64,000 nt of DNA, taken from a virus. The notes beneath the pieces are model-generated. The model was not told where the DNA came from and did not search any database. It worked only from the letters and a program-made list of their open reading frames with translations. Below are positions 1 through 64,000 of this stretch, piece by piece; within the stretch, counting starts at the first letter, position 1, and each line of letters begins with the position of its first letter. Position numbers and translations under genes: made by a program. Location: positions 1 through 64,000 of the IMG/VR virus record IMGVR_UViG_3300008117_000076; one strand, given 5' to 3'.

Positions 1-1
1 C

Positions 2-2653
2 GCAAACTTTACCATTACTAATCGCCACGTACACGTTGATTCATTCAATGGGTATGATATCGTTATGCTCGGAGACATTCACAAGCATCAAGTTCTTAAG
101 GAAGCTGACCCAATTATTGTCTATGCTTCAAGTCTTATTCAACAGAACCACGGAGAGACGCTCGAGAATCACGGTTGGTGTCTCTGGGATATTCCGTCAA
201 AGAGTTTTGAATTTATCCCACTTGAAAATGACTACGGATATGTAACACTTGAAGTACATGATACAAAGATTACATACCCTGCGAATATGCCCAAGAACGC
301 CAGAATGCGTCTGTTTACAGGTGATTTGGAAAACACACAAGTCAAGAAAATTATTACCACACTGCGAAACAACTACAACATCATCGAATTGAGTGTCAGT
401 AAGAATCGATTTAACAAGACAGTTACTCGTCTCGCAAATGCGACACACGATGCGTTAGATTTAACAGACGTGCCGACACAGAATACACTCATCAATCAAT
501 GGTTAGGACGTAATTATTCTACATTGGATCCCGATGTGTTACGGGCAATTGAAAAGATTAACAAGGATTTGAACGGGAAGATTGCACACGATGATCATTC
601 TCGTAATATCCATTGGCGTCCGCTGAAGTTTACCTTCTCCAATATGTTCTCGTATGGGGAAGATAACGAAATTGACTTCACCGACATGAAGGGTGTGTAT
701 GGTGTATTCGCACCAAACGCTTCTGGAAAAAGTTCTATTATGGATGCGTTGATGTTCTGTCTCTATGACAAGACTCCACGTGCGTTTAAGGGTGACCACA
801 TCATCAATAACCGAAAAGATAGCTTTGAATGTGAACTCACATTTGAAATTAACAACGAAGTGTTTGGTATTAAGCGGGTTGGTACCAGAAAGAAGAATGG
901 TGATGTCAAGGTTGATGCCTCATTTTGGAAGGTGCAAGACAACGGAGACAAACTCAATCTCAACGGTGAGGACCGACGAGATACGAACGCTAGCATTCGT
1001 TCGTATGTGGGAACCTATGAAGATTTCGTGATGACAGCATTGAGTAGTCAAAACAGTAATGCCCTCTTCATCGACAAATCACACTCGGAACGAAAAGACT
1101 TACTTATTCAGTTTATGGGATTGAATGTATTTGATAAACTGTTTGATGCGGCTCACGGAGAGAGTAAAGAAATCTCCGGCGTCCTCAAGCGATTTAAAAA
1201 GTCTGATGTCACCGACCAGATTGCTGAAACGCAGAATAAATTAACTACCGAGTCAGTTGTAATGACAGAGGTGGAAGAAGAAAAAGAATACTATGAAAAC
1301 TTTATACTTGGACTGAATGAAGAGTATAAAGTACAACATACATTAAAACGCCCCGTACCCGAAACATCGGGAGATATTGACGAACTAGAATCAACACTTA
1401 AAAAGCATCAGACCAAGTTGAAGAAGATTCAAGAAGATATGTCATACACCGATATGAAGGTACAATCGGAACGTAATGAATTAAAGATGGTAGAGGATGA
1501 CTTTGAACAATATGATATTGCTAAACTAGAAGAGTCTATTGCAAACTGGAACAAGTTAAATGATTTGTTAAGTAAGGGAAATAGCGCCCTTCGTGTTGTT
1601 AACACCAAGATAGAAGAGAAGGACAAGTTTAAGACTAAACTATCGGGGTATAAGTACAATCCGAAGTGTGATGTTTGTGTTGCGAACAACGCTTCAGTTA
1701 TCGAAGATTTAACGGCAGTAAACGCTGAGTTGGATGAGTTGAACGCCAAACGGTTAATTCAAGAAGATTCTATCACCAGAATTATTGAACAGATGGAACC
1801 GTTGGAAAATGACAAAAAGGAATATGAAGAAGCACAAGAGTTAAAGGATACAATCAATACGTGGAAGCAAAAATTGAACGAATCCGAGACAGCTCTTGCC
1901 ACCCTAACACTTGCACAAGAAAAGACACAGAATGTAATTTCAGCCGTCGAATCGGATATCGTAACATATAAGACCAACGAAGAAAATATCTTATATAATG
2001 CAGATATTGATAGTAAGTTAGAAGAGATTCAACAGAAGATTGCGGAAAACAAAAAGGCTTTACAAAAAGTTGATAATAGACTTCGTGAAATCCACGGCAC
2101 AATCTCTGTATTAAAGGCAAAAAAGGAAGAACTATTAGCAAAACTAAAGGAAGCCGAAGAATTGGAAACAACCTACGAAGCCTATAACCATTATATGATG
2201 GCAGTTGGTCGTGACGGGGTGCCGTATGAATTGATGAGTAAGGCTATTCCAAATATTGAAGCAGAGATTAATACGATTTTATCACAGATTGTAGACTTTA
2301 CTGTGTCGCTAGAGGTGGATGGTAAGAACATCAGCGGAAAGCTAACGTATGATAATGACCGTATCTGGCCGCTGGAAAACTCGTCGGGGATGGAACGATT
2401 TGTCAGTAGCTTGGCAATCCGTGTCGCATTAATGAACGCTTCGAATCTCCCCAAGTCCAACTTTATGATTATTGACGAAGGATTCGGAGTATTGGACGCA
2501 GATAATCTTCATTCCATGCAAACATTGTTTAATATCCTCAAAACTCATTTTGATTTTATACTTATAGTAAGTCACTTGGAGAGTGCACGAGACATGGTAG
2601 ATAACTTAATCGAAATTCGCAAGGAGGATGGGTACTCGCAAATTTCGGTGTAA
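2..2653 (+). CDS. Fused Mre11-Rad50 (SbcD-SbcC, gp47-gp46 type) recombination nuclease, 5' partial
   Basis: The frame is open from base 2 with no stop, so the start lies upstream; 883 codons are visible. The first part reads like the end of an Mre11/SbcD phosphoesterase: the GDIHKHQ motif near bases 71-91, then an NHGE stretch. After a linker comes a complete Rad50/SbcC ATPase: Walker A (APNASGKSS, about 709-735), long coiled coil, CxxC zinc hook (CDVC, 1667-1678), second coiled coil, signature SSGMERF (about 2383-2403) and Walker B (FMIIDEGFGVLD, 2462-2497). In T4 these are two proteins, gp47 and gp46, which process DNA ends during recombination-dependent replication. Here no stop or internal start separates the halves, so a single-chain enzyme is the direct reading. 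The metal-binding N-terminal residues are outside the window. Confidence 0.9.
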   Translation, partial: ANFTITNRHVHVDSFNGYDIVMLGDIHKHQVLKEADPIIVYASSLIQQNHGETLENHGWCLWDIPSKSFEFIPLENDYGYVTLEVHDTKITYPANMPKNARMRLFTGDLENTQVKKIITTLRNNYNIIELSVSKNRFNKTVTRLANATHDALDLTDVPTQNTLINQWLGRNYSTLDPDVLRAIEKINKDLNGKIAHDDHSRNIHWRPLKFTFSNMFSYGEDNEIDFTDMKGVYGVFAPNASGKSSIMDALMFCLYDKTPRAFKGDHIINNRKDSFECELTFEINNEVFGIKRVGTRKKNGDVKVDASFWKVQDNGDKLNLNGEDRRDTNASIRSYVGTYEDFVMTALSSQNSNALFIDKSHSERKDLLIQFMGLNVFDKLFDAAHGESKEISGVLKRFKKSDVTDQIAETQNKLTTESVVMTEVEEEKEYYENFILGLNEEYKVQHTLKRPVPETSGDIDELESTLKKHQTKLKKIQEDMSYTDMKVQSERNELKMVEDDFEQYDIAKLEESIANWNKLNDLLSKGNSALRVVNTKIEEKDKFKTKLSGYKYNPKCDVCVANNASVIEDLTAVNAELDELNAKRLIQEDSITRIIEQMEPLENDKKEYEEAQELKDTINTWKQKLNESETALATLTLAQEKTQNVISAVESDIVTYKTNEENILYNADIDSKLEEIQQKIAENKKALQKVDNRLREIHGTISVLKAKKEELLAKLKEAEELETTYEAYNHYMMAVGRDGVPYELMSKAIPNIEAEINTILSQIVDFTVSLEVDGKNISGKLTYDNDRIWPLENSSGMERFVSSLAIRVALMNASNLPKSNFMIIDEGFGVLDADNLHSMQTLFNILKTHFDFILIVSHLESARDMVDNLIEIRKEDGYSQISV

Positions 2654-2665
2654 TTGGGGATATGA

Positions 2666-5290
2666 ATGGCGCGTACACGAAAATCGATACAACCCCTTAA
2701 TCTTATTAAATATAATGTATTAATTGAAGATAAAGGGACTCGATCAGAATACTTTAAAATATCACAATTTGATGGATATTTCTACGGCGGCCGCAATGCG
2801 TTTCTCATTGCGGGCGCCGGTGTTCTGCGACCAAATTCTAAAATTTTAGTAGAAATATTAAATTCAGATGGAGATACAGTATACAGCGTACCGGTTCAAT
2901 CGTTTGTTGAAGGTAATTCACGATTAATTCAAGTAGAAATTTATTCAGATACGCCTATTGGACCTGGGAAGATTGTTATATTAGGATGTGCCGATACCTA
3001 TATCGATGGAAAACCTATTCCATCTGAATGGTCTGATAAATTTAATGTTCGATGGATTTCTGATGTAGTAATTTCACCTTTAGTAGAAAATAGAACACCT
3101 ATAAGATTTTTACGTTCGCCTGAACTTATAGTAGAGGAAAAATTTTATCTTGCACCAAGTTCTTCTGCTTTTACTCAATCCGCACAAGAACAAGTTGATT
3201 TACAAATCTCACCTAAATATTTTAGTGTGTTTCCAAACGGATATTTGTTAAAAATAAATGGACCGGATACTAGTACTAGATTTTTTTCTGATTATTTAGG
3301 CGGAGTTGTTACTGGGTCAATAAAATACGATGGACCTAATGGTGCAGAAACTGCTAGTATAAATCTACCAATAACTCGAATATATAATAGAAGTTTCGCT
3401 GAGTCAGAAGGTTCGTTGATATACACGGATAAAAATAATTTAATATTAAGTGGATTTATTAGTAGTAGTGGTCAATATTCCACTGCAATTAATAAATCAA
3501 ATAATGTAAACTTGACAAGTAGTTTAAATATTGAATACAATCAATTACAAACTTTCTTAACAAAAGAAGCAATATCCTTCGCTAAAATACGACTAGTAAA
3601 CTTAAATACTATATCAGGTGAAATTAACAAAATACGACTGTCGTATAAGCCAGCAACAGAACCAGGTGAGTTTGTCGTATTAGGTGATGTACGTTCAAAT
3701 GTTAGTGAATTATTAGCAGTTGATAGTGGCAGTAAAATAGCAGAAGTTGGAAAATTTAGAGAAATTGATATAGACACATACTGGTATAGTGCTACTATGT
3801 CACTACAAAAATTTCCAGAAACCGATCACCCGGATTCTGTTCCAGATTATTATTTATCTTCTTCGTTAATAACAACGTCAAATTTTTTAAATCAATGTTG
3901 TATAAACTTACTAGATTCTGTAAACGCCAATCCACCAATTTCTAGTAGTAATACTACATTTGAAAATGATGTTTCGTACTTTATTGGAACTCGTGCTTCA
4001 TCCTCTCTACAACTATTCCCACAAACAGAATATACTTTATCGTTTGAAGCGTTTGTATCCAGAACTTCCGGTTCAATTACACTAAATCAATCAGATTATT
4101 CTATGGAAGTTTATTTAATTCCATTGTCTGGTTCTAAAGTACTAGGTACAGATCCAAGAGGTCAAAGATTAGCGACAATAACACCATCGCAGACTTTTCA
4201 AAGACAAAATTTTGAAACATTAGAATATAATTTTATTCCAAAAACCAAGGAAGTTGGAACGTTTGCTTTACGATTTATAGTTTATGGGGGATTTTGGGAT
4301 ATAGCAAATGTATCCATCAAACCAGCAACAGAACCATTCTTTAGTCCAGATGAATTTGATACATTAATCCCTAACGTAAATTATAGAAATAAGTTTGTAA
4401 CGTTTAAAGCAGAATATCTGGATATCAATAACAACTCTATAGGAATATCTACAGTATCATTGCCAACATACTTTGTAGGTTCAGACGCTGTATCTGGAAG
4501 TGGTGGCAGTTATCCATTTACAATTGAAACGGATACATTTGTTGGTGATGCTATTACAAATAATTTTGCTTTGTCAAAGCCATATGACTCTACATCAATT
4601 ATAGTGTCAGTTGATGGCTTAACATATACAGAAACAATAGACTATAGTATATCTGGTACAACATTATCTTTCATTTCCGCACCACCAAGTCAATCTAATA
4701 TTTTAGTACGAGCATTTCTAAACGTCACAGAAAATTTAACTGGTTCGTTTAGTGGATCATTTTTAGGAAACATAAGTAATGCTGTTACCGCAAGCTATGC
4801 AGAATTTGCTGAAAACGCATTTCCATACAGTGGATCTGCGTTGATAACGGGTTCTCTTACGGTGTCTGGAAGTGGATTAGATGTTACTGGAACAACAGCA
4901 ATGCAGGCTATTTTAGAAAAAGCACAAATTCAAAATACTGCAGCCACGGGTACAATAAATTACGACATTGCTAAACAGGTGGTGTTATATTATACTTTAA
5001 ATTCTACCAATAATTGGACCTTGAATTTTAGAGGAGATTCTACAACTTCATTAAATACTTTGATGGCAGTTGGACAAACGTTGACACTGGCGTTTTTAGT
5101 AACAAACGGTAGTACTGGATATTATCCAACATCTCACACTATAGATGGAAACGTTATAACACCAAAATGGCAAGGTGGTGCAGTTCCTTCGTCGGGAAAC
5201 ACTAATGCTGTAGACATTTACACCTACACCATCATAAAAACAGCAAATGCAACGTTTACAGTGTTTGCATCACAAGTAATGTTTTTGTAA
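2666..5290 (+). CDS. Virion surface/tail-fibre protein with C-terminal beta domain shared with the 46895 gene
   Basis: The 874-residue protein follows the nuclease gene by 12 bases, with a GGGGA ribosome site before the ATG. The body is rich in Ser, Thr, Asn and aromatic residues in beta-strand-like patterns, and late in the chain carries GSFSGSF and [11 protein letters not shown] stretches typical of T4-like fibre proteins. The last 125 or so residues (from about base 4905) form a domain with [18 protein letters not shown] and [11 protein letters not shown]. This domain recurs almost intact as a free-standing gene at 46895-47410. In both places the next gene encodes a Pro/Thr/Ser repeat protein. 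I infer an exposed fibre or adhesin component; the exact role and receptor are unknown. Confidence 0.7.
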
Positions 5291-5292
5291 TT

Positions 5293-7293
5293 ATGACTCC
5301 TATTGTAAACAATATCGGTGCTGCAGCAGCCCGTGGTTTTGGATTTATGATGGTAGTAACGCCTACGCCAACTCCATCAATAACACCTAGTGTAACAATA
5401 ACTCCATCACTTACAAAAACTCCATCAATAACACCAACTGTAACACAAACAACTACTCCATCAAGATCAGTTACACCAACTATTACACCAACACCATCAA
5501 TAACATCTACCCCTAGTGTTACCACAACACCATCAATTACACCTACTCCATCTATTACCACAACGCCAAGTATTACCAGAACACCATCTATTACCACAAC
5601 ACCAAGTATTACCCCTTCTATTACTACTACACCATCTGTTACTAAAACGCCGTCTATTACTACAACGCCATCAATTACTAGAACTCCATCTATTAGTATT
5701 ACTCCAAGTATTACTATAACTCCAAGTATAACCCCATCCATTACAACAACTCCAAGTATTACCAGAACACCATCTATTACTACAACGCCATCAATTACTA
5801 GAACTCCATCTATTAGTATTACTCCAAGTATTACCACAACACCGTCTATTACCACAACACCGTCTATTACCACTACGCCATCAATTACTACCACCCCAAG
5901 TATTACCCCATCTATCACAACTACACCGTCTATCACAACTACACCAAGTATTACACCATCTATTACCACAACACCTAGTATTACTACAACGCCATCAATT
6001 ACCACAACACCTAGTATTACTACAACGCCATCAATTACCACAACACCTAGTATTACGCCTTCTATAACTACAACGCCTTCCATTACTAAAACACCGAGTA
6101 TTACTACTACGCCTTCTATTACTAGAACACCAAGTATCACTACTACACCATCAGTAACTACTACACCATCAATTACAATTACTCCAAGTATTACCACTAC
6201 CCCAAGTATTACTATAACTCCAAGTATAACCCCATCCATTACAACAACTCCAAGTATTACCAGAACACCATCTATTACTACAACACCATCTATTACCAGA
6301 ACTGCAAGTATTACACCATCTATTACGACTACACCAAGTATTACTACAACACCGTCTATTACTACAACGCCAAGTATTACACCTTCTGTTACCACAACGC
6401 CGTCTATTACTAGAACGCCAAGTATTACACCTTCTGTTACCACAACGCCGTCTATTACTAGAACGCCAAGTATTACACCTTCTGTTACCACAACACCGTC
6501 TATTACTAGAACGCCAAGTATTACTAAAACAGCAAGTATTACGCCATCAATAACTGTAACACCGTCTATTACTAGAACGCCAAGTATTACTAGAACAGTA
6601 ACACCATCTGTAACAAAAACACCATCGCCAGTAACGCCGTCACCAACTCCATCACCAACGCCTTCGCCAGTGACGCCTTCGCCAACGCCATCACCAACAC
6701 CTTCGCCGGTGACGCCTTCGCCGGTAACGCCTTCGCCGGTAACGCCTTCGCCGGTAACGCCTTCGCCGGTAACGCCTTCGCCGGTAACGCCTTCGCCAGT
6801 AGCATGTTCAGTTGGGTGTATAGGTTCACTTTATTGTAAAGATTTATATTTAGTAGGATGTACCACTTATCAATTTGCTAACTGTTCTACGGTAGCAAAT
6901 TACACAGTACAAAATTGCGATTTAACTGATCAAATTTGTAGTGGAGGTTCTTGTGTAAATACGCCATCGCCAATAACTCCTTCGCCAATAACTCCTTCAC
7001 CAATAACTCCATCACCAGAAACGCCATCACCAATAACTCCATCACCAGAAACGCCATCACCAATAACTCCATCACCAGAAACGCCATCACCTGAAACACC
7101 ATCACCAATAACTCCATCACCAGAAACGCCATCACCAGAAGCACCTGCGCCTACACCTGCTCCGACATCTTCGTGTCAACACGACACATATGCCTGTTTT
7201 GGGGTAGATTTATATTATTGTTCGTTTGGAACCTATGTATTAGCATGCGTGGATTATGTAGACTGTGGTGGAAGTCAGTTTTTATGTACATAA
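5293..7293 (+). CDS. Mucin-like Pro/Thr/Ser repeat protein with two Cys-rich domains
   Basis: The 666-residue protein starts two bases after the previous stop. About 22 N-terminal residues (Ala/Gly/Phe-rich) are followed by a long repeat of TPSITT-type hexamers with variants [18 protein letters not shown] and short PSIT units, to about base 6609. [10 protein letters not shown] block runs to about 6800. An eight-cysteine domain (residues about 504-556) follows, then a second block of [10 protein letters not shown] units (about 6961-7167), and finally a six-cysteine domain (residues 626-666) nearly identical to the end of the 47420 protein. The architecture is that of an extended stalk with disulfide-type caps. 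There is no signal peptide or membrane anchor, and its place next to a fibre-like gene suggests a virion fibre. Enzymatic motifs are absent. Confidence 0.75.
5356..6609 (+). repeat. TPSITT-type Pro/Thr/Ser coding repeat, array 1
   Basis: The array consists of 18-base units encoding TPSIT plus one variable residue (T, R, K, V, I), mixed with shorter 12-15 base units. Codons are heterogeneous: Ser is written both as AGT and as TCT/TCA, and all four Thr codons occur, so the peptide repeats far better than the DNA does. Confidence 0.85.
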
Positions 7294-7331
7294 AATTGTT
7301 ATAACTACACAACAACTTTTAGTAGAATATT

Positions 7332-8777
7332 ATGGAAGAAAACGTACTAGATTATACAATTCCTAAATTTACAGGTAAACACAAACATCCTGTAGATACT
7401 TTAAAAAAATCACTTACATTAAAATATGTGGACGATGAATCTGGTGTAGAACAGCGCAATGATGATGATTTAATTGAAGCTGATTCTAGTACAACCCGTA
7501 TGCGTCGATATAATAAAAAAAATAGAGAAAAAGTACGTCAATATCTAAAAAAGACACAAGATGATCGTGTTGCTCGTAACAGAGACAGACGTAAAGCTGT
7601 CGCAAAACATGGAAAAACTAAAATGAAAAATCACGATGTCCATCATCCAAACGGTCCACATAACGGTAACGCACGTTTAACTAAAAAAGATCACGGTAGA
7701 GATAAAGTTAATGAAGTATTTCGTATGATTGTGGAAGGTGGTGCCGCTGGTCATATGGCACATCCATACGAAGATGACTCGTTGACGTTTGCCCAAGTAA
7801 AAGAAATGATTCATCGTGGATTGGTGGGGGCATTAGACGCAGAAGCTCCCGTTACCGAAAAATTAGATGGTCAAAATATTGCATTTACTATTCGTGACGG
7901 GGAAATTCGGTTTGCTCGTAACAAAGGACAAGTTAAGAACCGTGGTCAAAATGCATTAGATGTAGCTGGTATCCGAAATATGTTTGCGGGTAGAGGCAAT
8001 ATTGAACGAGCTTTTACTGGAGCCGCAGAAGATTTACGAGATGCAGTTGCTAAAATGCCACCTGAACAACGTGACGCTATTTTTGGTAACGGTAGTAAGT
8101 TTATGAATGTGGAAATCATTTTTCCAGATACAAAAAACGTTATACCATACGATAAATCAGTATTGGTATTTCACGGAACTATTGAATATGACGAATCGGG
8201 GGAAGAGATTGGTCGTTCACAAGATGATGCAAAGGCCGTACACGATGCATTAGTGAAGGCAAATGCGAGTAAGCAAAAAACATTCGGTATCTCTGGTCCA
8301 AAAACCATTACATTTAGTGATACAGATACCTCTCGCAACAAGAAAAAGATGCAAGAGTATATTCGTCGTATTCAGCGATTGCAAAATGAGTATAGATTAG
8401 ATGACGATTCTACTGTTGAAGAGTACAAGCGTGAATGGTGGGGTCGTGAAATTGATGCAATGGGGTGGGATTTAACCGATGAACAGCGAGAAGGATTAAT
8501 TGGTCGTTGGGCAATGGGTATCAAGAAGTTTGGCCCAAAAGATATTGAAGATAAAGAACTGAAAAAGAAAGTCAAAGAATTTGAAAGTGAACACGTTCCA
8601 AGTCTCCAACGTAAGGCAGCACAACCATTAGAACGTACCTTCTTGCAAGTAGGTACGGATGCAATGCGTCGAGTCACGGACTTCTTGGGTTCTAATAATC
8701 CACAACTAGCTGCTCAATTAAAGAAAGAAGTGTTAGATACTATCCGAGAACTTCAAAACACCGATAAGCCGAAATAG
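7332..8777 (+). CDS. KxDG-motif nucleotidyltransferase (ligase-like) domain; N-terminal fragment of a frameshifted gene
   Basis: This 481-residue frame has a basic N-terminus and then a region with KLDG at residues 177-180 (EKLDGQN), followed by FARNKG and NVEIIFP. This order resembles motifs I, Ia and III of the covalent nucleotidyltransferase (DNA/RNA ligase and capping enzyme) superfamily, where the motif I lysine carries the nucleotide. The substrate is unknown. The frame ends at a TAG, yet the -1 frame continues at once with a linker-like sequence and an HxGH nucleotidyltransferase domain that lacks its own start. I therefore read it as the first part of a gene of about 753 codons spanning 7332-9593. 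Confidence 0.65.
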   Translation: MEENVLDYTIPKFTGKHKHPVDTLKKSLTLKYVDDESGVEQRNDDDLIEADSSTTRMRRYNKKNREKVRQYLKKTQDDRVARNRDRRKAVAKHGKTKMKNHDVHHPNGPHNGNARLTKKDHGRDKVNEVFRMIVEGGAAGHMAHPYEDDSLTFAQVKEMIHRGLVGALDAEAPVTEKLDGQNIAFTIRDGEIRFARNKGQVKNRGQNALDVAGIRNMFAGRGNIERAFTGAAEDLRDAVAKMPPEQRDAIFGNGSKFMNVEIIFPDTKNVIPYDKSVLVFHGTIEYDESGEEIGRSQDDAKAVHDALVKANASKQKTFGISGPKTITFSDTDTSRNKKKMQEYIRRIQRLQNEYRLDDDSTVEEYKREWWGREIDAMGWDLTDEQREGLIGRWAMGIKKFGPKDIEDKELKKKVKEFESEHVPSLQRKAAQPLERTFLQVGTDAMRRVTDFLGSNNPQLAAQLKKEVLDTIRELQNTDKPK

Positions 8778-9487
8778 TCGAACCAGCAGAATCACCAGAA
8801 AAGGCAGCAGAACGTAAAGCATCTCCTGCGGCACAACCAACTGTAGCAAATAAAACACAAGCACGAGGACCAAAACGTACTGTAGCTATCTTTGCTGGAC
8901 GATTCCAACCATTTCACGCTGGACATTATAGTGTTTATGAGGCATTGGTAAAGAAATTTGGTAAGGACAACGTATATATTGCCTCATCAGATGTTACAGA
9001 CCCAGTTCGTTCTCCGTTTGGGTTTGACGAAAAACACAAAATTATCACAACAATGTTTGATGTTCCAGAAGATCACGTAGTTCAAGTAGCAAATCCATAT
9101 GCTCCAACGGAAGTATTAGAAAAATTACCACCGAACACAACTTACGTTACCGCTGTCAGTCAGAAGGATGCAGAACGATTGGGTTCAAAAGGTAAATACT
9201 TTAGACCATATGAAGATGGAAAATCAACAGAAGGGTTTGCTGACCGTGGGTACTTTATTGTAGCACCAGAATTTCAATTGTCAGTAGATGGTAAGAACAT
9301 TAGTGGTACTCAACTTCGCCAAGTAATGGGCGACCCGAGAATTACTGAACGGGCTAAAAAGGAAATCTTTACAAAAGTATATGGTAGATTTAATCCTGAA
9401 ATATTTAAGAAAATTGTATGCACAGCAAATGCAAAGCGCTCGAGATGTGTTACGTCAACGCATAAAAAATCCAAAGACCGGTCGTGA
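8774..9487 (+). pseudogene. HxGH cytidylyltransferase-like (NMNAT type) domain; middle fragment of the frameshifted gene
   Basis: Read in the -1 frame relative to the preceding fragment, this part begins with an Ala/Glu/Lys linker. It then gives VAIFAGRFQPFHAGHYSVY, the nucleotide-binding HxGH signature of the nucleotidylyltransferase alpha/beta-phosphodiesterase fold, and later NISGTQLRQ, which resembles the ISxTxxR motif of that family. No ATG, GTG or TTG occurs before the HxGH motif; the first candidate start (TTG at 8945) would delete the active site. Independent translation would thus give a dead protein. The end (after EIFKK, about 9412) runs into an unrelated-looking tail, while the +1 frame resumes a recognisable domain. 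It is either two sequencing/assembly indels in A-runs or genuine frameshifting. Confidence 0.6.
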
Positions 9488-9593
9488 AATTTATGTTGCA
9501 ACCGCATTAGGATATGATCTAACTGACCCAATGCGTAAACAAGCAGAAAAATTGGTTCGTCAAGCAATCGCAAGAAGTAAAAAGAAAAAGTAA
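9381..9593 (+). pseudogene. C-terminal fragment of the frameshifted nucleotidyltransferase gene
   Basis: Homology begins near base 9414, in the frame of the first fragment, after the AAAA run at 9410-9413. The peptide contains RIKNPKTGREIYVATALGYD and matches the end of the HAD-Mom protein at 23309-24781 (KVTNPDTGEKIFVQTALRKD), so a small C-terminal domain is shared by the two proteins. The ATG at 9381 lies inside the preceding domain, has no convincing ribosome site, and would add an unrelated N-terminus. The fragment is best joined to the two upstream fragments. Confidence 0.55.
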
Positions 9594-9596
9594 GAT

Positions 9597-9605
9597 AAAT
9601 TTATA
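9597..9605 (+). promoter_or_regulatory. Possible late-promoter motif (weak match)
   Basis: AAATTTATA lies in the 48-base gap before the zinc-ribbon gene, 36 bases upstream of its ATG. It is one mismatch from the ATATTTATA element found in eight other gaps. Confidence 0.3.
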
Positions 9606-9641
9606 GACTATGTATATTAGTACTCTCGAAATGAGGTGGTT

Positions 9642-10238
9642 ATGAATCACGACGCAATAAATGATGTTCGAAGAAAAATAAATGAAGTTATGAAAAAAAA
9701 CGATGAACGCATTGTTGTCGGGTGGCGACCTGAATTAGAAGAAAAACATCAAGAGGGTGATGTTTGGGAAGCCCGTGACGGTACAAAATGGACAATGAAA
9801 AATGGTATTAAACAGAAGGTTACAAAACTAGATGCTGCAAAAACTCCGTGGTGGTGTCCAAAATGTAGTAAAGCACTTAATCATCGTTTAGATGTTAAAT
9901 TTTGGCGCATTCGTGGACACTGTTTTGACTGTAATATTAAAGAAGAAATGGAAATTCGTAAACAAGGTAAATGGGAAGAATACGAACAGTCCTTAATGCG
10001 AGCTAATTTTATAGCAGAAATGAAAGACACATTGCAAAGATTAGAACACATCAAAGAAAATCTTTCTGCTCCAGAGGTTATGCATTTTGATGACCACGAA
10101 AAGAAAGTATTGATGGTGGAAAAGTGGGACGTTGATTTAAATAAAATACGTTCTGATTTAGAACAAGATATTACAATTCTCAAAAAGAGTATTGAAAAAG
10201 CTGAAGCCGGAGATTTCACCGATGAAGATATTAAATGA
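9642..10238 (+). CDS. Zinc-ribbon and coiled-coil protein upstream of the terminase
   Basis: The ATG at 9642 follows a GAGGTG ribosome site; a GTG at 9636 in the same frame overlaps that site and is less likely. The 198-residue product has a four-cysteine zinc ribbon in its middle (WWCPKCS and HCFDC, about 25 residues apart) and a charged, probably coiled-coil C-terminal half. It overlaps the next gene by 17 bases. The position two genes before the large terminase suggests a packaging or head role, but I do not recognise the family. A small terminase subunit is conceivable, though no motif shows it. Confidence 0.7.
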   Translation: MNHDAINDVRRKINEVMKKNDERIVVGWRPELEEKHQEGDVWEARDGTKWTMKNGIKQKVTKLDAAKTPWWCPKCSKALNHRLDVKFWRIRGHCFDCNIKEEMEIRKQGKWEEYEQSLMRANFIAEMKDTLQRLEHIKENLSAPEVMHFDDHEKKVLMVEKWDVDLNKIRSDLEQDITILKKSIEKAEAGDFTDEDIK

Positions 10239-10905
10239 AGTAATTAAATTTGGTAAAGCGTTTGGTCAATTAACACAAATAAGCCAAATTGCTGTCGCCG
10301 TGATTTTAATAGTTGTTGCATTTTCTGTTGGTAATTGTAATGGTAAAACTGAACTGGATTCATTTTTAGTAGAATACAAAACGCTACAAGAAAATGCAAA
10401 AAAGACAACAGTATATGCGGACTCACTACAACGTGAAGTCACACAGCTAGTAGATAGTGCAAAACGTCAAGATGATAAGATTAAAAAATTAACTATTAGT
10501 ATTTCGTTTAGAGAACAACAAAAAGTAGCACAAGTTCGACAACTTGCTCAACTTGAAAACAGAATTGAAGCGGCTAAGGCAGATTCTAACCTAATAGTCG
10601 TTGTTGCCACACAAGATACCGTAATTACAAATTTAAAAGAACAAGTAGTAACTACGGAAGCAATTGTTGATGACCAAAAACAAGTTATTCAGGCTCAGTC
10701 AACTCAAGTATTGGCGTTAAATCAAGCGTTAACATTATCGACGATGCGGGGAGACAGCCTGCAGACCGTTTTATCATCTTTACCAAAAGCTCCTTCTAAC
10801 CCTAATAAGTTTTTCTTTGGATTAATACCAAAGCCAAGTAGAACTGTTGTCGGTGTTGTGGCACTTGCGGCTGGAGTTGTTGTAGGGAGTCAACTAGGAC
10901 GGTAA
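10222..10905 (+). CDS. Membrane-anchored coiled-coil protein (spanin-like architecture, function unknown)
   Basis: The chosen ATG at 10222 has GGAG nine bases upstream; an earlier in-frame ATG at 10192 lies deeper in the previous gene. The 227-residue product has one hydrophobic segment near residues 20-37 (IAVAVILIVVAFSVG), a long Gln/Lys/Asp-rich coiled coil, and a second hydrophobic stretch at the extreme C-terminus (VVGVVALAAGVVVG). A short N-terminal anchor plus periplasmic-type coiled coil resembles inner-membrane spanins of lysis cassettes, but no endolysin or outer-membrane partner is adjacent and no lipobox is present. A structural role is also possible. Confidence 0.6.
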   Translation: MKILNEVIKFGKAFGQLTQISQIAVAVILIVVAFSVGNCNGKTELDSFLVEYKTLQENAKKTTVYADSLQREVTQLVDSAKRQDDKIKKLTISISFREQQKVAQVRQLAQLENRIEAAKADSNLIVVVATQDTVITNLKEQVVTTEAIVDDQKQVIQAQSTQVLALNQALTLSTMRGDSLQTVLSSLPKAPSNPNKFFFGLIPKPSRTVVGVVALAAGVVVGSQLGR

Positions 10906-10906
10906 A

Positions 10907-12487
10907 ATGACACAACCAAATATAAAAGATATTATTAAAGCAGAGTTTAAAAAGTGTGCGGCGAGTCCAGAATACTTTTTAAAGAAATACTCATTTATTC
11001 AACACCCGATTCGCGGTCGGGTGTTGTTTGATTTATACACATACCAATTAAACGCGATGCAGGATTTTGAAGAAAATCGATATAATATTGTTCTTAAGGG
11101 ACGCCAGCTCGGATTTTCTACATTGGTTGCAGGATATGCATTGTGGTTAATGTTATTTCATAAAGATAAAAACGTATTAGTTATCGCAACAAAACAAGAT
11201 ACTGCAAAAAACTTGGTAACAAAGGTAAGATTTATGCATGCCAATCTTCCCGTTTGGTTACGAGGAAGTATGGTAGAAGATAATAAGTTATCGATGAGAT
11301 TTGCAAATGGATCGCAAATTAAAGCTGTAGCAAGTAGTAAAGATGCTGGTCGTTCTGAAGCATTGTCTCTTCTTATTCTTGACGAGTGTGCGTTTATCGA
11401 TAACGCGGAAATTATCTGGACCGCAGCATCCAGTACGTTATCAACTGGTGGTAAAGCTATATTAATTTCTACTCCAAATGGTGTCGGTAACTTCTTCCAC
11501 AAGATGTGGCAACAAGCAGAAGCAAAAACAAATGAATTTAATACAATATTATTAGATTGGAGAGTTCATCCAGAACGAGATCAGGCATGGAGAGATAGAC
11601 AGACTGAAATTTTAGGTGAGATGCAAGCGGCACAAGAACACGATGCATCCTTCATATTTTCAGGTAACACAGTCGTCAGTCCAGATATAATTGAATTCTA
11701 TAAAAGAACACATATCAAAGAACCAATATCAAAGCAGGGATTTGATAACAACCTATGGGTATGGGAGTATCCTATTCCAGGAAAGACGTATATCGTCGCT
11801 GCGGACGTTGCACGTGGTGATGGCGAAGACTTTTCTACATTTCATGTTATTGACGCAGAACGATCTTTACAGGTAGCAGAATATAAAGGTAAATTATCTA
11901 CAAAAGAATTTGGTAATTTGATGATGTCTATCGCTACACAATATAATGACGCTTTATTAATACCTGATAATTCATCGATTGGATGGGCGGCAATTCAACA
12001 AGTAATTGACAGAGGATACCGAAATCTATTCTATATGTCAGCAGATATGCATTATGTAGATGTTGAACATCAAATTACTGACAAAAAATTTGTTACTGAA
12101 CGAAATATGAAACCTGGATTTGTTGTTTCATCTCGAACGCGTCCGTTGATTATCGCTAAAATTGAAGAATATATGCGAGAAAATGCCATCACAGTCCAAT
12201 CTGTAAGAACTATAACTGAATTTGAAACTTTTATTTGGAAAAATGGTAGAGCAGAGGCATTGCAAGGATATAATGATGACTTAATATTTGCATTAGGAAT
12301 TGGTTTGTGGGTACGAGATACGGCACTACGATTGCGTCAACAAGGAATTGAATTAACAAAATTATCGTTAGAACGCACTGCGTATACAACTATGCCTTTT
12401 GCACTAAACGGAAATCAAGTAAAGAACCCATACCAGATGCAAATCGGGGATCGACAAACAGAAGATATTACTTGGTTACTTGGATAA
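10907..12487 (+). CDS. 17: Terminase large subunit (T4 gp17 type)
   Basis: This is the DNA-packaging motor: an ATPase plus headful nuclease that docks on the portal. The 526-residue product shows a variant Walker A (KGRQLGFS, residues 64-71), Walker B (LLILDE, 155-160) and coupling motif (STP, 188-190). The RNase H-like nuclease domain has acidic residues in AADVARGDGED (D300), LIPDNSS (D354) and GYNDDLIFA (D457/D458). The length is somewhat shorter than T4 gp17 (610 residues). The gene starts one base after the membrane coiled-coil gene. All ATPase and nuclease motifs look intact. Confidence 0.96.
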   Translation: MTQPNIKDIIKAEFKKCAASPEYFLKKYSFIQHPIRGRVLFDLYTYQLNAMQDFEENRYNIVLKGRQLGFSTLVAGYALWLMLFHKDKNVLVIATKQDTAKNLVTKVRFMHANLPVWLRGSMVEDNKLSMRFANGSQIKAVASSKDAGRSEALSLLILDECAFIDNAEIIWTAASSTLSTGGKAILISTPNGVGNFFHKMWQQAEAKTNEFNTILLDWRVHPERDQAWRDRQTEILGEMQAAQEHDASFIFSGNTVVSPDIIEFYKRTHIKEPISKQGFDNNLWVWEYPIPGKTYIVAADVARGDGEDFSTFHVIDAERSLQVAEYKGKLSTKEFGNLMMSIATQYNDALLIPDNSSIGWAAIQQVIDRGYRNLFYMSADMHYVDVEHQITDKKFVTERNMKPGFVVSSRTRPLIIAKIEEYMRENAITVQSVRTITEFETFIWKNGRAEALQGYNDDLIFALGIGLWVRDTALRLRQQGIELTKLSLERTAYTTMPFALNGNQVKNPYQMQIGDRQTEDITWLLG

Positions 12488-12513
12488 ATCCATAGATAAT
12501 ACAATTTTTCCTT

Positions 12514-12522
12514 ATATTTATA
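12514..12522 (+). promoter_or_regulatory. Candidate late promoter ATATTTATA
   Basis: ATATTTATA sits in the 60-base gap between the terminase and the 12548 gene, 25 bases before the ATG. The same element recurs in similar positions across the window. Confidence 0.5.
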
Positions 12523-12547
12523 TAATGACATCGTTTTTGAGACATAT

Positions 12548-12811
12548 ATGAAACCTGATGAATTGAGAGAATTAGTTCGAACTGAATTACATAGTCTTAT
12601 GAACGTTCAAGAAAAATCGGTTCCGCAACCTTACAATAGAAACGGTGCACGGGAAATGACTAGTGCTCAAGTTAAACGTAGGGATAAAGTTGGACAAAAG
12701 ATGTTAGACAATCCCGGCGCAGTTAAATACTTTAAAAAAGAATTTGGCGACGAGTGGGAAGATTATTTGTGGGCAACAGCAACCAATATCGCCATCGATG
12801 GTGGAGAGTAA
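12548..12811 (+). CDS. Small head-region protein of unknown function
   Basis: The 87-residue acidic and basic mixed protein opens a run of small genes between terminase and portal. Its N-terminus (MKPDELRELVRTELHSLM) is an amphipathic helix with the Leu/Glu spacing seen at the start of several neighbours. No domain is recognised. It ends two bases before the next ATG, so the two are probably translated together. A packaged or head-assembly role is inferred from position only. Confidence 0.65.
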   Translation: MKPDELRELVRTELHSLMNVQEKSVPQPYNRNGAREMTSAQVKRRDKVGQKMLDNPGAVKYFKKEFGDEWEDYLWATATNIAIDGGE

Positions 12812-12813
12812 TT

Positions 12814-13344
12814 ATGATTCGTTTAACGGGATTAGTAAATTTAAGACCAGTTGTGACTTTAAAAGGGTCTGCATTAGAAGAAGCAGAACTTACTGATAAG
12901 CAAAAACAACTTGATGTTGATAAAGATGGTAAGATTGAAGGTGATGATCTTGCAAAACTTCGTGCTAAAAATGAAACTCACGGAGGTGATCACGAAGTAT
13001 CAATGGCACAAGGATTATTAGACGATATTATTCGTAGTGCAACTGAACTCAAGGCAAAGATGGGCGCGGGGGAAAAGGATATTCCAGCGTGGATTCAAGA
13101 CCACATTTCTCAAGCACAAAATTTTATTAATCAAGCATCTACTAACTATCATGAATATAATACACCTATGGAAAATATGCCGTGTGAGGGTGAAGGTTGT
13201 ATGGATGCACCAGTAACCGAAAAAGCACCAGAGGGATGGGAAGGTACGGTTAAAGCAATGAAAGACGAACCTGGTATTGATAATCCGTGGGCATTAGCAC
13301 ATTGGATGAAGAACAAGGGATATAAATCACACAAAGGACAATAA
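12814..13344 (+). CDS. Head-region protein with an EF-hand-type calcium loop
   Basis: The ATG at 12814 has GGAGAG directly upstream; an earlier in-frame start at 12754 is inside the previous gene and lacks a site. The 176-residue product contains DVDKDGKIEGDDL, which has acidic residues at the positions expected of an EF-hand or dockerin calcium loop. A C-terminal motif (EGWEGTVKAMK, then NPWALAHWMKNKGY) resembles one I recall from small proteins of related environmental phages. Calcium binding is inferred from the loop alone. It lies in the terminase-to-portal cluster and may be an internal head protein. Confidence 0.7.
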   Translation: MIRLTGLVNLRPVVTLKGSALEEAELTDKQKQLDVDKDGKIEGDDLAKLRAKNETHGGDHEVSMAQGLLDDIIRSATELKAKMGAGEKDIPAWIQDHISQAQNFINQASTNYHEYNTPMENMPCEGEGCMDAPVTEKAPEGWEGTVKAMKDEPGIDNPWALAHWMKNKGYKSHKGQ

Positions 13345-13345
13345 A

Positions 13346-14989
13346 ATGAATAACGCGTTTGATTTTAAAAAATTTGAAAAACGCTTATTAGAAGCTTTAC
13401 AACGAAACGAGAAATTTATTAAAATTCTCGAAGAGCAAGAATCTGCTGCTGACCAAGCTAAAAAAATGGGTTTAAAAAGTATGGGATTCGGTCGTTGGGG
13501 TAAGGACGATAAAGTAACTCACAAAACCACAGATGGTAAACTCGAACCAGTAAAACAAGATGATGAGAAAGAAAAAGAAGCTCCATCTGGTGAGAAAAAA
13601 CCACAAGATAATCAACCTAAAAAAGACACAGCCGCAGGTGAAACTAAACCAGAACAACCTAAAGAAGAACCAGACCCAGCTAAAGACAAAGCACAACAAG
13701 CAATGCCTAAAGCAAAATTGTCAGGTCGTCCATTAAGTAAAGTCCCATCAGAACAACTCCAGCAAGTTGCTACTCGTATTGATGATTTAGCAAAGATGGG
13801 CGAAGAAGCTAAAGCAAAGGGAGAAAAAGCACCAAACTTTAATTTGTGTCAAGTTGCCATTCCCGGCACTAACCTATTCTGTGGTGATAATAAAGGTATT
13901 CCTCGTGCCGAAATGCCTCAATTTAAAGGTACACCACGCGCGGGATCTCCAGCAGATAAACTTCCTAAAGATAAAGATGGAGAAGTAGATACCGAAGAAT
14001 TCTTTAAGCAAATGTTGGAAAAGGATGGCATCAAGGTATCAGAACCAACCACCGTTCCACCTGACCGATTAAAGGCAACGCAATCTGAATTGGTTGGTGT
14101 GAAGGTAGCAGGTATGAGTAAGGTATTAGCAGATAAGAACCATCCTGCATATGGAAAGATTACCGCACCAATCTATGTCAGTCGTGATGGGTATGTATTA
14201 GACGGACATCATCGTTGGGCGGCAGTAGTTGCACACAACGCATCTAATCCAAACGATCAAATTGAAATGCAAGTTCGTGTTATTGATGATGATATTGAAC
14301 CTTTAGTACAAAAATCTAATAAATTTGCAGAAGATATTGGTATTCGTGCTAAAGCAGCAGATACGGGATCGGCCGGTGATGGTAAATCTGCAGAAACTCC
14401 AAAAGAAGAACCAAAGAAAAAAGGATTTACTCGACGTATGTTGGATACGGTTAAATCGTGGGGTAAGAAGCAAAAAGAAGAAGCCAAAGCATTCTTTGAA
14501 GAAGAACTACACAAAGGTAAGACACCAGAACGCCGTTCTCTAGTTGAAAAAGTTCGTGATAAAGCAAAAGGTGCATGGAAAGATATTAAACACGAATTAA
14601 AACATGAAAAAGCAGTATTTCGTGATGCCGGTCGTGGACTTCGTGGATTCTTCCGTGGTAAAGGACCAAATGAACGTGAAAAGAAAGCAATGCAATCTGT
14701 TGCAACAAAAGTAGTTATGACTGCTGTAGTTGCTACGGGTCTTGGAGCTGCAGCAGGTGGTGCGGCCGCACTTGGTAAGGCAGTCTTAATTGAATTTATT
14801 CCACACGTTGTTGGTGAAAGTATCTTAAAGGGAGCAGGACGTGCGGCATTGTTCGCTGGTCCAGAAGATCAAACTGATGACGCAATGATGGAAAAATTTA
14901 TTGAGTTAGTATTAAAAAATATGGAAGAGATGGATATCCCAGATGAAGTAATAGAAAAAGCATTTATGAATTATAAGGGAGAAGAATAA
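13346..14989 (+). CDS. Large internal-type protein with GFGRWGK motif and ParB/Srx-like domain
   Basis: The 547-residue product starts one base after the previous stop. Its N-terminus carries QAKKMGLKSMGFGRWGK followed by THKT, a motif also found at the start of the ADP-ribosyltransferase-like gene at 16370. A Lys/Glu/Pro-rich low-complexity linker follows. A compact domain contains YVLDGHHRWAA, the signature of the ParB/sulfiredoxin-like fold, which can bind or hydrolyse nucleotides. The C-terminal third is basic with an Ala/Gly-rich hydrophobic helix (MTAVVATGLGAAAGGAAALG). The layout suits a protein packed in the head and delivered with DNA; this is inference. It overlaps the next gene by one base (TAATG). 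Confidence 0.65.
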   Translation: MNNAFDFKKFEKRLLEALQRNEKFIKILEEQESAADQAKKMGLKSMGFGRWGKDDKVTHKTTDGKLEPVKQDDEKEKEAPSGEKKPQDNQPKKDTAAGETKPEQPKEEPDPAKDKAQQAMPKAKLSGRPLSKVPSEQLQQVATRIDDLAKMGEEAKAKGEKAPNFNLCQVAIPGTNLFCGDNKGIPRAEMPQFKGTPRAGSPADKLPKDKDGEVDTEEFFKQMLEKDGIKVSEPTTVPPDRLKATQSELVGVKVAGMSKVLADKNHPAYGKITAPIYVSRDGYVLDGHHRWAAVVAHNASNPNDQIEMQVRVIDDDIEPLVQKSNKFAEDIGIRAKAADTGSAGDGKSAETPKEEPKKKGFTRRMLDTVKSWGKKQKEEAKAFFEEELHKGKTPERRSLVEKVRDKAKGAWKDIKHELKHEKAVFRDAGRGLRGFFRGKGPNEREKKAMQSVATKVVMTAVVATGLGAAAGGAAALGKAVLIEFIPHVVGESILKGAGRAALFAGPEDQTDDAMMEKFIELVLKNMEEMDIPDEVIEKAFMNYKGEE

Positions 14990-15354
14990 TGGAAGAGATT
15001 GCAAAGTTTATCGCAACGTTGATGGCAAGTCGTAATCAAGCACATATATTTCATTTACAGACTACATCATTTGCCGCACATAAAGCATTAGATGATTATT
15101 ATTCTGGAATAGTTGATCTTATTGATTCGTATGCGGAAATGGCACAAGGTCGTTATGGAATTATTACGGGATATTCTGCAACAAATATGGCATTGATTGA
15201 AGATGGTAACTTTCTTAAGTACTTTATGGGATTACAGAAGTTTGTAGACAATATTCGTCAAACTTTACCACAAGACGGGGAACTCAACAATACTGTTGAT
15301 GAAATTTCTGGTTTAATTTCATCTACCGTGTACAAGTTGAAGTTTTTAAAATAA
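14989..15354 (+). CDS. Dps/ferritin-like helical protein (DUF5856-like)
   Basis: The 121-residue, almost wholly helical protein has the pattern HIFHLQTTSFAAHKALDDYY followed by D and AE residues about one helix later. The spacing of His, Asp and Glu resembles Dps/ferritin-like proteins and the phage family DUF5856. Dps proteins bind iron and protect DNA, so a packaged or early-acting stress role is possible. It is translationally coupled on both sides through TAATG overlaps. Iron binding is not proven by the sequence alone. Confidence 0.6.
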   Translation: MEEIAKFIATLMASRNQAHIFHLQTTSFAAHKALDDYYSGIVDLIDSYAEMAQGRYGIITGYSATNMALIEDGNFLKYFMGLQKFVDNIRQTLPQDGELNNTVDEISGLISSTVYKLKFLK

Positions 15355-15584
15355 TGGAATACAAAGATTTTTATCGTGATATATTAAACGAAAATTTACA
15401 ACTTGCTGAAGAAGTGTTTAATTTACTAGAAAAAAACACGCCTACGGACCCCGATAAATGGTCAAAAGCAAAAGCAGCTGCACGTGCTAAATTTGATGTA
15501 TATCCATCTGCATATGCTAACTTATGGGCAGCAAAGAAATATAAGAGTATGGGTGGTGGGTGGAAGAAGGGTAAAAATGATTAG
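15354..15584 (+). CDS. Small conserved phage protein with AKFDVYPSAYAN motif
   Basis: The 76-residue product begins with an amphipathic stretch (YKDFYRDILNENLQ) like its neighbours and ends with KFDVYPSAYANLWAAKKY plus a Gly/Lys tail. I recall the same C-terminal motif from small proteins of related environmental phages, but its function is unknown to me. Start and stop both overlap adjacent genes, indicating coupled translation. Confidence 0.65.
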   Translation: MEYKDFYRDILNENLQLAEEVFNLLEKNTPTDPDKWSKAKAAARAKFDVYPSAYANLWAAKKYKSMGGGWKKGKND

Positions 15585-15903
15585 TCTTACTGATATTTTA
15601 GAAGAAGTTGTTGACCAACTTGACGAAAAATACAAGACCAAAGGTAGTCTTGGTAAATGGCTTCGTCAAAAATGGGTAGACATTTCTCGTAAAAATAAAG
15701 ACGGAAAACATCCACCATGTGGTGATTCAGCAGGTAAGAAAGAACGAAAAGGTGGATCAGCAAAGTATCCAAAGTGTAGACCGGCTCGTTCTGCGGCAGC
15801 AATGACCAAAGGTGAAAAACGATCGGCAGTTACTAGAAAACGAAAAGCAAAAAATACCGGTGGAAAACCAAAGATGGTATCAACATTTAAGAAGGAAGAT
15901 TAA
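15577..15903 (+). CDS. Basic Cys-containing protein, DUF5872-like
   Basis: The ATG at 15577 overlaps the previous stop and has GAAGG upstream; the longer frame from 15484 lies inside the previous gene and is rejected. The 108-residue product starts with MISLTDILEEV and then has KWVDISRKNKDGKHPPCG, a KYPKC element and a GEKRSAVTRKRKAKN tail. This arrangement resembles the DUF5872 family. It is strongly basic, so nucleic-acid contact is plausible. The function is unknown. Confidence 0.65.
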   Translation: MISLTDILEEVVDQLDEKYKTKGSLGKWLRQKWVDISRKNKDGKHPPCGDSAGKKERKGGSAKYPKCRPARSAAAMTKGEKRSAVTRKRKAKNTGGKPKMVSTFKKED

Positions 15904-15905
15904 CT

Positions 15906-16370
15906 ATGGCTAATCTAGACAATGATATGTTTAACGCACAATTTCCAGTTGACGAAACACGACTAGAAGAAGCGTGCTGGGACGGATACAAACAAGTTGG
16001 GATGAAAGAAAAAAATGGTAAAATGGTTCCTAATTGTGTCCCCGTTAACGAAAATGATTTGTACGAAGGTGAGTTCTGTTCAGCATGTTTAGCAGAGTAC
16101 ATCAAAGAACATGCTAATTTAATGATGGAAGCAGAATATCAAGGTCGTAAAGTTAAACTTGGAAAGCCGATGCAAGGTGATGTCAAGAAGTTTAAGGTAT
16201 ATGTTAAAGACCCAAAAACCGGAAATGTTAAAAAAGTTAATTTTGGTGACAAATCTATGAGAATTAAAAAGTCCAATCCAGGCCGACGTAAGAATTTTAG
16301 AGCACGACATAATTGCGATAATCCTGGTCCAAGAACAAAAGCTCGGTATTGGTCTTGTCGTAAGTGGTAA
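15906..16370 (+). CDS. Conserved phage protein with basic C-terminal Cys domain
   Basis: The 154-residue product has two parts: an acidic N-terminal region with CWDGYKQVGMK and VPNCVP, and a basic C-terminal domain (YQGRKVKLGKP through RHNCDNPGPRTKARYWSC). The C-terminal part is of a type I recall from head-gene clusters of marine T4-like phages, without a known function. Cysteines in FCSACL and near the end might bind metal. It overlaps the next start by one base. Confidence 0.65.
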   Translation: MANLDNDMFNAQFPVDETRLEEACWDGYKQVGMKEKNGKMVPNCVPVNENDLYEGEFCSACLAEYIKEHANLMMEAEYQGRKVKLGKPMQGDVKKFKVYVKDPKTGNVKKVNFGDKSMRIKKSNPGRRKNFRARHNCDNPGPRTKARYWSCRKW

Positions 16371-17587
16371 TGTTTACGACTAACGATTACCTTATTGAAA
16401 CTCTTACCCCAGCAGAACAAGCTAAAAAATTAGGCTTGAAATATCTGGGGTTTGGTCGTTGGGGTAAAATTGTAAACAAAAAAGGAGTTACCACGCATAA
16501 AACCGAAGGTAGTAAACTTGTCCCTGTTGCAAAAAATAAAGGTGGTACAACACAAAAACCAAAAAGCACATCGCAACAAAAGAAAGTTAAAGTTCAAAGG
16601 GGTGAACCATTACTTCCGTGGCTTCTTCCTAATCCGTGGGCTGGAGCAGACGAAGAAACTTCAATAGAACGTTTAGAACGCCGACGAGAACGATATGCGG
16701 AGGGTCAAGGATTAAGTGCAGAATGGAGTCGTCCACCTGAAGTGGTTGAAGAAGCTAAATCACATTGGACACAAATTGATCAGTTAACACAAGGCCCTGC
16801 AGAAACACCAAACGAAAAGGCAATTCGACTACAAGTTAAAACATTAGGATTGAAACGAGCTAACTTGCCGGGTAGTTTGTTACGGGGTACATTGTTTATT
16901 GGTCCAAGTGGAAAGGTAACTCACGCTGCAGATTTTCGTACTGGAAAATTATATAAACTAAAAAAACCATTCAATCCCAAAACAGGAGAACCTTCTGAAG
17001 TAGATGTGGCTACTGGCATAATATGGACAACGCCGGTTGACCCCGCCCGTTCAGATAGACAACAAGTTCTAGCAAATATTCGAATGTGGACTGACGATAA
17101 AGTATTTGACAGAATTACAAGTCAAAGATTGCAAATTTACGAAACAATGGATAAGCTAATTGACCAAGCTAACCTTCGTGTAACTGAAGCAAAAGAACTA
17201 TATCGTGGCGTTTATTTTACAAATAAAAATATAGACTACGCAAAATCATTTATAAAATTGATAACTTCTGGTGGTACCATTGAACTCCCACCGTCAGGAT
17301 TTACCACAACACTTAAAGTGGCAATGGATTTTGCAAATATTGGTGACCCACAAGTATCTGTTATTCTTCGCGCTCTTCCTCCAAAAAAAGGATTTCGAGC
17401 AATGCATCTCGCTGGTATTCCACGAAACGCTCACGAAAAAGAATCTGAAGTGGTTACTCGGTCGTCAAAGTTCCAAATTATGAGTGTACTACAACAAGAA
17501 ACCAGACGAGAAAAAACTATAACAGAACCAGACGGACGATTGATTAATGTCACATATACCGTTCAACTTCAACAGCTAGAAAAATAA
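16370..17587 (+). CDS. ADP-ribosyltransferase-like protein, probably packaged (Alt-like role)
   Basis: I use the ATG at 16370 that overlaps the previous stop; the GTG at 16364 has no separate support. The 405-residue product has the shared motif AEQAKKLGLKYLGFGRWGK at residues 15-33. In its C-terminal half it shows the order expected of R-S-E type ADP-ribosyltransferases: LYRG with R279, SGFTTT at 309-314, and ESE at 358-360. T4 Alt, a head-packaged enzyme, modifies host RNA polymerase on infection. This gene also lies among head genes, so a similar delivered effector is inferred. The middle motif has Thr instead of the usual STS serines. The target is unknown. Confidence 0.65.
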   Translation: MFTTNDYLIETLTPAEQAKKLGLKYLGFGRWGKIVNKKGVTTHKTEGSKLVPVAKNKGGTTQKPKSTSQQKKVKVQRGEPLLPWLLPNPWAGADEETSIERLERRRERYAEGQGLSAEWSRPPEVVEEAKSHWTQIDQLTQGPAETPNEKAIRLQVKTLGLKRANLPGSLLRGTLFIGPSGKVTHAADFRTGKLYKLKKPFNPKTGEPSEVDVATGIIWTTPVDPARSDRQQVLANIRMWTDDKVFDRITSQRLQIYETMDKLIDQANLRVTEAKELYRGVYFTNKNIDYAKSFIKLITSGGTIELPPSGFTTTLKVAMDFANIGDPQVSVILRALPPKKGFRAMHLAGIPRNAHEKESEVVTRSSKFQIMSVLQQETRREKTITEPDGRLINVTYTVQLQQLEK

Positions 17588-17588
17588 T

Positions 17589-18047
17589 ATGAAAAAAATG
17601 ACGATTGTAGATTTATTGATGGGTGATTCGATGCGGGGTACGAAAAAACTCCTTGACCGATTGGAAACAAAAAAGACCACTCCCACGGTAAATGAGAATA
17701 CTTATATTAGTAAGGTTGACGCAAAGCGTATTTATGATAAGATGGGATATGACTTTGACTTCAACGAGTTTTTGTTGGGTATGAACACCGAATTAGAACA
17801 TCAAGACGTTACTAAAGGCAATATCGTCAAGACGGCAAAGATAGCAGCGGCCCACTTGAAGGAGAAGCCAAATTATTATACTTTACTAAAAAAATATATT
17901 GAAACTAAAAACGAAGATATAAGTGGGACCGCAGGACCAACTTCAAGCGTATCAAGTTTAGTGGGTCCAGTTGGTTACATTAAAGGAGCACCAAAACCTA
18001 AAGATGTAAAAAAGATGCGTTCGCATCTCGACAAGGAGAAAAATTAA
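17589..18047 (+). CDS. DUF5661-like small protein
   Basis: The 152-residue product contains a segment (KRIYDKMGYDFDFNEFLLGM, then ELEHQDVT and TAKIAAAHLKE) resembling the DUF5661 family of phages and bacteria, whose function is unknown. The N-terminus (MKKMTIVDLLMGDS) again resembles those of neighbouring head-region proteins. A Gly/Ser/Pro-rich tail follows the domain. It overlaps the next gene by one base. Confidence 0.65.
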   Translation: MKKMTIVDLLMGDSMRGTKKLLDRLETKKTTPTVNENTYISKVDAKRIYDKMGYDFDFNEFLLGMNTELEHQDVTKGNIVKTAKIAAAHLKEKPNYYTLLKKYIETKNEDISGTAGPTSSVSSLVGPVGYIKGAPKPKDVKKMRSHLDKEKN

Positions 18048-18385
18048 TGATTCGCTTAAAAGATATATTAATAGAACACGGTAATAAAGAAAACCGTATC
18101 AACTTGATGAAATTAGAAGTGCTAATGGAGAAAATGTTGCCGGTGCTCGCTAAGAATAACGCAACAAAACTGACACAAATTTGCACAGAAATTCATCAAA
18201 TGGCTACAAAACTTAATGAATTACCTTATACATTATGGAACGCATATCCAGAGTGGCCGGTGTTAAAGGTAGCATTAATATCTAAAATTGCTGAAGCTAA
18301 AGAAGAAGCTTCAAAATTATTAGAATCTGAAAAAGTCGATGTCCTTCCGTTTGTAAAAGCGTTGGACGAACTTATCGCAGACTAA
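18047..18385 (+). CDS. Small helical head-region protein of unknown function
   Basis: The 112-residue product begins MIRLKDILIEHG and is predicted to be largely helical with Leu/Lys/Glu heptad-like patterns. No domain is recognised. It is coupled to the previous gene (TAATG) and ends 15 bases before the portal gene. An internal head or portal-associated role is inferred from position. Confidence 0.6.
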   Translation: MIRLKDILIEHGNKENRINLMKLEVLMEKMLPVLAKNNATKLTQICTEIHQMATKLNELPYTLWNAYPEWPVLKVALISKIAEAKEEASKLLESEKVDVLPFVKALDELIAD

Positions 18386-18400
18386 CATAAGTGAGGTTTT

Positions 18401-20305
18401 ATGGCAGATAATACTGTATTTTCAAGACTTAAAAAATTATTTTCTACAAGTACCATCGTCAGAAATGTCGGTGGTAAAAAATTACGCATCGCTGACACAG
18501 ACAACGTTCAGTCTTTTATCAATAGACGAGGTGTTGACAGATATACTCGCGTATATCAATCGGGAACTGGTGGATATGGTTCACATTACGGTAGAATGGA
18601 AACTGCAGCGGCATTTCAAGGCGCACGTCTCCAATTATTCCGTGATTACGATATGATGGATAATGATCCAATTATATCTTCTGTGTTGGACATTTACGCA
18701 GACGAATCTACAGTAAAAGACGAATTCAGTAAAATTCTTGCTATTAAAACTGATAACACACAAATTCAACAGATTCTAGAAAATTTATTTTATGATGTAT
18801 TAAATGTGGAATTTAATCTCTGGCCGTGGATTCGCAATCTTACAAAATACGGGGATTTTTTCTTATATCTGGACATAGACCCAGAGTATGGTATCGTTAA
18901 CGCTGTACCGTTATCAATTTACGAAACTACTAGAGTGGAAGGTGCGAATCCAGAAAATCCTTTTTCTGTAGAGTTTCACATACAAAATGATTTCTTGAAT
19001 CTTGGAAAAAAGGAATTCGATAATTACGAAATTGCACACTTCCGTCTCCTTTCTGATACCAATTTCCTTCCATATGGTAAGGCAATGATTGAAGGCGGTC
19101 GTCGTGTCTGGAAGCAATTACAATTGATGGAAGACGCAATGTTAGTACATCGCATTATGCGTGCACCAGATAAACGTAAGTTTAAGATTGATATTGGTAA
19201 TATTCCACCAAATGAAGTGGAAACATATATGCAGCGTATTATTGATCGCATGAAAAAGTCACCACTTATCGATCCAAAAACTGGTGATTATAATCTTCGT
19301 TATAACATGATGAACATTGTAGAAGATTTTTATATGCCCGTTCGTGGTAGAGATTCGGGTACTGACATTGAAACAATGCAAGGTCTACAATTTAATGCTA
19401 TTGAAGATATTGAATACCTTCGTCAAAAGTTACTTGCAGCATTTAAAGTCCCTAAATCATTTATTGGATATGAAGAAGATATTAATGGAAAAGCTACATT
19501 GGCTGCACAAGACGTTCGCTTTGCTCGAACAGTTGAACGTATCCAACGTATCGTGGTATCGGAATTAACTAAAATTGCTATTATTCATCTATATGTTCAA
19601 GGATTTACTGACGAGGAATTGGTAAATTTTGAATTAGCATTAACAAATCCATCTACGCTTTACGAACAAGAAAAAATTAATATTTGGAAAGAAAAGTTTG
19701 CTTTGGCAAGAGATATGACCGGCGGACAAGCTCAAATTCTTTCACAAGATTGGGTATATAAGCATATTCTTGAAATGTCGCAAGAAGAAGTTGAAGATGA
19801 GCGTAAAAAAATAATGGACGATATTAAACGTGTTCAAGAACAACAAGCTGCGGCACAACCACAAGAATCGGGAACACAAGGTGGTGACGCTCCATCGGGT
19901 GAATTACAACCAGCAACTCCAGCAGATGCTGATGTTGAATTAGGACCAGACCCAGAAATGGGCCAAGAAGATGGTGTGGAACCAGAGGAACTCGACGATG
20001 TAAATGCTATTTTAAATTCGTTGGGGGAAGATATCGATGAAGATGAATCGATGGACGATGAACTGGAAGAAATTTTAGTGAAAAATAAAGTTGGTCGTCC
20101 CCGTGAAGGATTAAAATTTGGTACGGATAGACATCCGTTAGGTAGAGATCCTTTGGGGCATAAAGAAAATACCAAAACCTATAAAAGAAGTACACTTTCT
20201 ACGGAAGCCAAGCAATTTCTAGACAAATTACCTAGAAAGGGTGTAAGTAAATACCGTCAGATGATTGCTGACAGCATTATTCCAGACACTAAATTGGACG
20301 GTTAG
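18401..20305 (+). CDS. 20: Portal protein (T4 gp20 type)
   Basis: The 634-residue protein forms the dodecameric vertex through which DNA is packaged and ejected. Recognisable T4-like portal segments include DNDPIISSVLDIYADE, LRLFRDYD-type text before it, GKAMIEGGRRVWKQLQLMEDAM, FYMPVRG and AFKVPKSFIGYEEDINGKATL. The length exceeds T4 gp20 (524 residues) because of a long acidic, Gln/Pro-rich C-terminal extension (about residues 480-560) and a basic end. The ATG has GAGG upstream. Confidence 0.96.
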   Translation: MADNTVFSRLKKLFSTSTIVRNVGGKKLRIADTDNVQSFINRRGVDRYTRVYQSGTGGYGSHYGRMETAAAFQGARLQLFRDYDMMDNDPIISSVLDIYADESTVKDEFSKILAIKTDNTQIQQILENLFYDVLNVEFNLWPWIRNLTKYGDFFLYLDIDPEYGIVNAVPLSIYETTRVEGANPENPFSVEFHIQNDFLNLGKKEFDNYEIAHFRLLSDTNFLPYGKAMIEGGRRVWKQLQLMEDAMLVHRIMRAPDKRKFKIDIGNIPPNEVETYMQRIIDRMKKSPLIDPKTGDYNLRYNMMNIVEDFYMPVRGRDSGTDIETMQGLQFNAIEDIEYLRQKLLAAFKVPKSFIGYEEDINGKATLAAQDVRFARTVERIQRIVVSELTKIAIIHLYVQGFTDEELVNFELALTNPSTLYEQEKINIWKEKFALARDMTGGQAQILSQDWVYKHILEMSQEEVEDERKKIMDDIKRVQEQQAAAQPQESGTQGGDAPSGELQPATPADADVELGPDPEMGQEDGVEPEELDDVNAILNSLGEDIDEDESMDDELEEILVKNKVGRPREGLKFGTDRHPLGRDPLGHKENTKTYKRSTLSTEAKQFLDKLPRKGVSKYRQMIADSIIPDTKLDG

Positions 20306-20364
20306 TATATGTCGATTATATTTACTTATATGATGGTTGTTTACTCGTTAAATACGGATAACAT

Positions 20365-21225
20365 ATGAGCCTCAAACACAATAAAATTAAGAATACCGGC
20401 ATTTTGTTTGAATTGCTGGTTAGAAAAATCGCAACGGATGTATTAGATGGCAAACAAGATAGTTTTGCCATCAAATTGATGCGTGAGCACTTCCATCCAA
20501 AATCAGAACTTGGAAAGGAGTTGCAATTATATCGCACGTTTTTTAATACACCGAAGTTGACGGAAAGTAAAGCATTTAACATGCTTGATTTAATTGTTCA
20601 ACGCCGCCGTAGTTTAAATGAAAAAGTACTTTCTGCACAAAAATTTCTTTTAATTAAAGAAATTAAACAAAATTGTGATTTAAAACAATTTCTAAACGGT
20701 CGTGTTCCTTCCTATAAAGTGTATGCATCAATTTATAAACTTTTTGAAAGTGGTTCTGATGATGTGATGCAATTGGAGGATGTGGTAAAATCACGCTTTT
20801 TGGTAGTGGAACATTTGCAAGGTATTTTTAAAGAAGAAGAAATTATTAAAGAAAGCTCATACGTTGAAGCACTTCGTGGTCAAGATGAAGAAATTCGTTA
20901 TCTGTCATATAAATTTTTATTAGAACGATTTAATGAAAAATATAGTAATTTTAATGACAAACAAAAAGCATTACTTCGTGAATATATCAATAAAGGAACA
21001 GATGTTGAGCAGTTTAGAAAATATGCAATAGCTGAAGCAACGTTTTTAGAATCTCAAATTAAAAAACAAAGTGTAAAAATTAAAAACGAGGTAACTCGTA
21101 TCAAACTACACGAAGTCGTTGCACAACTAAAAAATATACAAGCAAAACCAATCATTAAAGAAAACCACATCACAGCACTTCTTATTGCATATCAATTAGT
21201 ACAAGATATGAATTCGTTGAGTTAA
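20365..21225 (+). CDS. Conserved helical protein between portal and protease genes
   Basis: The 286-residue basic and helical product starts with a KHNKIKNTGILFELLVRKI stretch that I recall from proteins beside portal genes in marine T4-like phages. The rest is Lys/Glu-rich helix with KELQLYRTFF and RYLSYKFLLERFNEKY-type segments. No enzymatic motif is visible. Its position between portal and prohead protease suggests a head-assembly part. The 59-base gap before it holds only AT-rich sequence, with a weak ATATTTAC element near 20318. Confidence 0.65.
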   Translation: MSLKHNKIKNTGILFELLVRKIATDVLDGKQDSFAIKLMREHFHPKSELGKELQLYRTFFNTPKLTESKAFNMLDLIVQRRRSLNEKVLSAQKFLLIKEIKQNCDLKQFLNGRVPSYKVYASIYKLFESGSDDVMQLEDVVKSRFLVVEHLQGIFKEEEIIKESSYVEALRGQDEEIRYLSYKFLLERFNEKYSNFNDKQKALLREYINKGTDVEQFRKYAIAEATFLESQIKKQSVKIKNEVTRIKLHEVVAQLKNIQAKPIIKENHITALLIAYQLVQDMNSLS

Positions 21226-21228
21226 TAT

Positions 21229-21732
21229 ATGGATAAAGAACAACGCCTCCGTGAATATATTCGAAAGATGGTTCGTGAATTAATGAATGAAATTTCAACT
21301 ACTGCCGGTGTTCCTGGGTATTTAACTCCACATGCTTTTTCTGGGGAAAAAGATAGAACCGCATCAGTTGACCGTATGGCAAAACGCATCGGGTATACGC
21401 TGACAAATAAAGGTAAAAAAGACAATAAAGGTGATAAGTTAACCGAGTCTTATAATAAGTTAAAAGATGAGTTTAAGACTCTCACGGAAAACTATTACTA
21501 TGAATATCGGAATGATACCAGTAAACTTCCTCATCAAAAGATTGGTACGGCTATCTCTGAATTAAACAAACAATTAAAGCTAGTAGAACGGGCTTTAAAA
21601 ATGAATAGTCGTTTAAAGAAAGAGTACGGTATTTCAGACGACAAATTGTGGAAACGTACCAAACACCAAATGACCAAACTAGAAGGTAAGCTTGTAGAAC
21701 TTGCCGGCCGCCTTCGTGAGATGAGAGGATAA
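21229..21732 (+). CDS. Head-region protein with NEISTTAGVPGYLTPHAF motif
   Basis: The 167-residue product begins with a charged helix (REYIRKMVRELMNE) and then ISTTAGVPGYLTPHAF, an N-terminal motif I recall from several proteins of marine T4-like phages. The remainder is Lys/Leu-rich helix, possibly coiled coil. The function is unknown. The shared N-terminus may be a capsid-targeting or processing sequence, since the nearby prohead protease trims such leaders in T4; this is inference. Confidence 0.6.
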   Translation: MDKEQRLREYIRKMVRELMNEISTTAGVPGYLTPHAFSGEKDRTASVDRMAKRIGYTLTNKGKKDNKGDKLTESYNKLKDEFKTLTENYYYEYRNDTSKLPHQKIGTAISELNKQLKLVERALKMNSRLKKEYGISDDKLWKRTKHQMTKLEGKLVELAGRLREMRG

Positions 21733-21733
21733 T

Positions 21734-21865
21734 ATGAAAAAATCTCGTTTAATGGAAATTATTCGTGAAACAATCAACGAAGAATTGGAATTAGAATCAC
21801 AAGCAAGTGATGATGCAAAGAAGCAAGGTTTAGTATATAGAGGATATGAATCCGTTAGCGGCTGA
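21734..21865 (+). CDS. Short 43-residue protein with capsid-targeting-like N-terminus
   Basis: The ATG at 21734 follows the previous stop by one base. The peptide starts MKKSRLMEIIRETINEEL and continues with ASDDAKKQGLVYRGYE, echoing the QAKKMGLKSMGFG motif of the 13346 and 16370 genes, then stops at a TGA. It overlaps the next frame by 20 bases. The echo of a longer motif suggests either a tiny gene or the front end of the 21846 gene separated by a frameshift. Confidence 0.45.
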   Translation: MKKSRLMEIIRETINEELELESQASDDAKKQGLVYRGYESVSG

Positions 21866-22238
21866 TAAAGCAAAAAAAGCAAATCGTCCTATTGGTGCAT
21901 CTACAATGGTAACTAAAACACCAGATCAACAACGACGACGAAACAGACCAGAACCAGAAAAGGATGCGGAATTTAACGCAATGGGAAAATACACCGGTAC
22001 TGATGCGGGGAATAGAATTGCTGACAAAGTTATTAGTAAATTTTTTGATACTTCCGATGCATTATTAGGTAAGTACAAGTATTATGATGACATTCCTGCG
22101 GATGAATTTATTGCCGCAACGGGTATTCCAAGAAAGGCAGCAGTTTGGACAGCTCAAAATAACAATAGCTATGAACAACCATTTAGTTATGATTCTGAAA
22201 CTGATACGTTTAGTATCAATGACCCATACGATATTTAA
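21846..22238 (+). CDS. Unknown small protein before the prohead protease
   Basis: The 130-residue product has a Lys/Arg/Pro-rich N-terminal third and an acidic C-terminal region rich in Tyr, Asp and Ser. No family is recognised. The ATG overlaps the preceding 43-residue frame by 20 bases, so the two could belong to one protein if a shift occurred. It ends 14 bases before the prohead protease. Confidence 0.55.
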   Translation: MNPLAADKAKKANRPIGASTMVTKTPDQQRRRNRPEPEKDAEFNAMGKYTGTDAGNRIADKVISKFFDTSDALLGKYKYYDDIPADEFIAATGIPRKAAVWTAQNNNSYEQPFSYDSETDTFSINDPYDI

Positions 22239-22252
22239 TTATAGGAAAATAT

Positions 22253-22837
22253 ATGGCATTACTTTGTGAATATACTGAATTACAATACGACCGTAGTATT
22301 CTAACGGAAGCAATGGACAGTAACAAACCATTAGTTCTTCGTAATGTCGTATTACAACGTGCCGATGCCAAAAACCAAAACGGCCGAGTCTATCCAAAAG
22401 AAATTTTGATGCGTGAAGCGGCTATGTATAAGAAGAACTTTGTGGAAAGCCGCCGAGCATTAGGTGAACTCGACCATCCAGAAAGTCCAGTTGTCAACCT
22501 TAAGAATGTTTGCTGCAATATCGTCGGATTATGGACAGAAGGTGATGACGTTCGTGGAGACATTGAAATACTCACCACACCAACTGGTAATATTGTTCGT
22601 GAACTTATTAAGAACAATATCCGTCTAGGCGTATCGTCCCGAGGTATGGGTTCGGTAAAATCGCTTGGAGAAAACACCGTTGAAGTACAAGAAGATTTTT
22701 CGTTAATTTGTTTTGATATTGTTAGTAATCCATCAACTATTGGTGCATTTATCAACGAAAATGTTCAATCAAAAGTTGTTGCGCCTTATGACAATATTGA
22801 CAAATTAATTCACGATTTCCTCAGCGAAATAAAATAA
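22253..22837 (+). CDS. 21: Prohead core protease (T4 gp21 type)
   Basis: This serine protease degrades the scaffold and trims capsid and internal proteins during head maturation. The 194-residue product shows the herpesvirus-assemblin-like catalytic pattern: GELDHPES with H75, LGVSSRGMGSV with S128/S129, and an acidic residue in CFDIVSNPS (D155). The size is close to T4 gp21 (212 residues). It sits upstream of scaffold and capsid genes as in T4, here separated from them by four extra genes. Confidence 0.93.
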   Translation: MALLCEYTELQYDRSILTEAMDSNKPLVLRNVVLQRADAKNQNGRVYPKEILMREAAMYKKNFVESRRALGELDHPESPVVNLKNVCCNIVGLWTEGDDVRGDIEILTTPTGNIVRELIKNNIRLGVSSRGMGSVKSLGENTVEVQEDFSLICFDIVSNPSTIGAFINENVQSKVVAPYDNIDKLIHDFLSEIK

Positions 22838-22849
22838 AAGGAGAAATAT

Positions 22850-23101
22850 ATGCTAGGATTTATACTTATACTCGCACTTTTTGTTGCAATTGCTTGGTAT
22901 GTCATTAAGGATATGAATACTCCGTTAGTTAAGACCGTAAAGACAACTGCACAAAAAGTAGAAGATACCGTAGAAAAAGTAGTAGATGTCAATAAGGATG
23001 GTGTGGTAAATGTTGCTGACGTTAAAGCTGCAGCAACAAAAGTTAAAAGTGTAGCTAAAAAAGTAACTACAAGAAAGCCACGTAAAAAAAAGGACGTATA
23101 A
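22850..23101 (+). CDS. Small membrane protein with dockerin/EF-hand-type loop
   Basis: The 83-residue product has a hydrophobic N-terminal helix (LGFILILALFVAIAWYVI) and then a charged region containing DVNKDGVVNVADV, matching the calcium-loop spacing of EF-hand and dockerin repeats, and a very basic tail. GGAG lies eight bases before the ATG. A single-pass membrane protein is likely. Its role is unknown; it might act at the host membrane during late infection. Confidence 0.6.
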   Translation: MLGFILILALFVAIAWYVIKDMNTPLVKTVKTTAQKVEDTVEKVVDVNKDGVVNVADVKAAATKVKSVAKKVTTRKPRKKKDV

Positions 23102-23102
23102 T

Positions 23103-23306
23103 ATGATTGAAAACGTCGAACAGACGCTAAAACGTATTGTTGAAACGGATACACCAGACTTTGTAAAAGGTAAAATGGTAGATACGTTTACGGCAAATAT
23201 GTTGATGACCGTGATTCGTAAATTAAACGAAGAAAACAAACAAAAACTGTTCGGTCGTTCAATTAATGAAATGGTAGCTGTTGCGTATAAAGTACTTACT
23301 TATTAA
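23103..23306 (+). CDS. Small unknown protein
   Basis: The 67-residue product is helical with no recognised motif (VEQTLKRIVETDTPDFVKGK at the start). It begins one base after the membrane-protein gene ends and finishes two bases before the HAD-Mom gene, so it is part of one translational unit. Little else can be said. Confidence 0.55.
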   Translation: MIENVEQTLKRIVETDTPDFVKGKMVDTFTANMLMTVIRKLNEENKQKLFGRSINEMVAVAYKVLTY

Positions 23307-23308
23307 AA

Positions 23309-24781
23309 ATGGCAAAGGGAAAGACTTTATTTGTAACAGATTTTGATGATACCTTGGCACGCACAGATGCCAAGGTTATTGTCGTTAGAAATGGTAATCG
23401 GATAGAAATGGATCCAGCTGAATATGCTACATATGAAGAACAGCCGGGCGATCAATTTGATTTTTCAGAATTTGAGCAATTAAAAAATCCACGACCAATT
23501 CAACGATTTGTTAAATTATTAAAAGCTGCAGTAGAGAGCGCAGATAAAGTTGTGGTTTTAACGGCCCGAGGGCATACTAGACCAGTTGCACAATTTTTAA
23601 AAATGATTGGAATTCGTTCGGGTAGTGTTGCAATTGCGGCACTGGGAGATTCCAACCCAGAAAAAAAAGCAAGATACATAGAAAAACAAATACAAGACGG
23701 ATACACTAGAGTTGCATTTGTTGACGACTCACCAAAAAATATTGAAGCAGTCAATAAATTAAAAGCAAAATATCCAGACGTTAAGATGTTGGTGCATCAA
23801 GTAAAAGAACCTGAAGAACCTACAACATCTCCTAAAAAAGAAGTTGAACTTCGTCCTATTAAAAAAGGTGATGACGATTACGTACAAGCAGACGAGTGGA
23901 TACGTACCCAACATTATCTCAAAAAATGGCCAAAGTCTGTTCAATCCACATTAGGCGTATATGTTGATGGTAAATTGTCGGGAACATTGGTCTATGGTAT
24001 TGGGACAAGAGGGCAAGCGGCAACCGATATTTTTGGACCAGGTGTGATGGCAAACAATCAACTGTGGGAACTTCAACGGGCGTTCACTACTGACGAAGCA
24101 AAACAATTAGTACCAAATCTTGGGTCAATGGTAATATCGCGTGGTAATGAATACATTCGTACAAACGCAAAAACTAAAGACGGTAAACCAGTAAAAGCAA
24201 TTGTATCCTACGCAGACAGCGCACAAGGTCACGCAGGGTCTGTGTATAAAGCAAGTAATGCAACATATCTTGGAGAACAACCACCTCGTACTGGTTGGGC
24301 AATTACGGATCCAAAAACAGGCGATACAGTAACTCGAACAACAATTAAATCTTCTGTACTAAAATCGTTAGCAGACAAAGGATTTTTTATTGAGAAATTA
24401 AAGCCGGAAACTGGTAAACATAAATTTTTATACGCATTGGGTAAAGACCAGAATGAAAGGGATCAGTTGTTAGCTCAAATTAAAAAACCTATATTTGATT
24501 ATCCAAAGGACGGGCAACCTGCGAAAGAAATTGAAAACGCAGCAAAAAAACGTTTGGCTGTAAAGAAACCACAACCAGCACCACCAACTACCACACCAAA
24601 ATCAAAAAGAGAAACAATAAAACAATTATTAAGAAGTAAAGTCACTAATCCAGATACGGGTGAGAAGATTTTTGTACAGACGGCATTACGTAAAGACAAA
24701 ACACATTCAGCGTATAAACAAGCAATGGGTATGGTAAATGCGTACGCAAAAAGATTTGGAATAAGAGTTAAACCACGTTAA
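23309..24781 (+). CDS. Fusion of HAD phosphatase-like domain and Mom-like GNAT domain
   Basis: The 490-residue protein has three parts. Residues 1-165 are a HAD hydrolase-like domain with DFDDT (D11, D13), VVLTARG and VAFVDDSPKN, as in polynucleotide-kinase 3'-phosphatase or HAD nucleotidases. Residues about 178-325 resemble the GNAT-fold phage Mu Mom protein: LWELQRAFT, VPNLGSMVISR, then IVSYADSAQGHAGSVYKASN. Mom makes a modified adenine that protects phage DNA from restriction. Residues about 433-490 match the end of the frameshifted 7332-9593 gene. A DNA-modifying role is inferred from the Mom likeness; why a HAD domain is attached is unknown. Confidence 0.7.
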   Translation: MAKGKTLFVTDFDDTLARTDAKVIVVRNGNRIEMDPAEYATYEEQPGDQFDFSEFEQLKNPRPIQRFVKLLKAAVESADKVVVLTARGHTRPVAQFLKMIGIRSGSVAIAALGDSNPEKKARYIEKQIQDGYTRVAFVDDSPKNIEAVNKLKAKYPDVKMLVHQVKEPEEPTTSPKKEVELRPIKKGDDDYVQADEWIRTQHYLKKWPKSVQSTLGVYVDGKLSGTLVYGIGTRGQAATDIFGPGVMANNQLWELQRAFTTDEAKQLVPNLGSMVISRGNEYIRTNAKTKDGKPVKAIVSYADSAQGHAGSVYKASNATYLGEQPPRTGWAITDPKTGDTVTRTTIKSSVLKSLADKGFFIEKLKPETGKHKFLYALGKDQNERDQLLAQIKKPIFDYPKDGQPAKEIENAAKKRLAVKKPQPAPPTTTPKSKRETIKQLLRSKVTNPDTGEKIFVQTALRKDKTHSAYKQAMGMVNAYAKRFGIRVKPR

Positions 24782-24798
24782 ATAATTTCGGAGGAAGT

Positions 24799-25008
24799 AT
24801 GGAAGTTACGGTAAGAGAAGGAAAAGATGAGTTGTCAAAGGCTTTAAAGGTTTTCAATAGTATGGTAAAAAAATCAGAACTAATCCCAGAACTTAAACGT
24901 AGAGAATTTTTTTTGAAGCCATCTAAAAAACGTATAGCAAAGCGCCAAGAAGCTCTTCGTAGACGAAAACGGGAAGAAAAAAGATTAGCTCGTCAAAAAA
25001 AGTATTAA
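24799..25008 (+). CDS. rpsU: Phage-encoded ribosomal protein bS21
   Basis: The 69-residue, very basic product matches the bS21 family from end to end: EVTVREGKDELSKALKVF at the start, then ELKRREFFLKPSKKR and an Arg/Lys-rich tail. Bacterial bS21 sits on the small ribosomal subunit near the anti-Shine-Dalgarno region and affects initiation. The phage copy has a GGAGG site four bases before the ATG and lies directly upstream of the scaffold and capsid genes. It may substitute for host bS21 and bias late translation; this is inference. Confidence 0.88.
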   Translation: MEVTVREGKDELSKALKVFNSMVKKSELIPELKRREFFLKPSKKRIAKRQEALRRRKREEKRLARQKKY

Positions 25009-25141
25009 TTAATAAAATTGAATTTTTAGAAAATAACCTTATATTTATTATAGAAACACTAGTTTATTATTAGTGGGTTTAATTTCAAAGTAAAATAGCA
25101 GATACTAATATCTACTTAAATCCCTATAGGAGTAACATTTT
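25009..25141 (+). other. 133-base leader between bS21 and scaffold genes with small inverted repeats
   Basis: The gap holds a promoter-like ATATTTATT (25041-25049), an inverted repeat CACTA-TAGTG (25057-25075, 9-base loop) and a second AGATA-TATCT (25100-25113, 4-base loop), then an AGGAG ribosome site before the ATG at 25142. Both stems are short and AT-rich, so their stability is doubtful. Confidence 0.35.
25041..25049 (+). promoter_or_regulatory. Candidate late promoter (ATATTTATT)
   Basis: One mismatch from the ATATTTATA element. It is 92 bases before the scaffold ATG, the longest leader of the set, and would drive the scaffold-capsid transcript. Confidence 0.4.
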
Positions 25142-26230
25142 ATGGCAGAAATTACTAACAAGCTTTTAAAACAAGCTATTGCAGATGCAGAAGCAGTTCG
25201 TGAAACTGCTATTGCTAATGCTAAGCTCGTTTTGGAAGAATCAATCACCCCACAAATTAAGGGTATGATTGCACGCCGTCTCCGTGTTGAAGCAGAAGGT
25301 GCTACGGAAACACCAGAACTTAAGAAAGACGCACCAGAAATGGAAGAAGCAACAGAAACACCATTTGAAGATGGTGAAGCAGAAGGTTCTTCCGAAATGC
25401 CAGCTGACAGTTCAACTATCGGCACCGGCGACAACAAAGAACCATCAGATGATGCATTTGATGCATCAGAAATGGATATGAGTGGTGAAGCACCATCTGA
25501 TAGTGAAACCGATTGGTATGATGATTGGGACGAAGCAGATTTCGATCTCGGTGAAATTATCAAAGAATTAGAAAACGATATCGCAGCTCTCTCTGGTTCG
25601 GAAGAAAATAAAGAAGAATCAGAAGAAGAAATGCCAGAAGCTCCAGTAGCTGAAGCAAAGGAAGAAGAAAAAGAAGCTCCAGTAGCTGAAGCAAAGGAAG
25701 AAGAAGAGAAGGAAGAATTAAAGGAAAGTGAAGAAAAAGAAGAAGAAGTTTCCCTTGAAGAAATTCTTGCAGAACTTGAAGCCGAAGACGACCTAGCCGG
25801 TGCTGAAGCACATGGTGGTGAGGACAAGACACACGCAATGGCTGCTAAACTTGCAGGACTCAAGCAAGAACTCGCACAATATAGAGAAGCAGTTAATGTT
25901 CTCCGTGGCCGTTTACAAGAAGTTAACTTGTTAAACGCTAAGTTACTCTTTACAAACAAGATTTTCCGTAAGGAAGGACTCAATAATGATCAAAAAGTTC
26001 GCATTGTCGAATCATTCGATCGAGCAACCACCGTTCGTGAAGTTAAGCTTGTTTACGCTGCACTTGTAGAAAATCTTTCAGTAGCAGCTAAAACTTTCAA
26101 CGCATCACGCAAGAAAGTTGTAGTAGAAGGTTTAGCATCAAAAGCTACACCAAGTACAGCACCAAAGGCTGAAGTTATCGTTGAAAATACGATAGCAAAA
26201 CGTTTACAACAACTCGCAGGCATTCTATAA
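25142..26230 (+). CDS. 22: Prohead core scaffold protein (T4 gp22 type)
   Basis: The 362-residue product is helical at both ends with an extremely acidic Glu/Asp-rich middle (about residues 55-230), as expected of a T4-like core scaffold that is later digested by the prohead protease. The C-terminal section (LNAKLLFTNKIFRKEGLNND, then VRIVESFDRATTVREVKLVY) is typical of gp22-like scaffolds in marine T4-like phages. It contains two near-identical EAPVAEAKEEE segments. It lies immediately before the capsid gene, as in T4. Confidence 0.88.
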   Translation: MAEITNKLLKQAIADAEAVRETAIANAKLVLEESITPQIKGMIARRLRVEAEGATETPELKKDAPEMEEATETPFEDGEAEGSSEMPADSSTIGTGDNKEPSDDAFDASEMDMSGEAPSDSETDWYDDWDEADFDLGEIIKELENDIAALSGSEENKEESEEEMPEAPVAEAKEEEKEAPVAEAKEEEEKEELKESEEKEEEVSLEEILAELEAEDDLAGAEAHGGEDKTHAMAAKLAGLKQELAQYREAVNVLRGRLQEVNLLNAKLLFTNKIFRKEGLNNDQKVRIVESFDRATTVREVKLVYAALVENLSVAAKTFNASRKKVVVEGLASKATPSTAPKAEVIVENTIAKRLQQLAGIL

Positions 26231-26247
26231 TCTAGGAGAAAATATAC

Positions 26248-27840
26248 ATGTCAGTACATGAACTTATTAGTGAAGCTAAGTCCGCTCACGATGTAATCAT
26301 CAACCAAACACGCGGATTATCAGCAAAGTGGGAAAAGTCAGGTCTTCTTGAAGGCTTAAAGGGATATGAAAAGCAAGGTATGTCAGTTTTGCTTGAAAAC
26401 CAAGCACAACAACTTATCAGTGAAGTAACAGTAACAAATCCACAAGGTGCAGGCACAGCTGGTGAAAACTGGGCAGGTGTTGCACTTCCATTAGTCCGTA
26501 AGGTCTTTGGTTCAATTGCATCAAAGAATTTCGTATCAGTTCAACCAATGAACCTCCCAGCAGGTTTGGTGTTCTATATGGACTTCAAGTACGGTAATAC
26601 CGCAAACGGTCAAACCGCACAACAATCACTTTATGGTAGTACACTTTCTTCACCATTCACCACTTTCGGTAACCAAACTACCGGTGGTTTGTATGGTGCA
26701 GGACGTTATGGCTACTCAATCAATGACGCGTCAGTTGCAATCAATTCAGTAGCATCACAATCAGTAACATTTGCTGATGTAAACTACAATGATGAATTCC
26801 TTGTAACTGGTTCATTGACCAAGTACGTAGTACCAGCAGTTTCTGCATCAAACGGTGATTTCTTAGCATCACGTGCATTCGTAATTTCTGGTTCAACCGT
26901 TGATTTTGCAAGCAAATTGCTTCCAGAATTTACCAAGTATGATGGTACAAATCTTACCTTCATCGTAAACGCAACTACAAACGATGCAGCAACACATTTG
27001 TTCTTTGTCAAGCAACCAACGGACACAACCCGTGGTGACTTTGAAGATCGTACAGGCGGTCCAGTTGACGCAACAACTGATTTGGCAATTCCACAAATTG
27101 ATTTGGAACTTAAGTCAGAAACTATCGTTGCTAAGACCCGTAAGTTGAAGGCAGTCTGGTCACCAGAACTTGCACAAGACTTGAACGCATACCACTCAAT
27201 TGACGCAGAAGCAGAATTAACAGCAATGTTGAGTGACTATGTTGCAACTGAAATTGACCTTGAAATTCTTGATATGTTAATTGCAGCAGCACCAGCAGCT
27301 AACACCGAATACTGGTCAGCAGAAATTGGTACTGTATGGAACGGTTCAACCTTTGCAGCTAACTCTTTCCAAGGAACTGCATGGACCAATATGACCTGGT
27401 ACCAAACACTTGGTCAAAAGATGCAAAAAGTATCAAACAAGATTCACCAAGCAACAATGCGTGGTGGTGCAAACTTCGCAGTTGTTTCGCCAACCGCAGC
27501 AACAATTCTTGAAACCATTCCTGGCTTCCAAGCTGGTACCGATGGTGACAAGATGGAATTCGCAGCTGGTGTAACCAAGATTGGTTCATTTGCTAACCGT
27601 TTCACCGTATACAAGAACCCATACATGAAGGAAAACGTAATGTTGATGGGCTTCCGTGGTTCACAATTCTTGGAAACTGGCGCAGTATATGCACCATACA
27701 TTCCATTAATTATGACCCCACTTGTCTATGATCCAAACAACTTCACACCACGTCGCGGCGTAATGACCCGTTACGCGAAGAAGATTGTTCGTCCGGAATT
27801 CTTCGGTAAGATCTACCTCGACAAGCTCTCAAGAGTTTAA
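26248..27840 (+). CDS. 23: Major capsid protein (T4 gp23 type)
   Basis: The 530-residue protein builds the icosahedral head. Evidence is the T4-like N-terminal region (LLENQAQQLISE, then GENWAGVALPLVRKVFG), the central QIDLELKSETIVAKTRKLKA-type segment, DLNAYHSIDAEAEL, and the C-terminal TRYAKKIVRPEFFGKIYLD. By analogy with T4 the first 59 or so residues (up to LISE) would be removed by the prohead protease; the site is inferred. Codon use is noticeably more uniform than in neighbouring genes, fitting high expression. A strong terminator follows. Confidence 0.97.
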   Translation: MSVHELISEAKSAHDVIINQTRGLSAKWEKSGLLEGLKGYEKQGMSVLLENQAQQLISEVTVTNPQGAGTAGENWAGVALPLVRKVFGSIASKNFVSVQPMNLPAGLVFYMDFKYGNTANGQTAQQSLYGSTLSSPFTTFGNQTTGGLYGAGRYGYSINDASVAINSVASQSVTFADVNYNDEFLVTGSLTKYVVPAVSASNGDFLASRAFVISGSTVDFASKLLPEFTKYDGTNLTFIVNATTNDAATHLFFVKQPTDTTRGDFEDRTGGPVDATTDLAIPQIDLELKSETIVAKTRKLKAVWSPELAQDLNAYHSIDAEAELTAMLSDYVATEIDLEILDMLIAAAPAANTEYWSAEIGTVWNGSTFAANSFQGTAWTNMTWYQTLGQKMQKVSNKIHQATMRGGANFAVVSPTAATILETIPGFQAGTDGDKMEFAAGVTKIGSFANRFTVYKNPYMKENVMLMGFRGSQFLETGAVYAPYIPLIMTPLVYDPNNFTPRRGVMTRYAKKIVRPEFFGKIYLDKLSRV

Positions 27841-27858
27841 TAAACTTTTGATTGTAGT

Positions 27859-27889
27859 AAAATGGGAACCAGAAATGGTTCCCATTTTT
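27859..27889 (+). terminator. Rho-independent terminator after the capsid gene
   Basis: AATGGGAACC (27861-27870), loop AGAAAT, then GGTTCCCATT (27877-27886) and further Ts give a perfect 10-base stem with a U-tract, 20 bases after the capsid stop. Confidence 0.88.
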
Positions 27890-27922
27890 ATGCCTATAAC
27901 ACAAGTTATCAAACAGTATTTG

Positions 27923-27931
27923 ATATTTATA
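27923..27931 (+). promoter_or_regulatory. Candidate late promoter ATATTTATA
   Basis: The element lies after the capsid terminator and 23 bases before the ATG at 27955, the arrangement expected if transcription restarts for the neck genes. Confidence 0.5.
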
Positions 27932-27954
27932 TCTGTATCTATTTGGGGAGACAC

Positions 27955-29118
27955 ATGCAAAATCGTGAACCAATTACGTTTGAAGAAAGACCTGTAAACC
28001 CATATGGATTAACTCCATTTGGTTTCTATGATAACGATCCTCAATTTCAAATTGAAGCACCAAAAGCTGCAACATTCGTAGCACGCAGATTGGGATACCC
28101 AGTAGTTGATGTTGAGTTAACGCATAGACAAATTTATGCATGTTTTGAGGAAGCAATAACGACATATAGTAATCAAGTTAATCAATTTAATGCACGAGAA
28201 CATATGTTGTCGTTGCAAGGAATGAGTACGTCTACAGAAATTACTCAACGTAATATTATTTCTACACCAATTCCACAATTGGTAAAATTATCAGCACAAT
28301 ATGGAACTGAAGCAGAAAGTGGTGGTAATGTATCAGTTAAATCTGCAGCAATTAGTGCATCAGCATACACTCAATCATATGATTTACGAAATTGGGTATT
28401 GCCAGAAGATACTGGAAAAGCAATAGAAGTTCGTCGTATCTATCACTACATGCCACCAGCCATTGCACGTTACTATGACCCATTTGCAACCACGGGTCTT
28501 GGTTTAACGAACTTGATGAGTGAATTTGGATTTGATGGATACTCACCACCAGTTACCTTCGTGATGATGCCGGCATACGAAGATTTACTCCGTATTCAAG
28601 CAATTGAAATCAATGATATGATTCGTAAAAGTCAATACAGCTTTAGTATAGCAAATAATATTGTTCATTTTCAACCAGTTTTTAAAGTAAATTCTGTTGT
28701 GTGGTTTGATTATATGGTTGTAGATGATAAGATGAGTGGAAATGCACTCTATCAATCTGGCTCAGAAAACTCTATTGTTTCTGATTTTTCAAATATTCCA
28801 TATGATAATATCCAATACAAAAACATTAATAGTATTGGGCGTTTGTGGATTTACAAATACACATTAGCAACAGCAAAAGAATTATTAGGTAATATACGAT
28901 CAAAGTATCAAAGAATACCTATTCCTGATGCTGAAATAACATTAGATGGTGAAACTTTGCGTAGAGAAGCTGCGGATGAAAAGAAGGGATTGGTTGAAGA
29001 ACTTCGTGAAACGTTGGAACAAACGGGACACCAAGCTCAATTAAAAAAGAGTATGGAAAATGCCGAAGCTATGCAGCAAATATTCAAGCACATCCCAACG
29101 CCAATATACATTTATTAA
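27955..29118 (+). CDS. Neck/head-completion protein (probably gp13-like)
   Basis: I start at the ATG at 27955 with GGGGAG upstream; an in-frame start at 27862 would read through the terminator and promoter. The 387-residue product contains VRRIYHYMPPAIARYYDPFA, SPPVTFVMMPAYEDLLRIQA and GRLWIYKYTLATAKELLGNIRSKY, a segment set found in virion proteins next to gp14/gp15-like genes in marine T4-like phages. In T4, gp13 and gp14 close the filled head and connect it to the tail. The gp13 assignment is from order and overall pattern, not a signature motif. Confidence 0.65.
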   Translation: MQNREPITFEERPVNPYGLTPFGFYDNDPQFQIEAPKAATFVARRLGYPVVDVELTHRQIYACFEEAITTYSNQVNQFNAREHMLSLQGMSTSTEITQRNIISTPIPQLVKLSAQYGTEAESGGNVSVKSAAISASAYTQSYDLRNWVLPEDTGKAIEVRRIYHYMPPAIARYYDPFATTGLGLTNLMSEFGFDGYSPPVTFVMMPAYEDLLRIQAIEINDMIRKSQYSFSIANNIVHFQPVFKVNSVVWFDYMVVDDKMSGNALYQSGSENSIVSDFSNIPYDNIQYKNINSIGRLWIYKYTLATAKELLGNIRSKYQRIPIPDAEITLDGETLRREAADEKKGLVEELRETLEQTGHQAQLKKSMENAEAMQQIFKHIPTPIYIY

Positions 29119-29128
29119 GAGATAGTTA

Positions 29129-29584
29129 ATGCCACGCTTTGTATCTGAAAGAGACTTTCAGTTCTTCCAACACATCAACAAAGAAATAGTAATTGAAGTA
29201 GTTGATGTACCGGTCGTGTTGTATAGAATAATTCCAGAAATTACTAGTGTAAACATTTACGGTGAATCTACGAGTAAAACTAGATACCGTGGAATTCAAT
29301 TACATGGATTGGTTCAATATCCTAAAACTGAAGCAGTTTCAGAAGGATTTGGATTTGATACAACACAAACTGTCGAATTTAAATTTGTTAAAAAACTATT
29401 ACAAGATGTTGATGTGTTTCCTGAAGTTGGTGATATTATTGGATATAATGACAATTTTTATGAAATTGATAATGTAAATGATGTACAATTGATAGCAAGT
29501 CGTCCACAATTTGATCATTCAATTATTTGCACAACTCACTTGACTCGTCGTAGTGCAATTAATATTGAGGAAACGCACATATGA
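29129..29584 (+). CDS. Neck protein (gp14-like)
   Basis: The 151-residue product is beta-rich. Its element DVFPEVGDIIGYNDNFYEID resembles the GDLIYFP...FEI stretch of T4 gp14, the neck protein that joins head and tail. It is shorter than T4 gp14 (256 residues), so either only the core is kept or the match is to a related connector. Position between the gp13-like and gp15-like genes supports the call. It overlaps the next gene by four bases (ATGA). Confidence 0.55.
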   Translation: MPRFVSERDFQFFQHINKEIVIEVVDVPVVLYRIIPEITSVNIYGESTSKTRYRGIQLHGLVQYPKTEAVSEGFGFDTTQTVEFKFVKKLLQDVDVFPEVGDIIGYNDNFYEIDNVNDVQLIASRPQFDHSIICTTHLTRRSAINIEETHI

Positions 29585-30375
29585 GCATTCCAAGATTTAA
29601 TAGAGCATTAAAAACTACACGAAGCAGAACAAGTCGTGGGGAAGAAAATAAACAAGAAAAAGAACAAATACTACCAACGTCAGTAGGACTGATGACAGTA
29701 GATACTTCTATTATCAAATATCTACAATCAAAAATAGTTCCAGTAGTTACACAAGACGGTAAACAAATTAAAGTTCCTGTTATTTACGGAAATCCAGAAA
29801 GATGGAAGTCTGTACAACGTGATGGTGCCATCCGTGACAAGAATGGTAAAATTCAGTTGCCAATCATAATGATACGGCGTACAAGCATAAAGAAAAATAG
29901 TATGAACTCACCGGTAAACAAATATCAAGAATATCTGTTTAAAACTGGTTGGAATTCTCGTAATATATACGATAAATTTACGGCATTAAATGGAATCACT
30001 CCATCGCAAACATTTCAATCTGTGATGGTTCCCGACTATTACGATATTACATATGAAACCATCATATGGACCGAGTATATGGAACAGATGAATAAAATAG
30101 TAGAGAGCGTATCTTTTGAAAGTGATGAATATTGGGGTGAAGATAACAATTATAAATTTATAACTAGAATCAATCAATTTGACCAAACAAATGATTTACC
30201 AAATGCAAATGACAGACTTGTAAGAAGCAGATGTACTATAGACGTTAAGGCATACATCGTTCCAGAATCGGCATTAAACCGTGATGGAAATAGAGTCAGC
30301 ACATCCCGTATAAACTACACCGCAAAGAAAGTTGTATTCAATTCCGAAATCGTGACAGACGTAAACGACATATAA
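29581..30375 (+). CDS. Tail completion/sheath terminator protein (gp15-like)
   Basis: The 264-residue product contains a DGKQIKVPVIYGNPERW segment, matching the layout of T4 gp15 (SGDKFIRVPITYASKEHF), followed by LPIIMIRRT and DITYETIIWTEYMEQMNKIVE, again in gp15 order. T4 gp15 caps the sheath and tube end and binds the neck. The length is close to T4 gp15 (272 residues). It sits directly before the coiled-coil and sheath genes. Confidence 0.75.
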   Translation: MSIPRFNRALKTTRSRTSRGEENKQEKEQILPTSVGLMTVDTSIIKYLQSKIVPVVTQDGKQIKVPVIYGNPERWKSVQRDGAIRDKNGKIQLPIIMIRRTSIKKNSMNSPVNKYQEYLFKTGWNSRNIYDKFTALNGITPSQTFQSVMVPDYYDITYETIIWTEYMEQMNKIVESVSFESDEYWGEDNNYKFITRINQFDQTNDLPNANDRLVRSRCTIDVKAYIVPESALNRDGNRVSTSRINYTAKKVVFNSEIVTDVNDI

Positions 30376-30405
30376 AAAAATATCAATGTTTCAGAAAAAT
30401 TTCAT

Positions 30406-30414
30406 ATATTTATG
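30406..30414 (+). promoter_or_regulatory. Candidate late promoter (ATATTTATG)
   Basis: This element is one base off ATATTTATA and lies in the 70-base gap before the 30446 gene, 31 bases upstream of its ATG. Confidence 0.45.
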
Positions 30415-30445
30415 ATAGGTATATAATTTTTAAAAAGGATTCTAT

Positions 30446-30706
30446 ATGAAAAAGGTCACGCCAGAAGAGTTGAAAGAAGTACAAGATTTACGGGACACGT
30501 TATATGTTATTACTTCTACTATCGGTGAAATGCACCTTACAAAAGTGTTGTTACAAAAAGAAATCGAAACCGTAGAAAATAACATAAAAAACGAAGAACA
30601 AAAATTCACGGACTTCCAAGAAAGAGAAAAGGTTATTTATAATAAGTTGCAAGAAAAATATGGTACCGGTAACATCGATTTGAATACCGGAGAAATAACA
30701 GTATAA
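30446..30706 (+). CDS. Small coiled-coil protein before the tail sheath gene
   Basis: The 86-residue product is one long charged helix (KEVQDLRDTLYVITSTIGE through NEEQKFTDFQEREK) with heptad-like spacing, ending in YGTGNIDLNTGEITV, a motif I recall from small proteins of related phages. The ATG follows AAGGA. It could be a structural adaptor or assembly factor for the tail. No enzymatic feature is present. Confidence 0.65.
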   Translation: MKKVTPEELKEVQDLRDTLYVITSTIGEMHLTKVLLQKEIETVENNIKNEEQKFTDFQEREKVIYNKLQEKYGTGNIDLNTGEITV

Positions 30707-30729
30707 TATAACCCATTTGGAGGATTCGT

Positions 30730-33063
30730 ATGGCAGAACGCATTGTGTCACCAGGCGTTTTCACTAGAGAAAGAGATTTGAGTTTCTTGACTCAAGGTAT
30801 TAGTGAAATCGGGGGTGCATTCATTGGACCGACACCAAAAGGTCCAGCATTTATTCCAACTATCGTTAGAAGTCAACAAGAGTATGTTACCCAATTTGGT
30901 GAAGCCGACGCAAATCACTATACGGGATTAACAGTAAAAAATTATCTACGTGAAGCAGGTGTAGCAACCATCGTTCGTGTTCTTGGATTAAACGGATACG
31001 ATAATGATGAAGTTGTACCAGCATTAATCTACGCAAGTGGATCAACTGGTCAAAAATTGTTTGCAGTATTGCATCCAAGTAGTACTGGTAACACTATTTC
31101 AGATGTTACTATATTAGGAAATTCTGGAAGTTTTAATCTTTCAGTAAACGTTCCAGGAACCGCAGCTGATATTAGTGCAAGTGGATTAAGTGGCGACGCA
31201 GGTTCATCAGCATATCTAGGTGATTTTTTTGGATACACACCGGCAACTAGTAAGGGTGCGTATGTGTATGCAATCTTCCCAGAAGCAATAACATCTGTTG
31301 GAACCGCAGTCACTATGTCCGCAGTAACCTCAAGTACAGCATTGTTCTTCTCTGGTTCAGTATACGGTCGATACAGTAACGCATCAACTCCTTGGATTCA
31401 ATCACAAACAGTTGGTGGTGATAACATTGACTTGTTTAAATTCTGGACATTGGGTGACGGTGTAGCATCAAATAAAGAAATTAAAGTATCATTCTTGAAT
31501 ATGAAAAAAGCATCTGATGAAGATGAGTGGGCAACATTTACTATGTTGATTCGTTCATATGATGATACGGATGCACGTATTGAAGTTCTTGAACAATATG
31601 ATAATGTAACATTGGATCCAGATAGTCCACAATTTATCGCACGTGTTGTTGGTAATAGTGCTCCATATGACGATCCAAATACTGACGAACGTTATTATCA
31701 AGGTGATTTCCCAAATCGTTCAAAGTATGTATATGTTGAAATGAGCGATGCAGTAATTCCAAAAACAGCAGTACCATATGGATTTGCGGCACTACAATCA
31801 CCAGTAAGTGTAACTTCAACAGCATTAGTATCACCAGATTATGTCACTTCACGTTGGTTGAGTGGTTCAACGGAAGGATATTCAATTGATGCAGTAGATA
31901 AGAAGTACTACTATGGTTGGAACTTTATGACCACAGAAGGTACAAATCCATCATATCTTGCACCAATTCCATCAGGCTCAGTAAGTGTTGGTTCAGCATT
32001 TAATCTTGAATCATTAAGTGATGTTCCAGATGGATTGACATCAAAGACTATTGATATTGATGATGATGACAGTCTCGCATATCGTAAATTCTCTGTTCCA
32101 TTCCAAGGCGGATTTGACGGATTAAATCCAGCACGTGATATTAATCTCGGTGGTGACATTGTTGCTTCAAATTCACAAGGATTTAATTTAGCAAATTCAA
32201 CAACCGATGGTTCAGTAGCATATAAGAAAGCTATCCAAGCTATCAGTAATCAAGACCAATGGGACTTCAACCTTCTTGTACTTCCAGGCGTTATTTACGA
32301 ATATCATTCGTATATCGCAAACGAAGCATTAAGTTTGTGTGAAGAACGTGGTGATGCATTCTATTTGATGGATACTGTTGGATTGAACTCGACCATTGCA
32401 AACGCAACTGGTAAGGCTGCAGAAATTGATAGTAACTATGCAGCAACTTACTATCCTTGGTTAAGAGTCATTGATGTAAATACAAACAAATTGCTTTGGG
32501 TTCCACCTTCAGTCATTCTTCCAGAAATTTATGCATACAACGACAACGTTGCAGCAGAATGGTTTGCACCAGCTGGTTTGAATCGTGGTGGTATCGCAAG
32601 TGCAGTCGGTGTACGTGCAAGACTTCCACAAGCACTTCGTGACACATTGTACGAAGGTAAGGTAAACCCAATCGCACAGTTCCCAGGTCAAGGCATCTGT
32701 GTATGGGGTCAAAAGACCTTACAACGCCGTCCATCAGCACTTGACCGTGTAAATGTCCGTCGTTTGTTAATCGCTGTGAAGAAATATATTGCAAGTGTTT
32801 CACGTTACCTCGTATTCGAACAAAACGTGGAATCCACTCGTAACCGTTTCTTAAACATTGTCAATCCATATTTGGCAAGTGTCCAAGAACGTTCTGGTTT
32901 GTACGCATTCCGTGTTATTATGGATGAAACCAACAATACACCGGATATTATCGATAGAAACATCCTCTATGGACAACTCTATCTACAACCGACAAAGACC
33001 GCTGAATTCATTATTCTTGACTTCAACGTTCTTCCAACGGGCGCTACATTCCCAACAGCGTAA
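30730..33063 (+). CDS. 18: Tail sheath protein (T4 gp18 type)
   Basis: The 777-residue contractile sheath subunit begins with a canonical SPGVFTRERDLSFL, then GGAFIGPTPKGPAF and VTQFGEADANHYTG. The conserved C-terminal core includes RVIDVNTNKLLWVPPSVIL, GGIASAVGVRARLPQALRD and LDRVNVRRLLIAVKKYI. It is longer than T4 gp18 (659 residues), with extra beta-rich insertions in the middle that would face outward. GGAGG precedes the ATG, and a strong hairpin follows the gene. Confidence 0.97.
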   Translation: MAERIVSPGVFTRERDLSFLTQGISEIGGAFIGPTPKGPAFIPTIVRSQQEYVTQFGEADANHYTGLTVKNYLREAGVATIVRVLGLNGYDNDEVVPALIYASGSTGQKLFAVLHPSSTGNTISDVTILGNSGSFNLSVNVPGTAADISASGLSGDAGSSAYLGDFFGYTPATSKGAYVYAIFPEAITSVGTAVTMSAVTSSTALFFSGSVYGRYSNASTPWIQSQTVGGDNIDLFKFWTLGDGVASNKEIKVSFLNMKKASDEDEWATFTMLIRSYDDTDARIEVLEQYDNVTLDPDSPQFIARVVGNSAPYDDPNTDERYYQGDFPNRSKYVYVEMSDAVIPKTAVPYGFAALQSPVSVTSTALVSPDYVTSRWLSGSTEGYSIDAVDKKYYYGWNFMTTEGTNPSYLAPIPSGSVSVGSAFNLESLSDVPDGLTSKTIDIDDDDSLAYRKFSVPFQGGFDGLNPARDINLGGDIVASNSQGFNLANSTTDGSVAYKKAIQAISNQDQWDFNLLVLPGVIYEYHSYIANEALSLCEERGDAFYLMDTVGLNSTIANATGKAAEIDSNYAATYYPWLRVIDVNTNKLLWVPPSVILPEIYAYNDNVAAEWFAPAGLNRGGIASAVGVRARLPQALRDTLYEGKVNPIAQFPGQGICVWGQKTLQRRPSALDRVNVRRLLIAVKKYIASVSRYLVFEQNVESTRNRFLNIVNPYLASVQERSGLYAFRVIMDETNNTPDIIDRNILYGQLYLQPTKTAEFIILDFNVLPTGATFPTA

Positions 33064-33071
33064 GCTGAAAC

Positions 33072-33102
33072 TGTGGAGGGAACCTAAAAAATTCCCTCCA
33101 CA
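33072..33102 (+). terminator. Hairpin terminator after the sheath gene
   Basis: TGTGGAGGGAA (33072-33082), loop of 9 bases, TTCCCTCCACA (33092-33102): a perfect 11-base stem. The following sequence is AT-rich but lacks a long T-run, so it may act as an attenuator or RNA-stabilising end as well. Confidence 0.7.
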
Positions 33103-33117
33103 AATTCAACTAATTTA

Positions 33118-33126
33118 ATATTTATA
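33118..33126 (+). promoter_or_regulatory. Candidate late promoter ATATTTATA
   Basis: The element lies between the sheath terminator and the tail tube ATG, 26 bases before that ATG. Confidence 0.5.
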
Positions 33127-33152
33127 GCTAGATATCCTTTCGGAGATTATAC

Positions 33153-33641
33153 ATGGCAAACCTAGTACAAGAACAAGAGCTATTCTTTACAGCATTTGAA
33201 CCAAAAATGAAGAATCGCTTCATCCTTTATATGGATGGTATTCCTTCATACATCGTAAAGAAAATCAATCGTCCAAAGTTAACCCAAGACGCAAAAGCAC
33301 TTGACCACATTAACGTTCAACGTTATGTTAAGGGCAAAACCAAGTGGGGCACAATGTCATTGACACTTTACGATCCAATTGTTCCATCAGGCGCACAAGC
33401 AGTAATGGAATGGGTTCGTTTACACCACGAATCAGTAACAGGCCGTGACGGCTATCTTGAATTCTACAAGAAAGATTTAACCCTCAACGTTCTTGGCCCA
33501 GTAGGTGACAAGGTTGAAGAGTGGATTATTAAGGGTGCACAAATTACTCAAGTAGACTTTGCAGAAATGGATTGGGGTGCAGATGACCAAGTTGAATTCA
33601 CAATTGAAATTCAACCAGACTATTGCGTATTGAACTACTAA
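33153..33641 (+). CDS. 19: Tail tube protein (T4 gp19 type)
   Basis: The 162-residue protein stacks into the inner tube inside the sheath. Recognisable text includes FEPKMKNRFILYMDGIPSYIVKK, KWGTMSLTLYDPIVPSGAQAVMEWV and GRDGYLEFYKKDLTLNVLGP. The size matches T4 gp19 (163 residues). Strong ribosome site CGGAG, flanked by its own candidate promoter and a terminator, so it is probably an independent, highly expressed transcript. Confidence 0.96.
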   Translation: MANLVQEQELFFTAFEPKMKNRFILYMDGIPSYIVKKINRPKLTQDAKALDHINVQRYVKGKTKWGTMSLTLYDPIVPSGAQAVMEWVRLHHESVTGRDGYLEFYKKDLTLNVLGPVGDKVEEWIIKGAQITQVDFAEMDWGADDQVEFTIEIQPDYCVLNY

Positions 33642-33660
33642 TCGTAGTTACAATTTAATA

Positions 33661-33698
33661 ATAACTCTCGCAGGTGTTCATTCATCTGCGAGAGTTAT
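33661..33698 (+). terminator. Hairpin terminator after the tail tube gene
   Basis: ATAACTCTCGCAG (33661-33673) and CTGCGAGAGTTAT (33686-33698) form a perfect 13-base stem with a 12-base loop, followed by ATTTTTAT. Confidence 0.88.
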
Positions 33699-33738
33699 AT
33701 TTTTATAAGTCAAAATCACTCTCTTAATATGGTTTTTG

Positions 33739-33747
33739 ATATTTATA
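33739..33747 (+). promoter_or_regulatory. Candidate late promoter ATATTTATA
   Basis: The element lies after the tube terminator and 27 bases before the ATG at 33775; it would drive the tail-fibre region. Confidence 0.5.
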
Positions 33748-33774
33748 CAAGAGTGCTTTTTTCGTGAGAATACT

Positions 33775-34131
33775 ATGGCAGACATTACGGATTTTGATAT
33801 AGGTCAAGGAGAAACTTTCAAAATTCTTGCACATATATACACCGATACATCTGGTAGTGTTCCTATAGACATTACCAATTACACGTTTGTTGGGCAAATG
33901 CGTGAAAACTACACAACAACAGAAGTTGCCGCCACATTTAATGTAGAAAAAATATTACCATATGCTAGTGGTAGTATTTTTGTTAGTTTAACGCCGGAAC
34001 AAACAGATATGTTAGAACAACGTACATATGTGTACGATTTATTGATGATTACGGGATCTTCGGGCGAAGTTGTTCGTCGTTTATTAGAAGGGGCATTTAC
34101 GATCAGACCAGCAGTTACTAGAGATTACTAA
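33775..34131 (+). CDS. Small beta-rich virion protein opening the fibre region
   Basis: I use the ATG at 33775; a TTG at 33736 in frame lies inside the promoter. The 118-residue product reads like the N-terminal domain of baseplate or fibre proteins: GQGETFKILAHIYTDTSGSVP, then DITNYTFVGQMRENY and LTPEQTDMLEQRTYVYDLLM. This resembles BppU-like N-terminal domains that attach fibres to baseplates. It overlaps the next gene by one base. Confidence 0.65.
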   Translation: MADITDFDIGQGETFKILAHIYTDTSGSVPIDITNYTFVGQMRENYTTTEVAATFNVEKILPYASGSIFVSLTPEQTDMLEQRTYVYDLLMITGSSGEVVRRLLEGAFTIRPAVTRDY

Positions 34132-35216
34132 TGGCACATATTGAATTAGATGTTCCAGATTTAAATGTCAATATAGAAAGTGAAATAAATAATACGCGTG
34201 TCATTTTACGACAACCTACAACTTTAGTATCCCAGACTTCTCCATACTTAAATGTAGCACAGAGCGCAATAACTGCGTCATACGCAGTAACTTCGTCGTA
34301 TGCTATTTATGCATTATCGCTTAGTGGGTCTATTGAATCTGCGTCTTATTCTGCGTTTGCAGCGTCATCATCGTATGCATTAACTGCTTCATATGTAAGT
34401 GGAGCGGCCAGTACATGGGATACTATTTCAAACAAACCAATTGGATTGGTATCATCATCTACACAAATATCAAACTATAATATATTTGTAACAACTGGTT
34501 CAAATCAATTTAATGGAAATCAGTACATTACCGGTTCACTAAATGTAACACAAGGTATAACTAGTTCGTTATTTGGTACTAGTAGTTGGGCAAACTACGC
34601 AACCACTGCGTCTTATGTTAGTGGAATGTCAAGTGATTGGGACGATATAACAAATAAACCTAGTGGACTTGTATCCAGTTCGGTACAAATTAATACTGGG
34701 TCATTTAGTGGATCATTTACTGGTCAACTTATTGGTACCAGTAGTTGGGCAAATAATTCAATTTCAAGTAGTTACGCAGAAACTTCTAGTCTAACATTTA
34801 AAGTATCAGTATATACGGGAAGTGCAACGGTCGGCCAGGCATCGTACACCGGCTCATTTACTGGTTCTTTCAACGGTACAGCAAGTTTCGCAACTACAGC
34901 ATCGTATGCATTAAATTCTTCGGCAATAACATCGTCAGCTACCGCACCGGCATATCCTGCTCAGAATGAACTATGGTATGATAACACAACTGGTAAAACA
35001 TACATCTATTATGTTAGCGCAAGTCAAGGGCAGTGGGTATTACAATCAGACCCAACATACGATGTAGGTGCTGTTGTACAAGCAGCAAGTTCATCTATAA
35101 CGTTTACTATTCCAAATTTTCAACCAACTACACCATTAACTGGATCAATTTATTTTTCTGGTAATTGGTTGTATATCTATAACGGCACTAAATATGTTAG
35201 TGCAAGTCTAAATTAA
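34131..35216 (+). CDS. Tail fibre protein with TASYA-type repeats
   Basis: The 361-residue product has many copies of ITASYA, TSSYA, ASYSAF, SSSYAL and GTSSWAN motifs, the Ser/Ala/Tyr-rich pattern typical of trimeric fibre shafts in T4-like environmental phages. Two copies of a WDxIxNKPxGLVSSSxQI segment (about residues 99 and 167) show internal duplication. The C-terminal part (ELWYDNTTGKTYIYY) is a fibre-tip type fold. It is likely attached through the preceding BppU-like protein. Confidence 0.75.
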   Translation: MAHIELDVPDLNVNIESEINNTRVILRQPTTLVSQTSPYLNVAQSAITASYAVTSSYAIYALSLSGSIESASYSAFAASSSYALTASYVSGAASTWDTISNKPIGLVSSSTQISNYNIFVTTGSNQFNGNQYITGSLNVTQGITSSLFGTSSWANYATTASYVSGMSSDWDDITNKPSGLVSSSVQINTGSFSGSFTGQLIGTSSWANNSISSSYAETSSLTFKVSVYTGSATVGQASYTGSFTGSFNGTASFATTASYALNSSAITSSATAPAYPAQNELWYDNTTGKTYIYYVSASQGQWVLQSDPTYDVGAVVQAASSSITFTIPNFQPTTPLTGSIYFSGNWLYIYNGTKYVSASLN

Positions 35217-35228
35217 TAGGAATGTGAT

Positions 35229-36185
35229 ATGTTAAGTTTTCCGACAAACCCAACGACGGGACAGCAATATACAGATGGAAATGGAAAAGTGTGGAAATAC
35301 GATAGCGTGAAGTGGAATATATCCAACACGCCCGGCATCAAACAATTTTTCGGAACAAAAATTAGTTTAGCAAATGATGTATTTTTAAATGATACATTAA
35401 GTACAATACCATGGGATACAGAAGAATTTGATACCTCTGGGTTTTTTAATGCATCAGCTGCAACTATAATACGCATTCCAACTACCGGATACTATAGATT
35501 ACATTTGTCAATATACACGGGACAAGAAGGTAACGGTGCGTCATATACTATCGAATTAAAAAGAAACTCATCGACATTAATACAAGAGTCGATGGCTGCT
35601 TATCAATCGGGTATATATGACGTAACTACATTATTAAATAGCGGTGATGAAATTATATTATATGCGTCCGAAGATAATAATATTGGTAGATTAGTTGAAG
35701 GTACATTCGTGGAAGTTCAGTTGGTGGGATATACATTCGGTAGTTCGTTAATTCCTGGATTTGAATTTAGCGGAATAAAAGCAGAATTGCAAAATCAATT
35801 ATCGGTATCAAGTACAGAAACTGCTATAGAATGGTTAACATCTGATATTGTATTTAATACAAATGCTGATTCGGCAGGAAACGTATATTGGGATAACGGC
35901 GAACCTAGCAAATTTACAGTATCCACTGCTGGATATTATAGATTACGTGCATTTATTTTAACTGGTATAAATGGTTCATCTGATTCATATACGATTAATG
36001 TCAAAAAAAACAACACCACAGATATAGAAACAATAACGTTAGGCGCAAACGAATCGGCTGAATTAGACGAAACATATTATTTAGAATTAAATGATTATAT
36101 AGAAATAACATATAGTAATACTGAAAATTTAGGTACTATAGAAGCAGACAATACATTTTTTGAATTAACACGGTTAGGAGTATAG
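35229..36185 (+). CDS. Virion protein with two tandem C1q/jelly-roll-like domains
   Basis: The 318-residue product consists of a short N-terminal segment and two related beta domains of about 135 residues each. The halves align at TTGYYRLHLSIYTG versus TAGYYRLRAFILTG and SYTIELKRN versus SYTINVKKN. The pattern resembles C1q/TNF-like jelly rolls common at receptor-binding tips. A receptor-binding role is inferred. Confidence 0.7.
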   Translation: MLSFPTNPTTGQQYTDGNGKVWKYDSVKWNISNTPGIKQFFGTKISLANDVFLNDTLSTIPWDTEEFDTSGFFNASAATIIRIPTTGYYRLHLSIYTGQEGNGASYTIELKRNSSTLIQESMAAYQSGIYDVTTLLNSGDEIILYASEDNNIGRLVEGTFVEVQLVGYTFGSSLIPGFEFSGIKAELQNQLSVSSTETAIEWLTSDIVFNTNADSAGNVYWDNGEPSKFTVSTAGYYRLRAFILTGINGSSDSYTINVKKNNTTDIETITLGANESAELDETYYLELNDYIEITYSNTENLGTIEADNTFFELTRLGV

Positions 36186-36186
36186 T

Positions 36187-36552
36187 ATGGCATTTATCAA
36201 ATCGACAAATCTTATTACTGACGTTGCACTCACTGTAGATGGTTTGGTAGGTGGAACTAATGGTAAAATAGTACGAATAAGTGGAAACAATACTGTAACC
36301 AACGCAAGTTATAATGACACGGCATCTCAATTAAATGCAGTACTATTTAAACAGGCAGGCGTATATTACGCAGCAGGTGTAATACCGGAATTAAGTGGAC
36401 TTGTAGCAGGCGCTCCATATTTTCTTGATGAGTTTGGTGGATTAACTTCATCACCACCAACACCATCTTCAACAATTCGAGTATTATATATTGGATTTGC
36501 AATTAATACTACTGATTTACTTTTCCGTCCTGGTATTCCTATCTCGGGTTAA
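36187..36552 (+). CDS. Fibre-tip-like small protein
   Basis: The 121-residue product starts one base after the previous stop. It has a beta-rich layout ending in ELSGLVAGAPYFLDEFGGL and then TIRVLYIGFAINTTDLLF, a pattern seen in terminal domains of phage fibres. It is free-standing here, so it may bind the tip of the neighbouring fibre protein. Confidence 0.6.
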   Translation: MAFIKSTNLITDVALTVDGLVGGTNGKIVRISGNNTVTNASYNDTASQLNAVLFKQAGVYYAAGVIPELSGLVAGAPYFLDEFGGLTSSPPTPSSTIRVLYIGFAINTTDLLFRPGIPISG

Positions 36553-36554
36553 TT

Positions 36555-37196
36555 ATGGCACAAATTTATAATTGGAACGTAGAAGGTTTTCGTAATTCCT
36601 ATGAAAAATACGTATACAAACAAAAAGGATGTAAAGCTAAACACATAAAGAGTTGTGTGTGTACTGGAAAACTGGCAACATACTGTCGTCAGTATTTTAC
36701 ATCTATGAAAATGTTTGATATCCGTGCGCAACATATTGTCACACATTTTAATCTTGCCGCAGGTAGTCGGGTGTTGGTCGCAGGATGTGCATTAGGATTT
36801 TTGATGGAATCATTACAAAAGTTGGGTATGGTCGTATACGGATTTGATAATTCATCTTATATTCAATTACTAACCAAAGACCCCAAAAATCCAGAAAAAA
36901 TACAATTTCCAATTCATAATATTGATATTACGTCAAGTAACTTTACTACCGAAATACAACAAGCAACGGGTCACACCGCATTTGATTGTATAGTGACTGA
37001 AGATGTACTCCCGTCATTTGATGACTTTACACAAATTATTTTTAATTGTAATAGTGTGTCACAGAAGGTATTTCATATTGTAGATTTAGATTGTGGTGAA
37101 GCATTTACTAATAAAACAGTAGAGCAATGGATCGATGTCAGTCCTTCACATACGTGGGCAAATTACGAAGGAGTAGTGTTAAATGCCAATAACTAA
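36555..37196 (+). CDS. SAM-dependent methyltransferase-like protein inside the fibre cluster
   Basis: The 213-residue product has a Cys-rich N-terminus (GCKAKHIKSCVCTGKLATYC) and a Rossmann-like core: SRVLVAGCALGFLMESL (motif I), VVYGFDNS (acidic end of strand 2), then DCIVTEDVLPSFDDF. This is the layout of class I methyltransferases, although motif I has Ala-Leu where GxG glycines are common. Placement between fibre genes suggests it modifies a virion protein or glycan. It overlaps the next gene by 14 bases. Confidence 0.6.
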   Translation: MAQIYNWNVEGFRNSYEKYVYKQKGCKAKHIKSCVCTGKLATYCRQYFTSMKMFDIRAQHIVTHFNLAAGSRVLVAGCALGFLMESLQKLGMVVYGFDNSSYIQLLTKDPKNPEKIQFPIHNIDITSSNFTTEIQQATGHTAFDCIVTEDVLPSFDDFTQIIFNCNSVSQKVFHIVDLDCGEAFTNKTVEQWIDVSPSHTWANYEGVVLNANN

Positions 37197-40100
37197 TGTC
37201 ACTAGAAGTGTAGACCTTAATAATACTAAATGGTATCTCCCACATCCCGCAGGTTGCGGGATGGACGAGGGATATTATATTATTTATTCAGCAAGTTCCA
37301 CATCTAATCAGATCAATAACGGCTCTGGATTAATTAGAGCGTATAAATGGAATACATTACTATCTGGATCTCGTACTGATGGGTTTCACACGATAACAGG
37401 AACCGTACAATTAGTATCGGAAAGTTTAAGTGGGTCTAGCAATTGGGTCAATTATCACGGTAGTGATATTATTCATATTGGTCGTGGTGTAAACGATATT
37501 ACTGGTGTTCGTGAAGATGATGCGTTTTTCTTTGCTCATTTAGGACAATATGGTACGACTAGTGCGACACTTGACGATTTCTTCTATTGGGATCGTTTGT
37601 ATGTACCGACCGGATCATATACTTGGGATTTTTATCAATATCATGCACACAATCCTACGTCATATGCGACATTTAATAATGGTCGATTTGTAATGGGAGC
37701 AGAAGATAGACAAGGACCAACTGGAATTGAAGAATATGGGCATATGATTAACGTGTCTGTAAAATCTGGAGCAACAAATTATTTATCTGTTATGGCTCGC
37801 GTTCACACACCGTCCGTTGGTGGTGCACACAATTCTCATAACGATTTAGAACTTCCATCTGTCACAAATAAAAATTATATGATGGGTGGTATAATTAATG
37901 GATCATCTGATAGATTTCATGCATTTTACTTGACAGCAAATGGATCACAATGGGATGTATTTTCTCGTACATTTAATTATGTTAATCAAGTGTTTAATGC
38001 CGAAGTCAATCATGGGACATATGATTTAGCAGATGCACAGATTGCTAGAACACCAGGGTCGTCTAGTTTGTATCCATTTCGCGCAAGTGTAGGAAAACGT
38101 ATAGGATCGGAAATATATATTCCTGCTATTTACAATAGCGGTTCTTCTGGAAAATTTGACTTAAAGGTGTGGAACTTTACATCCGCAAATAACCTATCAG
38201 AACTCCCAACAGTAACAACTATTATCAGCGGTTCGAATGTACGACCGGATTGTCATTTAGAAATTGCTAATAATACTTTATACGCAGCGGTCAGTAATAC
38301 AAATGATGGTGGAGTAAATTTGTATAAATATAGTGCTAGTGTGTGGTACAATCAAGGACAAATTGTATCTAATAATCCTGGAAAATATTTACGTGTTCAC
38401 GGATTGAACTTTAATGTAGAAGAATTCAAATTTTACACAATGATTTCCGGTGACGCTTCGGGGTCGGGTACGACATATTCTGGGTCAGGTGTGTACTCCT
38501 TTTCTCCAGACATCCCGTTTTTAGGTTATAAGCATTTAGATTACATCACAGGTAGTAATTCATTTATTGTACGAAATGCCTTAACAAATGGCTACGTGCA
38601 GTTTGATACATCAACGGGTACATTAAAACGTTCTGGATCTCAAGAACCACAAGGTCTTGATGTGACTATGCCCGTTTTACAATATGATGATAGCAGTACA
38701 CAATTTTTTGATAAACGACAAGCTGTTTTGTCGGCCGACGAAAATTTTATACAAGGTATAGAATTACAGGACGGTCGCCAGTTATTTGTGGGTACTAAAG
38801 CAGCGATAGATGATGACTTTGATATTAATTATAACAACGGTCTTATCGCATTGTTTAGTCCAGGAGATACATCGCCACCAGAATATTACCAAGTTACTGG
38901 ACGTTTTGATGACTTTATTACGGGCGTAACACAAGCATCAAATGGTAAAATTTATATTGTCGGATATACTAAAGATGAATTAGTACCGAAAAGTAGATTA
39001 TTCGTACATGGTATTGGTCGTGGATTAGTAAAGTCAATGAACACTACAGAAAAAATTGAATTTATTGATATGGTAACGGACAGTACGGGGTCACAATACT
39101 ATGCTGGGAACCATATTCAAAGTTCAAGTATTGTAGTTGCAAAATACGACAAGGATTTTGATCTTCAATGGCAACGAGATATATCTGGTGGGTCATTAGC
39201 AGATACCGCATATGCAATTACTCGGGACACCTTGGGATACCTATATGTCGCCGGTGGTACTACTAACAGTGGAAGTGGAAATCAAGATGCATTATTAATT
39301 AAGTTAGACTCTACTGGATCTATTGTGTGGACAAAAATGTACGGTACGTCTGACAATCAATATGCAAGCTCTGTTGCTCGGGTCACAAAAAATAACACAG
39401 ATTATATTTTACTTTCCGTTGTTTCGGGTAGTACAACAACTCTTACAACGGTTGATACTGACGGTACTATTCAAGAACAAAACTCGTATCCTAATTTAGT
39501 AGTAAATAGAGTACGCAGACATGAAACCACATCAGACGGTAGGTTTACCTTTGCAGGAAAAATTACGGGAAGTGTCAGTACAGCATCATTTGGAGTAGGA
39601 ACAATTATCAACACTCCAATGATAGAATGGATGCGCAGTCACAACAGCGCTTCTACAAATACGGAAGCAATGGACATGCGAAACACCGGTACGGGTTCTG
39701 GATATTTGGAATATGTAGTGGTGGGTACGGAAGGTACGAATGGATTTGCAACAGAAATTGTTAGTCAAAGTGGTGGACTAACAAGTCAATGGACAACTAC
39801 TACGTCAGGTTCATATTGGAAAGCAGTCTCCGCATCTCCATCATCGGTCGCCACTTCATCACGACGATTTTTTGCTGTGGGGTATGCAAGTAGTTCTGGT
39901 ACACAAGTAACTGGTGCTGAACATGGGGGTGGTGATGGTATTATTGCTGGATTTGATAACACGGGAAGTGTATTCTTTATTAATGGATTAGGTCACGATA
40001 AGGCAGAATCATTATATGCAATAGAACGTGATGTTACGACATTTAATTATATCACTGCAGGGTGGTCAGAATCACATACCAACGGACGCCGAGGATTGAT

Positions 40101-41409
40101 ATTTAGATTTGCTCGTACTGGTTTTGGAACTGGTAATCATCATTTACAAGATGAAACGGGAATGGATATGTGGTATGCTTCTGCTTCAGCACTAACTTCA
40201 ACCGCAAGTTTAGGTACATCCAGTACATCAACAACACCAACTAATACTGCAGGAACATTATTAACAAGCGCGTCTATAACATTTACTTCAATATCTAGTT
40301 CATACATGAACGAAATTTACGAAGGTAGTAATGTGTTTGACGGATTTTTTGGCGTACTAGATTTAAACGATTTACAAGAATATAAAAATTCCGGCTCTTA
40401 TATTGAAGGAGCAATTAATCCTATTAATAGTTTAGTTACATGGACACAAATTGGTGTAGCCGGTGACGGTGAAGCAGACGATGGTAATATCTTTGCGTAC
40501 GATGTAATTGAATTAACCTCGGGTAGTAACGCAGGACGTATTGGAATTGCAGCGGTAGCATCTGGTGACGTAGTAGCATATAATACGGGTAACACGGGTG
40601 TGTACGATTATATGATTGCGTTTTATGATCCCGCTAATCCACTTTCTGATACCGGATTCTTAATTAATCAGATTGGTACAGAATTCGATGAAGAAATTTA
40701 TTCGCTTACCGAATTATCAGATGGGCGGGTAGCATTCGTTGGTCGTACAGCGGGCGACCTTGGTGGTACGCCCGTAGGTGGATATGATATTTTCTTGGGT
40801 ATCACCGATGTTCGTAACTTGACACAATTTGTCCCACCTGCCGGCGGTGCGGCACGATTTACCACCGACTATTATACTACTGGATCTGGGTTAGCTGACC
40901 GAGGATTTGTTGTGCATGATATAAATAACGTTATACCAAATACGTTAGCAATTACGTATGAAACTGCTGGTGACGTTGGTGGTAGTGCAAATCTTGGTGC
41001 AGAAGATATCGGTATTATTTTATTTAATTATAGTACTGATACTTGGGGCAATGTCTATCAGTTAGGTACCACACAAAACGATACATTAAATACTTTTGGC
41101 AAACCAAGCACGTATTTGAGAGATGGTCGTATTGCAATTGTAGGGTCTACTACAGGTGTATTTGCTGATGATGGAAATTCGTTTGGTTCTAGTGATGTGT
41201 TTGTGGCGATATTTGATATAACAACGGAAACGTGGAAAAAATATCAAATAGGAACTGGTGCGGCAGATTTTGGTAATTCCGTACAAGTTGGTGCAGGTAA
41301 CAAACTAATTATAGCAGGCACTACTGCTGCATCATTTACCTCACCAAATGATGGAATTACGGTTAGTTTTAATGCGGCACGTGGAATTAAGGGACGAATA
41401 ACAGAATAA
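37183..41409 (+). CDS. Giant fibre/adhesin with beta-propeller-like repeats
   Basis: The 1408-residue product is rich in Gly, Ser, Thr and Tyr. Its N-terminal part (about 500 residues) is beta-rich with YGHMINVSVKSG-type text. The middle carries repeats such as ADTAYAITRDTLGYLYVAGG and DALLIKLDSTGSIVWTKMYG, the pattern of SBBP/Kelch-type beta-propeller blades. Later repeats (GDGEADDGNIFAYDVIELTSG, GRVAFVGRTAGDLGG, GRIAIVGSTTG) look like further blades. It starts inside the methyltransferase gene with GGAG upstream. A receptor-binding or long-fibre role is inferred. Confidence 0.75.
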   Translation: MPITNVTRSVDLNNTKWYLPHPAGCGMDEGYYIIYSASSTSNQINNGSGLIRAYKWNTLLSGSRTDGFHTITGTVQLVSESLSGSSNWVNYHGSDIIHIGRGVNDITGVREDDAFFFAHLGQYGTTSATLDDFFYWDRLYVPTGSYTWDFYQYHAHNPTSYATFNNGRFVMGAEDRQGPTGIEEYGHMINVSVKSGATNYLSVMARVHTPSVGGAHNSHNDLELPSVTNKNYMMGGIINGSSDRFHAFYLTANGSQWDVFSRTFNYVNQVFNAEVNHGTYDLADAQIARTPGSSSLYPFRASVGKRIGSEIYIPAIYNSGSSGKFDLKVWNFTSANNLSELPTVTTIISGSNVRPDCHLEIANNTLYAAVSNTNDGGVNLYKYSASVWYNQGQIVSNNPGKYLRVHGLNFNVEEFKFYTMISGDASGSGTTYSGSGVYSFSPDIPFLGYKHLDYITGSNSFIVRNALTNGYVQFDTSTGTLKRSGSQEPQGLDVTMPVLQYDDSSTQFFDKRQAVLSADENFIQGIELQDGRQLFVGTKAAIDDDFDINYNNGLIALFSPGDTSPPEYYQVTGRFDDFITGVTQASNGKIYIVGYTKDELVPKSRLFVHGIGRGLVKSMNTTEKIEFIDMVTDSTGSQYYAGNHIQSSSIVVAKYDKDFDLQWQRDISGGSLADTAYAITRDTLGYLYVAGGTTNSGSGNQDALLIKLDSTGSIVWTKMYGTSDNQYASSVARVTKNNTDYILLSVVSGSTTTLTTVDTDGTIQEQNSYPNLVVNRVRRHETTSDGRFTFAGKITGSVSTASFGVGTIINTPMIEWMRSHNSASTNTEAMDMRNTGTGSGYLEYVVVGTEGTNGFATEIVSQSGGLTSQWTTTTSGSYWKAVSASPSSVATSSRRFFAVGYASSSGTQVTGAEHGGGDGIIAGFDNTGSVFFINGLGHDKAESLYAIERDVTTFNYITAGWSESHTNGRRGLIFRFARTGFGTGNHHLQDETGMDMWYASASALTSTASLGTSSTSTTPTNTAGTLLTSASITFTSISSSYMNEIYEGSNVFDGFFGVLDLNDLQEYKNSGSYIEGAINPINSLVTWTQIGVAGDGEADDGNIFAYDVIELTSGSNAGRIGIAAVASGDVVAYNTGNTGVYDYMIAFYDPANPLSDTGFLINQIGTEFDEEIYSLTELSDGRVAFVGRTAGDLGGTPVGGYDIFLGITDVRNLTQFVPPAGGAARFTTDYYTTGSGLADRGFVVHDINNVIPNTLAITYETAGDVGGSANLGAEDIGIILFNYSTDTWGNVYQLGTTQNDTLNTFGKPSTYLRDGRIAIVGSTTGVFADDGNSFGSSDVFVAIFDITTETWKKYQIGTGAADFGNSVQVGAGNKLIIAGTTAASFTSPNDGITVSFNAARGIKGRITE

Positions 41410-41423
41410 CGGAGTTATGTACT

Positions 41424-41768
41424 ATGGCAAATTTAGTAGAAATTCTTACAAAACGATATCCAAATACGATATGGACATGTGGTAATGATGATTACAACAC
41501 ATTAGCTTGGTATCCAGAAAACACAATACCAAAACCCACAGAATTGGAGCTTCGTGGATTGGATGCGGAAGTATCATTAGAACTAAAGTGGGATGTGGTT
41601 CGTGCTGACCGAGATGAATTATTACAATCATCAGATTGGACGCAGTTATCTGACAGTCCGTTAGATGCTGGACAAAAAGCTGCGTGGGCATCTTATCGTC
41701 AAGAATTACGAAACGTTCCTCAACAACAAGTAGAACCTGAAAACATTATTTGGCCCACTCAACCGTAA
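41424..41768 (+). CDS. Tail fibre assembly chaperone (Phage_tail_APC type)
   Basis: The 114-residue product ends with RADRDELLQSSDWTQLSDSP and KAAWASYRQELRNVPQ, the signature of the small tail-assembly chaperone family often encoded beside fibre genes. Such proteins help fibres fold and trimerise. It lies between the giant adhesin and the first mucin-like protein, so either could be its client. Confidence 0.8.
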   Translation: MANLVEILTKRYPNTIWTCGNDDYNTLAWYPENTIPKPTELELRGLDAEVSLELKWDVVRADRDELLQSSDWTQLSDSPLDAGQKAAWASYRQELRNVPQQQVEPENIIWPTQP

Positions 41769-41781
41769 TATGAGGTAGTAG

Positions 41782-44700
41782 ATGGCCAGAATATATTCAC
41801 AAGCTGCACAAACAGCAGCTTCAGGATCCCCTCTAACTGCATACAGTAGTCGTACTTCCGTAAGTGTTAGTGTTACGGCGGGTAAACGCTATGCGATATT
41901 CTGGTCAGCAATAATGAGTCATAGTGCGTTAACTTCTCGTGCGCGCGTTCGACTACAAAACGTTACTAATGGAGTAACATTACAGCAATTTGAATTTGAA
42001 CCACAAGACTTAACGGACAGAATGAGTGCAGTGGATGTAAACGTATTTACTGCTTCATCTACTACAACAATTGAATTTGCTATACAATGGAGTGCATCCG
42101 CCGGTACTGCTACCATTTCTGACGCGTATATTAATGTGTTAGAATTAGATGATGCTGACGTTTCTTCATATGATAGCACACAAATTGCTACAACAAATGC
42201 CGTAGCTACTCCAATAGATTCTATTAATATTCCTGCTGGCGAATGGTTTGTGTTTGGATCGTGTAACGTCAATACTCCACGAACGGCACAAGCAGCGGAT
42301 GATATGGTTGTACAATTGTCTGACGGCACAAACACCTATATGGTACGAACACAGTATTATGCAAAAGATACATTAGGAATAACACCATATTTTGCAATCG
42401 TAACGGCTTCTCTTGGTGCAACAACAACGTTTTCACTAGAACATAGCTCACCAAACGGACAAAATATTGTCAATCAATATCGAACATTATTAGCATTAGA
42501 CAGGTCTAAATTTGCAGAAACGTATGCCGCGGTCAGTGAATCTGCACAAATAGACTCTACAAGTGCCGGTGCACCAACCGCCATAATAACATATACGCCA
42601 ACTATTGCAAACACAGGCAATCATTTAGTGGTGGGTACGTGGACGACAAAAATTAGCGCAACTAACTCATCAGTCTTTTCTCACTTTGGTACTTCAACTA
42701 CGGAACCTGGTCAATATACAGCAACCCGCCAACCACTCCGTGAAGCATCCGTTAATAATATTGACGAATTTGCACACGGATGGACGGACGTTGAATCATT
42801 AACTGCGGGGTCGATTACAAAAGTCATCGCATGGCGTCCAGAAGCAAACGTAAATGCGACAATTTCTGATGCAGCCATTGTTATTATGGATTTGGATGGT
42901 GCCGTTGCTGCACCGAGTCCAACGCCAACTACAACACCAACACCAACACCAACACCGTCTATTACTGTAACACCATCTATTACCACTACACCAAGTATAA
43001 CTGTTACCCCTAGTATTACTACAACGCCTAGTATTACAACAACGCCTAGTATTACCACCACCCCAAGTATTACGCCATCTATTACGACCACACCGTCTAT
43101 TACTACTACACCGAGTGTTACTACAACGCCGAGTATTACTAGAACTCCAAGTATTACCACTACGCCTTCTATTACCACTACACCATCTATTACTGTAACA
43201 CCGTCTATCACAACAACGCCGTCAATTACTATTACGCCAAGTATAACACCATCTATTACAGTCACACCATCTATTACCACAACGCCGAGTATTACTACCA
43301 CGCCGAGTATTACGCCAAGTATTACTACAACACCGTCTATTACTACCACGCCTAGTATTACTACTACCCCAAGTGTCACACCTTCCATTACCACAACACC
43401 AAGTATTACGACTACTCCGAGTATTACTACAACACCCAGCGTTACTAATACACCGTCTATTACTAGAACTCCAAGTATTACTACTACGCCTTCTATTACC
43501 ACTACTCCAAGTATTACGACTACCCCAAGTATTACTGTAACGCCATCTATTACTAGAACGCCATCTATTACTACAACGCCTAGTATTACTACTACACCAA
43601 GTGTCACACCTTCCATTACCACTACACCATCTATTACCACTACACCATCTATTACTACAACCCCAAGTATTACTACTACCCCAAGTATTACTACTACCCC
43701 AAGTATTACTACTACCCCAAGTATCACCACAACACCAAGTATTACACCCAGTATTACTACTACACCATCTATTACTACAACGCCAAGTATCACTACCACT
43801 CCTAGTGTCACGCCAAGTATTACCGTTACGCCATCTATTACCACTACACCAAGTATTACTACTACTCCGTCAATTACAACTACTCCGAGTATTACCACAA
43901 CACCGTCTATTACGGTAACGCCTTCTATTACCACTACGCCGTCAATTACCACTACTCCAAGTGTCACGCCATCTATTACCACCACGCCTAGTATTACTAC
44001 TACACCTAGCGTCACGCCTAGTATTACTACTACGCCAAGCGTTACAACTACTCCAAGCGTTACGCCATCAATAACCACTACGCCGAGTATTACTACTACA
44101 CCATCTGTTACCACTACGCCGAGTATTACTACTACCCCAAGTATTACTACTACGCCGTCAATTACTACCACACCAAGTATAACACCATCGGTTACAGTTA
44201 CACCATCTATTACAGTCACACCATCTATTACAACAACACCATCGGTCACTGCTACGCCATCGGTTACCGTTACGCCTTCTATTACTGCTACGCCATCTGT
44301 TACTAGAACACCTAGCGTTACACCATCAATAACGGTAACACCAAGTATAACAACTACGCCAAGTATTACTACTACGCCAAGTATCACGCCAAGTATTACT
44401 ACTACACCATCTGTTACTACTACGCCGTCTATTACTACTACTCCAAGTATTACGCCGTCGGTTACAATTACGCCAAGTATTACTACAACACCGAGTATCA
44501 CACCTTCTATTACTACAACACCATCTGTTACGGCTACGCCAAGTATTACTACAACGCCATCTATCACCACAACTCCAAGTGTAACAGTTACACCAAGTAT
44601 TACAGCTTCACCTGGTGTATCTGTAACTCCATCAATAACTGTAACTCCATCAATAACCACAACACCTTCTATTACACCAAGTATTACAGTAAGTCCTAGT

Positions 44701-46854
44701 ATTACAGCAACCCCTAGTGTTACTGTAACTCCTTCGGCTACAACAACACCATCTATTACAACAACGCCTTCTATTACCACTACGCCAAGTATTACTACTA
44801 CCCCAAGTATTACTACTACGCCGTCAATTACTACCACACCAAGTATAACAACTACGCCATCTATTACTACTACGCCTAGTATAACTGTTACCCCAAGTAT
44901 TACTACTACGCCTAGTATTACCACAACGCCTTCTATTACCGCAACACCATCTATTACTGTTACGCCAAGTATTACTACTACCCCAAGTATTACTACTACG
45001 CCGAGTATAACAACGACCCCAAGTGTCACACCTAGTATAACAACTACGCCAAGTATTACTACTACGCCAAGTATCACACCAAGTATTACAACTACGCCAA
45101 GCGTTACAACTACGCCAAGTATTACAACTACGCCAAGTATTACTAGAACTCCAAGTATTACAACTACGCCAAGCGTTACAACTACGCCAAGCGTTACAAC
45201 TACGCCAAGCGTTACACCATCAATAACCACTACGCCATCTATTACCACTACCCCGAGTATTACTACTACCCCAAGTATTACTACTACCCCAAGTATTACT
45301 ACAACGCCAAGTATTACTAGAACGCCGTCTATTACTACTACACCAAGTGTTACTCCATCTGTTACTACAACGCCTAGTGTTACACCATCCATCACCAATA
45401 CGCCATCTATTACCACCACACCAAGTGTTACACCAAGTGTTACTATTACGCCAAGTATTACTACAACGCCTAGTGTTACACCATCCATCACCAATACGCC
45501 GTCTGTTACAACCACGCCTAGTATTACTACAACACCGTCTGTTACAACCACGCCTAGTATTACTACAACACCGTCTATCACGGCAACGCCATCTATTACC
45601 ACAACGCCAAGTATTACCACAACGCCAAGTATTACAACTACGCCAAGTATTACTAGAACGCCGAGTATCACTACAACACCAGGATCAACACCATCTGTTA
45701 CCGTTACACCGAGTATCACTACCACGCCGTCTATTACCACTACACCTAGTGTCACTAGAACACCTTCTATTACTACTACCCCAAGTATTACTACTACGCC
45801 GTCTATTACCACAACGCCAAGTATTACTAGAACGCCCAGTATCACGCCATCTATTACCACTACGCCGTCTGTTACTTCTACACCCAGTATCACTACTACA
45901 CCGTCTGTTACCAGAACACCATCAATCACAACTACGCCAAGTATTACGCCAAGTATTACTACTACGCCGTCAATTACTACCACACCAAGTATTACTACTA
46001 CGCCATCTATTACCACTACGCCGTCTATTACTACTACTCCAAGTATTACTAGAACGCCTAGTGTCACTAGAACGCCAAGTATCACGCCATCTATTACCAC
46101 TACGCCGTCTATTACCACAACGCCAAGTATTACTAGAACGCCATCTATTACGACTACCCCAAGTATTACTAGAACAACAAGTGTTACACCTAGTATTACT
46201 ACAACGCCTTCAATTACTACTACCCCAAGTATTACTACTACCCCAAGTATTACTACTACCCCAAGTATTACTAGAACGCCTTCTATCACAACTACACCAA
46301 GTATCACTAGAACATCAGGCGTTACACCTAGTGTTACTACAACTCCGTCTATTACACCATCAATTACCGTCAGTATTACCCCATCAATAACTAAAACCCC
46401 ATCGATAACACCGACTCGTAGTGTAACAAAAACACCAACGGTTACGCCAACTATTACACCGACTCGTTCAACTACCCCTACAGTAACACCGAGTGTAACA
46501 ATAACACCTTCTATAACTCCATCAATTACCCCGTCTGAAGTAAAAGTTAGTGATATAGCAATTTATGGTATAGAATTACGTTATAAAGTTGGAATGGTGG
46601 AACATTCATACATTGGTGGTGTAAATCAATCTTTACCTGTAAAAGACCAAGGTAATATTTGGGTGTACGGAGAACAATTATTATACAGTGATTATAGTGG
46701 GGTGACAAGAGTAATTACTGGTGCTAGAGTACAAATAACCAATCGTAAAGCAGGTGAAATATTTATCAAAAATGGACGTTTGTATTGGGTAATTGGTGAT
46801 GATATTACAAATTATGAGTTCGCATTATCTAACGAATCTTCATTTAGTTATTAA
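41782..46854 (+). CDS. Mucin-like Pro/Thr/Ser repeat virion protein with jelly-roll-like head
   Basis: The 1690-residue protein has about 375 N-terminal residues forming two or more beta-rich domains (SVSVTAGKRYAIFWSAIMSH, INIPAGEWFVFGSCNVNTP). Then come about 1200 residues of TPSITT-type repeats (about bases 42910-46536) with variants [18 protein letters not shown] and PSIT. The C-terminal domain of about 100 residues (VSDIAIYGIELRYKVGMVEH to the end) is beta-rich and without Cys. A stalk joining two globular ends is the simplest model. There is no signal peptide or LPXTG anchor. Thr/Ser density is typical of O-glycosylated mucins. Confidence 0.8.
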   Translation: MARIYSQAAQTAASGSPLTAYSSRTSVSVSVTAGKRYAIFWSAIMSHSALTSRARVRLQNVTNGVTLQQFEFEPQDLTDRMSAVDVNVFTASSTTTIEFAIQWSASAGTATISDAYINVLELDDADVSSYDSTQIATTNAVATPIDSINIPAGEWFVFGSCNVNTPRTAQAADDMVVQLSDGTNTYMVRTQYYAKDTLGITPYFAIVTASLGATTTFSLEHSSPNGQNIVNQYRTLLALDRSKFAETYAAVSESAQIDSTSAGAPTAIITYTPTIANTGNHLVVGTWTTKISATNSSVFSHFGTSTTEPGQYTATRQPLREASVNNIDEFAHGWTDVESLTAGSITKVIAWRPEANVNATISDAAIVIMDLDGAVAAPSPTPTTTPTPTPTPSITVTPSITTTPSITVTPSITTTPSITTTPSITTTPSITPSITTTPSITTTPSVTTTPSITRTPSITTTPSITTTPSITVTPSITTTPSITITPSITPSITVTPSITTTPSITTTPSITPSITTTPSITTTPSITTTPSVTPSITTTPSITTTPSITTTPSVTNTPSITRTPSITTTPSITTTPSITTTPSITVTPSITRTPSITTTPSITTTPSVTPSITTTPSITTTPSITTTPSITTTPSITTTPSITTTPSITTTPSITPSITTTPSITTTPSITTTPSVTPSITVTPSITTTPSITTTPSITTTPSITTTPSITVTPSITTTPSITTTPSVTPSITTTPSITTTPSVTPSITTTPSVTTTPSVTPSITTTPSITTTPSVTTTPSITTTPSITTTPSITTTPSITPSVTVTPSITVTPSITTTPSVTATPSVTVTPSITATPSVTRTPSVTPSITVTPSITTTPSITTTPSITPSITTTPSVTTTPSITTTPSITPSVTITPSITTTPSITPSITTTPSVTATPSITTTPSITTTPSVTVTPSITASPGVSVTPSITVTPSITTTPSITPSITVSPSITATPSVTVTPSATTTPSITTTPSITTTPSITTTPSITTTPSITTTPSITTTPSITTTPSITVTPSITTTPSITTTPSITATPSITVTPSITTTPSITTTPSITTTPSVTPSITTTPSITTTPSITPSITTTPSVTTTPSITTTPSITRTPSITTTPSVTTTPSVTTTPSVTPSITTTPSITTTPSITTTPSITTTPSITTTPSITRTPSITTTPSVTPSVTTTPSVTPSITNTPSITTTPSVTPSVTITPSITTTPSVTPSITNTPSVTTTPSITTTPSVTTTPSITTTPSITATPSITTTPSITTTPSITTTPSITRTPSITTTPGSTPSVTVTPSITTTPSITTTPSVTRTPSITTTPSITTTPSITTTPSITRTPSITPSITTTPSVTSTPSITTTPSVTRTPSITTTPSITPSITTTPSITTTPSITTTPSITTTPSITTTPSITRTPSVTRTPSITPSITTTPSITTTPSITRTPSITTTPSITRTTSVTPSITTTPSITTTPSITTTPSITTTPSITRTPSITTTPSITRTSGVTPSVTTTPSITPSITVSITPSITKTPSITPTRSVTKTPTVTPTITPTRSTTPTVTPSVTITPSITPSITPSEVKVSDIAIYGIELRYKVGMVEHSYIGGVNQSLPVKDQGNIWVYGEQLLYSDYSGVTRVITGARVQITNRKAGEIFIKNGRLYWVIGDDITNYEFALSNESSFSY
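42910..46536 (+). repeat. TPSITT-type Pro/Thr/Ser coding repeat, array 2 (about 3.6 kb)
   Basis: The array encodes TPSIT-X hexamers in long uninterrupted series, broken by shorter PSIT units. Synonymous codons vary from unit to unit (AGT or TCT/TCA for Ser; ACT, ACC, ACA, ACG for Thr; CCA, CCG, CCT, CCC for Pro). Several blocks of one to three units recur identically, suggesting past local duplication. Confidence 0.9.
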
Positions 46855-46859
46855 AATTC

Positions 46860-46868
46860 ATATTTATA
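46860..46868 (+). promoter_or_regulatory. Candidate late promoter ATATTTATA
   Basis: The element lies six bases after the stop of the first giant repeat gene and 26 bases before the GTG at 46895; it would serve the second mucin cassette. Confidence 0.5.
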
Positions 46869-46894
46869 TGAAATGTATAACGTGAGGTGTATTC

Positions 46895-47410
46895 GTGGCT
46901 GAGACAAGACTTTCTGGCGCATTAATAAGAACTGGAACGAATATCGGACCTGTGAACAAACTATCAGTTGGAGATGTGACCACACCAAGTGGTTCTCTTC
47001 ATGTTGGCGGTACGACAGTTCTACAACAAATATTAGAAAAAAATACTATTGCTGCGACTGCGGCAACGGGGACAATTAATTTTAATGTATTATCACAAGG
47101 GGTGTTGTATTATACAACTAACTCATCGGGTAACTGGACTCTAAACTTTACAGGTGACATTTCGACTACATTAAATGATATAATGTATATTGGGCAAAGT
47201 TTGAGTTTGGCGTTTTTAGTAACGAACGGTTCTCCCGCATTTTATGTCACATCTCATACAATTGATGGTGCTTCTGTAACACCAAAATGGCAAGGTGGTG
47301 CTGTTCCCTCAGCGGGTAACACAAATTGTATTGATGTGTATTCGTATGTTATAATAAAAACAGCAAATGCTACATTTACTGTGTTAGCATCAGTAATACC
47401 TTTCGTTTAA
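46895..47410 (+). CDS. Free-standing beta-domain virion protein (copy of the end of the 2666 protein)
   Basis: The start is a GTG with GAGGTG upstream. Of its 171 residues, the last 130 match the C-terminal domain of the 2666-5290 protein: [42 protein letters not shown] and KTANATFTV in the same order. The N-terminal 40 residues differ. The next gene is again a mucin-like protein, ten bases downstream. The domain may be a fibre cap or attachment unit that works with the repeat protein. Confidence 0.75.
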   Translation: MAETRLSGALIRTGTNIGPVNKLSVGDVTTPSGSLHVGGTTVLQQILEKNTIAATAATGTINFNVLSQGVLYYTTNSSGNWTLNFTGDISTTLNDIMYIGQSLSLAFLVTNGSPAFYVTSHTIDGASVTPKWQGGAVPSAGNTNCIDVYSYVIIKTANATFTVLASVIPFV

Positions 47411-47419
47411 TAAGATTGT

Positions 47420-50400
47420 ATGACTCCGGTACTTGGTGCACGAGGTGGTGCTAGTGTTAGGTCGTTTGGTTTATTTGGGGCAATAACACCAACGCCTACG
47501 CCTTCAATTACTCGTACTCCATCGGTTACACCAAGTATTACTCCGTCGAGAAGCGTAACGCCTAGTATTACACCATCAATCACAATTACGCCAAGTATTA
47601 CGCCTTCTATTACTAGAACGCCAAGTATTACTCCGTCAATAACAGTAACAACTACACCTAGTGTTACTAACACCCCTTCAATTACGATAACTCCGTCTAT
47701 TACTGCTACTACTACGCCAAGTATTACAGTTACACCTTCTATTACTATTACACCATCTATTACAACTACGCCAAGTATTACTAGAACGCCATCTATTACG
47801 ACTACGCCATCAATTACTATCACCCCAAGTATTACTAGAACGCCTTCTATTACGACTACACCAAGCGTAACTAAAACGCCAAGTATTACTACTACGCCGT
47901 CTATTACCACTACGCCGTCTATTACCACTACGCCAAGTATTACGCCAAGTATTACTGTTACACCATCTATTACTAAAACGCCAAGTATTACGCCAAGTAT
48001 TACCATTACACCATCTATTACTAAAACACCTTCTATTACTACAACACCGAGTGTTACCAGAACGCCATCTATTACGGTAACCCCAAGTATCACACCTTCT
48101 ATTACTACAACGCCAAGCGTAACAACTACGCCAAGTGTTACACCATCTATTACCACTACACCGTCTATCACAACTACTCCAAGTATTACTACAACGCCGT
48201 CTATTACAACTACCCCTAGTGTTACCACGACGCCAAGCGTTACGCCATCTATTACTACCACTCCTAGTATTACCAGAACACCAAGTATTACTACCACGCC
48301 TTCTATTACTACAACACCAAGTGTTACCAAAACACCATCTATTACTACTACGCCAAGTATTACTACCACGCCTTCTATTACGACTACACCATCTATTACT
48401 ACTACGCCAAGTATTACTCCAAGTATTACACCGTCAATTACCACTACGCCGTCTATTACCACTACGCCGTCTATTACCACTACGCCGTCTATTACCACAA
48501 CACCGTCAGTTACAACTACTCCAAGTATTACAGTTACACCATCTATTACTAAAACGCCAAGTATTACGCCAAGTATTACGTCTTCGCCGGGGATTAGTGT
48601 AACCCCAAGTATTACGGTAACACCGTCTATTACTACTACGCCTTCTATTACAAAAACACCGAGTGTTACGGTAACGCCTTCTATTACTACTACGCCGTCT
48701 ATTACCACAACACCGAGTATTACTCCATCAATTACAACTACGCCTTCTATTACCACAACACCATCTGTTACAAATACACCAAGTATCACTACAACACCAT
48801 CAGTAACTACTACACCGTCTATCACCACCACGCCTAGTGTTACTACCACACCAAGTATTACTCCATCTATTACCACTACACCATCTATTACTACCACACC
48901 AAGTATTACCAAAACGCCTTCTATTACAACTACGCCTTCTATTACTACAACGCCAAGTATTACCAAAACGCCTTCTATTACGACTACACCAAGTATTACG
49001 GTAACGCCGTCTATTACTACCACGCCATCAGTAACTACTACACCATCTATTACAACTACACCAAGTATTACGCCAAGTATTACGACAACGCCTTCTATTA
49101 CTACTACACCATCTATTACAAGAACGCCAAGTATTACTACTACGCCTTCTATTACTAAAACGCCGAGTATTACGATAACGCCTTCTATTACAAGAACGCC
49201 TAGTGTTACGGTAACGCCTTCTATCACAACTACACCAAGCATTACACCATCCATTACGACTACTCCATCTATTACCACCACACCAAGTATTACCACTACG
49301 CCTTCTATTACTACTACGCCCAGTATTACGCCGTCTATTACCACTACGCCGTCTATTACCAGAACGCCGTCTATTACGACTACGCCAAGTATTACGCCAA
49401 GTATTACGATAACGCCTTCTGTCACTACAACACCAAGTATTACTACAACGCCTTCTGTTACTATTACGCCTAGTATTACACCATCTATTACCACTACGCC
49501 TTCTATTACTAGAACCCCGAGTATTACTACTACACCGTCTATTACTGTTACGCCAAGTATTACTCCATCAATTACAACTACGCCATCTATTACTAAAACG
49601 CCAAGTATTACTACCACACCGTCTATTACAACCACACCTTCCGTAACTAGAACGCCAAGTATTACCACTACGCCTTCTATTACCAGAACGCCGTCTATTA
49701 CTACAACACCTAGCATTACACCTTCTATTACCATTACGCCAAGTATTACTACAACACCAAGTGTAACTCCGTCTATTACCACCACACCATCTATTACGAC
49801 TACACCAAGTATTACTACAACACCGTCTATTACAACTACACCAAGTATTACTCCATCTATTACAACTACACCAAGTATTACAAAAACGCCTTCTATTACT
49901 AGAACCCCAAGTATTACCACTACACCAAGTATTACAACAACGCCAAGTATTACTAAAACGCCGTCAATTACTACTACACCTTCTATCACTACAACGCCAA
50001 GTATTACTACAACGCCAAGTATTACTCCAAGTATTACTAAAACGCCTTCTATTACTACAACGCCAAGTATTACTACAACGCCGAGTATTACCGTAACGCC
50101 AAGTATTACTCCATCAATTACAACTACGCCATCTATTACTAAAACGCCAAGTATTACCGTTACACCATCTGTTACCATCACACCATCTATTACTACTACT
50201 CCTAGTATTACCAGAACACCAAGTATTACGACAACGCCTTCTATTACTACAACGCCTTCTATTACTACAACGCCGAGTATTACTCCAAGTATTACGGTAA
50301 CGCCTTCTATTACTACAACGCCTTCTATTACGAAAACGCCGAGTGTTACTACAACGCCAAGTATTACTACTACACCGTCTATTACTAGAACGCCAAGCGT

Positions 50401-52069
50401 AACAACTACGCCATCTATTACTACCACGCCTAGTATTACCAGAACACCAAGTATTACTCCTAGTATTACGCCGTCTATTACCACTACACCATCTATTACG
50501 ACTACACCAAGTATTACCAGAACACCAAGTATTACGACAACGCCTTCTATTACTACAACACCATCTATTACTACTACGCCAAGTATTACTAGAACGCCGT
50601 CTATTACGACTACACCATCTATTACTACTACGCCAAGTATTACTCCAAGTATTACCATCACGCCAAGTATTACCAAAACACCGTCTATTACCACTACGCC
50701 AAGCATTACTACAACGCCTTCTATTACAAGAACGCCAAGTATCACGCCAAGTATTACAACAACGCCGTCTATTACTAGAACGCCAAGTATTACTACAACA
50801 CCGTCTATTACTAGAACGCCGTCTATTACTAGAACGCCGAGTATTACCACTACGCCGTCTATTACCAGAACACCGTCTATTACGCCTTCTAACACACCGG
50901 GAACAATGGTTATTGAACTTGCTAGTGGGTCAGCAAGTAGTAATACAACAACGGGAGCATCTACAGGATCACATACATGGACCGTACAATCAAACGCTAC
51001 AGCGTTAGTAGCACGTGTGGCTTCACAGGCAGAATTTCCAACATACGGTAAACCGACAGCAATGTGGTGGTCTGGAAGTTGGGGAAGAACCGCATTAACA
51101 ATGCAACAAGAATCAGCTAATATTGGTGATGGTATTGCTCTAACAATCTGGACATTATTCAGTCCAAATTCTGGCACAGGTGCATTAGAAATTGCGTATA
51201 ACGGTACTATGTATTATCGTATGTATCATACTAATTATAAAAATGCTGTAGCCGTGTGGGATAAAGATTTTACCAGTACAAACGGCACAAGTATGTTCGT
51301 TCCATTATACACAGATGCGGATAATAGTTCTTTAATGATTGGAATTGGTGTTGGAGTAAATGCATTCGGTTCACCAAGTACGTTGTCAGCGGCAGGAGGA
51401 TCTACCTCGGAATGGACAACAACCAGTACGGCATTGACATATGATTTTGAAGTAAATATGTCCAAAAAATATGCATCAAGTACAGCTGGACAGTTAGATT
51501 GGACCCACAGCCAGACGTTAAATATTAAAGCAGCGGCAATTCAATTAGAAAATATTATACCATCAGTAACACCGACTATTACACCGACACCGACGATAAC
51601 TCCATCTAAAACAAGAACGCCATCGCCAGTGACGCCTTCGCCAACGCCGTCACCGACGCCATCGCCAGTAACGCCGTCACCTGTAACGCCTTCACCTGTT
51701 ACCCCATCACCAGTAACACCATCACCAGTAACGCCTTCGCCAACACCATCACCAACACCTTCGCCAGTAACACCATCACCGGTAACGCCTTCACCAACGC
51801 CGTCACCAACACCATCGCCAGTAACGCCTTCGCCAACACCATCACCAACACCTGCACCAGTAACGCCTTCGCCAACACCAGCACCAACACCTGCACCAGT
51901 AACACCTGCACCAACACCCGCACCAGTAACACCATCACCGACATCTTCGTGTCAAGACGGCACGTATGCGTGTATTGGAGTAAATCTATACTATTGTAAT
52001 CTCGGAACTTATGAACTAGCATGTGTGGATTATGTAGACTGTGGTGGAAGTCAATTCCTTTGTACGTAA
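47420..52069 (+). CDS. Mucin-like Pro/Thr/Ser repeat protein with inserted beta domain and six-Cys cap
   Basis: The 1549-residue protein has a short N-terminus (Ala/Gly/Phe-rich, like that of the 5293 protein), about 1135 residues of TPSITT-type repeats (residues 23-1157), and a beta-rich domain (about residues 1158-1378, VIELASGSASSNTTTGAS at its start, ALTIWTLFSP inside). [10 protein letters not shown] block follows, and the final 41 residues carry six cysteines (SSCQDGTYACIGV to the end). The last domain is nearly identical to that of the 5293 protein. The stalk-and-cap layout suggests a flexible fibre. The gene immediately precedes the glycosyltransferase cassette apart from one small gene. 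Confidence 0.8.
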   Translation: MTPVLGARGGASVRSFGLFGAITPTPTPSITRTPSVTPSITPSRSVTPSITPSITITPSITPSITRTPSITPSITVTTTPSVTNTPSITITPSITATTTPSITVTPSITITPSITTTPSITRTPSITTTPSITITPSITRTPSITTTPSVTKTPSITTTPSITTTPSITTTPSITPSITVTPSITKTPSITPSITITPSITKTPSITTTPSVTRTPSITVTPSITPSITTTPSVTTTPSVTPSITTTPSITTTPSITTTPSITTTPSVTTTPSVTPSITTTPSITRTPSITTTPSITTTPSVTKTPSITTTPSITTTPSITTTPSITTTPSITPSITPSITTTPSITTTPSITTTPSITTTPSVTTTPSITVTPSITKTPSITPSITSSPGISVTPSITVTPSITTTPSITKTPSVTVTPSITTTPSITTTPSITPSITTTPSITTTPSVTNTPSITTTPSVTTTPSITTTPSVTTTPSITPSITTTPSITTTPSITKTPSITTTPSITTTPSITKTPSITTTPSITVTPSITTTPSVTTTPSITTTPSITPSITTTPSITTTPSITRTPSITTTPSITKTPSITITPSITRTPSVTVTPSITTTPSITPSITTTPSITTTPSITTTPSITTTPSITPSITTTPSITRTPSITTTPSITPSITITPSVTTTPSITTTPSVTITPSITPSITTTPSITRTPSITTTPSITVTPSITPSITTTPSITKTPSITTTPSITTTPSVTRTPSITTTPSITRTPSITTTPSITPSITITPSITTTPSVTPSITTTPSITTTPSITTTPSITTTPSITPSITTTPSITKTPSITRTPSITTTPSITTTPSITKTPSITTTPSITTTPSITTTPSITPSITKTPSITTTPSITTTPSITVTPSITPSITTTPSITKTPSITVTPSVTITPSITTTPSITRTPSITTTPSITTTPSITTTPSITPSITVTPSITTTPSITKTPSVTTTPSITTTPSITRTPSVTTTPSITTTPSITRTPSITPSITPSITTTPSITTTPSITRTPSITTTPSITTTPSITTTPSITRTPSITTTPSITTTPSITPSITITPSITKTPSITTTPSITTTPSITRTPSITPSITTTPSITRTPSITTTPSITRTPSITRTPSITTTPSITRTPSITPSNTPGTMVIELASGSASSNTTTGASTGSHTWTVQSNATALVARVASQAEFPTYGKPTAMWWSGSWGRTALTMQQESANIGDGIALTIWTLFSPNSGTGALEIAYNGTMYYRMYHTNYKNAVAVWDKDFTSTNGTSMFVPLYTDADNSSLMIGIGVGVNAFGSPSTLSAAGGSTSEWTTTSTALTYDFEVNMSKKYASSTAGQLDWTHSQTLNIKAAAIQLENIIPSVTPTITPTPTITPSKTRTPSPVTPSPTPSPTPSPVTPSPVTPSPVTPSPVTPSPVTPSPTPSPTPSPVTPSPVTPSPTPSPTPSPVTPSPTPSPTPAPVTPSPTPAPTPAPVTPAPTPAPVTPSPTSSCQDGTYACIGVNLYYCNLGTYELACVDYVDCGGSQFLCT
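47486..50890 (+). repeat. TPSITT-type Pro/Thr/Ser coding repeat, array 3 (about 3.4 kb)
   Basis: This is the same unit family as arrays 1 and 2, with more TPSITK and TPSITR variants. Ser, Thr and Pro codons are heterogeneous. Ile/Val alternation at the fourth position is the main conservative change. Confidence 0.9.
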
Positions 52070-52102
52070 AAATAACGGTAACTTAAAATTTAGAGAATAA
52101 AT

Positions 52103-52534
52103 ATGAATACATTTCAAGATTTACAATTATTGGTTGATGCTAACGCAATAATCCAAAATTATAACTGTGTGGATAATACAACGTGTGATGCTTTAAAATC
52201 ACTCACCACGGGAAACGGATTATATCGACAAATTCATTATTTAATTGATAAACAAACACCTTTTAGAGTGTTATGGTTGCAATACGACACCACAGATGAT
52301 GAGTTTATATTAAATTTATCGTGTTTTGATAAAGATAAAAACGTTATAACTCCTTTAGATTTTACGAATAGGGTTGAAGGCCCATCAAAAACATTAGTAC
52401 AATCGTATATTAATACCAATCCAATAAAATGGATAAAAACGGTACCAAATGAATATAGTCTCATGTATACGACTCAAAATGCTAATATAGGACAGAAACT
52501 ACAAAATACTTTACCAATAATTAAAAAGCTGTAG
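52103..52534 (+). CDS. Small unknown protein between mucin and glycan genes
   Basis: The 143-residue product is of mixed alpha/beta composition (NTFQDLQLLVDANAIIQNY at the start, RVLWLQYDTTDDEFILNLS in the middle). No family is recognised and no signal peptide is present. It ends before a weak hairpin and a candidate promoter, so it probably belongs to the mucin transcript rather than the glycan operon. Confidence 0.6.
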   Translation: MNTFQDLQLLVDANAIIQNYNCVDNTTCDALKSLTTGNGLYRQIHYLIDKQTPFRVLWLQYDTTDDEFILNLSCFDKDKNVITPLDFTNRVEGPSKTLVQSYINTNPIKWIKTVPNEYSLMYTTQNANIGQKLQNTLPIIKKL

Positions 52535-52539
52535 TAAAC

Positions 52540-52558
52540 CTTGACTTGTTAAGTCGAG
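52540..52558 (+). terminator. Weak candidate terminator before the glycan cassette
   Basis: CTTGACTT and AAGTCGAG form an eight-base stem with one G-T pair and a three-base loop, followed shortly by an AT-rich stretch with TTTTT. It is less convincing than the hairpins after capsid and tube genes. Confidence 0.4.
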
Positions 52559-52586
52559 TAGATTATATTTTTCTATTGACGTAAAC

Positions 52587-52594
52587 TATTTATA
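52587..52594 (+). promoter_or_regulatory. Candidate late promoter (CTATTTATA context)
   Basis: TATTTATA matches the core of the recurrent element and lies 31 bases before the ATG of the first glycosyltransferase gene. It is the only such element seen in a gap within the last 11 kb, so it may serve the whole glycan operon. Confidence 0.45.
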
Positions 52595-52625
52595 CTTGTG
52601 TACAGGTTATATAAATGAGGGTTTT

Positions 52626-53945
52626 ATGACTACAAAAAAGAAAGTTGTTAAAAAGACTGTAAGAAATCAGAGTATAAAAAAGACTGCTGGACGAGTTAAA
52701 AAGAAAGTACCTACTATTTTCGTTCAAATTGCAGCATACCGTGATCCAGAATTATTACACACTCTTCGCAGTTTATTACAAAACGCAGATCATCCAGAAA
52801 ATTTGACTATTGCCATTGGTTGGCAGCATTCTCCCTATGAGAAGTGGGATAATTTAGATGAGTTCAAAGATGACACAAGATTTAAGATAATAGATATAGA
52901 TTATCGTAAATCTAAAGGTGTTTGCTGGATGCGTGAAAAAATACAGAAATTGTATAATGGCGAAACTTATACACTACAACTAGATTCACATCATAGATTT
53001 ACCGAACATTGGGATACGCAAGTAATAGAAATGTTAGAAGGATTGCGTAGTAAAGGACACACAAAACCACTGCTGAGTTCATACTTACCAGATTTTAATC
53101 CAGTAACAGGACCTGAAGGTGAATTACCTGCTCCGTGGATTATGGAATTTGACAGATTTGGTCCAGAAGGGCCAGTACACTTCTTACCACATACAATAGA
53201 CGATTGGAGAGAACTGACATCACCAGTTCCATCAAGATTCATGTCTGGTCATTTTATATTTGCTGACGGAATATTTGTTAAAGAAGTTCCGTATGACCCA
53301 AATTATTATTTTCACGGTGAAGAAATTGATTTATCTGTTCGTTCTTATATGGCGGGGTACGATCTATTCGCACCACACAGAACTATTGCTTGGCACGAAT
53401 ACTATAGAGAAGGAAAGAGTAAACATTGGGAGGACCATACAAATTGGGCATCAGAAGATAGAATCTCACACGCATATCATCGCAAAATGTACGGTATTGA
53501 ATCGAAGAACAGAAAATTAAAAGATAATGTACGAACACTTCAGGAATATGAAATGTATGCTGGATTGGAGTTTTCTACAAAACGTGCTCATACGATGACC
53601 ATACAAAAAATACGCCCTCCAGTTTCTTTAGATGTAGAATCCCATACACAAGGATTGGTTCCTTATCATAAAGTATGTATTGATGTGTATAAAGGATCAT
53701 TACCAGAGAAGGATTATAATTTCTGGGTAGTTGCGTTTACAAATAAAGATGGAATAGAATTTCATAGACATGATGCTGATGAAAATGAAATAAATATGGC
53801 TATGAGTGTACCTTATGAAGCAGATAAGTTTGTGCATATATGGAGAGCATTCTATTCTGATCAACCAGCTGATGGGTGGATCGTGTGGCCTCATAGTAAG
53901 AGTAATGGGTGGTGTGAAAGATTAACTGGTAAATTTGGACGATAA
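52626..53945 (+). CDS. GT60-like glycosyltransferase (polypeptide GlcNAc-transferase family), copy 1
   Basis: I start at the ATG at 52626 with GAGGG upstream; a TTG at 52596 lies in the promoter region. The 439-residue product has a Lys-rich N-terminus and then a domain with IFVQIAAYRDPELLHTL, NLTIAIGWQHS, TLQLDSHHRF (a DxH/DxD-like metal site) and YFHGEEIDLSVRSY. This is the pattern of the GlcNAc family (Pfam GlcNAc, CAZy GT60), whose eukaryotic members add GlcNAc to hydroxyproline or Thr of proteins. The C-terminal 110 residues (FWVVAFTNKDG, WIVWPHSKSNGWCERL) form a second domain shared with the next gene. The acceptor is unknown. Confidence 0.8.
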   Translation: MTTKKKVVKKTVRNQSIKKTAGRVKKKVPTIFVQIAAYRDPELLHTLRSLLQNADHPENLTIAIGWQHSPYEKWDNLDEFKDDTRFKIIDIDYRKSKGVCWMREKIQKLYNGETYTLQLDSHHRFTEHWDTQVIEMLEGLRSKGHTKPLLSSYLPDFNPVTGPEGELPAPWIMEFDRFGPEGPVHFLPHTIDDWRELTSPVPSRFMSGHFIFADGIFVKEVPYDPNYYFHGEEIDLSVRSYMAGYDLFAPHRTIAWHEYYREGKSKHWEDHTNWASEDRISHAYHRKMYGIESKNRKLKDNVRTLQEYEMYAGLEFSTKRAHTMTIQKIRPPVSLDVESHTQGLVPYHKVCIDVYKGSLPEKDYNFWVVAFTNKDGIEFHRHDADENEINMAMSVPYEADKFVHIWRAFYSDQPADGWIVWPHSKSNGWCERLTGKFGR

Positions 53946-53946
53946 T

Positions 53947-55188
53947 ATGAGAAAAAATAAAAATATTTTCGTTCAAATTGCAGCATACCGTGATCCAGAA
54001 TTACTACCCACTATTCGTGATTGTATATCCAATGCGAAGAACCCGGAAAATCTTCGATTCTGTATTGCGTGGCAGCATTCTAACGAAGATGTCTGGGACA
54101 ATTTAGATGAGTTTAAAAACGATTCACGATTTATAATTCTAGATATTCCACATCTACAGACAAAAGGAACGTGTTGGGCACGGTATCAAATCCAACAACA
54201 TTGGAACGGAGAAGCATATACCCTACAATTAGATTCACATCATCGTTTTGCTAAAAATTGGGATAGTATGCTAATTAAGATGGTCAAAGATTTACAAAAA
54301 GCAGGATATAAAAAACCATTATTGACTGCATATATGTCAAGTTATGAACCACATAACGATCCCACGGGACGAGCACCAGACCCGTGGTTCTTAACATTTG
54401 ACAGATTCACTCCAGCTGGAGCAGTATTTTTTATACCCGCTGTTATTCCTGATTGGAAAAATCGTAAATTACCATATCCAAGTAGATTTTATTCCGCTCA
54501 TTTTGGATTCACACTTGGACAATTTTGTAAAGAAGTTCCTCACGATCCGAACTACTTGTTTCACGGTGAGGAAATTTCTATTGCCGCACGAGCGTATACG
54601 TGGGGATATGATTTGTTTGCGGCACATAAACCTGTAGTGTGGCACGAATATTCACGAAATCACCGCCCTCGTAAATCGTGGGACGACATATCAGATTGGA
54701 CTAATTGGGATAATCAATCGTTGGCACGTAACAGAAGATTGTTAAACGTGGATAACGAGAATGACCCTAATGAAGATTTTGGAGAATTTGGATTTGGTAC
54801 ACAACGTACACTACAGCAGTACGAAGAATATGCGGGAATACAATTTTCTACAAGAAGTATACAAAAACATACGTTAGAACATCGTGAACCACCCAACCCG
54901 CCAAATCAACCATTCTTTAGAATTTTTAAACATTGTATTGATTTACCATATCAATATGTACCGTATAATGACTATGATTTTTGGGCGGTAGCATTTGAAG
55001 ATGAATTTGGTAACGAGATATATAGACACGATGCTACAGAAGATGATATCATACAAATGAAGAATGATCCTGACGGATATTGTAAATTGTGGAGACAGTT
55101 TCACGCAACGGCAAAACCCGCCAGATGGATTGTTTGGCCACATTCTAAATCACACGGATGGTGTGATCGATTGGTTGGAGATATCTAA
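53947..55188 (+). CDS. GT60-like glycosyltransferase, copy 2
   Basis: The 413-residue tandem paralogue starts one base after copy 1. It repeats all key segments: IFVQIAAYRDPELLPTI, NLRFCIAWQHS, TLQLDSHHRF, LFHGEEISIAARAYTWG and C-terminal FWAVAFEDEFG with WIVWPHSKSHGWCDRL. The shared C-terminal extension is not part of the minimal GT60 domain as I know it and may bind the acceptor. Two diverged copies suggest two acceptor or donor specificities. Confidence 0.8.
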   Translation: MRKNKNIFVQIAAYRDPELLPTIRDCISNAKNPENLRFCIAWQHSNEDVWDNLDEFKNDSRFIILDIPHLQTKGTCWARYQIQQHWNGEAYTLQLDSHHRFAKNWDSMLIKMVKDLQKAGYKKPLLTAYMSSYEPHNDPTGRAPDPWFLTFDRFTPAGAVFFIPAVIPDWKNRKLPYPSRFYSAHFGFTLGQFCKEVPHDPNYLFHGEEISIAARAYTWGYDLFAAHKPVVWHEYSRNHRPRKSWDDISDWTNWDNQSLARNRRLLNVDNENDPNEDFGEFGFGTQRTLQQYEEYAGIQFSTRSIQKHTLEHREPPNPPNQPFFRIFKHCIDLPYQYVPYNDYDFWAVAFEDEFGNEIYRHDATEDDIIQMKNDPDGYCKLWRQFHATAKPARWIVWPHSKSHGWCDRLVGDI

Positions 55189-55189
55189 A

Positions 55190-56149
55190 ATGCAGCACAA
55201 AACAAAATTACGTATTCATAATTCCTGCAACAAGTACACTAGGTATTATAGATATTATAATTTTTTTTGGGATGCTTTGACTTACGAGTTAGGTAAAACG
55301 TTTGAAATTGAAGAAAACAGATATTTCGAACATGCCCATACAATACCAATGCCAATAAAACTCAAAAAGGCAAAATGTGATTTAGAAATTTATGAATCAG
55401 ACTACGTTATAGAAAACGTAGAATCGGGTGACTTCTATATATTGACAGCGTGTGATGTATTGACCGGACACGTAATAGCTGAAAGAGAGAATCCACACTT
55501 AAAAAAAGTATTGGTGGCACAGTACATAGACCAAATTATTAAACACAACGTAGAAAATCCACATACCAGTAAATATTCCCCATGGATTTATTTTCAAAGT
55601 GGATTGACTAATTTAGAAGAATATTTTTATAAAAGAAAGTTAATACTCAATTTTAATAAAAAATTATACTTTCGTGGTAAAATTGATGACCGTCCTATTT
55701 TAAAGTACTTTTCTCCATCTATCTTGGAATCAGGCCAAACAATTAATCAAAATGATTATTTCAACGAAGCAATTAATCACGAAATCGGATTATCCATAGG
55801 CGGTGTTGGTGAGTTGTGTTATAGAGATATTGAATATATGGGAATGGGTATACCGTTTTTGCGTTTTGAATTCGCTAGCAGTCTTAAAGAACCATTAATT
55901 CCAAATGTACACTATATTTCAGTAGATAGGCCGAATGACTTACCAACAGAACAACGTACTTGTGGTGTTGGATTAGATAGGATGGGATTAGAACATCACG
56001 CAAAGTTAATAGAGCAACGTTATTTAGAAGTAATAGATGACAAAGAATTTTTAAGATTTGTATCTACTAATGCAAGAGAGTATTATGAAAAATATCTTAT
56101 GTATCCGAACAATGTAAGACACACAATTAATTGGTTGGGGTTAGAATAA
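55190..56149 (+). CDS. Probable glycosyltransferase of exostosin-like type
   Basis: The ATG at 55190 has GGAG upstream; earlier in-frame starts lie inside the previous gene. The 319-residue product ends with a GT-B-like element: LSIGGVGELCYRDIEYMGMG, IPFLRF and LIPNVHYISVD, the pattern seen where exostosin-like enzymes bind the nucleotide sugar. The N-terminal half is not recognisable. The call rests on this element plus the surrounding glycan genes. Confidence 0.5.
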   Translation: MQHKTKLRIHNSCNKYTRYYRYYNFFWDALTYELGKTFEIEENRYFEHAHTIPMPIKLKKAKCDLEIYESDYVIENVESGDFYILTACDVLTGHVIAERENPHLKKVLVAQYIDQIIKHNVENPHTSKYSPWIYFQSGLTNLEEYFYKRKLILNFNKKLYFRGKIDDRPILKYFSPSILESGQTINQNDYFNEAINHEIGLSIGGVGELCYRDIEYMGMGIPFLRFEFASSLKEPLIPNVHYISVDRPNDLPTEQRTCGVGLDRMGLEHHAKLIEQRYLEVIDDKEFLRFVSTNAREYYEKYLMYPNNVRHTINWLGLE

Positions 56150-56150
56150 T

Positions 56151-57068
56151 ATGAGAATTTTAGTAACAGGTGGAACTGGGTTGGTTGGAGAAAACTTGAA
56201 ACAATCTCTTCCTGACGCATATTATGTTTCTTCAAAGGATTACGATTTAACTAGTTACGAAGATACTGCGGCGTTGTTTTATTACTATCGACCAACGCAC
56301 GTTATCCATTTAGCTTCTAAAGTAGGTGGCATAACGTATAATATGAAATACCCAGTAGAGTTTTTTGAAGATAATGTGTTGATGAACGCAAATGTACTAA
56401 ACTGTGCTCATAAATTTAAAGTGCAAAACTTAATTGGAATGTTGTCCACTTGTATATTCCCAGATGATGTGACGTATCCTCTAACGCCTGATAAAATTCA
56501 TAAGGGTGAACCACATCATAGCAACTTTGGATATGCTTATGCAAAACGCATGTTAGAAGTTCAAATACGAACATATAATAAACAATACGGAACAGATTGG
56601 ACCACGATTATCCCAACAAATATTTATGGCAAATATGATCAATTTAATCTTGAAAAATCTCATGTAATTCCTGCGTTAATTCATAAGATGTATTTGAATA
56701 AAATAAATAATCAACCATTGATGAATATGATGGGTACTGGATTGGCAGAACGGGAATTTATATACGCTGAAGATTTAGGGAAAATATTAGCGTGGGCTAT
56801 AGAAAATTACACAACACCAACACCATTAATAGTTTCATCAGAAACATCATATAGTATAAAATCGGTAGCAGAGCTAATTTCTAATGCTATAGGTTATGAG
56901 GGACAATTACTATTTGACGGAGATGTGTCAAAAGACGGACAATACAGAAAGCCAAGCGATTCCAATGTGGTTAGAACACTTTGTCCAATAGAATATACTC
57001 CTCTAGATGTTGGTATAAAAAATACCGTAGAGTGGTTTGTAGAAAATTACACTAACTGTAGGAAGTAA
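56151..57068 (+). CDS. fcl: GDP-L-fucose synthase (GDP-4-keto-6-deoxymannose epimerase/reductase)
   Basis: The 305-residue short-chain dehydrogenase-like enzyme makes GDP-L-fucose from GDP-4-keto-6-deoxymannose using NADPH. The coenzyme motif GGTGLVG is at residues 7-13; S99, C101, Y128, K132 and H171 occupy the positions of the E. coli residues S107, C109, Y136, K140 and H179 with a constant offset of eight. HLASKVGGI and SHVIPALI are also typical. All catalytic residues are present, so the enzyme should be active. GDP-mannose dehydratase, the preceding step, is not in the window. Confidence 0.92.
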   Translation: MRILVTGGTGLVGENLKQSLPDAYYVSSKDYDLTSYEDTAALFYYYRPTHVIHLASKVGGITYNMKYPVEFFEDNVLMNANVLNCAHKFKVQNLIGMLSTCIFPDDVTYPLTPDKIHKGEPHHSNFGYAYAKRMLEVQIRTYNKQYGTDWTTIIPTNIYGKYDQFNLEKSHVIPALIHKMYLNKINNQPLMNMMGTGLAEREFIYAEDLGKILAWAIENYTTPTPLIVSSETSYSIKSVAELISNAIGYEGQLLFDGDVSKDGQYRKPSDSNVVRTLCPIEYTPLDVGIKNTVEWFVENYTNCRK

Positions 57069-57071
57069 AAT

Positions 57072-57869
57072 ATGAAAATACTAGTATCTACTATATGTTT
57101 TATTCAACCCAATAAAATTAAGGATGGTGCAGAGATATATGCAACGTTTGCCAATCGTTTGATAGATTCTACGATGGAAAAAACGAATTTTGATATTCGA
57201 GTAGCAACAAACAGACCAGAACTGTTTTCCGACGCATTATTAAAATATGGTGACAGAGTTTCTTTATTTGTAGACACGTTGGAAGATAAACAGGTTTGGG
57301 TTGGTGCATTCAATCAATTACTAAAATTTTTAGCACTAAAAGATGTACCATCGAAATACGATTATGTTCTGTATTTAGATTGCGATTCATCATTCTTTAA
57401 AACAGTTGATAATGAATTGGTAACAGAAACAATTACCAAACTAGAAGAAAACAACCAAAACGGCATGGTAAATAGATCTGGTACGGGATACTTCCTGCAA
57501 CAGTTAACAGAACATTGTTCAGGCATAGCAAATATGTTTAGCGCCAAATTTAATTTTTATAACTTAAACTTGAATACCGTACCACCGGAGTGGGAAGATG
57601 CTCCAATGCCATGTGAACACATACTGTTCTTAAAGAATGAAGATAATAAATTACAGATTATGTCAGATAAAATTGCTGAATTTAATGAAAAATTAGAATC
57701 TCAAATTGGACAACCGTACATCGCATGTAGTCCTGATATGGAAGCATTCGAGTTGGGTATTGGGGTAAAAGTTGCTGGTTATAAATTAGCAGAAATTGAT
57801 TCATATATTCACCACGATGTATTTTGTGTAAAATATAACGGTAGTAATTGGGAAAAAGCAAAATTATAA
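57072..57869 (+). CDS. GT-A type glycosyltransferase-like protein
   Basis: The 265-residue product has YDYVLYLDCDSSFF, a DxD metal site following a hydrophobic strand, as in GT6/GT8-like enzymes. Other features are an N-terminal MKILVSTICFI strand and a C-terminal EIDSYIHHDVF segment. The donor and acceptor are unknown. It starts three bases after the fucose-synthase gene. Confidence 0.65.
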   Translation: MKILVSTICFIQPNKIKDGAEIYATFANRLIDSTMEKTNFDIRVATNRPELFSDALLKYGDRVSLFVDTLEDKQVWVGAFNQLLKFLALKDVPSKYDYVLYLDCDSSFFKTVDNELVTETITKLEENNQNGMVNRSGTGYFLQQLTEHCSGIANMFSAKFNFYNLNLNTVPPEWEDAPMPCEHILFLKNEDNKLQIMSDKIAEFNEKLESQIGQPYIACSPDMEAFELGIGVKVAGYKLAEIDSYIHHDVFCVKYNGSNWEKAKL

Positions 57870-57882
57870 AATGAGATAAATT

Positions 57883-58482
57883 ATGTTAAAAACCGATGGA
57901 AATGATTATTATGTAATCAAGGATGCATGTGTTGCTGTAAAGGAAATTGAAGGTTTGGTATGTGAATTAGGATCGTATCAAGGTGGTGGACTCAAATTAC
58001 TTATGGAAACATTTTCGGAAATGAATCAACGAGATAGAATATTTCTTTCGGTTGATCCATACGGAGACATTCCATATCACGATATAAATGGTATACACAG
58101 TGCGGGATATACAAATAATGTAAAAAATATGTTTCTACGAGACATACATCAATTGTCTTATGAATTGAATACATACTTTTTGTTTTTCAATATGACAGAC
58201 ACACAGTTTTTCAAAAGATTTTCTGATGGTATTCCTGTATACATTAACGAAGAACGTATTTATAACAAATATGCGTTAGTAATTATTGACGGACCACATG
58301 AAGTGAATATCGTTAAGGATGAATTTGATTTCTTTAAAAGTAGAATAGCTACAAATGGTATAATAGTTTTTGATGATGTTGAACAGTACCCACATGAAAC
58401 TATTCACGAATATATTTTGCAGAATGGATTTGAAACGTTCAAATCCACAGGATATAAGCACGCATATAAAAAAGTTGTATGA
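57883..58482 (+). CDS. SAM-dependent methyltransferase-like protein (Methyltransf_24/TylF type)
   Basis: The 199-residue product shows VCELGSYQGGGLKLLME (motif I), FLSVDPYGD (acidic end of strand 2), YALVIIDGPHE and IIVFDDVEQYPHE. This order matches sugar O-methyltransferases of the TylF/macrocin type and other Methyltransf_24 proteins. In this operon a sugar methylation role is inferred. It overlaps the next gene by four bases. Confidence 0.7.
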   Translation: MLKTDGNDYYVIKDACVAVKEIEGLVCELGSYQGGGLKLLMETFSEMNQRDRIFLSVDPYGDIPYHDINGIHSAGYTNNVKNMFLRDIHQLSYELNTYFLFFNMTDTQFFKRFSDGIPVYINEERIYNKYALVIIDGPHEVNIVKDEFDFFKSRIATNGIIVFDDVEQYPHETIHEYILQNGFETFKSTGYKHAYKKVV

Positions 58483-59303
58483 AAATTGCACTTCTGCTTT
58501 CAGGTCAACCACGATTATATGAGGAAGTTTTTCCACACATAAAAAAACATATATTAGACGTATATGATTGTGATGTATATGCACATGCGTGGTGGGACGA
58601 AGCGGAATCACACGATGTAGTACATCGTTCACCCTGGTCACAGTCTTATAAGTTTGACGTAGATAAACAATTTCCTATTAAGTTTAATAACTTATACAAT
58701 CCCAAAAAGTTTCAAATAGATAAACCATTATTTGATAGCACGGAAGATTCGCAGAATATTTTCATTGAGTCATTGAAAAAATTGTATCCGACTACAAATG
58801 GGTGTGAAGTTTTTTATGAAGATAAAAGTATGTTAGGTCCAATTCATAAATTTATTTCAATCGAAAAAGTATTTAATATGGTGAATTGGGATGAAAATTA
58901 TGATTGGATTGTTTTCTGGAGATATGATTTACAGCCAGATGTATTTCCCGATTTAACTATCTTAAATGAAGAAGTATTATACGCATATACCGATTATTGG
59001 TGTTCTTGGTGTGATAGAGATGATAGAGCGTGGCCAGATAATCATGGATTTATAGATACTGGATTTATACTACATCCTAATTGTAAACATGCTTTAAATA
59101 TTAAAAATTTTTACTTTGATGAGTGTATGAAAAATAATTTATTGTGTAGTGAATCACACAAATGGAAGCACAAACCAATTCCAGAAACAGTCTGGTCGTT
59201 GAACGTGTGGTACAATAAAATAAAAACAGTTATGTTACCATCTAAAGACTTTTCAGCAAGTTTAATTCGACGAATTGATGAGTACGGAGACTTAAGACCA
59301 TGA
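58479..59303 (+). CDS. Glycan-cluster protein, glycosyltransferase-like
   Basis: The 274-residue product begins MKIALLLSGQPRLYEEVFPH and has DVYAHAWWDEA, then WIVFWRYDLQPDVFPDL. This combination is found in capsule and LPS-cluster proteins that are probably glycosyltransferases. It lacks a clear DxD site, so the function is uncertain. It is joined to both neighbours by ATGA overlaps. Confidence 0.55.
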   Translation: MKIALLLSGQPRLYEEVFPHIKKHILDVYDCDVYAHAWWDEAESHDVVHRSPWSQSYKFDVDKQFPIKFNNLYNPKKFQIDKPLFDSTEDSQNIFIESLKKLYPTTNGCEVFYEDKSMLGPIHKFISIEKVFNMVNWDENYDWIVFWRYDLQPDVFPDLTILNEEVLYAYTDYWCSWCDRDDRAWPDNHGFIDTGFILHPNCKHALNIKNFYFDECMKNNLLCSESHKWKHKPIPETVWSLNVWYNKIKTVMLPSKDFSASLIRRIDEYGDLRP

Positions 59304-59974
59304 ACGAACAATATATATTTTTTGATGTAGGAGCAAATAATGGTGATAGTTCTGTGCCAATTATACGCAAAAATCCAGATGCTAGAGTATATGCATTTGA
59401 ACCTGTTCCTGCTTTAGTGAATTACATAAAACAACAAACAAAAGATTATCCTAACTATGTTGTAACACAAACTGCTGTTTCTGATTTTAATGGAACGGCA
59501 TCATTTCGTATATCAGGCGAACCATCAAAAAAAGAAATTCAAACATTTGTAGATTTAGACTTTCATAAATTCGTGGAACATAATTGGCATGGATGTAGTT
59601 CTTTACTAGAATTGTCGGATAATGTATTGGATTCTTGGTACGGAAGAACGGATATGTTAGTTCTGGAAGAAATAGAAGTTAATGTCATTAGATTGGATTC
59701 TTTTATACAACAAAATAACATAGACCATATTGATTTTCTTTGGGTAGATACACAAGGATCAGATTTAAATGTATTGAAAGGTTTGGGAGACTACATTCAT
59801 ATAGTAAATTCTGGAACGGTAGAAGCTGCAAACAAACCAGACATTTTATATAAAAATCAAAATTCTAAAGAAGAAACAATTGAGTATTTAAAACAATGTG
59901 GATTTAACGATATACGAGTGTCCACGAATGACCCAGCAGATAATGAAGTAAATATTTCTTTTTATAGAGGATAA
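59300..59974 (+). CDS. FkbM-family methyltransferase
   Basis: The 224-residue product has FFDVGANNGDSS (motif I), VYAFEPVPALVNYIK (motif II) and IDFLWVDTQGSDLNVLKG, the hallmark order of FkbM methyltransferases, which mostly methylate sugar hydroxyls. The substrate may be the fucosylated glycan made by its neighbours. It overlaps the previous gene by four bases. Confidence 0.85.
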   Translation: MNEQYIFFDVGANNGDSSVPIIRKNPDARVYAFEPVPALVNYIKQQTKDYPNYVVTQTAVSDFNGTASFRISGEPSKKEIQTFVDLDFHKFVEHNWHGCSSLLELSDNVLDSWYGRTDMLVLEEIEVNVIRLDSFIQQNNIDHIDFLWVDTQGSDLNVLKGLGDYIHIVNSGTVEAANKPDILYKNQNSKEETIEYLKQCGFNDIRVSTNDPADNEVNISFYRG

Positions 59975-59977
59975 GTT

Positions 59978-60859
59978 GTGAAAATTAAATTTCTTCCAAA
60001 CTGGTGTTCTTCTGAACAAGGTACAAAACGATTATTTGACCAATTTTATATAGGACAAGATTTAACAAATGTAGAATTTGTTCACGGTGATGAATTTGAC
60101 GTTATTTTTTATTGCGGATATGAAACGCAAGTCGTACCGTCTGGAATAAAAAAATATATTTTTAATATGGAACCGTGTTGGTCGGGAAACGTACAAAGAA
60201 ACAATTCGGGTATTGATGCTACAATCTTCGCTCAAGATAAAAACATATTTGATGATTCGACTAGAGTAGTTGAGTGTCCAACCTATATGTTCTACGGAGC
60301 TGGTGGCGAAAATTGGACTGTAGAAGATACCAAAATTGATTACGAAAAAACAAAAAATATCAGTTGTATATTGTCGGATAAAAGAAACATTTACAATATA
60401 TCTTCATGTCTATACGATAAACGAGATGATGTAGCTCAATACTTGATGCGTTCGAGTGTATCGGTAGATGTATTCAGAGATTGTGATTCTCCAAATTGCG
60501 TTGGTGGACTCCCAAGAAAAATTGAAGGATTAAAACCATATCGATTTAGTATTGGTATAGAAAACAGTAGAGAACAAAACTACATTTCAGAAAAATTTTA
60601 TGATGCAATTTTAACAAACACCATCCCAATATACTACGGTGCAAAAAATATCAAAGAGGTTTTTCCTGAAAATGGGTATTTTGTAATAGATGATTTAGAA
60701 GATTTAGATGGCATTGCCAACCTACTAAAACATATAAACGAAAACGCAGAAGAACTTTATCGACAAATGTTACCAGAAGCACTAAAAATTAAACAGAGAT
60801 TTTTTAATGAATTTAATCTCATGACAAAAATTATAGAAGTAGCGGAGAGTGGTATATGA
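59978..60859 (+). CDS. GT10-type fucosyltransferase
   Basis: The start is a GTG with AGAGG upstream. The 293-residue product carries the C-terminal GT10 signature at residues 189-226: RFSIGIENS, YISEKFYDA and TIPIYYGAKNI, which binds GDP-fucose in alpha-1,3/1,4-fucosyltransferases. Residues 60-67 (YIFNMEPCW) fit the N-terminal domain. GDP-L-fucose synthase is encoded six genes upstream, so donor and transferase are paired in one operon. The acceptor is unknown. Confidence 0.85.
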   Translation: MKIKFLPNWCSSEQGTKRLFDQFYIGQDLTNVEFVHGDEFDVIFYCGYETQVVPSGIKKYIFNMEPCWSGNVQRNNSGIDATIFAQDKNIFDDSTRVVECPTYMFYGAGGENWTVEDTKIDYEKTKNISCILSDKRNIYNISSCLYDKRDDVAQYLMRSSVSVDVFRDCDSPNCVGGLPRKIEGLKPYRFSIGIENSREQNYISEKFYDAILTNTIPIYYGAKNIKEVFPENGYFVIDDLEDLDGIANLLKHINENAEELYRQMLPEALKIKQRFFNEFNLMTKIIEVAESGI

Positions 60860-61860
60860 AAACTATAGGATTTTGGGATAACAATCTAGGATTGCGTGGT
60901 ACTAGTGTTGCTATGTTTCTTTATGCAAAATATAACGAAGAAATTTTAGGAAATCGTAGTGTCATATATTCACACAGTGCTGTTAGAGAAGATATAGGGG
61001 ATAAGTCTACACTAGATAAATTCGAAAAACAGTTTCCAGGTCGTGTACATCTAGTCGGTAGAGAATTGGGTGGATTGTACGATGTTCAGACGCATATGTT
61101 GAGAGAATATAACGCTGAATATTTTTATTATATTAAAGCCGGACAACGTGATGGTGGTATGTTAGATGAAAATTATATCAAAAATTTAATACACGCAGTA
61201 TTTTTGTTTAATGAACCACACGGACATCGATATATGTATGTGTCTGATTGGTTGGCTGGGACGATGGGATATTCACCTAGAGAAAATCACGCGGTACCTC
61301 ATATCGTTGAACCGTTGCCTGTAGTTGACGAAGATTTAAGAGATGAGCTAGGTATACCAAAAACAGCGACGGTGTTTGGGTGTTATGGTGGTCCAACTGA
61401 ATTTAATATTGATTTTGTACATATGGTGATGGATAGAGTCTTGTCAGAACGTAATGACATTTATTTTATTTTTATGAATATACCAAGTACTCATCGTGGT
61501 ATAACACACACGCATGAAAATTATAGATGGTTGCCTGGTACGTGGGATTTAACTCGAAAGGCTAAGTTTGTTAAAACATGCGATGCTATGTTACACGCCA
61601 GAGGAGGTGGAGAAACGTTCGGAATGGCTGTGGCAGAATTTAGTAGCGCAAATAAACCTGTAATAACATACGGATTATCGGGAGAACGATGTCATCTGGA
61701 AATTTTAGGAGACAAGGGATTAATTTATAACAGTTATGAAGAGCTTTATGACATTATTAATAACCTTGGTACATATTTAAAGTATGAGGATTGGAACTGC
61801 TACAGAAATTTCTCCGCAGAAATTATAATGGACAGATTCAATAAAAACTTTTTAAATTGA
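60856..61860 (+). CDS. GT-B type glycosyltransferase (GT4-like)
   Basis: The 334-residue product has an N-terminal Rossmann-like start (TIGFWDNNLGLRGTSVAMFL) and a C-terminal half with DAMLHARGGGETFGMAVAEF, the Ex7E-type donor-binding element of GT4 enzymes, followed by NKPVITYG. The donor sugar is unknown. It overlaps the fucosyltransferase gene by four bases. Confidence 0.75.
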   Translation: MKTIGFWDNNLGLRGTSVAMFLYAKYNEEILGNRSVIYSHSAVREDIGDKSTLDKFEKQFPGRVHLVGRELGGLYDVQTHMLREYNAEYFYYIKAGQRDGGMLDENYIKNLIHAVFLFNEPHGHRYMYVSDWLAGTMGYSPRENHAVPHIVEPLPVVDEDLRDELGIPKTATVFGCYGGPTEFNIDFVHMVMDRVLSERNDIYFIFMNIPSTHRGITHTHENYRWLPGTWDLTRKAKFVKTCDAMLHARGGGETFGMAVAEFSSANKPVITYGLSGERCHLEILGDKGLIYNSYEELYDIINNLGTYLKYEDWNCYRNFSAEIIMDRFNKNFLN

Positions 61861-61870
61861 GATAATAGAT

Positions 61871-62695
61871 ATGACAAAGGTTATCGTAACAATGACAACG
61901 TTACCTCGAAGATTATTTGAGGTTGATTCTGAATGGGGAATTCGTCCGTCTTTAAAGACGATATTAGAACAATCAAACGCTGACTACGAAGTACATTTAA
62001 ATGTTCCATACGAACACAGAGGTCAGCAAATAACAGTTCCCGATTGGTTAAGAGAATGGCAATCAACATACAAACATTTAAAAGTGTTTAGATGTAAAGA
62101 TTACGGTCCAATAACAAAGATATATCCTACACTAAAACGTGTAACTGATCCGAATACTATTCTTATAACGGTAGACGATGATCTTGCATATAACGATGGA
62201 TTTGTCCAAGCTCACATAGACGCTCAAACGAAGTATAAAGAATGTGCCATAGGATATGCTGGAATGGGTTCTATTAATGAATCACTTCCGGCTGACAATA
62301 GAGGCGTTCATCCAACCGGTGGACAACATTTCGTTACATCGTTAGCGGAAGATATAAGAGTGAGAATGTTAGAGGGATATAAAACTGTGTCTTATTTAAG
62401 ATCATTTTTTTCTGAAGATTTAAAGGATTTAGAAAACTTTATGGCACAACATTGGAATGATGATATTGTGTTGTCTGCTTATATGGGATATAAAAATATA
62501 AAAAAGATAGTGTTGAAGTGTGAAAATTGTAATGGAGACAATTCACCACGCGTAGAAACATTCCCAGTAATAAGAATGGTTCCTATTACGTCCGATATTC
62601 ACGGTTGTAATGCATTTAGAACCAATCAATCTATTCAAAAAAATATGGAAGATGTGAGTAATATGTGGTATAAACTTGGATATCTGGAGAGATAA
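61871..62695 (+). CDS. GT-A type glycosyltransferase-like protein with DDD motif
   Basis: The 274-residue product reads KVIVTMTTLPRRLFE, then KDYGPITKIYPTLK, ILITVDDDLAYNDGFV (a DxD-type metal site) and HWNDDIVLSAYMGYKN. This is the layout of a GT-A glycosyltransferase of bacterial and phage glycan clusters. Cys residues in LKCENCNGD might bind metal. It starts ten bases after the GT-B gene. Confidence 0.7.
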   Translation: MTKVIVTMTTLPRRLFEVDSEWGIRPSLKTILEQSNADYEVHLNVPYEHRGQQITVPDWLREWQSTYKHLKVFRCKDYGPITKIYPTLKRVTDPNTILITVDDDLAYNDGFVQAHIDAQTKYKECAIGYAGMGSINESLPADNRGVHPTGGQHFVTSLAEDIRVRMLEGYKTVSYLRSFFSEDLKDLENFMAQHWNDDIVLSAYMGYKNIKKIVLKCENCNGDNSPRVETFPVIRMVPITSDIHGCNAFRTNQSIQKNMEDVSNMWYKLGYLER

Positions 62696-62698
62696 AAT

Positions 62699-63439
62699 AT
62701 GTCTAATATTATTGAAGCATTAAATGTATACAATGTGTTTTCACCTAAAATGCGTTTGGGTGATAACAGAGATGGTGGTTATATAATTAACGAAACAATT
62801 GCAGAAGTTTCAAATAAACTTATTACTGTTGGATTGGGTTCTGATTACTCTTTTGAAAGAGATTGGTACAATAAATTCAAGACTCCAATTGAAGTATATG
62901 ACGGAACGTGTTCTTGTGGCGGTCTGTGTCACGAATTTAAAGATAATATCAATAAAGATATTTTCTTTATAAAGAATAACGTGGGATATGATGAGGGTAA
63001 TATGCCGATAAACGTATTACTAGATAGAAAATCAGATATTCTGTTGAAAGTTGACGCAGAAGGATCTGAATACACTATGTTTGATAATGTTAAATTGGGT
63101 TCAAATATTGCAGGATTTATCCTAGAAGTACACGATATACACGTTAGAGAGCATCAAGAAAAACTAATCAGTTTGATTGAAAATCAATTTTCTGATCTTT
63201 TGTTGTTTCATATTCACGGTAATTCTTGGGGAAACACCTTTACATTAAATTTGAGTAAAACGGGAAATCGTGGTTTGGAAATACAAAATTTTCCACATGT
63301 ACTCGAATTATCTTTCGTAAACAAAAGACTGCTTGGTAATTTTGAGTTAGAAACGACATCATTCCCAATTCAAGGATTAGACTACAGTAATCACCCAGAT
63401 AAACAAGATATTCAACTTCCGTGGATAAACGCATTATAA
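62699..63439 (+). CDS. FkbM-like methyltransferase, second copy in cluster
   Basis: The 246-residue product has NRDGGYIINE, LITVGLGSDYSFERDW (a motif I-like glycine region) and ILLKVDAEGSEYTMFDNV, the conserved FkbM element. It is more diverged from the consensus than the 59300 gene. A CSCGGLC stretch near residue 72 is unusual. It probably methylates a sugar, inferred from family and context. Confidence 0.7.
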   Translation: MSNIIEALNVYNVFSPKMRLGDNRDGGYIINETIAEVSNKLITVGLGSDYSFERDWYNKFKTPIEVYDGTCSCGGLCHEFKDNINKDIFFIKNNVGYDEGNMPINVLLDRKSDILLKVDAEGSEYTMFDNVKLGSNIAGFILEVHDIHVREHQEKLISLIENQFSDLLLFHIHGNSWGNTFTLNLSKTGNRGLEIQNFPHVLELSFVNKRLLGNFELETTSFPIQGLDYSNHPDKQDIQLPWINAL

Positions 63440-63451
63440 TAAAGGTATTTT

Positions 63452-64000
63452 ATGATAAACTTAAAGGATATATTACAGACTTTATCTGAAGATGGTAAAT
63501 CTTTCGTTATAAATCTCGGAGATAAAGTTTTACGATTCACGATAGACGAGATTCCTAAAACTGAGCAAGAATCTTCACAACAAGTAGACAATACTGTTGA
63601 AGAATTCAAAACTTTAGAAAATTCTGATACGACCATAGTAACCGCTCTTTGGAATTTAGGTAGAGGGTCACTCGGTGATGATTTTAAACGTCCGTATTCT
63701 TATTATCTTGACAAATTTGCAGAGTTACTCAAAACTCCTTCAAATTTATACATTTATGTAGCAAAAGAAGATGAAGAATTTGTTTGGAAGCATAGATCAA
63801 GAAAAAATACTCATGTCAAAGTTATGGAGTTAGAAGAACTAAAAACTTGGTTTCCCTTCTACGAAAAAGTACAAGAAATTAGAAATACTGAAAATTGGAA
63901 GAAACAGGCAGCATGGTTAGAAAACTCTCCACAAGCAAATTTAGAGTTTTATAATCCGGTAGTTATGAGCAAGATGTTTTTACTGAACGATGCATCAATC
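63452..64000 (+). CDS. HtrL/YibB (WlaTC)-like protein, 3' partial
   Basis: The frame opens at 63452 after AAAGG and runs off the right edge, 183 codons visible. The N-terminus (MINLKDILQTLSEDGKS) is short and helical. The domain then gives TIVTALWNLGRGSLGDDFKR, NLYIYVAKEDEEF and AWLENSPQANLEFYNPVVMS, the pattern of the HtrL/YibB family of capsule and LPS clusters, often called putative glycosyltransferases. The C-terminal part is missing from the window. Confidence 0.7.
   Translation, partial: MINLKDILQTLSEDGKSFVINLGDKVLRFTIDEIPKTEQESSQQVDNTVEEFKTLENSDTTIVTALWNLGRGSLGDDFKRPYSYYLDKFAELLKTPSNLYIYVAKEDEEFVWKHRSRKNTHVKVMELEELKTWFPFYEKVQEIRNTENWKKQAAWLENSPQANLEFYNPVVMSKMFLLNDASI

Follow-up and report, generated by a model that had tools for sequence, protein, structure and literature searches.

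Giant Pro/Thr/Ser-repeat stalk genes next to GT60-like transferase genes in a phage suggest a mucin-type O-glycosylation island

Introduction

Mucin-type O-glycosylation is usually regarded as a eukaryotic speciality. Here we asked what a phage does with giant stalk proteins built from Pro/Thr/Ser-rich repeats that are encoded beside an operon of sugar enzymes. The locus lies in the window, by which we mean the whole stretch of DNA analysed, positions 1-64,000 of the IMG/VR record IMGVR_UViG_3300008117_000076 (96,739 bases in full). An earlier note had proposed that it encodes a self-contained system for making O-glycosylated, fucosylated, mucin-like fibres. Searching titles and the beginnings of abstracts in the open-licence literature, outside which subscription journals largely fall, we found among the papers listed none on GT60 in phages or on the pairing of Pro/Thr/Ser-rich (PTS) stalks with transferases.

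Stalk repeats are conserved as peptide

The three TPSIT-repeat ORFs of the earlier note were found, with their translations, where it had placed them (41782-46854, 47420-52069 and 5293-7293; Table 1). They lie in the tail region, the plus-strand glycosylation operon adjoins them, and they contain tandem arrays with a high content of Pro, Thr and Ser, as expected of mucin-like stalks. The 5293-7293 stalk runs from a short N-terminal head through TPSIT and then TPSPV repeats to a Cys-rich C-terminus; the 47420-52069 stalk has a similar N-terminus and Cys-rich C-terminus, and the N-terminal ~380 residues of the 41782-46854 stalk are ordinary sequence. A phrog_5906 match is common to the proteins encoded at 2666-5290 (C-terminal part) and 46895-47410. 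The island continues past the window in the record, with a fourth TPSIT stalk and two further PF11397 domains. The window also encodes a Mom-like DNA modification protein, and a second sugar locus of its phage includes genes for aminotransferase, nucleotidyltransferase and dehydratase functions.

We counted 199, 196 and 65 TPS[IV]T units in the 41782-46854, 47420-52069 and 5293-7293 stalks, encoded by 144, 138 and 51 distinct 18-base words, respectively, with both TCN and AGY codons used for Ser. These units were chosen by peptide sequence. In a peptide-independent test, each array was compared with its own copy shifted by 18 bases, and in each array differences amounted to 21-28% at first and second codon positions and to 48-51% at third positions. 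Hence, the peptide is conserved more than the DNA.

Table 1. Features of the window discussed in the text (all on the plus strand; the probable starts 52626, 53947 and 55190 were chosen by eye)
Position	Strand	Feature	Evidence
2666-5290	+	874 aa protein directly 5' of the 5293 stalk	C-terminal part matches phrog_5906
5293-7293	+	TPSIT stalk protein, 666 aa	repeats; T 31%, P 20%, S 16%
26248-27840	+	major capsid protein	phrog_138, 228 bits; T4-like phage context
30730-33063	+	tail sheath	phrog_23, 240 bits
41782-46854	+	giant TPSIT stalk protein, 1690 aa	repeat units
46895-47410	+	171 aa protein separating the giant stalks	phrog_5906, 105 bits
47420-52069	+	giant TPSIT stalk protein, 1549 aa	repeat units
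52626-53945 (ORF 52596-53945)	+	GT60a, predicted polypeptide HexNAc-transferase	PF11397 222 bits; phrog_24687 475 bits
53947-55188 (ORF 53935-55188)	+	GT60b, predicted polypeptide HexNAc-transferase	PF11397 242 bits
55190-56149	+	island protein	26-48% homologues in other GT60 islands
56151-57068	+	GDP-L-fucose synthase (Fcl)	291 bits over residues 1-305
57072-57869	+	island protein	25-39% homologues in other islands
57883-58482	+	methyltransferase, TylF-like	Methyltransf_24 32.5 bits, cut-off 26.3
58479-59303	+	phrog_13607 protein	87.8 bits
59300-59974	+	FkbM methyltransferase	FkbM 81 bits
59978-60859	+	GT10 fucosyltransferase-like	59.5 bits, cut-off 23.9, model positions 11-132 of 182
60856-61860	+	GT4-like glycosyltransferase	PF00534 22.6 bits, below cut-off 26.4; 50-51% homologues in two other islands
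61871-62695	+	GT2-like protein	PF00535 15.6 bits, below cut-off; 27-38% homologues in other islands
62699-63439	+	FkbM-like methyltransferase	PF05050 16.7 bits, below cut-off 22.7; 25-35% homologues in other islands
63452-64000, on to ~65308 of the record	+	HtrL_YibB + GT-A tandem transferase, start	PF09612 38 bits

The lead enzymes resemble polypeptide transferases in family and predicted fold

The first two enzymes of the operon had been described as GT60-like, and both indeed match PF11397, which we take to be the Pfam family of GT60, far above its curated cut-off of 21 bits. GT60 takes in both eukaryotic peptide alpha-GlcNAc-transferases (PMC6939170), Skp1 Gnt1 and the Trypanosoma cruzi polypeptide alpha-GlcNAc-transferase. 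Unlike these, the window enzymes are phage-encoded, occur in pairs or more beside repetitive genes and have a predicted acceptor. In GT60b (417-residue form), D100-S101-H102 and H237 are invariant across 25 aligned sequences. The D-S-H motif presumably binds metal and is equivalent to the metal ligands D224/H226 of GalNAc-T2.

A comparison of predicted structures with known GT60 structures had been suggested for both proteins. We modelled GT60b (AlphaFold; pLDDT 91.9, pTM 0.88), and searches of solved structures with its sequence or profile gave chance-level matches only, with no solved GT60 relative among them. By fold, the model is nearest to the mucin-initiating polypeptide GalNAc-transferases (ppGalNAc-Ts, GT27), which filled the 29 top places (Z 19.4-22.4, against 16.5 for the next entry; 265-285 residues aligned, rmsd 3.5-4.0, identity 12-16%) and ranked first with Foldseek too. 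These best matches are GT-A enzymes, and the model contains a GT-A catalytic fold like that of GalNAc-T2. GT60b also resembles the GT27 enzymes in its D-S-H motif and in the Thr/Ser/Pro repeats encoded next to it; it differs from them in its low sequence identity, in being viral and predicted to be cytosolic, and in its C-terminal part. A C-terminal ricin-type lectin domain is typical of GT27 ppGalNAc-Ts, but neither GT60a nor GT60b had a Pfam match to one at E up to 0.1; residues 328-417 of the GT60b model form a separate, mainly beta part. No hydrophobic segment was found in either enzyme, and both look soluble from their sequences. By family and modelled fold, the lead enzymes thus appear to be of polypeptide-transferase type, with a peptide acceptor that is predicted and not proved by the common fold.

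Hypermodified phage DNA could also be the substrate of transferases in such a locus. Glycosyltransferases for phage DNA do exist, the Mom-like protein of the window would suit this reading, and the GT60 part of a 923 aa protein gives a weak, below-cut-off match to TAGT (TET-associated glycosyltransferase). However, GT60a and GT60b match PF11397 and have no Pfam match to TAGT at E up to 0.1, and by fold GT60b is closest to enzymes that act on peptides. We consider a DNA target very improbable.

Downstream genes are predicted to supply fucose and other sugar functions

The ORF at 56151-57068, described earlier as a GDP-L-fucose synthase with all catalytic residues, aligns with a solved enzyme of this type over the length given in Table 1 and keeps the S-T-C, Y-x-x-x-K and H-V positions, which we take to be the catalytic residues; against NF047922 it scores 209.5 bits, below the cut-off of 500. 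Another, larger contig of this phage, 100% identical to the window's record over 8679 bases, carries GDP-mannose 4,6-dehydratase (380.7 bits against a Pfam cut-off of 27, and 375.5 bits in NCBIfam, below the cut-off of 415), and a GDP-mannose-3,5-epimerase-like protein is phage-encoded as well. Both steps to GDP-fucose are therefore present, and a system that had been called self-contained comes close to being so.

The other assignments of the earlier note fared unevenly. The GT10 match lies above cut-off, as do the methyltransferase matches of 59300-59974 and 57883-58482; that of 62699-63439 falls below, and so do both of the further glycosyltransferases (60856, GT1; 61871, GT2). Family searches with 55190-56149 gave no match above cut-off and one Pfam chance match (E 0.08), and profile searches with 57072-57869 matched no family.

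PTS genes and GT60 genes are neighbours more often than expected across diverged phages

Co-occurrence of repeat genes and GT60 genes in related genomes had been named as a check on the link between stalks and enzymes. We grouped 43 GT60 loci into 27 clusters (95%) or 20 clusters (80%), the latter including the window's phage, and used one representative per cluster for the synteny test. In 8 of the 20 clusters (1.69 expected), the first GT60 was preceded by a PTS gene ending no more than 2 kb away. Selection by PTS repeats gave at least 119 stretches, of which 80 loci were listed; four share records, leaving 76 records to search and, after dereplication, 16 that bear GT60. Among these matches listed, 9/16 had a PTS gene ending at most 2 kb upstream of GT60 (1.27 expected). 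Both enrichments reached p = 5e-5, the smallest value that the simulation could return. The repeat motifs TPTAT, TPTQT and TPSVTVTPS occupy the same place beside GT60 in other loci, so this is not a single inherited block.

For comparison, we chose relatives of the window's major capsid protein, which is 54.5% identical to that of Flavobacterium phage immuto: from the best 80 of at least 600 relatives, 31 on contigs under 15 kb were left out and 49 were searched. PF11397 was found in 24/76 PTS records among the matches listed and, above cut-off, in 3/49 of these controls, which are unmatched for phage type (4/49 at E 0.001). The window phage's own records (four PTS, two capsid) and four duplicates, judged by matching scores and places, were then removed, which left 16/68 among the matches listed against 2/47 (one-sided p = 0.004). 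For records of at least 60 kb, the difference was not significant (9/18 among the matches listed against 2/11, p = 0.09). The capsid relatives proved weak as a test of the TPSIT pattern itself, which occurred in 2/49, both of which encode the capsid protein of the window phage itself.

The check thus favours a link but no strict pairing: a PTS gene directly upstream is absent in 12/20 GT60 clusters, and PF11397 is absent in 9/18 of the PTS records of at least 60 kb among the matches listed. These statistics come from genome fragments and ignore shared ancestry. Synteny of PTS stalk genes with GT60 across diverged phages, above expectation, is supported.

The same neighbourhoods bear on whether the GT60s modify another virion protein (e.g. 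the 1408 aa protein at 37183, or the capsid), with the PTS stalks as unglycosylated spacers. Several GT60 genes come after large genes that are not PTS-rich, and one cluster of ten GT60 loci has large, less PTS-rich proteins at the upstream place. However, PTS genes directly upstream of GT60 are well over expectation, and Thr-rich repeats with flanking Pro are what a ppGalNAc-T-like enzyme is expected to use as substrate. We regard such a target as improbable, even with a precedent in mycobacteriophages: there, phage-encoded transferases glycosylate virion proteins, and the glycans sit on the C-termini of capsid and tail-tube proteins (Freeman et al. 2023, as cited in PMC12619734), mucin-like repeat stalks not being seen among the targets in the accessible part of PMC12619734.

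GT60 islands often contain an HtrL-type tandem transferase

The HtrL-type tandem transferase is the commonest GT60 partner in the islands examined, with homologues in 13/20 GT60 clusters and in 14/16 GT60-bearing PTS records among the matches listed. A modelled relative has two tandem domains (pLDDT 85.6, pTM 0.55), and a structure search with this model brought no one family to prominence. Our family scan of the islands covered 125 of 185 ORFs, those nearest GT60, and left out ORFs over 700 aa, so that HtrL is undercounted. What emerges from these sequence comparisons is a putative recurrent island of a PTS stalk, one or two GT60s and variable sugar genes, often with an HtrL-type tandem transferase.

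Such a cassette might instead remodel a host surface polysaccharide (capsule or O-antigen) against superinfection, the stalks being unrelated neighbours. Glycosyltransferase clusters of jumbo cyanophages have been read as blocking superinfection, and a second kind of cluster, with carbamoyltransferases and 2OG oxygenases, as serving capsule decoration or metabolite synthesis (both in PMC7824862). The window phage likewise encodes carbamoyltransferases, a 2OG-oxygenase-like gene and its second sugar locus, and two of the listed island families, PF02719 and GT25 (2 ORFs each), carry names that refer to polysaccharide or LPS biosynthesis. On the other hand, none of the 25 Pfam families listed for the 125 ORFs, a list that leaves out ten single-member families, bears the name of a lipid-carrier sugar transferase, flippase, polymerase or oligosaccharyltransferase. 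The lead enzymes, moreover, appear to be of polypeptide-transferase type, and GT60s directly follow PTS stalk genes far above expectation. We therefore find polysaccharide remodelling unlikely.

The 2OG-Fe(II)-oxygenase-like protein (176 aa, L052 13323-13853) in the window phage's island is ~30% identical to cyanophage proteins annotated as ferrochelatase or 2OG oxygenase and keeps HxD and HWR in five aligned sequences. It raised the possibility of a hydroxyproline route of the Skp1 type (prolyl hydroxylase, GT60, fucose), which we set aside as a general feature: in other islands its profile matched 0/185 ORFs of no more than 700 aa at E 0.01, giving no sign of a place in a general system.

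A probable mucin-type O-glycosylation island

The genes, the conservation of the repeats at the amino-acid level, the enzyme families, the predicted fold and the recurrent synteny are direct results. Taking them together, we think that the region is probably a phage-encoded mucin-type O-glycosylation island with the stalks as targets; we infer the stalks as acceptors, the identity of the sugar, the virion location and the role. In the host cytosol, prior to virion assembly or in the course of it, GT60a and GT60b would move HexNAc (GlcNAc or GalNAc) from UDP-HexNAc directly onto Thr/Ser residues in the TPSIT repeats. Lengthening of the glycan could then fall to the HtrL-type tandem transferase together with phage-specific transferases, with fucose from GDP-fucose made by the phage dehydratase and Fcl, and O-methyl and carbamoyl groups might cap it. 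This would yield bottlebrush stalks, stiff and resistant to proteases, which keep their ordinary head and tip domains off the particle and display a variable sugar surface. We found no support for the earlier note's further suggestions that the fibres imitate animal glycans or bind mucus. Glycosylation in the chlorovirus PBCV-1 and in mimivirus involves eukaryotic hosts and different transferases. Common to these viruses and our proposal is virus-supplied glycan machinery for particle proteins (for PBCV-1, PMC5852040).

A broader version, which we judge to have an even chance of being right, is that phages widely use a modular mucin-type O-glycosylation with exchangeable PTS stalks, a GT60 initiator, a frequent HtrL-type extender and rapidly swapped sugar genes that make the glycan coat differ from phage to phage. 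Such variability among the sugar genes suggests an arms race over this coat. If true, phages would have a counterpart of mucins with an initiator fold-related to animal ppGalNAc-Ts, GT60 function outside eukaryotes would become directly testable, the giant PTS proteins of phage metagenomes would be explained, and compact enzymes would be at hand for producing mucin-like glycoproteins in bacteria.

GT60 in named phages and in bacteria

Among 50,697 phage records, GT60 was found in three only, Xanthomonas phage XacN1 and Stenotrophomonas phages CM1 and RAS14, and the same three only have a full-length HtrL-type tandem enzyme. They share with the window phage a GT60 (41-42% identity) and the HtrL-type enzyme, between which XacN1 has a carbamoyltransferase. 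Within the 31-41 kb around these genes, all three have a PTS stretch at least ~60-70 residues long; unlike in the window phage, there is a single GT60 match each, the PTS stretches are far shorter and the PTS gene is not directly beside GT60. For XacN1, virion glycoproteins were reported without naming the proteins, and its authors observed no tail fibres (both in the part of PMC5852040 consulted).

Bacterial GT60 loci showed no enrichment: 6/53 had a PTS gene no more than 3 kb away (5.2 expected, p = 0.36), under a stricter PTS rule than in the phage test; of 63 loci, ten kept no recognisable GT60 ORF. PTS runs by five Burkholderia-group GT60s were discarded as support, being PT, TEPP or similar runs inside much longer proteins. 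A single striking case is Jiulongibacter sediminis (L278), in which a PTS ORF precedes GT60 and a run of divergent GT60, carbamoyltransferase and HtrL genes is present.

Three stalk proteins beside a glycosylation operon

TPS[IV]T units make up most of three proteins of the window, and the operon beside them is led by two PF11397 (GT60) enzymes, GT60a and GT60b, followed by GDP-L-fucose synthase, a GT10 enzyme, methyltransferases and unassigned proteins, which confirms the pairing of stalks and operon described in the earlier note. Comparing the repeat arrays with themselves shifted by one unit, we found differences at 48-51% of third codon positions and 21-28% of first and second positions, and both serine codon families were used alternately. 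This roughly twofold excess and the alternating codons indicate selection on the stalk peptide. The stalks starting at 5293 and 47420 have similar N-terminal heads and a nearly identical Cys-rich C-terminus. Because tail genes adjoin them, the TPSIT stalks are presumably virion proteins. Pro/Thr/Ser-rich (PTS) proteins of different phages (loci L198, L200, L258, L266 and L271) have in common a GPFDIYY-like N-terminal motif, perhaps an attachment domain. The long minus-strand frames opposite two stalks are unlikely to be genes and would be a mechanical effect of the repeats.

The last operon gene of the window encodes an HtrL_YibB-type transferase and extends beyond the window end. Past it lie a fourth stalk, a further PF11397 protein and two carbamoyltransferases, among other genes. 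Within TPSPV repeats towards its 3' end, the fourth stalk drops out of the PTS frame, through either slippage or an assembly error. The region also encodes an epimerase-like enzyme that is unexpected in a phage and a 923 aa protein with hydroxyproline-arabinosyltransferase-like (HPAT-like), O-FucT and PF11397 domains. The HPAT, O-FucT and GT60 families are best known from eukaryotic protein O-glycosylation. A sequence search of solved structures with the 923 aa protein found no relative at E up to 0.1. In cyanophages, relatives of a 2OG-Fe(II)-oxygenase-like protein further along often carry the annotation ferrochelatase, an error that has probably been passed on between records.

Coordinates of features in the window, in the record beyond it (locus L052) and in a bacterial locus (L278)
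Feature	Location	Remarks
Mom-like DNA-modification protein	window 23309-24781	N-terminal part polynucleotide-kinase/HAD-like
Minus-strand open frame	window 42711-46307	1198 aa; antiparallel to stalk
Minus-strand open frame	window 47407-51177	1256 aa; antiparallel to stalk
GT60a	window 52626-53945 (+)	PF11397
GT60b	window 53947-55188 (+)	PF11397
Fourth TPSIT stalk	L052 2723-4483 (record 66,722-68,482)	outside window
Overlapping frame	L052 4102-4680	continues fourth stalk into Cys-rich end
GDP-mannose-3,5-epimerase-like protein	L052 4772-5749	308 bits to solved enzyme
Three-domain protein	L052 5724-8495 (record 69,723-72,494)	HPAT-like weak, 27.6 bits (cut-off 23.9); O-FucT 99 bits; PF11397 109 bits
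2OG-Fe(II)-oxygenase-like protein	L052 13323-13853	
Locus with PTS ORF, then GT60	L278 5987-13184	strain of the bacterium Jiulongibacter sediminis

GT60 genes follow PTS genes more often than expected in phages

GT60b relatives occurred at 43 viral loci, forming 20 clusters at 80% identity. A recurrent order emerged: one or more PTS genes with motifs varying from phage to phage, one or two GT60s, varying sugar genes and an HtrL-type enzyme, the last present in 13 of the 20 clusters and in 14 of 16 further records. With expectations drawn from the remaining genes at each locus, we asked how often a PTS gene ends within 2 kb upstream of GT60. This was so in 8/20 GT60-selected clusters, the window's own phage included (1.69 expected), and, without that phage, in 9/16 GT60-bearing records found via PTS repeats, within stretches of up to 20 kb around GT60 (1.27 expected); p = 5e-5 in both tests is the simulation floor. 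Twelve of the 20 clusters had no PTS gene directly upstream; in one of these, made up of ten loci, large proteins of only moderate Thr content occupied this position. Bacterial GT60 loci showed no enrichment (6/53 with a PTS gene versus 5.2 expected). The Jiulongibacter locus also carries a divergent GT60-carbamoyltransferase-HtrL run and resembles the phage island.

Among the TPSIT-type DNA pattern matches listed, all 80 loci contained long PTS ORFs, and 24 of the 76 records bearing them encoded PF11397 (23/50 and 1/26). In the control set of capsid relatives the family was above cut-off in 3/49 records (4/49 at E 0.001). After removal of duplicates and the window phage, the counts were 16/68 listed PTS records versus 2/47 capsid relatives (one-sided p = 0.004), 11/27 versus 2/22 for records of at least 40 kb (p = 0.013, one-sided) and 9/18 versus 2/11 at 60 kb or more (one-sided p = 0.09). 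In reverse, with a looser PTS pattern and contigs of at least 15 kb, 8/23 non-window GT60 clusters scored versus 4/45 GT60-negative capsid relatives (two-sided p = 0.016). The co-occurrence check suggested in the earlier note favours the link in phages. Half of the listed PTS records of at least 60 kb had no recognised GT60, so such phages may leave their stalks bare or use other enzymes; many records are fragments.

Among 50,697 records of named phages, GT60 and the full-length HtrL-type enzyme matched the same three, XacN1, CM1 and RAS14, which probably represent one lineage because gene order is alike in XacN1 and RAS14. In both RAS14 and CM1, a protein of >3,000 residues contains ~70 residues of PTS sequence.

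Predicted fold and island content favour a protein acceptor

Sequence alone identified no solved relative of GT60b. In its predicted model (pLDDT 91.9, pTM 0.88; 25 aligned sequences) the top 29 entries among 1000 re-aligned chains were all polypeptide GalNAc-transferases (Z 19.4-22.4), followed by SpsA (Z 16.5), and Foldseek likewise placed polypeptide GalNAc-transferases first. Because the modelled fold is closest to these enzymes, a peptide is the more likely acceptor over lipid or polysaccharide.

The main rival explanation is that the cluster modifies the host surface instead of the stalks, as has been proposed for jumbo cyanophage glycosyltransferase clusters (PMC7824862). Pfam scanning of 125 of the 185 ORFs that follow GT60 in the other phages yielded mainly HtrL_YibB (16), GT2 (10), GT10 (7), FkbM (7) and carbamoyltransferase (5), more rarely GT34, GT7, GT25, GT11 and a sulfotransferase. 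The names of PF02719 and GT25 (2 ORFs each) refer to the biosynthesis of polysaccharide or LPS; no lipid-carrier transferase, flippase, polymerase or oligosaccharyltransferase appeared by name among the 25 families listed, beside which stand ten further single-member families. Strongly hydrophobic segments were absent from all four of the window's enzymes examined for them (GT60a, GT60b, GDP-L-fucose synthase and GT10). On balance, the predicted gene content fits direct cytosolic transfer of a phage-specific glycan to protein. The proposed stalk-enzyme link now has statistical (synteny and co-occurrence) and structural (GT60b fold) support. No result spoke for the mucus binding or glycan mimicry considered in the earlier note. 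We infer the step from an enzyme beside a repeat to a glycosylated virion stalk, and class the island under phage virion glycosylation, as a variant with putative stalk glycosylation.

The phage and its genome

The virus is marked as a T4-like contractile-tailed phage by its genes for capsid, terminase and tail sheath and by its head-tail genes. The closest named capsid is that of Flavobacterium phage immuto (54.5%), followed, after an uncultured phage, by Microcystis phage Mel-JY01 (50.0%). The window covers the first 64,000 of the record's 96,739 bases. The record shares 8,679 identical bases with a second contig of 166,598 bases, near both ends of which the same repeats recur, so the genome probably exceeds 200 kb. 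This larger contig contributes a GDP-mannose dehydratase gene, which completes the gene set for the two-step route from GDP-mannose to GDP-fucose, and contains a second sugar-nucleotide locus.
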